This document shows positions 1 through 64,000 of a DNA stretch of 64,000 nucleotides, piece by piece. The DNA lies in the NCBI GenBank assembly GCA_963402885.1, contig OY727098.1:21748717-21812716 (forward strand), given 5' to 3'. Each line of letters begins with the position of its first letter. The stretch's first letter is position 1. Below the pieces are notes generated by a model. It made no database searches. It saw only the letters and a list, made by a program, of their open reading frames with translations, and was not told where the DNA came from. The translations under genes were made by a program, and so were the position numbers. Origin of the DNA: Antedon bifida (taxonomy: Eukaryota; Echinodermata; Crinoidea; Comatulida; Antedonidae).

Positions 1-97
1 TTATTATTGGTGCAGTACGCAGCATCATCACATCGGTCATACTCGCATGTTTCATTTCCAGTACAGTAAACACGAATATGTTCACATTCATTGATAT
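1..97 (-). CDS. Calcium-binding EGF exon, partial at left window edge
   Basis: It begins [18 protein letters not shown] after acceptor AAATTTCATAG and stays open to base 1. The spacing is unusual for a cbEGF, with extra cysteines ([12 protein letters not shown]), so it may be an EGF variant with a longer first loop. The gene continues leftwards. Confidence 0.78.
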   Translation of the reverse strand, partial: MSMNVNIFVFTVLEMKHASMTDVMMLRTAPII

Positions 98-3000
98 CTA
101 TGAAATTAAAGCATAAACATAACCTAGTACAATCCAGTGTATTTTTTATAATGGCGGGAAGAAATCTATAATTTAAATATTCATAATCACACATGCCTTT
201 GTATTCGGGTAAATCTGTTGTCAGAAAGTTATTCTTGATAATAATGTAAGGTTATTAAACCCCATGGTTTTCTTTTTCAGCCGGGGTATGATGTTTAGCA
301 ACAATAATTAGCCTGTAGTATTATGTCTGCTGAAATTTAGTTGTGTTCGCTTTGTTTTGAAGGATCAATATGTGTTTTTACTTAATTAGTTAGTTTAGTT
401 AATCTACACACATGACTCTTTAATATGTACTGATTTATGTCGCCTTCATTCTTCTATCGATGCTACGTTTATTATGTTTTATATTGACCATTATGAAATA
501 AATGTTAATATCGGAATTGAAAAATGACCAAGACAATTTTTTTAAGGGATCAATATGAGTTTTTACATCAAGTTGATCCGATCCATGTAATGGTGTCTTT
601 TTCTATCATCATCTTATGTTATTGCTAATATTTATGTAGCCTTCATGGCATCGGATACTACATGTTTTGTATTGACCATTATGAAATCAATGTTAAAATT
701 GAAAAATAAAAATTGACATTGAATGTGATATCTTTACACATTGTTGTTATAGGTGTATGTAAAATAACTTACTTACTGTATAAAAAACATTACCTTCACA
801 TTGCTTTCCGTTTCCTAAATATCCTGAATTACATGAACATAAATACGTTCCAGGGGCATTTGCACACATTGCATTTTGGTCACATGAAGACGAAAAATCA
901 CATTCATTTATATCTGAAAAGGTAAATCAATAACATGAAAGAAATTCTGTATAATATTGTGTTGTATTGTATGCAGCATTAAGGGAAGTTTTACACAACA
1001 GCTAAAGTCAAACCCTTTGTAAATTACAATTATAATAATTTACTAACTGCACGCATACAATTCTACAAGGACGGATTCAATGGAATGAGAATTTTCATTT
1101 TATTTTTTCTATTTATTATTAAGTAGGTAGGTATTAGCATACCTTCACAGTTTCTCAGATCTGCCGATAACGCATAACCGTCGCCACAAGAACAATTGTA
1201 CGACCCATCCGTGTCAATGCAAACGTCACTACACATATGTGTATTGTTAGTGCATTCATTTAAATCTAAAAATAAAAAGCAGTTGTAGTATGTAGAGATA
1301 ATCGTAATGTTTATTTTTACCTTTACTTGTTTATACCCATATAAATACTGATGAATGCGTAACGGCTTGCAGTGGACTTTCTAGACATGAATAACGGTGG
1401 TTTAATTTAATAGCTCAAGACAATAACTCAAATTAAAGGACAAAAATAGCATTACCCGTAATTGTTATTAAAATACAAACCATTGTCATGTGTTAGAAGA
1501 GGGAAGATTGAAACTACATACTGTATATACTTTAACAATTATAGACTTAAACTGTAAATCTAAATATTAATTACGTTACATACTTAGACAATGCGTTGAA
1601 TTCCCGTCAATTGCTTCATAGCCGGTCTTGCAGATACACGATACATCATTTCCGTTCATTGAACAAAAGGCATTCACACATGGGTCGGTATTGCATTCTG
1701 CCCCTTGTATAGCTATGTGAAGGTAAGTCAAGTTTATATAAATATCATTCAAATAGTATGAACGTAATCCGAGCATAGGACAACATTTACCTAAGACATG
1801 ATAACTGTGTAAACGAATATTAGCAATCCGTTGGGTCTATTCCTTACAAAGTAAAGTTTAGAATGAGATGATACAACTGTATCTTCTCGAGTAAAATAAG
1901 TCTCGATATTCTTTTTTCTTTATCTAGGAATCACATGCTGTACCTCAAGTTATTTGTTTTTAAGCAGTAAACTTCCGCGCCTGACGGCAATAATATGATT
2001 TCATGGAACGTAATATTTCAGTTAAGCTTAGCACAATAACTACTCCATTGAACACTTACGTTATCAACCGTGCAATTTTGGTAGACTAATCGGGTTTGAA
2101 AATCAACCTGTAGTGTCTATAAACATTCATTATTTGTATATTAGTTGATATACAGCAAAACAATCTGTGACTTACGTTGACAGGATACGCTATCATTGCG
2201 TAGTTCATAGTTATTGTTACAATAACAACTATAATGTCCTACTGTGTTGTTACACATTTGATGACAGTCGTTAATTCCAAGTTGGCATTCATCAATATCT
2301 GCAATTACATTACACAACATAATCGTATAATACTACTTCATTATTTATAAATCTTTAGTTTTAAGGTCAAATCTTGAATTTCGCAGTGTTATTTTTATAT
2401 CTTGTTCTCTGTCTGCTAGCATAAGATATTTTTTAATTAAATTAGCTGAAAAGGAGTAAAGTATTTGATTAATTTTTTTCTTTATTTATTATTCAATTTT
2501 TATAGTAACTTTGAAGTGTACTTTCTTCTTTCTGTTCCACAATATCAAATGCGTAATCATGTATTATTTCCAATATCATATATTACTCGCTGTTGATAAT
2601 GTCTGTCTCCGTCGGAAGGTTTAGTTTCAAGGTAACTAATATCTAAGTATTATTTTTTACTAATTTGTAGATTTTTAGTGATGATAGCGTTTACTGTAGG
2701 TTGTAGAAATGATTTTTTTTTAATACGTCTTTATCATTTGAAAATCTCTGTTTAAATGTATACTGTAGTCTATTTAAGAAGAAATACAAATTTAAAGGAG
2801 AAGACAGAAATGTATATAATATAGCTTGTTCAAAGTGTCCCAACTTTGCAACAATTCAACAATCCCCACCTTTTTTAAAATATATCGTGTATTATTTGAC
2901 CACATACTAACTGAAATGTGCAACAAGTTGGGATGCGTTGTGTGGATCACATAACCCGTTTATGACGAGTTCAAATCTACCTGTGTTTCTATTATTTATT

Positions 3001-6000
3001 ATTTCAGTCTTACCTTTACATTCGTTTCCAACCAATGAGTAGCCAGACTGACATGTGCACACAAAACTTGCAAGTGTATTGCTACAGTGTGCATTTATGC
3101 CACACGTGTTATTTGCCAAACATTCGTTTATGTCTAAAACAAAACGTATACATTAAGTTATAATCTCGTACATGTGTAAATTGTGTTAATTATATTACTG
3201 AATCTGTTATTTATTTAGAAATTGTATTACAATACCTGAACATTCCTCATTATTTAACTCATAGCCAAGTTTACATGGACAATCAAATCCTCCATTTGTA
3301 TTCGAGCACACAGATGTTTCTAAACAGTCATGAGTGTTGCTAGAACATTCATCAACGTCTGTTGGAAAGACAATATCATATCAAGGTATCTTTATTCATA
3401 AAATCAAATAATAAACATCAATATAATCAATCGCATTTGCAATAAAACACTGAAATGTGAACAAAGATTATACAGCGCGAGCGGCGGAAGATTAGTCTCG
3501 AACCCCCGACTTTCGTGTATTTAGGTTAATATAAGCTTCGTTCCCTCAAGATGACGTTCATGAATATACATATCTATGACGCCACATGAATCACGTAACA
3601 TGAATCACGTATAAATAGACTATTGTCAGCTGTACTTTGTGGCGTAACGGGTAATGCTCTGTTTTGAGTACTCTAGCCCCGGTTCGAATCTCTACTGATT
3701 TTTTTTAATGGAAAATAAATATTGTTTTTATTTGATTTTGAAACAAAATATTTAGTTTCAAAGGACAATTAGATTACAATATATCTTGAATTAACATTAG
3801 TTTTCTCAATTAAATTATTGAAGAATTGTTAAACCTTTATCACTACAAATTATTTATTTAAAACAGTACTGTATAAGTTTTAAACTATTTACATGACGAA
3901 TTCATTAATCTAAAATAAGACGACAAAAAAGGGGTCATCAAGAAGAATACTTTTTGTAGTTTTCGTAAGTTTTTTAAAATACGACTGTAAATCACTAAAT
4001 AGATTGGTATTGTATGACTCCAAACCACACTTGTTGTTTTTGAGAAGAAAGAAATCACAGCTACGCAAAGCAATGATCTTAATGTTTCAATAACGGTCTA
4101 GACATTTTTAATCACTTATTGAAACATGCAATTTCATGTTCCGCAAACATTAATGTAATCAACTAAATTAAATATCTATACTTTAAGAGTTATTAATTAT
4201 AGTTACCAATGCATGTAGATCCATCTCCAACATAACCACTAGGACAACTACAAAAGTAACTTCCGGGTGTGTTTTCACAAATTGATCGATTACCACAAAC
4301 ACTAGCAAGGCATTCATTGATATCCTCGCAGAAAGATCCATTACCAGTCCAACCAGGCAAGCAAGAACATCTATAGGACCCTTGAGTGTTGATACAGTCT
4401 GCGAACATGTCGCAAGAATGAAGTTCACGAGTACATTCATTAATATCTGGTGAAATATGGAAATTACATTTTTAATATTGTGTTAATATTATCTAGTGTA
4501 AAAGAAAAATAATACGTGTTCTAATCCCAATTATATAAATGTTATTTCTACAGTACCATTAAAATGACGAGTAATACATTGGGATCGTAAAGATAAGCAC
4601 TTTGTCAATATGCAAAAAAACAAATGCGTGTATACCTTGACAGCCTTTTCCATCTCCTTCATATCCATTTACACATTGGCAAATATACGATCCACTAGTA
4701 TCAGTACAGTCAGCATTTTCATCGCATGGATAATCAGCCATATTACATTCGTTTATATCTTAAAATACAAACATTAAATTCATTTTGATTCTTTATTTCT
4801 TTCTCAGTCCACAAGAAAATAAACTTTACACAATAAAGTGGAAAGAAAGGGAGAAAAAGGCAGTAAATTTCCCCCAAAGTCTTTATAAATAAATAAATTG
4901 TTTTATTATTTAAAAGGCTAATAGTAAATTTTCAGCAGAATCAACTACAGAACTTACTGTTGCATATCTGTCCATTGCCATTGTAACCTTCTGAGCATGT
5001 GCAGTTGAATGATCCTTCTGTATTTTCACAGGTTGCATACTCACTACAATCATCAGTCATCATCATGCACTCATCAATGTCTATGAAATATTAATAGTAA
5101 ATTACAATATACCTTATACAACGAATAATCTGTCTATAATTTCATGTTCCGCTTAGTACATTTATGCATCCATTATTGTACTAACTTTCCCGTTTGACAA
5201 GATATAATGAATGTTCCTTTTATTGTTCTGATTTATACATATCATATATTTTTAATCGCTATATTGATGTAAACAGCTTTTTATTGTATGCTCTGGTTGT
5301 CTGTACAGAGCCGAAATATAAACAAGGCCAACAGCCATAAGTCGCGTTCTAAAACGCATAGTGATACCGGACCGACAGACAGACAGACCGACAGACAGAC
5401 AGACCGACAGACCGACCGACCGACCGACCGACCAACATAGTGAACTATAGAGTCGCGTCCACGCGACTAAAAACGCGCCCTCTTTCACCGATAAAATGGT
5501 TCACAAAAAAAGAGGTTCAGTATTTTTTCATGCACCTACTAAAAAAAGTATTTGTCATATCAAACTAGTAAACATATAAACAGTAGTGAGCACTTTTTAA
5601 AGTAATCTGAGCGTTTCAATTAATATTTTTATTATCAATATTATTTATGTAAGCTTACCATCGCAATTCTTTAGATCAACATTTAAAACATAACCTTCTC
5701 TGCAGCTACAAGTGTACGAGCCCAAAGTATTGGTACATTCCTGTTGGCAGAACGATACACCATCTTCTCTGTCACGACCTTCAGTACACTCATCAAAATC
5801 TGAATTACAGCAAGTAATATAATTTATGTTACAGGTTAAAAATAATTGATAAGGCCTAATGATAAAATGTGTATTTTATTTAAAAGTTAAATATATTACA
5901 CTGTATGAAGCCAATACATGTTAAAGATTCATTTATTTCAAAATACCTTACAAATACCTTAACAAATGAAACAAATCGTCGGTATGAGTACATTTAAAAA

Positions 6001-9000
6001 AATTAGTGTACTAAGATATTTTTTTTAAATAATTAGTATAAACACGTATCAGCTAGACCAGAGGAAGAGTTACAATAACGTTGGTCATTGGAATTATTTA
6101 ATGATATTTCTATATGGGCCTACCAACAAGATAAATGACGTACCGTAACATTTGAATCCATTTCCTATTAAATCACCAGGGCATGTCGAACATGTAACAT
6201 TTACTAAGGGTGCCATTTGATCGGTACATGAGACTCCAGGATAACAAGGGTCATCTAAACAGCCATCGTAGTCTTCACTGCAATCAAACCCGGTCCAAGC
6301 AGGAGGGCACTCACACTCGGACACCTAAAATGATAATGAAACGTATTAAAGTCTTACTTATTGTGTATTATGTCATTACAGCCTACACATCTTTAACCTT
6401 AAAAAATCTAAATTATAAAATTGTTTGGCTCTTGGCTACATTTTTGAGGAAAACCATATTAACTAGAGGACTTGGATAGGAAACGATTGCATGCATAAGA
6501 ATATGTAGAAGAATTTTATTTTTTATTTTATTTTATTCAGTTGACAACCAACAGCGAAAAAACCGCCACTAACAGGTTGAATGTTTTATAACTCCACGAC
6601 ACGTGCTATCTTTTCACATTATAGAAGTTTTTGAGAGTTATATCTAATGAGTTGAGAAAGTAGTAATTGCTACGCTTGTTTATTCTTCAAATAAACAAAG
6701 TAAACACTTATCAAACTCCTACTTTGTATCATCGATACCTTCATCACATTAACACATTACCCCCTTCTTTATTGCCAATGTCCACAAATTGTGAAATATA
6801 CATTAGAATAGACAATATTAAATGATCAAATTATGCATTTGTTGTCTTTAATAAAAAATATCAACATACAATAGATGTAATATATAGTTAAAACAATTAC
6901 TGTACTTTTATTTCAATAAAAAAGAATAAACATGTAACTAACTGCAAAATGATTGTTCAGTAGATCTGATCCTTCAACAAGAGCATTAAAATTACAAACT
7001 CCGCCATTCTCACAATTACATATAATAACATCTAGTGGGAAGGACGCCGCTGCTCCTTGATCATCCATTGCAACAAGTGTGATCTTAACCTGGTCAGTTG
7101 CAAGAGGTGTCCATGTGAAAACACCACCTTAAAAGAAAGAGACAATCACAGTTAAACATAACATGCAGAAGAATAAGAATGTGTCGAGTCTCTGTTGAGG
7201 CGAGTCTCTGTTGAGGCGACTGCTCAGTTTTACCAAGTATTATATAACAATTTTTCCATCAGTTCATTTTACCATTGTTAGTTTTCCATTTTTATAGAAA
7301 TATTATAAATATGTTATTGCACATTTTTGTATGTTTTATTATTTGTTTGTATCTTGTTACAAGTTATATGTTTAAACTATCAATGACTAACAACAATATT
7401 ATTCAAGAGGTTGCAGATTCCGTGGTATTATGCAACGCATGTACACACATTTAAAGATATGTATCCTCCTAATATATTCTGCGGTACATTTCATTTCGAA
7501 ACCTGAGCTGCACTGACGAGATCTAATAAGATCGAAACAGTACTGTCTGCAGATTGGATATATATATATATATATTTTTTTTTTTTGTTAATATGCCATT
7601 TTTAATTTAATTAATGTCACGTAATAGTTATTCACTTTGACCAAAAACTGAATCGGAAAAAAAATTATTTACCTGAACAAAAAAATAATTAAAAATAAAA
7701 AATAAAAATTGTCAGACAATGGTTTTTTGTTCAAATTAAACGTTTCTTTTGTCTTTTTATAAGTGAAATAATAATTTTTGTTTTTTTTACACAAGTAAAA
7801 ACTTTATTAAACCTGCAAAATGGACTTTTGTAAAATATAATGGCCAGATTGAATGTATAGAGTGTCAATATTTAACATTTCCAATAACTGATATGTATCA
7901 AATTAATTTAGTTAGTTTCTCATAATTTCTTACCTGTATCAATACCAGCACCAGGAACAGAATCTTCAAGGGAGTACGTTACAGGACTGTCTTCTGGGTC
8001 TGTTGCAACAACTCTTAATATGTACTGAATGCCTACCATCGCCAACAGTTGGTTTGTACCATTCAGAGCATTAGCAGGAGAAATAGCAAGGACACTCGTA
8101 ATATTTGGTGGGAAGTTATCTTTAAAAGAAAGAGAAATGTAACTTATTATTACTTGTAAAGTCTTAATTATATAAACCAAAATTATTTGTTAGCACTTAA
8201 ACAGTAAACGAGACAGGACAAAACCTCTATACACAATACTATTACAGTGTCAGTATAACCATTTTCATAATAGTAGTGGTAGAAGTAAGATATTATAGTG
8301 TAAGGGTGAAATTTCTAGCCAAAATAGGTTTATATTCTTTGTTTATTGCTTTTGTAAATAACTTGGAACAAAATTGTAATACATCCAAGGTAATTACAGT
8401 AGGTACATGCCGCCGTTGTCATGAATATAGGTGTCAATGTTTAGATATTTTGTATGTATCATGTTAAAAAATATATTTGTATTGTTTCGGAAATAATCCT
8501 TTCTGACCTATCAACAATACGCATGTATAACATAATCTAAACACATTTCTAATTTAAAGATTTTAGAAATAAAAGTTACCATTAATGTGCATCAGTGCAT
8601 ATTTTATATGGTATTTGATATATTTTCGTACACTGACGATGTAATTTGTAAACATTATTATTTACCCAATTCGTCTAAATCATTGTTGTTATTTTCATTG
8701 GTTGACTTTGTGATTTCACCAAAAGAAAGATCACTCGTAATTAGAGAGTCAAACAGACACATTTTATCATTTCCACACATTTCTACTGCCTGGTCGTAGA
8801 AATCAGTTCCTTCATGGATCTGAACCAAATCTTCGAAGAACACTGGCTTAAATGTAACGTTATTTACAGAGTACCATGTCTCACCATCGACATAGGTAAA
8901 CAATGATGTTTCGTTTGTTGTTCTCCCTTAAAAAAACAAAAAAATAAAAAATGTATTCTTTTTAGTATTTCTAATATTTGTTTTAAAATAAAGATTTTAC

Positions 9001-9815
9001 ATCAGAAGTTAATTCTTCACATTCCTAAACACATGTTAAATCCTGCTTCGCTGTAAATAACCTGTAGTCACATACGGTACTTATGTTATATGTATTATGT
9101 ATGTCACTGCCTATCCCGTTTTTGTTTATCTCATGTTTTCCATAGTGTAATTTTAATAAAATAATAATAACTAAAAGCTACAAGAAAGCTAAATTTGCAT
9201 ACAAGGTTAGAAAGGGCATTTTTATTATTAATTGCGATCGGTATTTATTCATATTTCTTGTTTGGATTTTATTCATTCTTACATGTGCTTGCAAACTGGA
9301 AAGCATAACTGTCTGTTACGGTTGTGTTTGGTTCAATAACAAGTGTTGTGTCGTTCGGTAGAAGAAAGTCATCAGTAACGTTGTCATTCCAAACACCTAC
9401 AAAATATGATTAATTTCAAAATTGCAGTAACAAATTGTTGGATGAATTCAAATTATTATAGTACTATAATATAACTTGTTTTGTGATGATATTTATGTGA
9501 GTGTACTTCAGTATAACACTAATAATCCCTACGTTTATGGATAATTATAGGGTTCTTCGAAACAAATAAAATACATTAGTAAGCCTACCGTATAAGCCGT
9601 TTGTTTGTCCTTTATAACTGTCAGGAATGGATGCAACTATGTCTAGTGCTGTTTCAACTAACCCAATTGATAGAGAAATACCAGATGACCATGCGGCAAC
9701 AACACGGTTAGCAGTTGAATTACCAGAAGGAAGACTTATCGAGAAAGTGCTATCAGCTTCTGAAACATACGGTTCTACAGAAGAAAAGAAATCAAATACA
9801 TTATCATTAGGCCTA

Positions 9816-9848
<33 letters not shown>

Positions 9849-12800
9849 GTTGTAAAACAGTGTCACATCATTATGTATCGTATCGAGTGTATTATGTAAA
9901 TGTGGTGTTAGGATAGGTTTATGGCATAAAAGCCAGGCGTCACATGCGGATTCATATCACAATACAATACAATGTATTACATAGTGTAATTTGCCTTTGA
10001 CAAATTATAGATACTGTACGCCAGGCTTGTGGCTGATAAGACTGGTGACAAAAGCAAGCATTTTGTATACGCCGTTTATAACTCTAAATCCCAGCTTTGC
10101 CTTTCAAATAATTTAAAAATATATTTAGGTGTTGGGTTCTGTGAGTTGGGTCTGTTGATCGCCAGTACTGTTCATTGTCGCTAGACAGGATATCGTAATT
10201 GAATCGGCTGTCGACAATGATTAATTCGAATCAGCAGATTTACTTACTTACTTTACAGAAAAGCAGGTGACATAACATAAAATTAACGTTTTATTGGAGA
10301 GAATATACGAAGCCAGGACTGTTCAATAATAGTCAATCTTTCAACTCATAAAATATTTTCGTCGTACAATGCACACACATTAATTATTTGCAGTATTGTC
10401 ATCAAACATTTCATGAAGTAAAAATAATTTATATTACCATTGCCCAAGTCTGTTTTATTAACAGCAATGCTACCATTGACAACAATTTCGAAATCACTAG
10501 CATTCGAATTTAATTTAAACTCCACCTGTAAATCAAGTAAAATATTATTACAAATAACTGTATAAATACAAACCACACAGTGGTATCTGGAATTTATAAT
10601 AATGAAAAACTATGAAGATGAGGAATAGCCGCAGATGTGATGTAGTTGAAATGTTGATTCTATAACTCTAGTTTTACTCATTCCGATTTATTTAAATCAA
10701 GCTATTTGTGAAATTTGGAATAAAATACTCATTTTGATAATTGTATTGATTTCCACTTGACTTTAAACTTGCATTAATGTTAGGCCTAAGTATTAAAACA
10801 TAATTCTATACAAAACAATAGTTATGTAATGTCACTGGCTTTATAAATGTTATCTACCTACTAACTATTAAAAATAATATTTACTTTAGTAAAAGCAGCC
10901 TGAGCTGCAATTGCTGTAAAGACTGTAGCATCTACATCGTTCCTAAATTTCTGCATTCGTCCTTGTAACATGAATTCGTCGTTGACATTCAAAAGTAAAT
11001 ATTCCCCGATTCCATTAAATGTATATTCAAGACCATCCAGCGTACGCATGTGCGGATCACCAAATACCCATCCTAAATACAATTTCATTGTTGTTTTAGT
11101 GGTATCATTATTAATCATTATTATAAGTGTTTTGCGTATTTTCCACTAAATTAAACTAATCATAAAAGTTTGTTTCGTCTTTATTATTTTGTAAAATATA
11201 TATAATTTACAAATAAAGACGAAACAAACTTGTATGGTTAGTCTAAGGTTAAGTTTTAGGTTGTAAGTAGTAGTAAATTGTATTAGCCTATTCTGACTTG
11301 TTGTTCTAAATATTTTGTTAACGGGCACACAATCATCGCCATGACTACATTTCGGGTTCTTTGGAAGAAAGAATGTGTCATTTCATTTTATTAGAATTAC
11401 AGTAGTTAGGCCTACATATGTTTAATAGTTAATTATACCTGTATGAAGTAAACATTAGATAATTTTGTTTTTATTTATCTATTTTTGTCTATCTATATAC
11501 TATTTGTCAGTCCGTGCATTAATCTCCATCTATCAGTCCAACTATCCGCCCCAATAGTCGGTCCGTCTGTCGGTCTATCTGTTTTCACAAGACTTACCGA
11601 TATTTGGTGGTATGTATCCTTGGCAAGTACCTTTTGGTCTTACCTCCGCATATAAGTTACAATAGTAAGGATCATTTGATTCAGCACAGCAAACGTGGCG
11701 GGGAATCCAATCCAAGTCTAAAATAAAGGTTTTTTTTATTGTTATTAACCACATACAAAGTGTAATACCGTGTGTAAATTAAATGATTATTAATCATTAT
11801 AAGAAATGCCTACCGGTTTTATTTTTTACAAGAAACTTGGTATCGAAAGGGTACGTTGTATGAAAGAAAAACCAAATTCAATTGTCAATTGTTTTTTTTC
11901 TTTTTTTTTTCTCTTTTTCTTTCATTTTTAATTTTTAATATTTTGTTTTATATTGTAATGTGTCAGTCCCTGTTGCTATTTCTATCTAACACTTCTTTCC
12001 AAATATAGTTTTGTATTTTATTTATGTTTATGTACGGTTTGCTGTTAATTTCTGCGGTTTTAGAATCGATCTGATATTGTTATATGTAATATTTTAAATC
12101 TTTTTCTGTAAATGATCTTAACAGTAATTGAATATCACAAGCATATAATTCTACACCAATTATATTACCGACTTACAGAAATGTAGGAAAAATAGAAAGA
12201 AATTGTTCCCAACAAAATGATATCGTTCCACGAAACTACTTGAAAACACATTGCCTCCATATCCTTCAATGAGTGACCCATCTCCCCTGTAACAACATGT
12301 CATACCCGCTCCTGACCATGATGCAACTTGCGTCTGCAGACAAAAGGGGTTTCCTAAAACATAAATATATACTTATTTTAGATTTATATTATATCTAAAT
12401 AGAATAAGTCTCTCTATAGTATAGTGTGGTCAAGCAGAGACCACGTTTGTTGACGAGGAAATATGTTGATAGAAATGGGAGAGACCGATGTTACACTATG
12501 CTACATGTAGTTTTGCTTATGTATTTACCATCACTGTCACAATAGTAACACTATAATGACCATTTTACGACTGCCCTCTTAATCGGTAATGATGATTCTT
12601 TAAAAGTTGTATTATTGATGATTTACGTCAAATCACACTGGCTATGATGACAATAAAGTTTTGAATTATAACATATACAAGTAATAACTCACCATCCGCG
12701 GCGTTAATGGCGTCTACCAGTTCTGACGAAACAGAAGATGTTCGGGATGCACGTCCGCGTCTACTATTTCCAAAAGATAGATCGTTGGAACTCTGTGTAT

Positions 12801-15800
12801 GTACGCATGGACATACTCCAAATCCACTTAACCACCATAGGTTACTCGATTCTGTGTTTCTCCAATCCATACAATATTGCCTGTAATTGACCGTATTTTC
12901 GGTATTCATTTCCAATCTAAAGAACCATTGACCATTTAAGCCAGTATTACTCGTGGAATCTGGAGAATATCTTGAGTTAGCAGTTGGAAAATAATTTGAA
13001 TTTAGCTGGACGTTGTTGTATTCTCCATTTACTCCGACTCCATAACCAATAATCACATTTTTCTTATCAAGAACATCTGGATTCCACTGCATCCCATTGA
13101 TCTCATAATTAAATAATGTAAAACTATACACACCGTCTGTGATAAGTGCTGCTTGGAAGGTTGCCGTCTGTAAATATTAGAATGAACATGTGTGTTATGC
13201 ATTGGTTTACTATGCTATAAATTTTACTGTGGCGTGCAGAAGCAATTTCATTACCTCCTTTTCACACACCGCTCCACCCACTTTTTCTTCTGGAATATTC
13301 AGTAGTTAAATAAGACAAATCGAAAAAACGAAGACATAGCAGCCCGAAGGCAGAAATAAGAATTAAATTTATAATCACTCGAATATTAAGAGATTATAAA
13401 AGCATGACATTCAATGGTAAAAATAATAAAATGTCGTAAGGAAGAAAGATAGATTAAAATTCTGCTGATGTTATCAATTTACCAAGTAAGGGATTTGATT
13501 ATTCTGATATCTCTTAGTTTTGCATAATATGTAGTGTTAGTTTGGTATTGTATTCAATGTATACTAATCGTCAGGAAATGGTAAAAGGTAGAAAATATAA
13601 CCTGTACTCTTCAAGCGGTAAGTTACAACAACACGCGCAATACTTTTGCTTCACCATTATTTAGCATGAACTAAAAAATATAGTGCAAAGTATTACCTTC
13701 CCATCATTATTTTCTACCGGATATTGCGGTATTTTCTCCCATGTTACAACCAACATCCACTTGCCCATCCAATTATCGTCGAGATTCAGAATTCCCAATT
13801 GACTTGAAAATTGCCTTGTGCGATTTGATGCTAATGCTAACATTTCTATGTCACGTTCACCTCCTGTGTCCATATTATTTTGGTACACCTAAATTTGGAA
13901 AACAACAGTTGTTGCATTTGACTAGTAAAAGTAAAATTTTTATTGTTGAATAGTAGTATTACACCGTTGTAAACTAAAATAGCTATTATAGTGCATGGTC
14001 TATGTCTATGTCTATGGTTTATTTTATTGGTTTTCATAATGTCTTATCATTTTCAAATCTGGTAGGACTTAGTATTTATTTGACGAGAATAAGAGTGTGC
14101 TACTACAATATGACTAGACAGCCTATGACAGTGAATACCTTTATAAACTAAGTAGGATTAGTTGTTTTTCGATATGCTACTGATCAGAATAATGTAGGCA
14201 TACCGTGCACAATTATACTTACGTTGTAATACACTTCACCAATGTCACCCGATAAATCGGAATCCGCCCAGAACGGAGCGATAACTTTAAACGGGTAGTT
14301 TCTGTAGAGACCATCGGTTGGTGGATTTGCCAGTCCATATTTTGGAGCATTTTCTTGAGACAAAACAATTGCTCCATTTTCAGTACACTACAGGTAGTAC
14401 ATAAAATAATTTCAAATTTAGTTTTTAATGGTTTTCGTTAAAGAAAACCTAGAACTATTGTTTATGGAATGGTTCTATGTGTGGTAATGTTTTCTAAAAC
14501 AAAACAAAAACCTAAAACGAATTATTTGGGAGTCTATCTGTCTCCGTACAATAATAACAGTGAGATTGTATTGACATATATTGAAAACAGTTCAAAACAC
14601 TTAACTGACATAGGATAGAAAATCATAAATGTTGATTTGTGTACTCTCAGTATACACAGTAGGGGGTACTTACGTATATACTGTATATAAAATCGCCATG
14701 GAATGGAAATCCATTGGTAGGTTTAAAAGTCGGCGATACCTTCTCTGGTATATCATTGGAAGACAATTCATAAAGGGTATTTAGACTGTCGTCACCTTGT
14801 TCGGTACCCCACGGAAAGAAGAAATCAACTGGAATATATAATAGAATAATGTTATTTTATCGTTGTTAACATCGTATAATTATTGTTGTTTTAATCATGT
14901 TATCTATCAATTAAGAGATATGGCAATACTAAAATAAGGCAGGGAGAGCACATTTATAAAGAAAAGCCCCAAACAATAGAAAGAATATCAAGAGCAATCA
15001 GGGAGTTTTAAACTCCGTCAAAGCGTAAAAAGAGAACAATTGTCGATAATAAAGGAGGCAACAGTCAATAAAATTAATAAATTTTCGATGCGCGAAGCAT
15101 GCAGCATAACAGTTCGCCGTGACATCTAAAGTCCTATTTAAAATGAATTGCTTTATTCTCTCGTATTACTGCAATAACGAGCTGTTTAGATAAATACTTC
15201 CCCCTCTTCATAAGCCAGCTCGGTCTCTCAGAGTCAACCGTTTTGTCGAATTACCTCATTGTAAAACCAGCAGACTTAGGTCGTCTCCAGTTCCCACCAT
15301 GGTTGATATAATTAATAGGCACCACTAGCCCTTTTTTTTCGTTAAGTCAATGGGCCTTGTTTGGTTCCTTGTTGTAATTTGGTACCCCAGTATTTTAAAG
15401 ATATTTAATAAGTGAATGTTTTGATGTTTTTTATTCATGTATGTTTTTTTAATTCATGGTACGATATTTAATTTTAATAGGATGGTTCTATTTTTATAGC
15501 AATTTTATCAAATTTTTATATTTTTGTAATGCAATTCATTTCAGTCCTTGACCGTCGTTTTGTAATTGGCTGTATTTTTAATATACCGAATAAATAAAAA
15601 ATAAATAAATAAATAACAAAAATGACCAAATCTACAACATGTTATTTGGGTAAAACGTAGTTCATTACCTTCACAATTATATCCATCTCCAAAGAAACCT
15701 TCACCACATTCACATGTGTAACTTCCGTCATTGTTGAAGCACATGGAACCAATTTCTGCACATTCGTTAATCAGAAGGCATTCGTTTATATCTTAAAATA

Positions 15801-18800
15801 GAAAATATATATGTTGCTCTATTTATAATATTAACGAAAAGGAAGAAATAGAAGAATATTTGGTCTTTGTTTAGAAAGTATTACATATTATTAGGAGAAA
15901 ACGAATAATATGTGAATGAGTGAGAGCAAACGAGAGAAAACATTAACATTAAATGCAAAGTTAAATATTTAATTAAAATAAATGGTAAAGATTTGTGAAA
16001 TAAATATTACACTTTACCATTGCATTGTGTACCATTAACAACATATCCATCAGGACATTCACATCTGAAACCACCGTCTTCGTTGATACAAGTTCCAATT
16101 TGATCACATGTATAAGGATTTTCTGTACACTCATCAATATCTTGAGCACAAAAAAACAAAAAATATTATTATTATAATTTATAAGTGTGCAGAGTAACTA
16201 ATACTATTTCTTTTTTACTTTAAGGAAAATAGCCTGAGTTTAAATAAAATGTTACTCATTGAGTTTATTGTCGGCATACATACCTCGACACCCACGAGGA
16301 GCAGGCTGATCATATATTCCATTGTTACAAGTTGTAGCGACAGCTGAAGTTGGAACAAGCTCATACCCGTCCATTTCACAAACAAATTGCAAGTTACTAC
16401 CATGCGTATACGAACCAGTAATCACAACACCATCAACCGAGAGTTGAGGACAATCAGCTGTTTTAACAAAAACATTGTTAATTTCCAACAACCAAATTAT
16501 TTAGACCATTACACAATTAAAAGCCATTTTTTTTGTATATAAACTTATGTAAGAATAGTTCTATTATGTCTATTATGTCTATAATAGGTAACGTATGCCA
16601 ATTTTATACCAACCGTAACAACTAGGGAACTGAAACACACCGCCGATCAGACAAGGACTAACTGGCATACCAACTAAAGTATACCCTCTAAAACAGCTAT
16701 ATGTTATGTTTTCTCCAATTCCAAAATTACATTTCGTTCCTTCTATAATAACAGCATCAGGTATTATTGAAATATCCCACTTGCAAAATCCTTTGATATA
16801 AAATACATAAAATTGTTATTTTTACGGTACAGAACATCACATAATCTTTCAAGGCATGTATATTTTCATTCTGTGTTTGTATTTTTAGCCTACTTTTGAT
16901 GGCTACAACATTATAACATAATACATCGGTTGCTCATGTGGATAAATGATGATAAATGTACTCCGAATAATAAATGGTTTATTTTGAAAAAGAATATTAT
17001 AGCAATAATATTAGATAAAATGAATTAGAAAAATACAAAACCTGAGCAAAACGACTCTTCTTCTTCGGCACTGTTATAGCAATCGAAATAGTTGTCACAA
17101 ACATAACACTCTTGGATACATTTTGAACTGTTAGGACAACGGAACTCGGTTGAAAGGCAGGACCCTATAATTGTGTAACGAATTAGGAACACATTTTAGA
17201 TATCTCAATTATCTGGGAATGTTCAACTCACTAAAGATAGCAAAGTATTGGGTTTTAAAAAGTATTTAACATACCACAATTTTCTTCTGATTCATCAAAC
17301 GCGTCTTGACAATCCGGTAAGCCATCACACTTGAATCTGTCTGCTATACACTTTTCTGGACAGCGGAAAAACCCCACGTTGCAGGAAGCACCTGTTAGTA
17401 AAGAAGGCAGTGACAACAGTATTTACGTATACCATTTTAGTAAAAGAAAAGGCCTCACTTTTTTAGGCGAATTGCGGTTACAATTTATGCTAATGCCGTA
17501 CTGTGATGTCCTTTACCTTTACATGCATATCTCAAAATTAGATATATAACTACCCTGTATATATACATGTTGAACTATTACTGTACATTCATGCAAAACA
17601 CCAATTTTTGGGGGTTATTTTATTCGTAAAAAGATTAATTACATTTGTTTGTAAATAATTATTTGTTTTTAGTCTTCAAGAAAAACATTGTACAAATCAT
17701 TAATTATTTTCACGTTATGATTTGATGAATAAACGTATTTGTATTTGTAGCTTGACAAAAGAGCTTATCTACAAAAACCTACATTTGTTTAATTGACCCC
17801 CAAACGTGTTTATTTTTTCACTTAAAAAGTGTTTCAAATAATAAATGTCATCTTCATCATAAACATTTTGTGGGATATATGTTCTTTTCAAGTGATATGT
17901 ACCCTCACTTACCAGTTATTTCAATTGTAAAGGAACACATAGAATTCAGTCCTTCGTCATCAATTGCAACGTACATTAATGTATATGTGCCTTCTTCAAA
18001 TGAATCTCCAGAGACATACATATTACTGGCGAAGGGTATGACAGTAACCCCGCCAGCATTGTCTGTAGCGATTGCATCATTCCATATAATAACAATGCTA
18101 TTCGTGTTAATAGTCAGCATTGTATTGATATTACTTGGACATGTTATTCTTGGGGGTTCCATATCTAAAATAAAAATGATATATATTTATATTTTTTTTT
18201 GTAGGTGAAATTTATGTACATTCTTTGTGATCTACGTAAAGATCATAATACACAAAAATCAAATTGATCAATATATAGAATATTTAAAACAGCTGATTCC
18301 CGTACGGTGTTTTTTTTTCTACCGAACAAAACATCGTGCACTATCGTTGGTACTGGGCCATAATAGACCATCGTTCCTAAATAATAACGTAACCCTAATC
18401 CTCTAAATAATTTCTCACATTATGAAAATAAATATACAACCAGTAAAATCATTAAGAACATGAATATCAACATACAGTTACTAAACTTTTCTTTTTTTTC
18501 TCCTTTTCATTTCTCCAAAAAGCAAAAAGAAAAACATGGAATGATGACGTAAACAAATATGACTGGCAAATTGTGCAACTACATATTTACATATAAATAC
18601 ATATTTATACAGGATTACACAATCAGTTAAAAGAAAAACCTGTTTTATATTGTGGTCCTGTCAGCATCCACTACATACCAGTAGTCAACATCAACAAGTT
18701 CGGATGAGCTGAGGCGGCTAATTATAGTGAATGAATTAGATCTAATATCCATTTCAATAGTTTGTTTTTCAAAATACACTTACTAAACTGTGTACAATTT

Positions 18801-21800
18801 GGGACACCATAGTTACACAGCTTAATAATGTAAATTCTGTTTAACATGTATTATTTTAAAAGGAAATACACTATGTATTTACTAAATATATTTCCCTTGG
18901 TGTAGGCCTGATGTCGTCGAATCACCATCTTAAACTTTCTTCGTGGATCACTGGTTTTTTACTAAAAACTAAGATTGCGTAAGCGCAGATTCGCAGTCAC
19001 CGGTGATGATCAAATTTGCATAAGAAAGAAGTAGACCGACACAACGTTGATACGTTGATTCCACACAAAAGGAATAAACGATCGATTCCTATCTCTTGGA
19101 TTGTGTCAGATGTAATGCTATAATTATTACAAACGAAACAGGTATAGAAAATGTAGGTTACCTGATAAATTCGTTAGTAAACATTTAACTATGAATAAAA
19201 TATACCTGCGATGGTAATGTAGTAAACACAGGATGCATGTCGCCCCAAACTGTCTTGTGCTGTATATGACACGTTGTGTTGGCCGATTAGAAATTTAGTT
19301 TCTTCTGGAATAACATTTACATAAAAGTCACCATAAGCTCCATTGATAGTGGGCTCATCCAATTCAACAATTGCATAGTTTAACCCTACTCCAGTTGGAA
19401 GCGTGACGTCTGCTGGACACTCAATGATAAGTAGCACTAGTAATTTAAAATCAAACATAATGTATTTTGTTATTATTATTATTATTGCTAATTATAAAGT
19501 AATATTTTAACATAACTAAACATGACCAATTCCAAAAATATTTGAGCGTAAAATACTGATTAACTTCTAATTAAATGAGATAGTTACAATTTACACAGGT
19601 AAATACAAATATAAAATCTTATTTACATATTATAGAAATGGTTACTGAAGAATTAACTGTAATAACATATGAAGGTACTTACAAAAGGATGTTGTTGTCG
19701 GAACAGCTACAGTGGATGAACTAATACATTCGAGTACAACGTCAAAACATTCATTTTCAGAACAGCTACCAGGTGAACTAATCGTAACAGTTTTACTAAT
19801 TAGCGTATCATCAAAGCAAACTGCTGATACATTCACAGTCTCGCCAACAGGAACCTCAGCACAAATACGTCCCTTGTCATTAGTCATGTACATGGTCACA
19901 GAATCAGATTTCGAAATACTAAAGTAAAATTGTAGGCACGTTTAATATAGTAATCTAATCAACTTTAATAATCAGTATTATAAAAATAGAAATAGTGCGT
20001 AGGGGAGCTGTAACTTGGTTGTTAATTTGCTTGCCTTCCAATCTCAAGGTATAAGGTTCAATCCGGACATAGTAAAAGTGTTGTAACTCATGACTCTTTC
20101 AACTCCACTCTCTATATTACGCCTTAAAATGAGACTTAGTTTATAAGCACAATACATTATAAAATAGTTTATCCATCTTGTAACTGCCAAGTTGCTCGCT
20201 GTTGGATGCGTATTAAATAAAAAAAAATTTAAATTAAAAACCGGTAAAAAATATAAGTAATACATAAGAACACTTGAAATTTTCTAGTATCTCTAATTAT
20301 TGTGCATTGTAAGCTGTAAATTGGAGGACAATAGTAGAGAGCCACACAAAATGCCATGGATTCTTGTCATTTGATTGGATGATCGTACAGTACATTGAAC
20401 TCCTGCGTCATCATGATTTCGTTCGTTATAATGAGAGTAAAATTTGGTTACTAGAGTACGTGTTTTCGTGAATTTCGTTATATGTGCGTGGTTTATAACT
20501 ACAAAGCGAGAAACCACGCAGGACAAGAGACGGTTGGCTGATCGCATTCGAAAACCAACCAGAAGTGTCCGCCGTCTATAAGTGTTCTGGTACCCATCCA
20601 TACGATTTAGGCATTGCCCAGCCAGTCATTAAAATTAGTATTAAAAAAAAGTGTTTTATATTCGTGTAATAGAACAAATAATTTCATTCAGTGAAAATGT
20701 CTTATATTCACCTCGTGGAATTATTTGTATGGCTACCATTCCACTCATGGAAATTGACTATTTTTTAAAAATATCAGGTCATAATAGCTAGCAATGACAA
20801 CACATCAATATAAAATAGTGTATTTAACACACCTGATTTGTTAATAACGCATCGCGCACAGACCGATCAACGACACACTATGAATAGCATTTATAAACGT
20901 TCTGCCACCAGAGATTGTTTATTTCTGCTATTAACTGTTCTACTCCGCGTCCGAAATTGAATGGTCAAGCTGTCCAACATAATTAAAAAAGGATTAGGCC
21001 TAATTGAAAACAAAATAGAACAGTAAGTTTTGAATTCTTGAAGAGCTTGAAAATATCTCATACAATGAAGCAGTCAATCATTAAAAGCATGAAAATACAT
21101 TCATACCGAACACACAGCAATTACCAACTATCGAAGATGAACATTACAATTTAAGCGAAAAATGACAATAGAAAAAGATAACATAATAAACTAAAATGTC
21201 TTACGATATATTATGTCTTTCAATAGGAATATTACACTGGTCGTCACCACAAGTTTGAATTTGAACACAACCCATTGCATACGGTGTAGTAAATGTTTCT
21301 GGTAATTGTGTTGTTTGTTCCCGACATTGGAGAATAAGAGCAACTTCGCTACAAGTTCCTACAACACAATCACCGGTGGTTTCCGGAGTGACTGTTGCAT
21401 TGGCAATTGATCCATCTTCACATAACGCAGAAACAGTAATTGATTCACCGACCGTAGCAGCAACACATACAGTACCGTTAACATTAGTGGTATACATTTC
21501 AATTATTCCTGATGACTTCTCCAACACGCTAAAACAAAACAGGTAAACAAACAATAGTAAATTTAATAGAAAATAATATCATCAATGAACTTACAACTTC
21601 AACACCTAATTTCTATCAATTATGGAAGAATAACTTTGATTTGTTACCGAAACATATTATTTAAAACTTACCTTATGTTTGTAAAAACAACTGGTTCAAG
21701 ACACTGGTCGTCAGCACAAGTTTGAATATTAACACAACCCATTGCATACGGTGTAGTAAATGTTTCTGGTAATTGTGTTGTTTGTTCCAGACATTGGAGA

Positions 21801-24800
21801 ATAAGAGCAACTTCGCTACAAGTTCCTACAACACAATCGCCGGTGGTTTCCGGAGTGACTGTTGCATTGGCAATTGATCCATCTTCACATAACGCAGAAA
21901 CAGTAATTGATTCACCGACCGTAGCAGCAACACATACAGTACCGTTAACATTAGTGGTATGCATTTCAATTATTCCCGATGACTTCTCCAACACGCTAAA
22001 ACAAAACAGGTAAACAAACAATAGTAAATTTAATAGAAAATAATATCATCAATGAACTTACAACTTCAACACCTAATTTCTATCAATTATGGAAGAATAA
22101 CTTTGATTTGTTACCGAAACATATTATTTAAAACTTACCTTATGTTTGTAAAAACAACTGGTTCAAGACACTGGTCGTCAGCACAAGTTTGAATATGAAC
22201 ACAACCCATTGCATACGGTGTAGTAAATGATTCTGGTAATTGTGTTGATTGTTCTCGACATTGAAGAATAAGAGCAACTTCGCTACAAGTTCCTACAACA
22301 CAATCACCGGTGGTTTCCGGAGTGACTGTTGCATTGGCAATTGATCCATCTTCACATAACGCAGAAACAGTAATTGATTCACCGACCGTAGCAGCAACAC
22401 ATACAGTACCGTTAACATTAGTGGTATACATTTCAATTATTCCTGATGACTTCTCCAACACGCTAAAACAAAACAGGTTAACAAACAATAGTAAATTTAA
22501 TAGAAAATAATATCATCAATGAACTTACAACTTCAACACTTAATTTCTATCAATTATGAAAGAACAACTTTGATTTGTTAGCGAAACATATTATATAAAA
22601 CTTACCTTATGTTTGTAAAAATAACTGGTTCAAGACACTGGTCGTCAGCACAAGTTTGAATATGAACACATCCCATTGAATACGGTGTAGTAAATGATTC
22701 TGGTAATTGCGTTGATTGTTCTCGACATTGAAGGATAAGAGCAACTTCGCTACAAGTTCCTACAACACAATCACCGGTGGTTTCCGGAGTGACTGTTGCA
22801 TTGGCAATTGATCCATCTTCACATAACGCAGAAACAGTAATTGGTTCACCGACCGTAGCAGCAACACATACAGTACCGTTAACATTAGTGGTATGCATTT
22901 CAATTATTCCTGATGACTTCTCCAACACGCTAAAACAAAACAAGTAAACAAACAATAGTAAATTTAATAGAAAATAATATCATCAATGAACATACGGCCT
23001 CAATACTTAATTTCTATCAATTATGGAAGAATAACTTTGATTTGTAACCAAACATATTATTTAAAACTTACCTTATGTTTGTAAAAATAACTGGTTCAAG
23101 ACACTGGTCGTCAGCACAAGTTTGAATATGAACACAACCCATTGCATACGGTGTAGTAAATGTTTCTGGTAATTGTGTTGTTTGTTCTCGACATTGGAGA
23201 ATAAGAGCAGCTTCGCTACAAGTTCCTACAACACAATCACCGGTGGTTTCCGGAGTGACTGTTGCATTGGCAATTGATCCATCTTCACATAACGCAGAAA
23301 CAGTAATTGATTCATCGACCGTAGCAGCAACACATACAGTACCGTTAACATTGGTGGTATGCATTTCAATTATTCCTGATGACTTCTCCAACACGCTAAA
23401 ACAAAACGGGTAAAGAAACAATAGTAAATGTAATAGAAAATAATATCATCAATGAACTTACCACTTCAACACCTAATTTCTATCAATTATGGAAGAATAA
23501 CTTTGATTTGTTATCGAAACATAATATTTAAAACTTACCTTATGTTTATAAAAATAACTGGTTCAAGACACTGGTCGTCAGCACAAGTTTGAATATGAAC
23601 ACAACCCATTGCATACGGTGTAGTAAATGTTTCTGGTAATTGTGTTGTTTGTTCCCGACATTGGAGAATAAGAGCAACTTCGCTACAAGTTCCTACAACA
23701 CAATCACCGGTGGTTTCCGGAGTGACTGTTGCATTGGCAATTGATCCATCTTCACATAGCGCAGAAACAGTAATTGATTCACCGACCGTAGCAGCAACAC
23801 ATAGAGTACCGTTAACATTAGTGGTATACATTTCAATTATTCCTGATGACTTCTCCAACACGCTAAAACAAAACAGGTAAACAAACAATAGTAAATTTAA
23901 TAGAAAATAATATCATCAATGAACTTACAACTTCAACACCTAATTTCTATCAATTATGGAAGAATAACTTTGATTTGTTACCGAAACATATTATTTAAAA
24001 CTTACCTTATGTTTGTAAAAACAACTGGTTCAAGACACTGGTCGTCAGCACAAGTTTGAATATGAACACAACCCATTGCATACGGTGTAGTAAATGATTC
24101 TGGTAATTGTGTTGATTGTTCTCGACATTGAAGAATAAGAGCAACTTCGCTACAAGTTCCTACAACACAATCACCGGTGGTTTCCGGAGTGACTGTTGCA
24201 TTGGCAATTGATCCATCTTCACATAACGCAGAAACAGTAATTGATTCACCGACCGTAGCAGCAACACATACAGTACCGTTAACATTAGTGGTATACATTT
24301 CAATTATTCCTGATGACTTCTCCAACACGCTAAAACAAAACAGGTTAACAAACAATAGTAAATTTAATAGAAAATAATATCATCAATGAACTTACAACTT
24401 CAACACTTAATTTCTATCAATTATGGAAGAACAACTTTGATTTGTTAGCGAAACATATTATATAAAACTTACCTTATGTTTGTAAAAATAACTGGTTCAA
24501 GACACTGGTCGTCAGCACAAGTTTGAATATGAACACAACCCATTGCATACGGTGTAGTAAATGATTCTGGTAATTGTGTTGATTGTTCTCGACATTGAAG
24601 GATAAGAGCAACTTCGCTACAAGTTCCTACAACACAATCACCGGTGGTTTCCGGAGTGACTGTTTCATTGGCAATTGATCCATCTTCACATAACGCAGAA
24701 ACAGTAATTGATTCACCGACCGTAGCAGCAACACATACAGTACCGTTAACATTAGTGGTATGCATTTCAATTATTCCTGATGACTTCTCCAACACGCTAA

Positions 24801-27800
24801 AACAAAACAGGTAAACAAACAATAGTGAATTTAATAGAAAATAATATCATCAATGAACATACGGCCTCAATACTTAATTTCTATCAATTATGGAAGAATA
24901 ACTTTGATTTGTAACCAAACATATTATTTAAAACTTACCTTATGTTTGTAAAAATAACTGGTTCAAGACACTGGTCGTCAGCCCAAGTTTGAATATGAAC
25001 ACAACCCATTGCATACGGTGTAGTAAATGTTTCTGGTAATTGTGTTGTTTGTTCCCGACATTGGAGAATAAGAGCAACTTCGCTACAAGTTCCTACAACA
25101 CAATCACCGGTGGTTCCCGGAGTAACTGTTGCATTGGCAATTGATCCATCTTCACATAACGCAGAAACAGTAATTGATTCATCGACCGTAGCAGCAACAC
25201 ATACAGTACCGTTAACATCAGTGGTATGCATTTCAATTATTCCTGATGACTTCTCCAACACGCTAAAACAAAACGGGTAAAGAAACAATAGTAAATGTAA
25301 TAGAAAATAATATCATCAATGAACTTACCACTTCAACACCTAATTTCTATCAATTATGGAAGAATAACTTTGATTTGTTATCGAAACATATTATTTAAAA
25401 CTTACCTTATGTTTGTAAAAATAACTGGTTCAAGACACTGGTCGTCAGCACAAGTTTGAATATGAACACAACCCATTGCATACGGTGTAGCAAATGTTTC
25501 TGGTAATTGTGTTGTTTGTTCCCGACATTGGAGAATAAGAGCAACTTCGCTACAAGTTCCTACAACGCAATCACCGGTGATTTCCGGAGTGACTGTTGCA
25601 TTGGCAATTGATCCATCTTCACATAACGCAGAAACAGTAATTGATTCACCGACCGTAGCAGCAACACATACAGTACCGTTAACATTAGTGGTATGCATTT
25701 CAATTATTCCAGATGACTTCTCCAACACGCTAAAACAAAACAGGTAAACAAACAATAGTAAATTTATTAGAAAATAATATCATCAATGAACTTACAACTT
25801 CAACACCTAATTTCTATCAATTATGGAAGAATAACTTTGATTTGTTACCGAAACATATTATTTAAAACTTACCTTATGTTTGTAAAAACAACTGGTTCAA
25901 GACACTGGTCGTCAGCACAAGTTTGAATATGAACACAACCCATTGCATACGGTGTAGTAAATGATTCTGGTAATTGTGTTGATTGTTCTCGACATTGAAG
26001 AATAAGAGCAACTTCGCTACAAGTTCCTACAACACAATCACCGGTGGTTTCCGGAGTGACTGTTGCATTGGCAATTGATCCATCTTCACATAACGCAGAA
26101 ACAGTAATTGATTCACCGACCGTAGCAGCAACACATACAGTACCGTTAACATTAGTGGTATACATTTCAATTATTCCTGATGACTTCTCCAACACGCTAA
26201 AACAAAACAGGTTAACAAACAATAGTAAATTTAATAGAAAATAATATCATCAATGAACTTACAACTTCAACACTTAATTTCTATCAATTATGGAAGAACA
26301 ACTTTGATTTGTTAGCGAAACATATTATATAAAACTTACCTTATGTTTGTAAAAATAACTGGTTCAAGACACTGGTCGTCAGCACAAGTTCGAATATGAA
26401 CACAACCCATTGCATACGGTGTAGTAAATGATTCTGGTAATTGTGTTGATTGTTCTCGACATTGAAGGATAAGAGCAACTTCGCTACAAGTTCCTACAAC
26501 ACAATCACCGGTGGTTTCCGGAGTGACTGTTGCATTGGCAATTGATCCATCTTCACATAACGCAGAAACAGTAATTGATTCACCGACCGTAGCAGCAACA
26601 CATAGAGTACCGTTAACATTAGTGGTATACATTTCAATTATTCCTGATGACTTCTCCAACACGCTAAAACAAAACAGGTTAACAAACAATAGTAAATTTA
26701 ATAGAAAATAATATCATCAATGAACTTACAACTTCAACACTTAATTTCTATCAATTATGGAAGAACAACTTTGATTTGTTAGCGAGACATATTATATAAA
26801 ACTTACCTTATGTTTGTAAAAATAACTGGTTCAAGACACTGGTCGTCAGCACAAGTTTGAATATGAACACAACCCATTGCATACGGTGTAGTAAATGATT
26901 CTGGTAATTGTGTTGATTGTTCTCGACATTGAAGGATAAGAGCAACTTCGCTACAAGTTCCTACAATACAATCACCGGTGGTTTCCGGAGAGACTGTTGC
27001 ATTGGCAATTGATCCATCGTCACATAACGCAGAAACAGTAATTGATTCACCGACCGTAGCAGCAACACATACAGTACCGTTAACATTAGTGGTATGCATT
27101 TCAATTATTCCTGATGACTTCTCCAACACGCTAAAACAAAACGGGTAAAGAAACAATAGTAAATGTAATAGAAAATAATATCATCAATGAACTTACCACT
27201 TCAACACCTAATTTCTATCAATTATGGAAGAATAACTTTGATTTGTTATCGAAACATATTATTTAAAACTTACCTTATGTTTGTAAAAATAACTGGTTCA
27301 AGACACTGGTCGTCAGCACAAGTTTGAATATGAACACAACCCATTGCATACGGTGTAGTAAATGTTTCTGGTAATTCTGTTGTTTGTTCCCGACATTGGA
27401 GAATAAGAGCAACTTCGCTACAAGTTCCTACAACACAATCACCGGTGGTTTCCGGAGTGACTGTTGCATTGGCAATTGATCCATCTTTACATAACGCAGA
27501 AACAGTAATTGATTCACCGACCGTAGCAGCAACACATACAGTACCGTTAACATTAGTGGTATGCATTTCAATTAATCCTGATGACTTCTCCAACACGCTA
27601 AAAAAAACAGGTAAACAAACAATAGTAAATTTAATACAAAATAATATCATCAATGAACTTACAACTTCAACACCTAATTTCTATCAATTATGGAAGAATA
27701 ACTTTGATTTGTTACTGAAACATATTATTTAAAACTTACCTTATGTTTGTAAAAATAACTGGTTCAAGACACTGGTCGTCACCACAAGTTTGAATATGAA

Positions 27801-30800
27801 CACAGCCCATTGCATACGGTGTAGTAAATGATTCTGGTAATTGTGTTGTTTGTTCCCGACATTGGAGAATAAGAGCAACTTCGCTACAAGTTCCTACAAC
27901 GCAATCACCAGTGGTTTCCGGAGTGACTGTTGCATTGGCAATTGATCCATCTTCACATAACGCAGAAACAGTAATTAATTCACCGACCGTAGCAGCAACA
28001 CATACAGTACCGTTAACATTAGTGGTATGCATTTCAATTATTCCCGATGACTTCTCCAACACGCTAAAACAAAACAGGTAAACAAACAATAGTAAATTTA
28101 ATAGAAAATAATATCATCAATGAACTTACCACTTCAACACCTAATTTCTATCAATTATGGAAGAATAACTTTGATTTGTTATCGAAACATATTATTTAAA
28201 ACTTACCTTATGTTTGTAAAAATAACTGGTTCAAGACACTGGTCGTCAGCACAAGTTTGAATATGAACACAACCCATTGCATACGGTGTAGTAAATGTTT
28301 CTGGTAATTCTGTTGTTTGTTCCCGACATTGGAGAATAAGAGCAACTTCGCTACAAGTTCCTACAACACAATCACCGGTGGTTTCCGGAGTGACTGTTGC
28401 ATTGGCAATTGATCCATCTTCACATAACGCAGAAACAGTAATTGATTCACCGACCGTAGCAGCAACACATACAGTACCGTTAACATTAGTGGTATGCATT
28501 TCAATTAATCCTGATGACTTCTCCAACACGCTAAAAAAAACAGGTAAACAAACAATAGTAAATTTAATAGAAAATAATATCATCAATGAACTTACAACTT
28601 CAACACCTAATTTCTATCAATTATGGAAGAATAACTTTGATTTGTTACTGAAACATATTATTTAAAACTTACCTTATGTTTGTAAAAATAACTGGTTCAA
28701 GACACTGGTCGTCACCACAAGTTTGAATATGAACACAGCCCATTGCATACGGTGTAGTAAATGTTTCTGGTAATTGTGTTGTTTGTTCCCGACATTGGAG
28801 AATAAGAGCAACTTCGCTACAAGTTCCTACAACGCAATCACCGGTGGTTTCCGGAGTGACTGTTGCATTGGCAATTGATCCATCTTCACATAACGCAGAA
28901 ACAGTAATTGATTCACCGACCGTAGCAGCAACACATACAGTACCGTTAACATTAGTGGTATACATTTCAATTATTCCTGATGACTTCTCCAACACGCTAA
29001 AACAAAACAGGTAAACAAACAATAGTAAATTTAATACAAAATAATATCATCAATGAACATACGGCATCAATACTTAATTTCTATAAATTATGGGAGAGAA
29101 ACTTTGATTTGTAACCAAACATTTTATTTAAAACTTACGTTATGTTTGTAAAAATAACTGGTTCAAGACACTGGTCGTCACCACAAGTTTGAATATGAAC
29201 ACAACCCATTGCATAGGGTGTAGTAAATGTTTCTGGTAATTGTGTTGTTTGTTCCCGACATTGGAGAATAAGAGCAACTTCGCTACAAGTTCCTACTTGA
29301 CAGTCACCGGTGGTTTCCGGAGTGACTGTTGCATTGGCAATTGATCCATCTTTACATAACGAAGAAACAGTAATTGATTCACCGACAGTAGCAGCAACAC
29401 ATACAGTACCGTTAACATTAGTGGTATGCATTTCAATTACTCCTGATGACTTCTCCAACACGCTAAAACAAAACAGGTAAACAAACAATAGTAAATTTAA
29501 TAGAAAATAATATCATCAATGAACATACGGCATCAATACTTAATTTCTATAAATTATGGGAGAGAAACTTTGATTTGTAACCAAACATTTTATTTAAAAC
29601 TTACGTTATGTTTGTAAAAATAACTGGTTCAAGACACTGGTCGTCACCACAAGTTTGAATATGAACACAACCCATTGCATACGGTGTAGTAAATGTTTCT
29701 GGTAATTGTGTTGTTTGTTCCCGACATTGGAGAATAAGAGCAACTTCGCTACAAGTTCCTACTTGACAGTCACCGGTGGTTTCCGGAGTGACTGTTGCAT
29801 TGGCAATTGATCCATCTTTACATAACGAAGAAACAGTAATTGATTCACCGACAGTAGCAGCAACACATACAGTACCGTTAACATTAGTGGTATGCATTTC
29901 AATTACTCCTGATGACTTCTCCAACACGCTAAAACAAAACAGGTAAACAAACAATAGTAAATTTAATAGAAAATAATATCATCAATGAAATTACAACTTC
30001 AACACCTAATTTCTATCAATTATGGAAGAATAACTTTGATTTGTTACCGAAACATATTATTTAAAACTTACCTTATGTTTGTAAAAACAACTGGTTCAAG
30101 ACACTGGTCGTCAGCACAAGTTTGAATATGAACACAACCCATTGCATACGGTGTAGTAAATGTTTCTGGTAATTGTGTTGTTTGTTCCAGACATTGGAGA
30201 ATAAGAGCAACTTCGCTACAAGTTCCTACAACACAATCGCCGGTGGTTTCCGGAGTGACTGTTGCATTGGCAATTGATCCATCTTCACATAACGCAGAAA
30301 CAGTAATTGATTCACCGACCGTAGCAGCAACACATACAGTACCGTTAACATTAGTGGTATGCATTTCAATTATTCCCGATGACTTCTCCAACACGCTAAA
30401 ACAAAACAGGTAAACAAACAATAGTAAATTTAATAGAAAATAATATCATCAATGAACTTACAACTTCAACACCTAATTTCTATCAATTATGGAAGAATAA
30501 CTTTGATTTGTTACCGAAACATATTATTTAAAACTTACCTTATGTTTGTAAAAACAACTGGTTCAAGACACTGGTCGTCAGCACAAGTTTGAATATGAAC
30601 ACAACCCATTGCATACGGTGTAGTAAATGATTCTGGTAATTGTGTTGATTGTTCTCGACATTGAAGAATAAGAGCAACTTCGCTACAAGTTCCTACAACA
30701 CAATCACCGGTGGTTTCCGGAGTGACTGTTGCATTGGCAATTGATCCATCTTCACATAACGCAGAAACAGTAATTGATTCACCGACCGTAGAAGCAACAC

Positions 30801-33800
30801 ATACAGTACCGTTAACATTAGTGGTATACATTTCTATTATTCCTGATGACTTCTCCAACACGCTAAAACAAAACAGGTTAACAAACAATAGTAAATTTAA
30901 TAGAAAATAATATCATCAATGAACTTACAACTTCAACACTTAATTTCTATCAATTATGGAAGAACAACTTTGATTTGTTAGCGAAACATATTATATAAAA
31001 CTTACCTTATGTTTGTAAAAATAACTGGTTCAAGACACTGGTCGTCAGCACAAGTTTGAATATGAACACAACCCATTGCATACGGTGTAGTAAATGATTC
31101 TGGTAATTGTGTTGATTGTTCTCGACATTGAAGGATAAGAGCAACTTCGCTACAAGTTCCTACAACACAATCACCGGTGGTTTCCGGAGTGACTGTTGCA
31201 TTGGCAATTGATCCATCTTCACATAACGCAGAAACAGTAATTGATTCACCGACCGTAGCAGCAACACATAGAGTACCGTTAACATTAGTGGTATACATTT
31301 CAATTATTCCTGATGACTTCTCCAACACGCTAAAACAAAACAGGTTAACAAACAATAGTAAATTTAATAGAAAATAATATCATCAATGAACTTACAACTT
31401 CAACACTTAATTTCTATCAATTATGGAAGAACAACTTTGATTTGTTAGCGAGACATATTATATAAAACTTACCTTATGTTTGTAAAAATAACTGATTCAA
31501 GACACTGGTCGTCAGCACAAGTTTGAATATGAACACAACCCATTGCATACGGTGTAGTAAATGTTTCTGGTAATTGTGTTGATTGTTCTCGACATTGAAG
31601 GATAAGAGCAACTTCGCTACAAGTTCCTACAACACAATCACCGGTGGTTTCCGGAGAGACTGTTGCATTGGCAATTGATCCATCGTCACATAACGCAGAA
31701 ACAGTAATTGATTCACCGACCGTAGCAGCAACACATACAGTACCGTTAACATTAGTGGTATGCATTTCAATTATTCCCGATGACTTCTCCAACACGCTAA
31801 AACAAAACAGGTAAACAAACAATAGTAAATTTAATAGAAAATAATATCATCAATGAACTTACAACTTCAACACCTAATTTCTATCAATTATGGAAGAATA
31901 ACTTTGATTTGTTATCGAAACATATTATTTAAAACTTACCTTATGTTTGTAAAAATAACTGGTTCAAGACACAGGTCGTCAGCACAAGTTTGAATATGAA
32001 CACAACCCATTGCATACGGTGTAGTAAATGTTTCTGGTAATTGTGTTGTTTGTTCCAGACATTGGAGAATAAGAGCAACTTCGCTACAAGTTCCTACAAC
32101 ACAATCGCCGGTGGTTTCCGGAGTGACTGTTGCATTGGCAATTGATCCATCTTCACATAACGCAGAAACAGTAATTGATTCACCGACCGTAGCAGCAACA
32201 CATACAGTACCGTTAACATTAGTGGTATGCATTTCAATTATTCCCGATGACTTCTCCAACACGCTAAAACAAAACAGGTAAACAAACAATAGTAAATTTA
32301 ATAGAAAATAATATCATCAATGAACTTACAACTTCAACACCTAATTTCTATCAATTATGGAAGAATAACTTTGATTTGTTACCGAAACATATTATTTAAA
32401 ACTTACCTTATGTTTGTAAAAACAACTGGTTCAAGACACTGGTCGTCAGCACAAGTTTGAATATGAACACAACCCATTGCATACGGTGTAGTAAATGATT
32501 CTGGTAATTGTGTTGATTGTTCTCGACATTGAAGAATAAGAGCAACTTCGCTACAAGTTCCTACAACACAATCACCGGTGGTTTCCGGAGTGACTGTTGC
32601 ATTGGCAATTGATCCATCTTCACATAACGCAGAAACAGTAATTGATTCACCGACCGTAGAAGCAACACATACAGTACCGTTAACATTAGTGGTATACATT
32701 TCTATTATTCCTGATGACTTCTCCAACACGCTAAAACAAAACAGGTTAACAAACAATAGTAAATTTAATAGAAAATAATATCATCAATGAACTTACAACT
32801 TCAACACTTAATTTCTATCAATTATGGAAGAACAACTTTGATTTGTTAGCGAAACATATTATATAAAACTTACCTTATGTTTGTAAAAATAACTGGTTCA
32901 AGACACTGGTCGTCAGCACAAGTTTGAATATGAACACAACCCATTGCATACGGTGTAGTAAATGATTCTGGTAATTGTGTTGATTGTTCTCGACATTGAA
33001 GGATAAGAGCAACTTCGCTACAAGTTCCTACAACACAATCACCGGTGGTTTCCGGAGTGACTGTTGCATTGGCAATTGATCCATCTTCACATAACGCAGA
33101 AACAGTAATTGATTCACCGACCGTAGCAGCAACACATAGAGTACCGTTAACATTAGTGGTATACATTTCAATTATTCCTGATGACTTCTCCAACACGCTA
33201 AAACAAAACAGGTTAACAAACAATAGTAAATTTAATAGAAAATAATATCATCAATGAACTTACAACTTCAACACTTAATTTCTATCAATTATGGAAGAAC
33301 AACTTTGATTTGTTAGCGAGACATATTATATAAAACTTACCTTATGTTTGTAAAAATAACTGATTCAAGACACTGGTCGTCAGCACAAGTTTGAATATGA
33401 ACACAACCCATTGCATACGGTGTAGTAAATGATTCTGGTAATTGTGTTGATTGTTCTCGACATTGAAGGATAAGAGCAACTTCGCTACAAGTTCCTACAA
33501 TACAATCACCGGTGGTTTCCGGAGAGACTGTTGCATTGGCAATTGATCCATCGTCACATAACGCAGAAACAGTAATTGATTCACCGACCGTAGCAGCAAC
33601 ACATACAGTACCGTTAACATTAGTGGTATGCATTTCAATTATTCCCGATGACTTCTCCAACACGCTAAAACAAAACAGGTAAACAAACAATAGTAAATTT
33701 AATAGAAAATAATATCATCAATGAACTTACAACTTCAACACCTAATTTCTATCAATTATGGAAGAATAACTTTGATTTGTTATCGAAACATATTATTTAA

Positions 33801-36800
33801 AACTTACCTTATGTTTGTAAAAATAACTGGTTCAAGACACAGGTCGTCAGCACAAGTTTGAATATGAACACAACCCATTGCATACGGTGTAGTAAATGTT
33901 TCTGGTAATTGTGTTGTTTGTTCCCGACATTGGAGAATAAGAGCAACTTCGCTACAAGTTCCTACAACACAATCACCGGTGGTTTCCGGAGTGACTGTTG
34001 CATTGGCAATTGATCCATCTTCACATAACGCAGAAACAGTAATTGATTCACCGACCGTAGCAGAAACACATACAGTACCGTTAACATTAGTGGTATGCAT
34101 TTCAATTAATCCTGATGACTTCTCCAACACGCTAAAAAAAACAGGTAAACAAACAATAGTAAATTTAATAGAAAATAATATCATCAATGAACTTACAACT
34201 TCAACACCTAATTTCTATCAATTATGGAAGAATAACTTTGATTTGTTACTGAAATATATTATTTAAAACTTACCTTATGTTTGTAAAAATAACTGGTTCA
34301 AGACACTGGTCGTCACCACAAGTTTGAATATGAACACAACCCATTGCATACGGTGTAGTAAATGTTTCTGGTAATTGTGTTGTTTGTTCCCGACATTGGA
34401 GAATAAGAGCAACTTCGCTACAAGTTCCTACAACACAATCACCGGTGGTGTCCGGAGTGACTGTTGCATTGGCAATTGATCCATCTTCACATAACGCAGA
34501 AACAGTAATTGATTCACCGACCGTAGCAGCAACACATACAGTACCGTTAACATTAGTGGTATGCATTTCAATTAATCCTGATGACTTCTCCAACACGCTA
34601 AACAAAACAGGTAAACAAACAATAGTAAATTTAATAGAAAATAATATCATCAATGAACTTACAACTTCAACACCTAATTTCTATCAATTATGGAAGAATA
34701 ACTTTGATTTGTTACTGAAATATATTATTTAAAACTTACCTTATGTTTGTAAAAATAACTGGTTCAAGACACTGGTCGTCACCACAAGTTTGAATATGAA
34801 CACAGCCCATTGCATACGGTGTAGTAAATGATTCTGGTAATTGTGTTGTTTGTTCCCGACATTGGAGAATAAGAGCAACTTCGCTACAAGTTCCTACAAC
34901 GCAATCACCGGTGGTTTCCGGAGTGACTGTTGCATTGGCAATTGATCCATCTTCACATAACGCAGAAACAGTAATTAATTCACCGACCGTAGCAGCAACA
35001 CATACAGTACCGTTAACATTAGTGGTATGCATTTCAATTATTTCCGATGACTTCTCCAACACGCTAAAACAAAACAGGTAAACAAACAATAGTAAATTTA
35101 ATAGAAAATAATATCATCAATGAACTTACAACTTCAACACCTAATTTCTATCAATTATGGAAGAATAACTTTGATTTGTTACCGAAACATATTATTTAAA
35201 ACTTACCTTATGTTTGTAAAAATAACTGGTTCAAGACACTGGTCGTCAGCACAAGTTTGAATATGAACACAACCCATTGCATACGGTGTAGTAAATGTTT
35301 CTGGTAATTCTGTTGTTTGTTCCCGACATTGGAGAATAAGAGCAACTTCGCTACAAGTTCCTACAACACAATCACCGGTGGTTTCCGGAGTGACTGTTGC
35401 ATTGGCAATTGATCCATCTTCACATAACGCAGAAACAGTAATTGATTCACCGACCGTAGCAGCAACACATACAGTACCGTTAACATTAGTGGTATGCATT
35501 TCAATTAATCCTGATGACTTCTCCAACACGCTAAAAAAAACAGGTAAACAAACAATAGTAAATTTAATAGAAAATAATATCATCAATGAACTTACAACTT
35601 CAACACCTAATTTCTATCAATTATGGAAGAATAACTTTGATTTGTTACTGAAACATATTATTTAAAACTTACCTTATGTTTGTAAAAATAACTGGTTCAA
35701 GACACTGGTCGTCACCACAAGTTTGAATATGAACACAGCCCATTGCATACGGTGTAGTAAATGTTTCTGGTAATTGTGTTGTTTGTTCCCGACATTGGAG
35801 AATAAGAGCAACTTCGCTACAAGTTCCTACAACGCAATCACCGGTGGTTTCCGGAGTGACTGTTGCATTGGCAATTGATCCATCTTCACATAACGCAGAA
35901 ACAGTAATTGATTCACCGACCGTAGCAGCAACACATATAGTACCGTTAACATTAGTGGTATACATTTCAATTATTCCTGATGACTTCTCCAACACGCTAA
36001 AACAAAACAGGTAAACAAACAATAGTAAATTTAATAGAAAATAATATCATCAATGAACATACGGCATCAATACTTAATTTCTATAAATTATGGGAGAGAA
36101 ACTTTGATTTGTAACCAAACATTTTATTTAAAACTTACGTTATGTTTGTAAAAATAACTGGTTCAAGACACTGGTCGTCACCACAAGTTTGAATATGAAC
36201 ACAACCCATTGCATACGGTGTAGTAAATGTTTCTGGTAATTGTGTTGTTTGTTCCCGACATTGGAGAATAAGAGCAACTTCGCTACAAGTTCCTACTTGA
36301 CATTCATCGGTGGTTTCCGGAGTGACTGTTGCATTGGCAATTGATCCATCTTCACATAACGCAGAAACAGTAATTGATTCACCGACCGTAGCAGCAACAC
36401 ATACAGTACCGTTAACATTAGTGGTATGCATTTCAATTATTCCCGATGACTTCTCCAACACGCTAAAACAAAACAGGTAAACAAACAATAGTAAATTTAA
36501 TAGAAAATAATATCATCAATGAACTTACAACTTCAACACCTAATTTCTATCAATTATGGAAGAATAACTTTGATTTGTTACCGAAACATATTATTTAAAA
36601 CTTACCTTATGTTTGTAAAAACAACTGGTTCAAGACACTGGTCGTCAGCACAAGTTTGAATATGAACACAACCCATTGCATACGGTGTAGTAAATGATTC
36701 TGGTAATTGTGTTGATTGTTCTCGACATTGAAGAATAAGAGCAACTTCGCTACAAGTTCCTACAACACAATCACCGGTGGTTTCCGGAGTGACTGTTGCA

Positions 36801-39800
36801 TTGGCAATTGATCCATCTTCACATAACGCAGAAACAGTAATTGATTCACCGACCGTAGCAGCAACACATACAGTACCGTTAACATTAGTGGTATGCATTT
36901 CAATTATTCCTGATGACTTCTCCAACACGCTAAAACAAAACAAGTAAACAAACAATAGTAAATTTAATAGAAAATAATATCATCAATGAACATACGGCCT
37001 CAATACTTAATTTCTATCAATTATGGAAGAATAACTTTGATTTGTAACCAAACATATTATTTAAAACTTACCTTATGTTTGTAAAAATAACTGGTTCAAG
37101 ACACTGGTCGTCAGCACAAGTTTGAATATGAACACAACCCATTGCATACGGTGTAGTAAATGTTTCTGGTAATTGTGTTGTTTGTTCCCGACATTGGAGA
37201 ATAAGAGCAACTTCGCTACAAGTTCCTACAACACAATCACCGGTGGTTTCCGGAGTGACTGTTGCATTGGCAATTGATCCATCTTCACATAACGCAGAAA
37301 CAGTAATTGATTCATCGACCGTAGCAGCAACACATACAGTACCGTTAACATTAGTGGTATGCATTTCAATTAATCCTGATGACTTCTCCAACACGCTAAA
37401 TCAAAACAGGTAAACAAACAATAGTAAATTTAATAGAAAATAATATCATCAATGAACTTACAACTTCAACACCTAATTTCTATCAATTATGGAAGAATAA
37501 CTTTGATTTGTTACTGAAACATATTATTTAAAACTTACCTTATGTTTGTAAAAATAACTGGTTCAAGACACTGGTCGTCACCACAAGTTTGAATATGAAT
37601 ACAACCCATTGCATACGGTGTAGTAAATGTTTCTGGTAATTGTGTTGTTTGTTCCCGACATTGGAGAATAAGAGCAACTTCGCTACAAGTTCCTACTTGA
37701 CAATCACCGGTGGTTTCCGGAGTGACTGTTGCATTGGCAATTGATCCATCTTTACATAACGAAGAAACAGTAATTGATTCACCGACAGTAGCAGCAACAC
37801 ATATAGTACCGTTAACATTAGTGGTATGCATTTCAATTATTCCTGATGACTTCTCCAACACGCTAAAACAAAACAGGTAAACAAACAATAGTAAATTTAA
37901 TAGAAAATAATATCATCAATGAACTTACAACTTCAACACCTAATTTCTATCAATTATGGAAGAATAACTTTGATTTGTTACCGAAACATATTATTTAAAA
38001 CTTACCTTATGTTTGTAAAAACAACTGGTTCAAGACACTGGTCGTCAGCACAAGTTTGAATATGAACACAACCCATTGCATACGATGTAGTAAATGTTTC
38101 TGGTAATTGTGTTGTTTGTTCCCGACATTGGAGAATAAGAGCAACTTCGCTACAAGTTCCTACAACACAATCACCGGTGGTTTCCGGAGTGACTGTTGCA
38201 TTGGCAATTGATCCATCTTCACATAACGCAGAAACAGTAATTGATTCACCGACCGTAGCAGCAACACATACAGTACCGTTAACATTAGTTGTATGCATTT
38301 CAATTATTCCCGATGACTTCTCCAACACGCTAAAACAAAACAGGTAAACAAACAATAGTAAATTTAATAGAAAATAATATCATCAATGAACATACGGCCT
38401 CAATACTTAATTTCTATCAATTATGAAAGAATAACTTTGATTTGTAACCAAACAGATTATTTAAAACTTACCTTATGTTTGTAAAAATAACTGGTTCAAG
38501 ACACTGGTCGTCAGCACAAGTTTGAATATGAACACAACCCATTGCATACGGTGTAGTAAATGTTTCTGGTAATTGTGTTGTTTGTTCCCGACATTGGAGA
38601 ATAAGAGCAACTTCGCTACAAGTTCCTACAACACAATCACCGGTGGTTCCCGGAGTGACTGTTGCATTGGCAATTGATCCATCTTCACATAACGCAGAAA
38701 CAGTAATTGATTCATCGACCGTAGCAGCAACACATACAGTACCGTTAACATTAGTGGTATGCATTTCAATTATTCCTGATGACTTCTCCAACACGCTAAA
38801 ACAAAGAAACAATAGTAAATGTAATAGAAAATAATATCATCAATGAACTTACCACTTCAACACCTAATTTCTATCAATTATGGAAGAATAACTTTGATTT
38901 GTTACTGAAACATATTATTTAAAACTTACCTTATGTTTGTAAAAATAACTGGTTCAAGACACTGGTCGTCACCACAAGTTTGAATATGAACACAACCCAT
39001 TGCATACGGTGTAGTAAATGTTTCTGGTAATTGTGTTGTTTGTTCCCGACATTGGAGAATAAGAGCAACTTCGCTACAAGTTCCTACAACGCAATCACCG
39101 GTGGTTTCTGGAGTGACTGTTGCATTGGCAATTGATCCATCTTCACATAACGCAGAAACAGTAATTGATTCACCGACCGTAGCAGCAACACATACAGTAC
39201 CGTTAACATTAGTGGTATGCATTTCAATTATTCCCGATGACTTCTCCAACACGCTAAAACAAAACAGGTAAACAAACAATAGTAAATTTAATAGAAAATA
39301 ATATCATCAATGAACTTACAACTTCAACACCTAATTTCTATCAATTATGGAAGAATAACTTTGATTTGTTACCGAAACATATTATTTAAAACTTACCTTA
39401 TGTTTGTAAAAACAACTGGTTCAAGACACTGGTCGTCAGCACAAGTTTGAATATGAACACAACCCATTGCATACGGTGTAGTAAATGATTCTGGTAATTG
39501 TGTTGATTGTTCTCGACATTGAAGAATAAGAGCAACTTCGCTACAAGTTCCTACAACACAATCACCGGTGGTTTCCGGAGTGACTGTTGCATTGGCAATT
39601 GATCCATCTTCACATAACGCAGAAACAGTAATTGATTCACCGACCGTAGCAGCAACACATACAGTACCGTTAACATTAGTGGTATACATTTCAATTATTC
39701 CTGATGACTTCTCCAACACGCTAAAACAAAACAGGTTAACAAACAATAGTAAATTTAATAGAAAATAATATCATCAATGAACTTACAACTTCAACACTTA

Positions 39801-42800
39801 ATTTCTATCAATTATGGAAGAACAACTTTGATTTGTTAGCGAAACATATTATATAAAACTTACCTTATGTTTGTAAATATAACTTGTTCAAGACACTGGT
39901 CGTCAGCACAAGTTTGAATTTGAAGACAACCCATTGCATACGGTGTAGTAAATGATTCTGGTAATTGTGTTGATTGTTCTCGACATTGAAGGATAAGAGC
40001 AACTTCGCTACAAGTTCCTACAACACAATCACCGGTGGTTTCCGGAGTGACTGTTGCATTGGCAATTGATCCATCTTCACATAACGCAGAAACAGTAATT
40101 GATTCACCGACCGTAGCAGCAACACATACAGTACCGTTAACATTAGTGGTATGCATTTCAATTATTCCTGATGACTTCTCCAACACGCTAAAACAAAACA
40201 GGTAAACAAACAATAGTAAATTTAACAGAAAATAATATCATCAATGAACTTACCACTTCAACACCTAGTTTCTATCAATTATGGAAGAATAACTTTGATT
40301 TGTTATCGAAACATATTATTTAAAACTTACCTTATGTTTGTAAAAATAACTGGTTCAAGACACTGGTCGTCAGCACAAGTTTGAATATGAACACAACCCA
40401 TTGCATACGGTGTAGTAAATGTTTCTGGTAATTGTGTTGTATGTTCCCGACATTGGAGAATAAGAGCAACTTCGCTACAAGTTCCTACAACACAATCACC
40501 GGTGGTTTCCGGAGTGACTGTTGCATTGGCAATTGATCCATCTTCACATAACGCAGAAACAGTAATTGATTCATCGACCGTAGCAGCAACACATACAGTA
40601 CCGTTAACATTAGTGGTATGCATTTCAATTATTCCTGATGACTTCTCCAACACGCTAAAACAAAACGGGTAAAGAAACAATAGTAAATGTAATAGAAAAT
40701 AATATCATCAATGAACTTACCACTTCAACACCTAATTTCTATCAATTATGGAAGAATAACTTTGATTTGTAACCAAACATATTATTTAAAACTTACCTTA
40801 TGTTTGTAAAAATAACTGGTTCAAGACACTGGTCGTCAGCACAAGTTTGAATATGAACACAACCCATTGCATACGGTGTAGTAAATGTTTCTGGTAATTG
40901 TGTTGTTTGTTCCCGACATTTGAGAATAAGAGCAACTTCGCTACAAGTTCCTACAACACAATCACCGGTGGTTTCCGGAGTGACTGTTGCATTGGCAATT
41001 GATCCATCTTCACATAACGCAGAAACAGTAATTGATTCACCGACCGTAGCAGCAACACATACAGTACCGTTAACATTAGTGGTATGCATTTCAATTATTC
41101 CTGATGACTTCTCCAACACGCTAAAACAAAACAGGTAAACAAACAATAGTAAATTTAACAGAAAATAATATCATCAATGAACTTACCACTTCAACACCTA
41201 ATTTTTATCAATTATGGAAGAATAACTTTGATTTGTTATCGAAACATATTATTTAAAACTTACCTTATGTTTGTAAAAATAACTGGTTCAAGACACTGGT
41301 CGTCAGCACAAGTTTGAATATGAACACAACCCATTGCATACGGTGTAGTAAATGTTTCTGGTAATTCTGTTGTTTGTTCCCGACATTGGAGAATAAGAGC
41401 AACTTCGCTACAAGTTCCTACAACACAATCACCGGTGGTTTCTGGAGTGACTGTTGCATTGGCAATTGATCCATCTTCACATAACGCAGAAACAGTAATT
41501 GATTCACCGACCGTAGCAGCAACACATACAGTACCGTTAACATTAGTGGTATGCATTTCAATTAATCCTGATGACTTCTCCAACACGCTAAAAAAAAACA
41601 GGTAAACAAACAATAGTAAATTTAATAGAAAATAATATCATCAATGAACTTACAACTTCAACACCTAATTTCTATCAATTATGGAAGAATAACTTTGATT
41701 TGTTACCGAAACATATTATTTAAAACTTACCTTATGTTTGTAAAAACAACTGGTTCAAGACACTGGTCGTCACCACAAGTTTGAATATGAACACAACCCA
41801 TTGCATACGATGTAGTAAATGTTTCTGGTAATTGTGTTGTTTGTTCCCGACATTGGAGAATAAGAGCAACTTCGCTACAAGTTCCTACAACACAATCACC
41901 GGTGGTTTCCGGAGTGACTGTTGCATTGGCAATTGATCCATCTTCACATAACGCAGAAACAGTAATTGATTCACCGACCGTAGCAGCAACACATACAGTA
42001 CCGTTAACATTAGTGGTATGCATTTCAATTATTCCTGATGACTTCTCCAACACGCTAAAACAAAACAGGTAAACAAACAATAGTAAATTTAATAGAAAAT
42101 AATATCATCAATGAACTTACCACTTCAACACCTAATTTCTATCAATTATGGAAGAATAACTTTGATTTGTTATCGAAACATATTATTTAAAACTTACCTT
42201 ATGTTTGTAAAAATAACTGGTTCAAGACACTGGTCGTCAGCACAAGTTTGAATATGAACACAACTCATTGCATACGGTGTAGTAAATGTTTCTGGTAATT
42301 GTGTTGTTTGTTCCCGACATTGGAGAATAAGAGCAACTTCGCTACAAGTTCCTACAACACAATCACCGGTGGTTTCCGGAGTGACTGTTGCATTGGCAAT
42401 TGATCCATCTTCACATAACGCAGAAACAGTAATTGATTCACCGACCGTAGCAGCAACACATACAGTACCGTTAACATTAGTGGTATGCATTTCAATTAAT
42501 CCTGATGACTTCTCCAACACGCTAAAAAAAAACAGGTAAACAAACAATAGTAAATTTAATAGAAAATAATATCATCAATGAACTTACAACTTCAACACCT
42601 AATTTCTATCAATTATGGAAGAATAACTTTGATTTGTTACTGAAACATATTATTTAAAACTTACCTTATGTTTGTAAAAATAACTGGTTCAAGACACTGG
42701 TCGTCACCACAAGTTTGAATATGAACACAACCCATTGCATACGGTGTAGTAAATGTTTCTGGTAATTGTGTTGTTTGTTCCCGACATTGGAGAATAAGAG

Positions 42801-45800
42801 CAACTTCGCTACAAGTTCCTACAACGCAATCACCGGTGGTTTCCGGAGTGACTGTTGCATTGGCAATTGATCCATCTTCACATAACGCAGAAACAGTAAT
42901 TGATTCACCGACCGTAGCAGCAACACATACAGTACCGTTAACATTAGTGGTATGCATTTCAATTATTCCCGATGACTTCTCCAACACGCTAAAACAAAAC
43001 AGGTAAACAAACAATAGTAAATTTAATAGAAAATAATATCATCAATGAACTTACAACTTCAACACCTAATTTCTATCAATTATGGAAGAATAACTTTGAT
43101 TTGTTACTGAAACATATTATTTAAAACTTACCTTATGTTTGTAAAAACAACTGGTTCAAGACACTGGTCGTCAGCACAAGTTTGAATATGAACACAACCC
43201 ATTGCATACGGTGTAGTAAATGTTTCTGGTAATTGTGTTGTTTGTTCCCGACATTGGAGAATAAGAGCAACTTCGCTACAAGTTCCTACAACACAATCAC
43301 CGGTGGTTCCCGGAGTGACTGTTGCATTGGCAATTGATCCATCTTCACATAACGCAGAAACAGTAATTGATTCATCGACCGTAGCAGCAACACATACAGT
43401 ACCGTTAACATTAGTGGTATGCATTTCAATTATTCCTGATGACTTCTCCAACACGCTAAAACAAAATGGGTTAACAAACAATAGTAAATTTAATAGAAAA
43501 TAATATCATCAATGAACTTACAACTTCAACACCTAATTTCTATCAATTATGGAAGAATAACTTTGATTTGTTATCGAAACATATTATTTAAAACTTACCT
43601 TATGTTTGTAAAAATAACTGGTTCAAGACACTGGTCGTCAGCACAAGTTTGAATATTAACACAACCCATTGCATACGGTGTAGTAAATGTTTCTGGTAAT
43701 TCTGTTGTTTGTTCCCGACATTGGAGAATAAGAGCAACTTCGCTACAAGTTCCTACAACACAATCACCGGTGGTTTCCGGAGTGACTGTTGCATTGGCAA
43801 TTGATCCATCTTCACATAACGCAGAAACAGTAATTGATTCACCGACCGTAGCAGCAACACATACAGTACCGTTAACATTAGTGGTATGCATTTCAATTAA
43901 TCCTGATGACTTCTCCAACACGCTAAAAAAAACAGGTAAACAAACAATAGTAAATTTAATAGAAAATAATATCATCAATGAACTTACAACTTCAACACCT
44001 AATTTCTATCAATTATGGAAGAATAACTTTGATTTGTTACTGAAACATATTATTTAAAACTTACCTTATGTTTGTAAAAATAACTGGTTCAAGACACTGG
44101 TCGTCAGCACAAGTTTGAATATGAACACAACCCATTGCATACGGTGTAGTAAATGTTTCTGGTAATTGTGTTGTTTGTTCCCGACATTGGAGAATAAGAG
44201 CAACTTCGCTACAAGTTCCTACAACGCAATCACCGGTGGTTTTCGGAGTGACTGTTGCATTGGCAATTGATCCATCTTCACATAACGCAGAAACAGTAAT
44301 TGATTCACCGACCGTAGCAGCAACACATACAGTACCGTTAACATTAGTGGTATGCATTTCAATTATTCCTGATGACTTCTCCAACACGCTAAAACAAAAT
44401 GGGTTAACAAACAATAGTAAATTTAATAGAAAATAATATCATCAATGAACTCACAACTTCAACACTTAATTTCTATCAATTATGGAAGAACAACTTTGAT
44501 TTGGTAGCAAAACATATTATATAAAACTTACCTTATGTTTGTAAATATAACTTGTTCAAGACACTGGTCGTCAGCACAAGTTTGAATTTGAACACAACCC
44601 ATTGCATACGGTGTAGTAAATGTTTCTGGTAATTGTGTTGTTTGTTCCCGACATTGGAGAATAAGAGCAACTTCGCTACAAGTTCCTACAACGCAATCAC
44701 CGGTGGTTTCCGGAGTGACTGTTGCATTGGCAATTGATCCATCTTCACATAACGCAGAAACAGTAATTGATTCACCGACCGTAGCAGCAACACATACAGT
44801 ACCGTTAACATTAGTGGTATGCATTTCAATTATTCCTGATGACTTCTCCAACACGCTAAAACAAAATGGGTTAACAAACAATAGTAAATTTAATAGAAAA
44901 TAATATCATCAATGAACTTACAACTTCAACACCTAATTTCTATCAATTATGGAAGAATAACTTTGATTTGTTATCGAAACATATTATTTAAAACTTACCT
45001 TATGTTTGTAAAAATAACTGGTTCAAGACACTGGTCGTCAGCACAAGTTTGAATATTAACACAACCCATTGCATACGGTGTAGTAAATGTTTCTGGTAAT
45101 TCTGTTGTTTGTTCCCGACATTGGAGAATAAGAGCAACTTCGCTACAAGTTCCTACAACACAATCACCGGTGGTTTCCGGAGTGACTGTTGCATTGGCAA
45201 TTGATCCATCTTCACATAACGCAGAAACAGTAATTGATTCACCGACCGTAGCAGCAACACATACAGTACCGTTAACATTAGTGGTATGCATTTCAATTAA
45301 TCCTGATGACTTCTCCAACACGCTAAAAAAAACAGGTAAACAAACAATAGTAAATTTAATAGAAAATAATATCATCAATGAACTTACAACTTCAACACCT
45401 AATTTCTATCAATTATGGAAGAATAACTTTGATTTGGTAGCAAAACATATTATATAAAACTTACCTTATGTTTGTAAATATAACTTGTTCAAGACACTGG
45501 TCGTCAGCACAAGTTTGAATTTGAACACAACCCATTGCATACGGTGTAGTAAATGTTTCTGGTAATTGTGTTGTTTGTTCCCGACATTGGAGAATAAGAG
45601 CAACTTCGCTACAAGTTCCTACAACGCAATCACCGGTGGTTTCCGGAGTGACTGTTGCATTGGAAATTGATCCATCTTCACATAACGCAGAAACAGTAAT
45701 TGATTCACCGACCGTAGCAGCAACACATACAGTACCGTTAACATTAGTGGTATGCATTTCAATTATTCCTGATGACTTCTCCAACACGCTAAAACAAAAT

Positions 45801-48800
45801 GGGTTAACAAACAATAGTAAATTTAATAGAAAATAATATCATCAATGAACTTACAACTTCAACACCTAATTTCTATCAATTATGGAAGAATAACTTTGAT
45901 TTGTTATCGAAACATATTATTTAAAACTTACCTTATGTTTGTAAAAATAACTGGTTCAAGACACTGGTCGTCAGCACAAGTTTGAATATTAACACAACCC
46001 ATTGCATACGGTGTAGTAAATGTTTCTGGTAATTCTGTTGTTTGTTCCCGACATTGGAGAATAAGAGCAACTTCGCTACAAGTTCCTACAACACAATCAC
46101 CGGTGGTTTCCGGAGTGACTGTTGCATTGGCAATTGATCCATCTTCACATAACGCAGAAACAGTAATTGATTCACCGACCGTAGCAGCAACACATACAGT
46201 ACCGTTAACATTAGTGGTATGCATTTCAATTAATCCTGATGACTTCTCCAACACGCTAAAAAAAACAGGTAAACAAACAATAGTAAATTTAATAGAAAAT
46301 AATATCATCAATGAACTTACAACTTCAACACCTAATTTCTATCAATTATGGAAGAATAACTTTGATTTGTTACTGAAACATATTATTTAAAACTTACCTT
46401 ATGTTTGTAAAAATAACTGGTTCAAGACACTGGTCGTCAGCACAAGTTTGAATATGAACACAACCCATTGCATACGGTGTAGTAAATGTTTCTGGTAATT
46501 GTGTTGTTTGTTCCCGACATTGGAGAATAAGAGCAACTTCGCTACAAGTTCCTACAACGCAATCACCGGTGGTTTCCGGAGTGACTGTTGCATTGGCAAT
46601 TGATCCATCTTCACATAACGCAGAAACAGTAATTGATTCACCGACCGTAGCAGCAACACATACAGTACCGTTAACATTAGTGGTATGCATTTCAATTATT
46701 CCTGATGACTTCTCCAACACGCTAAAACAAAATGGGTTAACAAACAATAGTAAATTTAATAGAAAATAATATCATCAATGAACTCACAACTTCAACACTT
46801 AATTTCTATCAATTATGGAAGAACAACTTTGATTTGGTAGCAAAACATATTATATAAAACTTACCTTATGTTTGTAAATATAACTTGTTCAAGACACTGG
46901 TCGTCAGCACAAGTTTGAATTTGAACACAACCCATTGCATACGGTGTAGTAAATGTTTCTGGTAATTGTGTTGTTTGTTCCCGACATTGGAGAATAAGAG
47001 CAACTTCGCTACAAGTTCCTACAACGCAATCACCGGTGGTTTCCGGAGTGACTGTTGCATTGGCAATTGATCCATCTTCACATAACGCAGAAACAGTAAT
47101 TGATTCACCGACCGTAGCAGCAACACATACAGTACCGTTAACATTAGTGGTATGCATTTCAATTATTCCTGATGACTTCTCCAACACGCTAAAACAAAAC
47201 AGGTAAATAAACAATAGTACATTAAATAGAAAATAATATCATCGATGAACATACAGCCTCAATACATAATTTCTATTAATTATGGAAGAATAACTTTCAT
47301 TTGTAACTAAACATATTTTTTCAAACTTACCTTATGTTTGTAAATATAACTGGTTCAAGACACTGGTCGTCACCACAAGTTTGAATATGAACACATCCCA
47401 TTGCATACGGTGTAGTAAATGATTCTGGTAATTGTGTTGTTTGTTCCCGACATTGGAGAATAAGAGCAACTTCGCTACAAGTTCCTACAACACAATCACC
47501 GGTGGTTTCCGGAGTGACTGTTGCATTGGCAATTGATCCATCTTCACATAACGCAGAAACAGTAATTGATTCACCGACCGTAGCAGCAACACATACAGTA
47601 CCGTTAACATTAGTGGTATGCATTTCAATTAATCCTGATGACTTCTCCAACACGCTAAAACAAAACAGGTAAACAAACAATAGTAAATTTAATAGAAAAT
47701 AATATCATCAATGAACTTACAACTTCAACACCTAATTTCTATCAATTATGGAAGAATAACTTTGATTTGTTATCGAAACATATTATTTAAAACTTACCTT
47801 ATGTTTGTAAAAATAACTGGTTCAAGACACTGGTCGTCAGCACAAGTTTGAATATGAACACAACCCATTGCATACGGTGTAGTAAATGTTTCTGGTAATT
47901 CTGTTGTTTGTTCCCGGCATTGAAGAATAAGAGCAACTTCGCTACAAGTTCCTACAACGCAATCACCGGTGGTTTCCGGAGTGACTGTTGCATTGGCAAT
48001 TGATCCATCTTCACATAACGCAGAAACAGTAATTGATTCACCGACCGTAGCAGCAACACATACAGTACCGTTAACATTAGTGGTATGCATTTCAATTATT
48101 CCTGATGACTTCTCCCACACGCTAAACAAAACAGGTAAATAAACAATAGTAAATTTAATAGAAAATATTATATAACACCTAAATAAATTCCTGTCAATTG
48201 ATTGGACGATTGTGGGTCACATGGCGTGCAATAGTACGCACTATTAAACGATCGTTTAATAGTACTTTTTGAAACATTTTTGTGTACGAAAAAAAAAACG
48301 TTTCCCGGATGAAAAAAAATCTACTATACAAATTACTGTAAACTACAACAGCACCACCTGTCGTCTGGTCTCAGTTTCATTTATAAACACCACATCGAGA
48401 TATGCAACAGCAGCAGATATTTGTGTACGATTTGGACTTATATATGTACTAATTTCATTCAAAAAGGCATTTAAATTAGCTTTAGATCGTTTTTAGGATT
48501 TTAATTAAGTAATGGGGACATCCCTACAAGACGTGGAATTGTTTGAAAAACCATAATTAGCCTAGATAAGTTCCGATTGTCTTTCGAAGTTTTGCCTTTC
48601 AGATAAGCTAGTACTAGGCTACTAGGTCCAGCCTAGGCCATGCTAGTATTAGGCTTAGTCTAGGCGTTTTAGCCTTGCTAGGCCTAAGATTGTTTGGTCG
48701 TTTGTTGACATAATTAACACTAAAGTATGTGTGTTTATAAAATCCATATAAATATAACATTTAATATAATATTAAAATCCAAATGTTACTCTTTTTAATC

Positions 48801-51800
48801 AATCTGAATTAAATGATTGTAGGCCTTTGGCAAGGGCTACCTTACCTTATTTGATTCAAATGACAGGAATCTATTTAGATGTTATATAAAACAAATAATG
48901 AATGTTTTATATTCTCGTAATGGTACAAATAATGGCATTTGGTGAATGATGAAAGGTTAATATCAACTCGGCGTTGCCTCGTTGATATATAACCTTTCAT
49001 CATTCACCTCATGCCATTATTTGTACCATTACACTCATAAACATTCATTATTTGTATATCATCAATGAACATACAGCCTCAATAATTAATTTTTATCAAT
49101 TATGGAAGAATAACTTTGATTTGTAACCAAACATATAATTTAAAATGTACCTTATGTTTCTGAACATAACTGGTTCAAGGCACTTTTCGTCACCACAAGT
49201 TTTTATACGAACACAACCCATTGCATACGGTGTAGTAAATGATTCTGGTAATTGTGTTGTTTGTGCCCGACATTGGAGTATAAGAGCAACATCGCTACAA
49301 GTTCCTACTTGACAATCCCCAGTGTTTTCGGGAGTTACTGTTGCATTTGCCATTGATCCATCTTCACATAACGCAGAAACAGTAACGGATTCACCGAGCG
49401 TAGCAGCAACACATACTGTACCGTTTTCATTAGTGGTGTACTTTTCAAGTATTCCTGATGAAATTTCCTGAACACTAAAATGTAGGTTACAAAACAAAAC
49501 ATTTTTATTTGCACATTTTTTCAAATACAACTCTATTATTATAACTATACGATAATAAGGAGAAAACTTATGGTTAATAATGCGATTATTTGAAAATTAC
49601 CTTATGTTTCTGAACATAACAGGTTCAAGGCACTTTTCATCAACACACGTTTTTATACGAACACAACCCATTGCATACGGTGTAGTAAATGATTCTGGTA
49701 ATTGTGTTGTTTGTGCCCGACATTGGAGTATAAGAGTAACATCGCTACAAGTTCCTACTTGACAATCCCCAGTGTTTTCAGGAGTTACTGTTGCATTTGC
49801 CATTGATCCATCTTCACATAACGCAGAAACAGTTACGGATTCACCGAGCGTAGCAGCAACACATACTGAACCGTTTTCATTAGTGGTGTACTTTTCAAGT
49901 ATTCCTGATGAAATTTCCTGCACACTAAAATGTAGGTTACAAAACAAAACATTTTTATTTGCACATTTTTTCAAATACAACTCTATTATTATAACTATAC
50001 GATAATAAGGAGAAAACTTATGGTTAATAATGTGATTATTTGAAAATTACCTTATGTTTCTGAACATAACAGGTTCAAGGCACTTTTCATCAACACACGT
50101 TTTTATACGAACACAACCCATTGCATACGGTGTAGTAAATGATTCTGGTAATTGTGTTGTTTGTGCCCGACATTGGAGTATAAGAGCAACATCGCTACAA
50201 GTTCCTACTTGACAATCCCCAGTGTTTTCAGGAGTTACTGTTGCATTTGCCATTGATCCATCTTCACATAACGCAGAAACAGTTACGGATTCACCGACAG
50301 TAGCAGCAACACATACTGTACCGTTTTCATTAGTAGTGTACTTTTCAATTATTTCTGATGAAATCTCCAGCACACTAAAATGTAGGTTACAAAACAAAAC
50401 ATGTTTTTGCACATTGTTTCAAATACAACTCTATTATTATAAATATACGATATTGCGAAGTAATTAAATGTATTCTTTTGTTAATATTTCGATTATTTTA
50501 AAATTACCTTATGTTTCTGAACATAACTGGTTCAAGACACTTTTCATCAATACAAGTTTTTATACGAACACAACCCATTGCATACGGTGTAGTAAATGAT
50601 TCTGGTAATTGTGTTGTTTGTGCCCGACATTGGAGTATAAGAGCAACATCACTACAAGTTCCTACTTGACAATCCCCAGTGTTTTCGGGAGTTACTGTTG
50701 CATTTGCCATTGATCCATCTTCACATAACGCAGAAACAGTTACTGATTCACCGACCGTAGCAGCAACACATACTGTACCGTTTTCATTAGTGGTGTACTT
50801 TTCAATTATTCCTGATGAAATCTCCAGCACACTAAAATGTAGATTACAAAACAAAACATATGTGTTTGCACATTGTTTCAAATACAACTCTATTATTATA
50901 AATATACGATATTGAGGAGTAATTAAATGTATTCTTTTGTTAATATTTCGATTATTTTAAAATTACCTTATGTTTCTGAACATAACTGGTTCAAAACACT
51001 TTTCATCAATACAAGTTTTTATACGAACACAACCCATTGCATACGGTGTAGTAAATGATTCTGGTAATTGTGTTGTTTGTGCCCGACATTGGAGGATAAG
51101 AGCAACATCGCTACAAGTTCCAACTTGACAATCACCTGTGCTTTCAGGAGTTACTGTTGCATTTGCCATTGATCCATCTTCACATAACGCAGAAACAGTT
51201 ACGGATTCACCGAGCGTAGCAGCAACACATACTGTACCGTTTTCGTTAGTGGTGTACTTTTCAAGTATTCCTGATGAAATTTCCTGCACACTAAAATGTA
51301 GGTTACAAAACAAAACATTTTTATTTGCACATTTTTTCAAATACAACTCTATTATTATAACTATACGATAATAAGGAGAAAACTTATGGGTAATAATGCG
51401 ATTATTTGAAAATTACCTTATGTTTCTGAACATAACAGGTTCAAGGCACTTTTCATCAACACACGTTTTTATACGAACACAACCCATTGCATACGGTGTA
51501 GTAAATGATTCTGGTAATTGTGTTGTTTGTGCCCGACATTGGAGTATAAGAGCAACATCGCTACAAGTTCCTACTTGACAATCCCCAGTGTTTTCAGGAG
51601 TTACTGTTGCATTTGCCATTGATCCATCTTCACATAACGCAGAAACAGTTACGGATTCACCGAGCGTAGCAGCAACACATACTGTACCGTTTTCATTAGT
51701 GGTGTACTTTTCAATTATTCCTGATGAAATCTCCAGCACACTAAAATGTAGATTACAAAACAAAACATATGTGTTTGCACATTGTTTCAAATACAACTCT

Positions 51801-54800
51801 ATTATTATAAATATACGATATTGAGGAGTAATTAAATGTATTCTTTTGTTAATATTTCGATTATTTTAAAATTACCTTATGTTTCTGAACATAACAGGTT
51901 CAAGGCACTTTTCATCAACACACGTTTTTATACGAACACAACCCATTGCATACGGTGTAGTAAATGATTCTGGTAATTGTGTTGTTTGTGCCCGACATTG
52001 GAGTATAAGAGCAACATCGCTACAAGTTCCTACTTGACAATCCCCAGTGTTTTCAGGAGTTACTGTTGCATTTGCCATTGATCCATCTTCACATAACGCA
52101 GAAACAGTTACGGATTCACCGAGCGTAGCAGCAACACATACTGTACCGTTTTCATTAGTGGTGTACTTTTCAATTATTCCTGATGAAATTTCCTGCACAC
52201 TAAAATGTAGGTTACAAAACAAAACATTTTTATTTGCAATTTTTTTCAAATACAACTCTATTATTATAACTATACGATAATAAGGAGAAAACCTATGGTT
52301 AATAATGCGATTATTTGAAAATTACCTTATGTTTCTGAACATAACAGGTTCAAGGAACTTTTCATCAACACAAGTTTTTATACGAACACAACCCATTGCA
52401 TACGGTGTAGTAAATGATTCTGGTAATTGTGTTGTTTGTGCCCGACATTGGAGTATAAGAGCAACATCGCTACAAGTTCCTACAACACAATCCCCAGTGT
52501 TTTCGGGAGTTACTGTTGCATTTGCCATTGATCCATCTTCACATAACGCAGAAACAGTTACGGATTCACCGACCGTAGCAGCAACACATACTGTACCGTT
52601 TTCATTAGTGGTGTACTTTTCAATTATTCCTGATGAAATCTCCAGCACACTAAAATGTAGGTTACAAAACAAAATATGTTTTTGCACATTGTTTCAAATA
52701 CAACTCTATTATTATAAATATACGATATTGCGAAGTAATTAAATGTATTCTTTTGTTAATATTTCAATTATTTTAAAATTACCTTATGTTTCTGAACATA
52801 ACTGGTTCAAGACACTTTTCATCAATACAAGTTTTTATACGAACACAACCAATTGCATACGGTGTAGTAAATGATTCTGGTAATTGTGTTGTTTGTGCCC
52901 GACATTGGAGGATAAGAGCAACATCGCTACAAGTTCCAACTTGACAATCACCGGTGCTTTCAGGAGTTACTGTTGCATTTGCCATTGATCCATCTTCACA
53001 TAACGCAGAAACAGTTACGGATTCACCGAGCGTAGCAGCAACACATACTGTACCGTTTTCATTAGTGGTGTACTTTTCAATTATTCCTGATGAAATTTCC
53101 TGCACACTAAAATGTAAGTTACAAAACAAAATATTTTTACTTGCACATTTTTTCTAATGCAACTCTATTATTATAACTATACGATAATAAGGAAAAAACT
53201 TATGGTTAATAATGCGATTATTTGAAAATTACCTTATGTTTCTGAACATAACAGGTTCAAGGCACTTTTCATCAACACAAGTTTTTATACGAACACAACC
53301 CATTGCATACGGTGTAGTAAATGATTCTGGTAATTGTGTTGTTTGTGCCCGACATTGGAGTATAAGAGCAACATCGCTACAAGTTCCTACTTGACAATCC
53401 CCAGTGTTTTCGGGAGTTACTGTTGCATTTGCCATTGATCCATCTTCACATAACGCAGAAACAGTTACGGATTCACCGAGCGTAGCAGCAACACATACTG
53501 TACTGTTTTCATTAGTGGTGTACTTTTCAATTATTCCTGATGAAATCTCTAGCACACTAAAATGTAGGTTACAAAACAAAACATGTTTTTGCACATTGTT
53601 TCAAATACAACTCTATTATTATAAATATACGATATTGCGAAGTAATTAAATGTATTCTTTTGTTAATATTTCGATTATTTTAAAATTACCTTATGTTTCT
53701 GAACATAACTGGTTCAAGACACTTTTCATCAATACAAGTTTTTATACGAACACAACCCATTGCATACGGTGTAGTAAATGATTCTGGTAATTGTGTTGTT
53801 TGTGCCCGACATTGGAGTATAAGAGCAACATCACTACAAGTTCCTACTTGACAATCCCCAGTGTTTTCGGGAGTTACTGTTGCATTTGCCATTGATCCAT
53901 CTTCACATAACGCAGAAACAGTTACGGATTCACCGACCGTAGCAGCAACACATACTGTACCGTTTTCATTAGTGGTGTACTTTTCAATTATTCCTGATGA
54001 AATCTCCAGCACACTAAAATTTAGATTACAAAACAAAACATATGTGTTTGCACATTGTTTCAAATACAACTCTATTATTATAAATATACGATATTGAGGA
54101 GTAATTAAATGTATTCTTTTGTTAATATTTCGATTATTTTAAAATTACCTTATGTTTCTGAACATAACTGGTTCAAAACACTTTTCATCAATACAAGTTT
54201 TTATACGAACACAACCCATTGCATACGGTGTAGTAAATGATTCTGGTAATTGTGTTGTTTGTGCCCGACATTGGAGGATAAGAGCAACATCGCTACAAGT
54301 TCCAAATTGACAATCACCTGTGCTTTCAGGAGTTACTGTTGCATTTGCCATTGATCCATCTTCACATAACGCAGAAACAGTTACGGATTCACCGAGCGTA
54401 GCAGCAACACATACTGTACCGTTTTCATTAGTGGTGTACTTTTCAAGTATTCCTGATGAAATTTCCTGCACACTAAAATGTAGGTTACAAAACAAAACAT
54501 TTTTATTTGCACATTTTTTCAAATACAACTCTATTATTATAACTATACGATAATAAGGAGAAAACTTATGGTTAATAATGCGATTATTTGAAAATTACCT
54601 TATGTTTCTGAACATAACAGGTTCAAGGCACTTTTCATCAACAAACGTTTTTATACGAACACAACCCATTGCATACGGTGTAGTAAATGATTCTGGTAAT
54701 TGTGTTGTTTGTGCCCGACATTGGAGTATAAGAGCAACATCGCTACAAGTTCCTACTTGACAATCCCCAGTGTTTTCAGGAGTTACTGTTGCATTTGCCA

Positions 54801-57800
54801 TTGATCCATCTTCACATAACGCAGAAACAGTTACGGATTCACCGAGCGTAGCAGCAACACATACTGTACCGTTTTCATTAGTGGTGTACTTTTCAATTAT
54901 TCCTGATGAAATTTCCTGCATACTAAAATGTAGGTTACAAAAGCAAAACATTTTTATTTGCAATTTTTTTCAAATACAACTCTATTATTATAACTATACG
55001 ATAATAAGGAGAAAACCTATGGTTAATAATGCGATTATTTGAAAATTACCTTATGTTTCTGAACATAACAGGTTCAAGGCACTTTTCATCAACACAAGTT
55101 TTTATACGAACACAACCCATTGCATACGGTGTAGTAAATGATTCTGGTAATTGTGTTGTTTGTGTCCGACATTGGAGGATAAGAGCAACATCGCTACAAG
55201 TTCCAACTTGACAATCACCGGTGCTTTCAGGAGTTACTGTTGCATTTGCCATTGATCCATCTTCACATAACGCAGAAACAGTTACGGATTCACCGACCGT
55301 AGCAGCAACACATACTGTACCGTTTTCATTAGTAGTGTACTTTTCAATTATTCCTGATGAAATCTCCAGCACACTAAAATGTAGGTTACAAAACAAAATA
55401 TGTTTTTGCACATTGTTTCAAATACAACTCTATTATTATAAATATACGATATTGCGAAGTAATTAAATGTATTCTTTTGTTAATATTTCAATTATTTTAA
55501 AATTACCTTATGTTTCTGAACATAACTGGTTCAAGACATTTTTCATCAATACAAGTTTTTATACGAACACAACCAATTGCATACGGTGTAGTAAATGATT
55601 CTGGTAATTGTGTTGTTTGTGCCCGACATTGGAGGATAAGAGCAACATCGCTACAAGTTCCAACTTGACAATCACCGGTGCTTTCAGGAGTTACTGTTGC
55701 ATTTGCCATTGATCCATCTTCACATAACGCAGAAACAGTTACGGATTCACCGAGCGTAGCAGCAACACATACTGTACCGTTTTCATTAGTGGTGTACTTT
55801 TCAATTATTCCTGATGAAATTTCCTGCACACTAAAATGTAAGTTACAAAACAAAATATTTGTATTTGCACATTTTTTCTAATACAACTCTATTATTATAA
55901 CTATACGATAATAAGGAGAAAACTTATGGTTAATAATGCGATTATTTGAAAATTACCTTATGTTTCTGAACATAACAGGTTCAAGGCACTTTTCATCAAC
56001 ACAAGTTTTTATACGAACACAACCCATTGCATATGGTGTAGTAAATGATTCTGGTAATTGTGTTGTTTGTGCCCGACATTGGAGTATAAGAGCAACATCG
56101 CTACAAGTTCCTACTTGACAATCCCCAGTGTTTTCGGGAGTTACTGTTGCATTTGCCATTGATCCATCTTCACATAAGGCAGAAACAGTTACGGATTCAC
56201 CGAGCGTAGCAGCAACACATACTGTACTGTTTTCATTAGTGGTGTACTTTTCAATTATTCCTGATGAAATCTCTAGCACACTAAAATGTAGGTTACAAAA
56301 CAAAACATGTTTTTGCACATTGTTTCAAATACAACTCTATTATTATAAATATACGATATTGCGAAGTAATTAAATGTATTCTTTTGTTAATATTTCAATT
56401 ATTTTAAAATTACCTTATGTTTCTGAACATAACTGGTTCAAGACACTTTTCATCAATACAAGTTTTTATACGAACACAACCCATTGCATACGGTGTAGTA
56501 AATGATTCAGGTAATTGTGTTGTTTGTACCAGACATTGGAGGATAAGAGCAACACTGCTACAAGTTCCTACTTGACAATCCCCAGTGCTTTCCGGAGTTA
56601 CTGTTGCATTTGCCATTGATCCATCTTCACAGAACGCAGAAACAGTTACGGATTCACCGACCGTAGCAGCAACACATACTGTACCGTTTTCATTAGTGGT
56701 GTACTTTTCAATTATTCCTGATGAAATCTCCAGCACACTAAAATGGAGGTTCCAAAATAAAACATATTTAATTGTATTATTTCAAATACAACTCTATTAT
56801 TATAAATATACGATATGTAGAAAAAGTAAAATATGTTTTTTTGTTATTAATTCGATTATTTGAAAATTACCTTATGTTTCTGAACATAACAGGTTCAAGA
56901 CACTTTCCATCAACACAAGTTTTTATACGAACACAACCCATTGCATACGGTGTAGTAAATGATTCTGGTAATTGTGTTGTTTGTGCCCGACATTGGAGTA
57001 TAAGAGCAACATCGCTACAAGTTCCTACTTGACAATCACCGTTGCTTTCCGGAGTTACTGTTGCATTTGCCATTAATCCATCTTCACATAACGCAGAAAC
57101 AGTTACGGATTCACCGAGCGTAGCAGCAACACATACTGTACCGTTTTCATTAGTGGTGTACTTTTCAATTATTCCTGATGAAATCTCCAGCACACTAAAA
57201 TGTAGGTTACAAAACAAAACATTTTTATTTGCAATTTTTTTGAAATACAAATCTATTATTATAACTATACGATAATAAGGAGAAAACCTATGGTTAATAA
57301 TGCGATTATTTGAAAATTACCTTATGTTTCTGAACATAACTGGTTCAAGGCACTTTTCATCAACACAAGTTTTTATACGAACACAACCCATTGCATACGG
57401 TGTAGTAAATGATTCTGGTAATTGTGTTGTTTGTGCCCGACATTGGAGGATAAGAGCAACACTGCTACAAGTTCCTACTTGACAATCCCCAGTGCTTTCC
57501 GGAGTTACTGTTGCATTTGCCATTGATCCATCTTCACATAACGCAGAAACAGTTACGGATTCACCGACCGTAGCAGCAACACAAACTGTACCGTTTTCAT
57601 TAGTGGTGTACTTTTCAATTATTCCTGATGAAATCTCCAGCACACTAAAATGTAGGTAGCACACTAAAATGTAGGTTACACAATAAAACATGTTTAATTG
57701 TATTGTTCAAATACAACTCTATTATTATAAATATACGATATTGAGAACGAGTAAAATATGTTTTTTTGTTAATAATTCGATTATTTGAAAATTACCTTAT

Positions 57801-60800
57801 GTTTCTGAACATAACTGGTTCAAGGCACTTTTCGTCACCACAAGTTTTTATACGAACACAACCCATTGCATACGGTGTAGTAAATGATTCAGGTAATTGT
57901 GTTGTTTGTACCCGACATTGGAGGATAAGAGCAACACTGCTACAAGTTCCTACTTGACAATCCCCAGTGCTTTCCGGAGTTACTGTTGCATTTGCCATTG
58001 ATCCATCTTCACATAACGCAGAAACAGTTACGGATTCACCGACCGTAGTAGCAACACATACTGTACCGTTTTCATTAGTGGTGTACTTTTCAATTATTCC
58101 TGATGAAATCTCCAGCACACTAAAATGTAGGTTACACAATAAAACATGTTTAATTGTATTGTTTCAAATACAACTCTATTATTATAAATATACGATATTG
58201 AGAAAAAGTAAAATATGTTTTTTTGTTAATAATTCGATTATTTGAAAATTACCTTATGTTTCTGAACATAACTGGTTCAAGGCACTTTTCGTCACCACAA
58301 GTTTTTATACGAACACAACCCATTGCATACGGTGTAGTAAATGATTCTGGTAATTGTGTTGTTTGTACCCGACATTGGAGGATAAGAGCAACACTGCTAC
58401 AAGTTCCTACTTGACAATCGCCAGTGCTTTCCGGAGTTACTGTTGCATTTGCCATTGATCCATCTTCACATAACGCAGAAACAGTTACGGATTCACCGAG
58501 CGTAGCAGCAACACATACTGTACCGTTTTCATTAGTGGTGTACTTTTCAATTATTCCTGATGAAATCTCCAGCACACTAAAATGTAGGTTACAAAATAAA
58601 ACATTTTTAATTGTATTGTTTCAAATACAACTCTATTATTAAAAATATACGATATTGAGAACGAGTAAAATATGTTTTTTTGTTAATAATTCGATTATTT
58701 GAAAATTACCTTATGTTTCTGAACATAACTGGTTCAAGGCACTTTTCGTCACCACAAGTTTGTATACGAACACAACCCATTGCATACGGTGTAGTAAATG
58801 ATTCTGGTAATTGTGTTGTTTGTACCCGACATTGGAGGATAAGAGCAACACTGCTACAAGTTCCTACAACACAATCCCCAGTGTTTTCGGGAGTTACTGT
58901 TGCATTTGCCATTGATCCATCTTCACATAACGCAGAAACAGTTACGGATTCACCGACCGTAGCAGCAACACATACTGTACCGTTTTCATTAGTAGTGTAC
59001 TTTTCAATTATTCCTGATGAAATCTCCAGCACACTAAAATGTAGGTTACAAAACAAAATATGTTTTTGCACATTGTTTCAAATACAACTCTATTATTATA
59101 AATATACGATATTGCGAAGTAATTAAATGTATTCTTTTGTTAATATTTCAATTATTTTAAAATTACCTTATGTTTCTGAACATAACTGGTTCAAGACACT
59201 TTTCATCAATACAAGTTTTTATACGAACACAACCAATTGCATACGGTGTAGTAAATGATTCTGGTAATTGTGTTGTTTGTGCCCGACATTGGAGGATAAG
59301 AGCAACATCGCTACAAGTTCCAACTTGACAATCACCGGTGCTTTCAGGAGTTACTGTTGCATTTGCCATTGATCCATCTTCACATAACGCAGAAACAGTT
59401 ACGGATTCACCGACCGTAGCAGCAACACATACTGTACCGTTTTCATTAGTAGTGTACTTTTCAATTATTCCTGATGAAATCTCCAGCACACTAAAATGTA
59501 AGTTACAAAACAAAATATTTGTATTTGCACATTTTTTCTAATACAACTCTATTATTATAACTATACGATAATAAGGAGAAAACTTATGGTTAATAATGCG
59601 ATTATTTGAAAATTACCTTATGTTTCTGAACATAACAGGTTCAAGGCACTTTTCATCAACACAAGTTTTTATACGAACACAACCCATTGCATATGGTGTA
59701 GTAAATGATTCTGGTAATTGTGTTGTTTGTGCCCGACATTGGAGTATAAGAGCAACATCGCTACAAGTTCCTACTTGACAATCCCCAGTGTTTTCGGGAG
59801 TTACTGTTGCATTTGCCATTGATCCATCTTCACATAAGGCAGAAACAGTTACGGATTCACCGAGCGTAGCAGCAACACATACTGTACTGTTTTCATTAGT
59901 GGTGTACTTTTCAATTATTCCTGATGAAATCTCTAGCACACTAAAATGTAGGTTACAAAACAAAACATGTTTTTGCACATTGTTTCAAATACAACTCTAT
60001 TATTATAAATATACGATATTGCGAAGTAATTAAATGTATTCTTTTGTTAATATTTCAATTATTTTAAAATTACCTTATGTTTCTGAACATAACTGGTTCA
60101 AGACACTTTTCATCAATACAAGTTTTTATACGAACACAACCCATTGCATACGGTGTAGTAAATGATTCTGGTAATTGTGTTGTTTGTGCCCGACATTGGA
60201 GGATAAGAGCAACATCGCTACAAGTTCCTACTTGACAATCCCCAGTGTTTTCGGGAGTTACTGTTGCATTTGCCATTGATCCATCTTCACATAACGCAGA
60301 AACAGTTACGGATTCACCGAGCGTAGCAGCAACACATACTGTACCGTTTTCATTAGTGGTGTACTTTTCAATTATTCCTGATGAAATCTCCAGCACACTA
60401 AAATGTAGGTTACAAAACAAAACACGTTTTTGCACATTGTTTCAATTACAACTCTATTATTATAAATATACGATATTGCGAAGTAATTAAATGTATTCTT
60501 TTGTTAATATTTCAATTATTTTAAAATTACCTTATGTTTCTGAACATAACTGGTTCAAGACACTTTTCATCAATACAAGTTTTTATACGAACACAACCCA
60601 TTGCATACGGTGTAGTAAATGATTCAGGTAATTGTGTTGTTTGTACCAGACATTGGAGGATAAGAGCAACACTGCTACAAGTTCCTACTTGACAATCCCC
60701 AGTGCTTTCCGGAGTTACTGTTGCATTTGCCATTGATCCATCTTCACAGAACGCAGAAACAGTTACGGATTCACCGACCGTAGCAGCAACACATACTGTA

Positions 60801-63800
60801 CCGTTTTCATTAGTGGTGTACTTTTCAATTATTCCTGATGAAATCTCCAGCACACTAAAATGGAGGTTCCAAAATAAAACATATTTAATTGTATTATTTC
60901 AAATACAACTCTATTATTATAAATATACGATATGTAGAAAAAGTAAAATATGTTTTTTTGTTATTAATTCGATTATTTGAAAATTACCTTATGTTTCTGA
61001 ACATAACAGGTTCAAGACACTTTCCATCAACACAAGTTTTTATACGAACACAACCCATTGCATACGGTGTAGTAAATGATTCTGGTAATTGTGTTGTTTG
61101 TGCCCGACATTGGAGTATAAGAGCAACATCGCTACAAGTTCCTACTTGACAATCACCGTTGCTTTCCGGAGTTACTGTTGCATTTGCCATTAATCCATCT
61201 TCACATAACGCAGAAACAGTTACGGATTCACCGAGCGTAGCAGCAACACATACTGTACCGTTTTCATTAGTGGTGTACTTTTCAATTATTCCTGATGAAA
61301 TCCCCAGCACACTAAAATGTAGGTTACAAAACAAAACATTTTTATTTGCAATTTTTTTGAAATACAAATCTATTATTATAACTATACGATAATAAGGAGA
61401 AAACCTATGGTTAATAATGCGATTATTTGAAAATTACCTTATGTTTCTGAACATAACTGGTTCAAGGCACTTTTCATCAACACAAGTTTTTATACGAACA
61501 CAACCCATTGCATACGGTGTAGTAAATGATTCTGGTAATTGTGTTGTTTGTGCCCGACATTGGAGGATAAGAGCAACACTGCTACAAGTTCCTACTTGAC
61601 AATCCCCAGTGCTTTCCGGAGTTACTGTTGCATTTGCCATTGATCCATCTTCACATAACGCAGAAACAGTTACGGATTCACCGACCGTAGCAGCAACACA
61701 AACTGTACCGTTTTCATTAGTGGTGTACTTTTCAATTATTCCTGATGAAATCTCCAGCACACTAAAATGTAGGTTACACAATAAAACATGTTTAATTGTA
61801 TTGTTCAAATACAACTCTATTATTATAAATATACGATATTGAGAACGAGTAAAATATGTTTTTTTGTTAATAATTCGATTATTTGAAAATTACCTTATGT
61901 TTCTGAACATAACTGGTTCAAGGCACTTTTCGTCACCACAAGTTTTTATACGAACACAACCCATTGCATACGGTGTAGTAAATGATTCAGGTAATTGTGT
62001 TGTTTGTACCCGACATTGGAGGATAAGAGCAACACTGCTACAAGTTCCTACTTGACAATCCCCAGTGCTTTCCGGAGTTACTGTTGCATTTGCCATTGAT
62101 CCATCTTCACATAACGCAGAAACAGTTACGGATTCACCGACCGTAGTAGCAACACATACTGTACCGTTTTCATTAGTGGTGTACTTTTCAATTATTCCTG
62201 ATGAAATCTCCAGCACACTAAAATGTAGGTTACACAATAAAACATTTTTAATTGTATTGTTTCAAATACAACTCTATTATTATAAATATACGATATTGAG
62301 AAAAAGTAAAATATGTTTTTTTGTTAATAATTCGATTATTTGAAAATTACCTTATGTTTCTGAACATAACTGGTTCAAGGCACTTTTCGTCACCACAAGT
62401 TTTTATACGAACACAACCCATTGCATACGGTGTAGTAAATGATTCTGGTAATTGTGTTGTTTGTACCCGACATTGGAGGATAAGAGCAACACTGCTACAA
62501 GTTCCTACTTGACAATCGCCAGTGCTTTCCGGAGTTACTGTTGCATTTGCCATTGATCCATCTTCACATAACGCAGAAACAGTTACGGATTCACCGAGCG
62601 TAGCAGCAACACATACTGTACCGTTTTCATTAGTGGTGTACTTTTCAATTATTCCTGATGAAATCTCCAGCACACTAAAATGTAGGTTACAAAATAAAAC
62701 ATTTTTAATTGTATTGTTTCAAATACAACTCTATTATTAAAAATATACGATATTGAGAACGAGTAAAATATGTTTTTTTGTTAATAATTCGATTATTTGA
62801 AAATTACCTTATGTTTCTGAACATAACTGGTTCAAGGCACTTTTCGTCACCACAAGTTTGTATACGAACACAACCCATTGCATACGGTGTAGTAAATGAT
62901 TCTGGTAATTGTGTTGTTTGTACCCGACATTGGAGGATAAGAGCAACACTGCTACAAGTTCCTACTTGACAATCCCCAGTGCTTTCCGGAGTTACTGTTG
63001 CATTTGCCATTGATCCATCTTCACATAACGCAGAAACAGTTACGGATTCACCGACCGTAGCAGCAACACATACTGTACCGTTTTCATTAGTGGTGTACTT
63101 TTCAATTATTCCTGATGAAATCTCCAGCACACTAAAATGTAGGTTACAAAATAAAACATGTTTAATTGTATTGTTTCAAATACAACTCTATCATTATAAA
63201 TATACGATATTGAGAAAAAGTAAAATATGTTTTTTTTGTTAATAATTCGATTATTTGAAAATTACCTTATGTTTCTGAATATAACTGGTTCAAGGCACTT
63301 TTCGTCACCACAAGTTTTTATACGAACACAACCCATTGCATACGGTGTATTAAATGATTCTGGTAATTGTGTTGTTTGTACCCGACATTGGAGGATAAGA
63401 GCAACACTGCTACACGTTCCTACTTGACAATCCCCAGTGCTTTCCGGAGTGACTGTTGCATTTGCCATTGATCCATCTTCACATAACGCAGAAACAGTTA
63501 CGGATTCACCGATCGTAGCAGCAACACATACTGTACCATTTTCATTAGTGGTGTACTTTTCAATTATTCCTGATGAAATCTCCAGTACACTAAAATGTAG
63601 GTTACAAAATAAAACATTTTAAATTGTATTGTTTCAAATACAACTCTATTATTATAAATATACGATATTGAGAACGATTAAAATATGTTTTTTTGTTAAT
63701 AATTCGATTATTTGAAAATTACCTTATGTTTCTGAACATAACTGGTTCAAGGCACTTTTCGTCACCACAACTTTTTATACGAACACAACCCATTGCATAC

Positions 63801-64000
63801 GGTGTAGTAAATGATTCCGGTAATTGTGTTGTTTGTACCCGACATTGGAGGATAAGAGCAACACTGCTACAAGTTCCTACTTGACAATCCCCAGTGCTTT
63901 CCGGAGTTACTGTTGCATTTGCCATTGATCCATCTTCACATAACGCAGAAACAGATACGGATTCACCGACCGTAGCAGCAACACATGCTGTACCGTTTTC
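1..64000 (-). CDS. Giant multi-exon mucin-like/extracellular matrix glycoprotein gene (partial at both ends)
   Basis: I assemble 125 exons on the minus strand: 91 repeat exons followed by 34 tail exons, about 35.1 kb of coding sequence or roughly 11,700 residues. Every exon-exon join keeps the reading frame: phase 2 throughout the arrays, a 2-to-1 converter exon, phase 1 through HYR, LDLa, sushi and EGF, then 1-0, 0-0, 0-0, 0-1 in NIDO and 1-0, 0-1 in VWD. Known for the families: NIDO-AMOP-VWD-EGF is the MUC4-type core. Inferred: a secreted or membrane-tethered glycoprotein used in a mucous, adhesive or matrix layer. No signal peptide, transmembrane segment, promoter or polyA site is visible, so both termini lie outside. 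Introns over 300 bases in which I recognise nothing are 1266-1583, 1713-2175, 2299-3013, 5800-6143, 6325-6942, 8120-8665, 8927-9282, 10526-10884, 12354-12692, 13168-13696, 13889-14222, 17392-17912 and 18165-19205. A split into two genes is possible but is not suggested by the phases. Confidence 0.85.
359..715. repeat. Diverged direct repeat inside an intron
   Basis: Two copies of about 170-190 bp lie head to tail, at about 359-527 and 545-715. Shared words are GGATCAATATG(T/A)GTTTTTA, GCCTTCAT and ATTGACCATTATGAAAT(A/C)AATG. Nothing coding is seen. It is probably a decayed mobile or satellite-like element and accounts for most of the 98-793 intron. Confidence 0.6.
794..913 (-). CDS. Calcium-binding EGF exon
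   Basis: [17 protein letters not shown] and [18 protein letters not shown]. Full cbEGF. The plus-strand open frame over the same bases is a shadow. 120 nt, phase 1-1. Confidence 0.88.
1143..1265 (-). CDS. Calcium-binding EGF exon
   Basis: [16 protein letters not shown] and [20 protein letters not shown]. Full cbEGF. 123 nt, phase 1-1. Confidence 0.88.
1584..1712 (-). CDS. EGF-like exon without the calcium-binding start
   Basis: [16 protein letters not shown] and [19 protein letters not shown]. Six cysteines are present, but D-x-(D/N)-E is replaced by IQGAE, so calcium binding is doubtful. The acceptor TTCACATAG is followed by CTATACAAGGG; an alternative AG lies 7-8 bases into the exon. 129 nt, phase 1-1. 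Confidence 0.78.
2176..2298 (-). CDS. Calcium-binding EGF exon
   Basis: [16 protein letters not shown] and [20 protein letters not shown]. Six cysteines; the usual G-Y near the end is N-Y. The donor GTAAGT is consensus. 123 nt, phase 1-1. Confidence 0.86.
3014..3133 (-). CDS. Calcium-binding EGF exon
   Basis: [17 protein letters not shown] and [17 protein letters not shown]. Full cbEGF. It is separated from the preceding exon by only 102 bases, the shortest intron in the tail. 120 nt, phase 1-1. Confidence 0.89.
3236..3358 (-). CDS. Calcium-binding EGF exon
   Basis: [18 protein letters not shown] and [17 protein letters not shown]. Full cbEGF with six cysteines. 123 nt, phase 1-1. Confidence 0.88.
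3475..3725. mobile_element. tRNA-like SINE fragment(s) in an intron
   Basis: A-box-like TGGCGTAACGG (3640-3650) and B-box GGTTCGAATC (3681-3690) stand about 40 bases apart on the plus strand, followed by a T/A-rich tail. About 170 bases upstream, the minus strand has another B-box-like word (GGTTCGAGAC, near 3500). The tRNA arms do not pair well enough for a functional tRNA, so I read this as SINE remnants, possibly two in opposite orientation. The rest of intron 3359-4206 shows nothing. Confidence 0.4.
4207..4446 (-). CDS. Exon encoding two calcium-binding EGF domains
   Basis: Two complete cbEGF modules sit in one exon without an intron between them: [18 protein letters not shown]...GWTGNGSFC, then [16 protein letters not shown]...GYVGDGSTC. 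At 240 nt it is twice the 120-nt single-module exons nearby, so the intervening intron was probably lost. Phase 1-1. Confidence 0.9.
4636..4758 (-). CDS. Calcium-binding EGF exon
   Basis: [18 protein letters not shown] and [18 protein letters not shown]. Full six-cysteine cbEGF. 123 nt, phase 1-1. Confidence 0.89.
4958..5080 (-). CDS. Calcium-binding EGF exon
   Basis: [18 protein letters not shown] and [18 protein letters not shown]. Full six-cysteine cbEGF with the N-T-E-G-S-F hydroxylation-type segment. 123 nt, phase 1-1. Confidence 0.88.
5366..5432. repeat. ACAG/ACCG tetranucleotide microsatellite
   Basis: Runs of ACAG and ACCG units lie in intron 5081-5658. A perfect short palindrome (AGTCGCGT/ACGCGACT, 5451-5468) follows. 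The open frame that crosses it on the minus strand is only the repeat translated. Confidence 0.8.
5659..5799 (-). CDS. Calcium-binding EGF exon, with a long first loop
   Basis: [46 protein letters not shown]. Six cysteines, with a first loop longer than in its neighbours. 141 nt, phase 1-1. Confidence 0.87.
6144..6324 (-). CDS. EGF-like compound exon
   Basis: It starts [20 protein letters not shown], completing the EGF begun in the previous exon (C-x-C-P-x-x-W-x-G-x-x-C), then a second cysteine-rich module with [13 protein letters not shown] and [15 protein letters not shown]. It changes phase 0 to 1, which sets the frame of the cbEGF chain. 181 nt. Confidence 0.83.
6943..7127 (-). CDS. Cadherin-like module, second exon, running into EGF
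   Basis: It completes DTG with [38 protein letters not shown], then ENGGVC. F-x-W-x-P...V-x-(D)-x-x-G-x-x-x-x-x-x-x-x-V completes the cadherin-like fold, and [11 protein letters not shown] begins an EGF-like segment. Donor GTTAGT; phase 1 to 0, 185 nt. Confidence 0.82.
7183..7220. repeat. Short tandem duplication in an intron
   Basis: CGAGTCTCTGTTGAGG occurs twice in tandem. The same intron (7128-7933) also has a short (TA)n run with a poly-T at about 7558-7587. Nothing else is recognised in it. Confidence 0.75.
7934..8119 (-). CDS. Cadherin-like/Ig-like module, first exon
   Basis: [18 protein letters not shown], then [20 protein letters not shown] and GAGIDTG. A-x-D-P-E-(D/G)-x-x-V-x-Y-x-L is a cadherin-like strand motif, seen after VWD in coral and other invertebrate mucin-like proteins. 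186 nt, phase 1-1. Confidence 0.8.
8666..8926 (-). CDS. VWD C-terminal/C8-like exon
   Basis: After [15 protein letters not shown] comes FKPVFFEDL and then [21 protein letters not shown]-x-x-x-x-x-C-x-F-D-x-x-x-T-x-D is the conserved end of this region in MUC4-like and SUSD2-like proteins. An acidic Asn-rich linker ([10 protein letters not shown]) closes the exon. 261 nt, phase 1-1. Confidence 0.85.
9283..9396 (-). CDS. VWD domain, fourth exon
   Basis: It continues GLYG with [18 protein letters not shown], the GLLG-x-(F/W)N-x-x-x-x-DDF-x-x-P-x-G word of VWD. Three sequons are visible (NVT, NDT, NTT). 114 nt, phase 1-1. Confidence 0.88.
9589..9774 (-). CDS. VWD domain, third exon
   Basis: [55 protein letters not shown]. 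The P-x-x-Y-x-x-x-T-x-GL-x-G segment is the conserved end of the VWD core. 186 nt, phase 1-1. Confidence 0.86.
9815..9849. repeat. (ACTT)n microsatellite
   Basis: About eight ACTT units. A second short ACTT run lies near 10241-10254 in the same intron (9775-10437). The intervening 390 bases could be an inserted element bounded by the two runs, but I see no terminal repeats. Confidence 0.75.
10438..10525 (-). CDS. VWD domain, second exon
   Basis: A short 88-nt exon encoding [18 protein letters not shown] and [11 protein letters not shown], one strand pair of the VWD sandwich with two sequons (NAS, NKT). It restores phase 1 (0 to 1). Confidence 0.83.
10885..11072 (-). CDS. VWD domain, first exon, with GDPH motif
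   Basis: [36 protein letters not shown]. The GDPH-x-x-T-x-DG-x-x-Y-x-F-x-G-x-G-x-Y motif is the VWD start. In MUC4 and other mucins, GDPH is the site of autocatalytic Asp-Pro cleavage, so the protein may be cut here into two subunits (inference from family). Phase 1 to 0, 188 nt. Confidence 0.93.
11160..11236. repeat. Hairpin-forming inverted repeat in an intron
   Basis: AAGTTTGTTTCGTCTTTA and its exact reverse complement face each other around an AT-rich centre that itself pairs (TTTGTAAA/TTTACAAA). This could be a very small MITE. The rest of intron 11073-11597 shows nothing. Confidence 0.75.
11598..11717 (-). CDS. AMOP domain, last exon
   Basis: [41 protein letters not shown]-x(7)-C-x-x-Y-x-x-x-RP-x-x-x-C-x-x-Y-x-PP is the classical AMOP end, leading directly into VWD as in MUC4. 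120 nt, phase 1-1. Confidence 0.9.
11889..11925. repeat. Polypyrimidine (T/C) tract
   Basis: A run of T with scattered C lies inside intron 11718-12176, about 250 bases from the nearest exon, so it is not obviously part of a splice site. Nothing else is recognised in that intron. Confidence 0.6.
12177..12353 (-). CDS. AMOP domain, middle exon
   Basis: [20 protein letters not shown], then [17 protein letters not shown]. The W-x-x-x-x-x-x-CCY-x-x-x-G-x-L arrangement is the AMOP centre. AMOP is a cysteine-rich extracellular domain found next to NIDO and VWD in MUC4, SUSD2 and ISM-type proteins. 177 nt, phase 1-1. Confidence 0.86.
12693..13167 (-). CDS. NIDO C-terminal part, linker and start of AMOP
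   Basis: It opens [20 protein letters not shown], the TFQ-x-x-L-x-TDG-x-x-S-F NIDO end, and goes on to a WFFRLE strand. It then enters AMOP with CMDWRN...LSGFGVCPC, where the VCPC word is typical of AMOP. A basic RRGRASR stretch follows and could be a proteolytic site (inference). At 475 nt it is the longest exon here. Phase 0 to 1. Confidence 0.87.
13697..13888 (-). CDS. NIDO domain, third exon
   Basis: It encodes [20 protein letters not shown], then [19 protein letters not shown] and ENNDGK. W-x-x-V-x-T-W-x-x-x-P is the conserved strand before the (N/T)TFQ segment in NIDO. 192 nt, phase 0-0. Confidence 0.87.
14223..14387 (-). CDS. NIDO domain, second exon
   Basis: It starts [12 protein letters not shown] and ends [20 protein letters not shown] plus GEVYYN. 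The IAPFWAD-x-D word is the core NIDO motif. 165 nt, phase 0-0. Confidence 0.88.
14674..14828 (-). CDS. NIDO domain, lead exon
   Basis: It encodes [20 protein letters not shown] and ends [13 protein letters not shown]. The FFPWG...GD word matches the lead-in of nidogen-type NIDO domains (FYPFG-x-x-x-GD). Phase 1 to 0, 155 nt, with donor GTAAGT. Confidence 0.82.
15060..15618 (+). mobile_element. Probable retrotransposon 3' tail
   Basis: The stretch ending TTGTAATTGGCTGTATTTTT, then AATATACCGAATAAATAAA and an (AAAT)n tail, looks like the 3' end of a non-LTR retrotransposon or SINE. The left limit is a guess; no reverse-transcriptase frame is present. It accounts for most of intron 14829-15668. 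Confidence 0.35.
15669..15791 (-). CDS. Calcium-binding EGF exon (upstream of NIDO, second)
   Basis: [18 protein letters not shown] and [18 protein letters not shown] are visible, with an extra residue spacing in the first loop. This is the last EGF before the NIDO domain. 123 nt, phase 1-1. Confidence 0.88.
16018..16140 (-). CDS. Calcium-binding EGF exon (upstream of NIDO, first)
   Basis: [18 protein letters not shown] at the start and [16 protein letters not shown] at the end give six cysteines. D-I-D-E-C and the F/Y-x-C centre are the cbEGF signature. 123 nt, phase 1-1. Confidence 0.88.
16284..16457 (-). CDS. Sushi (CCP)-like domain exon
   Basis: [54 protein letters not shown]: four cysteines with the C-x-x-GY-x-L centre and a C...P.C end. 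It follows the other sushi exon directly in the transcript, as sushi pairs usually do. 174 nt, phase 1-1. Confidence 0.82.
16614..16790 (-). CDS. Sushi (CCP)-like domain exon
   Basis: Four main cysteines: FCKW..., [33 protein letters not shown]. The NITYSC-x-x-GY word is the sushi centre. The terminal W-x-x-x-x-x-C is replaced by FQFPSC. The donor is the weak GTTGGT. 177 nt, phase 1-1. Confidence 0.78.
17042..17164 (-). CDS. Degenerate LDL-receptor class A-like exon
   Basis: [20 protein letters not shown] and [18 protein letters not shown] keep six or seven cysteines and the acidic end, but the calcium motif is altered (YNSAEEEE in place of D-x-S-D-E). An extra Cys (ECYVC) is present. 123 nt, phase 1-1. 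Confidence 0.78.
17275..17391 (-). CDS. LDL-receptor class A domain exon
   Basis: It encodes [20 protein letters not shown] followed by [20 protein letters not shown]. Six cysteines and the C-DG-x-x-DC-x-D-x-x-DE-x-x-x-x-C calcium cage are all present. 117 nt, phase 1-1. Confidence 0.9.
17913..18164 (-). CDS. HYR domain exon
   Basis: A clear HYR module: [10 protein letters not shown] at the start, [17 protein letters not shown] in the middle, [19 protein letters not shown] and FTIEITG at the end. HYR domains are immunoglobulin-like and common in sushi- and EGF-containing adhesion proteins. 252 nt, phase 1-1. Confidence 0.88.
19206..19436 (-). CDS. HYR-like domain exon
   Basis: It encodes a hyalin-repeat type module: [15 protein letters not shown] near the start, a beta-rich middle, [19 protein letters not shown] near the end and YYITIAG to finish. 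ECP at the start and (A/G)-x-C-x-(F/Y) at the end are the usual HYR landmarks. Phase 1-1. The acceptor (AAATTACTAG) has a poor pyrimidine tract, so the exact start is slightly uncertain. Confidence 0.8.
19463..19486. repeat. (ATT)n microsatellite
   Basis: A short run of TTA/ATT units in the intron just upstream of the HYR-like exon at 19206-19436. Confidence 0.7.
19683..19918 (-). CDS. Divergent, shortened array-domain exon; phase converter
   Basis: The protein ([20 protein letters not shown] ... [13 protein letters not shown] ... [15 protein letters not shown]) aligns with residues 1 to about 69 of the repeat unit. It keeps the VGE-VSA-C core and five cysteines, but the last third is replaced by a short Ser/Thr/Val/Pro stretch ([13 protein letters not shown]). 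The exon is 236 nt, starts in phase 2 and ends in phase 1. It is therefore the adaptor that lets the phase-2 array join the phase-1 tail. It is far more diverged than any array copy and may be close to the founding unit. Confidence 0.85.
19990..20228 (+). mobile_element. tRNA-derived SINE-like element
   Basis: A pol III B-box-like word (GGTTCAATCC, 20055-20064) follows a tRNA-like head (GTAGGGGAGCTGTAACTTGG and CTTGCCTTCCAATCTCAAGG). A body ending GCCAAGTTGCTCGCTGTTGG and an A-rich tail near 20215-20228 come after it. This head, body and A-tail order is that of a tRNA-derived SINE. It lies in the intron between the first array-proximal exon and the converter exon. Confidence 0.55.
20640..20760. 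mobile_element. Degenerate copy of the MITE-like hairpin
   Basis: The imperfect inverted pair GTAATAGAACAAATAATTTC / TTATTTGTATGGCTACCAT resembles the arms of the hairpin at 48891-49055, with the centre missing. Upstream bases 20355-20385 (ATTCTTGTCATTTGATTGGA) also resemble the terminal repeat of the 48168 element, so the same element pair may have inserted here and decayed. Confidence 0.4.
21205..48121 (-). CDS. Array A: 58 tandem exons of the same 108-residue 8-Cys domain
   Basis: Exon low ends, each 324 nt: 21205, 21672, 22139, 22606, 23072, 23539, 24006, 24473, 24939, 25406, 25873, 26340, 26807, 27274, 27740, 28207, 28673, 29139, 29605, 30072, 30539, 31006, 31473, 31940, 32407, 32874, 33341, 33808, 34274, 34740, 35207, 35673, 36139, 36606, 37072, 37539, 38006, 38472, 38930, 39397, 39864, 40331, 40797, 41264, 41731, 42198, 42665, 43132, 43599, 44065, 44532, 44999, 45465, 45932, 46398, 46865, 47331, 47798. 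The period is 466-467 nt, with an intron of about 143 nt. The acceptor is TTTTGTTTTAG and the donor ATAAG|GTAAGT. Within the unit, Cys are at about 22, 37, 55, 60, 69, 88, 94 and 99; sequons are at 18 (NGT), 44 (NAT) and 107 (NI|S across the junction). A Thr/Pro-rich stretch lies near 73-83. I saw no stop or frameshift in any copy. I do not recognise the domain; the alternating hydrophobic, disulphide-rich pattern suggests a small beta-rich extracellular fold (inference). Confidence 0.92.
24939..25262 (-). CDS. Array A exon lacking the seventh cysteine (Trp)
   Basis: This copy reads QTWADDQC where its neighbours read QTCADDQC, a single TGT-to-TGG change, leaving seven cysteines. It also carries TTDVNG and TPGTTG variants. 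The rest of the exon and its splice sites are intact. Confidence 0.85.
47798..48121 (-). CDS. First array A exon in transcript order
   Basis: This exon follows the transposon-filled intron. It begins SVWEKSSG, with Trp at the position that is Leu in other copies. It has the A-type acceptor (TTTGTTTAG) and donor. The codon shared with the last B exon rebuilds Ser (AG plus C), so the A/B join is in frame. Confidence 0.85.
48168..48889. mobile_element. Non-autonomous inverted-repeat DNA transposon
   Basis: The left end, starting TTATATAACACCTAAATA, is matched by the reverse complement of the right end (TTATATAACATCTAAATA), and the match continues through ATTCCTGTCA for about 36 bp with few mismatches. 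The inside has no transposase frame. It includes a perfect 22-bp palindrome near 48241-48262 and a stretch rich in TAGGC words at 48600-48690. The superfamily cannot be named from this. Confidence 0.65.
48891..49055. mobile_element. MITE-like long hairpin
   Basis: The arms at 48891-48967 and 48981-49055 are near-perfect reverse complements (ACAAATAATGAATGTTT... against ...AAACATTCATTATTTG) around a loop of about 13 bases. There is no coding capacity. A degraded relative, with the same ACAAATAAT and TTCACCTC words in inverted order, lies at about 20640-20760. Confidence 0.75.
49151..49474 (-). CDS. Last array B exon in transcript order
   Basis: The coding sequence is B-type ([17 protein letters not shown]), but the intron that follows has the A-type core. 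Its donor is GTACAT rather than GTAATT or GTAAGT, the weakest donor I saw in the arrays. It lies at the edge of the mobile-element insertion. Confidence 0.82.
49151..64000 (-). CDS. Array B: 33 tandem exons of a 108-residue 8-Cys domain (last copy cut by window edge)
   Basis: Exon low ends, each exon 324 nt: 49151, 49601, 50051, 50508, 50967, 51417, 51876, 52326, 52783, 53233, 53690, 54149, 54599, 55050, 55507, 55957, 56414, 56871, 57321, 57796, 58253, 58710, 59167, 59617, 60074, 60531, 60988, 61438, 61894, 62351, 62808, 63266 and 63723 (partial, to 64000). Introns are about 126-150 nt. On the minus strand exons start after a TTTTAG-type acceptor with T-GTG/GTT and end ATA-AG before GTAATT, so both flanking introns are phase 2. 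Copies typically begin [19 protein letters not shown] and carry QVGTC and GCVRIKTC. B differs from A by ISS for [11 protein letters not shown] for [13 protein letters not shown] for SIANA and VMFRNI for VIFTNI. Introns are of a few subtypes that do not align with A introns. These are the most 5' exons seen, and the array continues past the right edge. Confidence 0.9.
52326..52649 (-). CDS. Array B exon lacking the eighth cysteine (Phe)
   Basis: The usual DEKCLEP reads DEKFLEP here (TGC to TTC). This copy also has an A-like VVGTC in place of the QVGTC normal for array B. Frame and splice sites are intact. Confidence 0.85.
54599..54922 (-). CDS. Array B exon lacking the seventh cysteine (Phe)
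   Basis: The usual IKTCVDEKC reads IKTFVDEKC (TGT to TTT). The copy is otherwise typical, with the QEISSG start and normal splice junctions. Confidence 0.85.
57321..57644 (-). CDS. Array B exon with a duplicated upstream 3' splice site
   Basis: Next to this exon a 19-bp piece holding the acceptor (CTACATTTTAG and the first exon bases) is repeated in tandem at 57645-57683. Two near-identical acceptors therefore sit 19 nt apart. Only the exon-proximal one keeps the array frame, because the distal one would add 19 nt to the exon. The matching unit in the duplicated block (61438) lacks the extra copy, so the event is later than the block duplication or was lost there. Confidence 0.85.
63723..64000 (-). 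CDS. Array B exon, partial at right window edge
   Basis: The donor side (ATAAG|GTAATT) is present at the low end and the exon stays open to base 64000, 278 of the expected 324 nt. It shows that the array and the gene extend rightwards beyond the window, so 91 is a minimum copy number. Confidence 0.9.

Follow-up and report, generated by a model that had tools for sequence, protein, structure and literature searches.

The 64,000-nucleotide stretch analysed here (the window; C11:21748717–21812716 of the Antedon bifida genome of 315.6 Mb in 27 contigs) harbors a long tandem array of nearly identical open exons, and it raises the question of what kind of protein these exons belong to and how such an array could have grown. 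The answer proposed is that the window probably contains the middle portion of a giant gene, on the minus strand, for a MUC4-like transmembrane mucin of this feather star. The exons and their phases, the domains, the near-identity of the copies and the relatives of the gene were observed directly.

An Array of 92 Symmetric Exons

A tblastn search with one unit over the window and the adjoining 5′ locus detected 92 copies of the array unit, all of them on the minus strand; one distant copy was also matched when the window and the 5′ loci were searched in this way. Within the window itself, 90 copies are complete and one is cut by its end, which bears out the count of at least 91 copies (90 complete and one cut) given in a preliminary description of this DNA. 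The cut copy lies at 63725–64048, and the 92nd, which is the first copy of the array, lies just beyond the window at 64182–64505 (extended coordinates), the array ending at 64505. The assembly contains no N across the array region. Each of the 92 exons is 324 nt long with a donor GT at constant distance, begins with C or T following AG and ends before GT with AG (n = 88), AC (n = 3) or TC (n = 1), which corresponds to phase 2-2. No stop codon was present inside any of the 92 exons and all 91 inter-unit introns were GT..AG, in agreement with the earlier statement that all copies are open, with AG/GT sites and identical phase. The introns measure 126–151 nt in 90 cases (nine lengths) and 1,029 nt in one. 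All eight cysteines (positions 22, 37, 55, 60, 69, 88, 94, and 99 of the unit) were found in 89 of the 92 units, the seventh being missing in two and the eighth in one, and every unit carries two N-glycosylation sequons (184 in total). The earlier estimate of about 9,800 residues of extracellular eight-cysteine repeat encoded by a symmetric exon was likewise supported, the figure being about 9,900 with 92 units. As the 92 head-to-tail copies show 96–97% mean nucleotide identity within a type, a chance origin is excluded.

The array consists of 58 exons of type A and 34 of type B, with B on the 5′ side. The type-B sub-array (49151–64000, minus strand) contributes 32 complete exons and one cut exon to the window (34 with the 5′ locus) at a period of mostly 450–459 bp, and the type-A sub-array (21205–48121, minus strand) comprises 58 complete exons at a period of mostly 466–467 bp. 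The two are separated by the 1,029-nt intron (48122–49150, minus strand), which houses an element (48168–48889, minus strand) with 34-nt inverted ends (48168–48201/48856–48889) that are 91% complementary and, beside it, a 43-nt hairpin (48917–49032). The element and the hairpin are likely a non-autonomous transposon insertion marking the B/A border. One divergent copy flanks the array on each side, at 64790–65254 (with an LDLa module) and at 19645–19941.

The Eight-Cysteine Domain Straddles the Exon Junction

Alignment of 14 versions of the domain, drawn from this gene, its relatives and a protein of Antedon mediterranea (P0002, 3,860 aa), revealed eight cysteine columns, of which six are invariant and the other two almost invariant. 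Each domain spans an exon junction, with C1-x5-C2-x4-C3 closing one exon and C4–C8 opening the next. The exon preceding the LDLa-unit exon (65814–66008) finishes with C1–C3 and the closing exon (19645–19941) has C4–C8 alone; with these two ends, the 92 array exons and the flanking pieces can be read as 94 whole domains. The equation of one exon with one domain was rejected on the same ground, the exon on the FAM171 side already ending with C1–C3 and the closing exon having only C4–C8. Thus, the symmetric eight-cysteine exon of the preliminary description was retained, but not as a domain, since the domain runs across the junction. The first domain, as aligned, is without both C4 and C6, and this joint absence, a single case, gives a hint that C4 and C6 may pair as a disulfide. 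The inter-domain linker has 18 residues with 28% Thr+Ser. The LDLa module of the LDLa-unit exon (Pfam E 1e-9) occupies this linker, and in the relatives within the genome the Thr-rich mucin stretch begins in the same linker.

Profile searches with the unit, as had been suggested, returned no known family at cut-off. With one array unit, no Pfam family reached its curated cut-off (best PLCC, 16.1 vs. 24.2 bits), and with the 14 aligned domain versions none did either (best E 0.0076). A PDB sequence search with one unit gave no match, and a PDB profile search to E 10 gave a single one, the transthyretin-like pucM, at a non-significant E of 0.87. Structure prediction, also suggested earlier, was run and yielded models that were unusable: AlphaFold reached a mean pLDDT of 45.9 with P0001 (an A. 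mediterranea protein of two units) plus window units (30 rows) and of 39.7 with P0001 and P0003 (a second A. mediterranea protein) plus units (6 rows). Both models consisted of strand and loop throughout, yet no fold is claimed from them; Foldseek and VIA searches with the first model (mean pLDDT 45.9) gave unspecific matches only. A sandwich of the transthyretin-like or Ig-like type can be named as a lead and not as a result. The likeness to the transthyretin-like/carboxypeptidase-regulatory-like beta-sandwich lies in a shared stretch around D..C..P....V.....T...G.v.v aligned with pucM, whereas the array domain has eight cysteines, the match has an E of 0.87 and the models are unreliable. The earlier suggestion that the domain may be undescribed holds insofar as it has no match at Pfam cut-off and one unit has no PDB sequence match; it is not confined to this array, as relatives occur at five other loci of the genome and in A. 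mediterranea. The eight-cysteine domain may hence be regarded as a candidate new protein domain.

MUC4-Type Domains 3′ of the Array

P0003, a predicted protein of 2,516 aa, starts within the last array unit and continues through HYR, NIDO, VWD and EGFs to a Thr-rich part. Mapping of its minus-strand matches starting past residue 98 placed residues 177–2514 in 37 ordered blocks on the window and the locus 3′ of it (L035), 33 of them at 81–100% identity and four, which cover two exons or the Thr-rich part, at 65–68%. The splice borders of the 3′ exons were set by a junction script guided by P0003, with poor junctions and approximate limits at 1, 3–5, and 40. The features described below all lie on the minus strand.

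The divergent closing exon, with its C4–C8 half domain, was matched at 19683–19918 (E 3.9e-11; P0003; phase 2-1 by eye, donor approximate). It is followed by two HYR domains within P0003 blocks, at 19206–19437 (Pfam E 3.7e-7) and 17912–18164 (Pfam E 4.3e-18), both with approximate exon limits, and by a Cys-rich stretch, LDLa-like by eye, at 17037–17165, which is 98% identical to P0003 block 377–419. Just ahead of that block, at residues 340–376 of P0003, Pfam gave an LDLa match below cut-off, which was not located in the window. A Sushi/CCP exon and a second CCP-like exon (16284–16800; Pfam Sushi E 7.7e-6 for the first, no match for the second) and two EGF exons (15669–16140; Pfam EGF_CA E 2.4e-6 for the second) are likewise covered by P0003 blocks, as is the region 12693–14828, in which a pre-NIDO exon is followed by NIDO across three exons, the last also starting an AMOP-like region. 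NIDO was matched by Pfam on the window exons with E 5.2e-11 and 43.3 bits against a cut-off of 25, together with another exon match below cut-off (E 5.5e-5), and at residues 666–873 of P0003 with 90.1 bits. The AMOP-like exons (11598–12353) remain under the Pfam cut-off of 25 bits, with scores of 18.4 and 13.4 bits on two exons; the former belongs to 12160–12372 (E 0.0025), and 11575–11778 gave no match.

The VWD region (9283–11072) begins with WVFGDPH, in which the MUC4 motif GDPH is in frame; Pfam VWD passed narrowly on its first exon (E 9.5e-5, 23.2 bits vs. cut-off 22.9). The MUC4-type C8-3 domain (PF23263) was found at 8666–8926 with E 4.8e-13 and 48.6 bits against a cut-off of 25, and its exon aligns to P0003 at 88%. 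AMOP, VWD, and C8-3 were not listed for P0003 by Pfam at E 0.01. Two exons at 6937–8119 that match P0003 blocks and have no Pfam match were labelled by eye as a cadherin/Ig-like beta region, and an EGF array (1–6324; Pfam EGF_CA, P0003 blocks) runs on 3′ past the window into L035. The MUC4-type domains are thus in order and all on one strand. The preliminary description had left the protein unnamed; for the gene this no longer applies, as it is MUC4-like by C8-3_MUC4, NIDO, and the GDPH within VWD.

Beyond the window, L035:655–5304 (minus strand) is an open Thr-rich stretch of 1,549 residues (28% Thr) in which a 66-bp unit recurs 63.7 times, giving about 64 repeats of 22 residues, and is apparently an exon of the same gene as the array. 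SEA-like pieces in L035 were recognized by likeness to P0002, in which SEA scored 21.1 bits against a cut-off of 26.4; no Pfam SEA match was obtained in L035. After them come an EGF and then a hydrophobic segment with KRR, located at L040:7482–7832 with a 21-residue mean hydropathy of 3.16. This putative transmembrane segment would be spliced to the array gene. The gene is estimated, as a sum of parts with some exons tentative, at ∼85 kb and about 14,400 codons.

Matrix proteins also carry NIDO, sushi, HYR, and EGF_CA modules, and P0003 has 18 EGF_CA stretches, as would suit a secreted matrix or basement-membrane protein of the SNED1/nidogen kind rather than a mucin. Such an identity is nevertheless unlikely in view of the MUC4-type C8-3, the VWD with GDPH, the Thr-rich tandem repeats, the SEA-like parts and the hydrophobic segment followed by KRR, which argue for the MUC4-like mucin.

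Exons 5′ of the Array

On the 5′ side, the LDLa-unit exon is preceded by FAM171-like exons and further exons homologous to P0002. The pre-repeat exons match the C-terminal third (profile positions 169–249 of 254) of the N-terminal domain of FAM171A1/A2/B (PF10577). They differ from FAM171 proteins in that the match in this gene, obtained on a manually joined piece, is below cut-off (29.5 vs. 31.2 bits) and in that the eight-cysteine domain comes after it; in P0002 the same domain scored 36.1 bits, above the cut-off of 31.2. An exon-by-exon search of this genome for FAM171 gave no match, a result that carries no weight in itself. A candidate signal peptide was recognized by eye at 72709–72825, and the order of the N-terminal exons was likewise read from the sequence. 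In P0002, 7 CUB, 16 LDLa, and 6 trypsin stretches are joined to an architecture of FAM171, eight-cysteine unit, Thr-rich, SEA-like, EGF, and transmembrane parts; it is either a protease-mucin fusion or an annotation join.

Comparison With MUC4

In the parts of the source available, the repeat domain, NIDO, and AMOP of human MUC4 are assigned to the alpha subunit and the EGF domains and tail to the beta subunit, and cleavage is proposed at GDPH within VWD (PMC8660890). The Antedon gene shares with MUC4 and the cnidarian MUC4-like proteins the Thr-rich tandem repeats, NIDO, VWD with GDPH, C8-3, EGF, and a putative transmembrane segment, together with AMOP-like exons that score below cut-off. SEA can occur in sea-anemone MUC4-like proteins, according to the portion consulted of PMC9080433. 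The Antedon gene differs from MUC4 in that its main extension is the 92-exon Cys-rich array with N-glycosylation sequons, in having a FAM171/LDLa N-terminus, HYR, CCP, and a large EGF array, and in the position of the Thr-rich exon, which follows the VWD-EGF part, the eight-cysteine array taking the place before NIDO.

Counterparts in Antedon mediterranea

P0001 (219 aa) corresponds to two array units, with 90% identity over 66% of the query. The A. mediterranea counterparts are separate short models (219 and 2,516 aa) and not a single giant protein, and a search aimed at proteins of roughly 5,500–17,500 aa gave no such match among 26 candidates; the gene in this species may be split by annotation or truly split. 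In protein searches bound by length and shared words, in which other crinoids and echinoderms may be missed, the eight-cysteine unit was found only in P0001, P0002, and P0003 among the scored candidates sharing most words. The remaining 15 of the 17 matches of one search all carry LDLa and were taken as matching through it.

The phase-2 borders on both sides of all array exons, together with flanks that meet them, would keep any choice of exons in frame, as in a Dscam-like choice of alternative cassettes or large-scale skipping that leaves one or few units in the mature protein. Units within a type are, on average, 95% identical in protein, and hence almost no diversity would be gained; moreover, P0001 joins two units and P0003 joins the last unit to the closing exon, both being predicted proteins. 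Cassette use is therefore very unlikely, and the MUC4-like gene would join the exons in one transcript.

Relatives Elsewhere in the Genome

Searching the genome with the unit gave 109 matches at E ≤ 0.001, a threshold at which more distant copies may be missed: the 92 array units, the closing exon, 12 at C11:21602–21610 kb and four singles (C11:21559 kb, C11:21682 kb, C13:4883 kb, and C13:4957 kb). In the fetched pieces, an LDLa-unit exon adjoins at all five of these other loci and a FAM171-like exon with ‘YWVxxxPHLSFW’ at four. A Thr-rich run extends past the closing unit at four of the five (short at C11:21559 kb), and the fifth, C11:21602–21610 kb, has 11 symmetric array exons of 321–342 nt and a closing exon. 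This relative resembles the window gene in its equal neighbouring exons and in possessing its own array of a symmetric exon; it differs in having 11 exons that vary between 321 and 342 nt from splice site to splice site and are 35–50% identical to the window unit. One relative, in L034 (C13:4952000–4961999), has at least three middle units whose linkers contain short Thr-rich runs, and may represent an intermediate between a domain array and a mucin stretch.

All four C11 genes, the window gene included, are followed downstream by NIDO and C8-3 exons, and no such exons lie near the C13 genes. The C13 relatives, with FAM171-like exon, LDLa-unit, and Thr-rich exon, have no NIDO or C8-3 match nearby; the N-terminal part can thus occur apart from a MUC4 tail, which counts against the MUC4-like reading. 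Over the whole genome, counted exon by exon, at least 26 MUC4-type C8-3 and 42 NIDO matches were obtained, which points to a large MUC4-like family in this crinoid, with several members clustered (C1, C8, C10, and C11). At C1:12.75–13.03 Mb and C8:5.37/5.44 Mb, C8-3 matches (on C1 also NIDO) occur as pairs of places that score equally, C1:12747326 and 12926206 being one example. This pattern points either to large duplications of recent date or to haplotypes that were not collapsed.

A tree was built from 26 selected unit pieces, among them 8 of the 92 window units and 4 of the 11 from the array of the relative; 13 of its 23 inner branches lack resolution. The window array forms one group (91/97) and three pieces of the 11-exon array form another (97/99), and P0001 falls within type A. 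The closing exons were not grouped together (3 changes), and the first of the 11 exons did not cluster with the rest of its array. Most simply, the window array and the 11-exon array would have grown independently.

Divergence and Growth of the Sub-arrays

In nucleotide sequence, exons were on average 96.1% identical among B units, 97.2% among A units, and 86.5% between the two types; for introns the corresponding values were 88.7%, 95.1%, and 55%. Exon length is invariant, whereas intron length varies. Against the two consensus exons, 163 distinct point variants included no nonsense change where 7.1 were expected; the Poisson probability of zero is about 0.001 by our own arithmetic. The dN/dS was 0.31 for B, 0.37 for A–B, and 0.61 for A. 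Synonymous changes made up 34 of 74 variants in B and 26 of 89 in A, against 24% expected without selection. The synonymous share is clearly raised in B and hardly in A, so that sub-array A is either weakly constrained or carries young variants.

Assembly inflation, or a decayed and untranslated tandem array, would fit the eleven sets of units with identical exons and the weak constraint in A, but it is extremely unlikely given 49 distinct exon sequences of 58 in A and 29 of 34 in B, the absence of N from the assembly here, zero stops and a constant exon length in 92 copies against nine short-intron lengths, and the presence of array units in a second Antedon species. A non-coding satellite was also rejected, by the open frames, the exon/intron contrast and the second species.

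Units identical across exon and intron recur at fixed lags (7/16, 37/42, 67/71, and 68/72). The alignment of units 5–12 with units 14–21 has 53 gap columns and agrees at 3,531 of 3,621 bases, and three A blocks at lag 4 or 5 are about 98% identical; these multi-unit block identities exceed the array average just slightly. The simplest reading is that the array grew through unequal crossing-over of multi-unit blocks. Since the symmetric exon comprises C4–C8 of one domain and C1–C3 of the next, such events would gain or lose whole domains with frame and fold undamaged, and both sub-arrays would most simply have grown in this way. The units of P0001 are 90–94% identical to type A and 78–82% to type B over aligned units (86% for the last unit), and since P0001 is closer to A than to B, the A/B split looks older than the separation of the two Antedon species.

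A Proposed Tethered and Possibly Releasable Surface Rod

From N to C terminus, the protein would comprise a signal peptide, a FAM171-like module, and 94 tandem eight-cysteine domains with an LDLa insert after the first; after the array, two HYR domains, a Cys-rich LDLa-like stretch, CCP, two EGFs, NIDO, an AMOP-like region, VWD with GDPH, C8-3, and the EGF array; and finally the Thr-rich mucin exon, SEA-like parts, EGF, a transmembrane segment, and a tail. The array would act as a beads-on-string extension, disulfide-stiffened and N-glycosylated, raising the N-terminal module far above the epidermis. If the protein is cut at GDPH, which has been proposed for MUC4, the array would end up on a releasable alpha-like subunit. 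We infer from the sequence that the product is an N-glycosylated rod of great length at the cell surface, which is tethered and might be released at GDPH; by our own estimate (∼94 domains of some 4 nm each, plus linkers), the array would be some hundreds of nanometres long and shorter than a micrometre, excluding the Thr-rich part. The outcome could be a mucus coat or tall glycocalyx that acts as a barrier, lubricates, or captures particles. A mucus or glycocalyx role would fit filter feeding; crinoids are described as microphagous filter feeders in the available part of PMC10647474, where mucus has a single mention, as a sign of infection.

No publication on this gene was found in the literature, judged by titles and the openings of abstracts, and in the accessible part of a review of the echinoderm extracellular matrix both uses of ‘mucin’ refer to dystroglycan (PMC10381214). 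We tentatively consider it possible that crinoids have evolved another way of extending a mucin. Within a single gene family, the linker that follows an undescribed, N-glycosylated eight-cysteine domain would be lengthened either by an unfolded Thr-rich repeat within one exon or through amplification of a symmetric exon into dozens of folded domains (92 exons here), the window gene encoding a copy-number-variable, near-micrometre rod of ∼94 domains, tethered or releasable. A tethered mucin-like protein would then owe its length to folded, disulfide-bonded repeats, through one symmetric exon amplified 92-fold, while its relatives use Thr-rich repeats at the equivalent place. The locus offers a natural system for the concerted evolution of coding exons, in which exon and intron, and A and B, can be compared within one gene. 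It further contributes a candidate new domain, and its product is likely to be a major protein of the crinoid surface.
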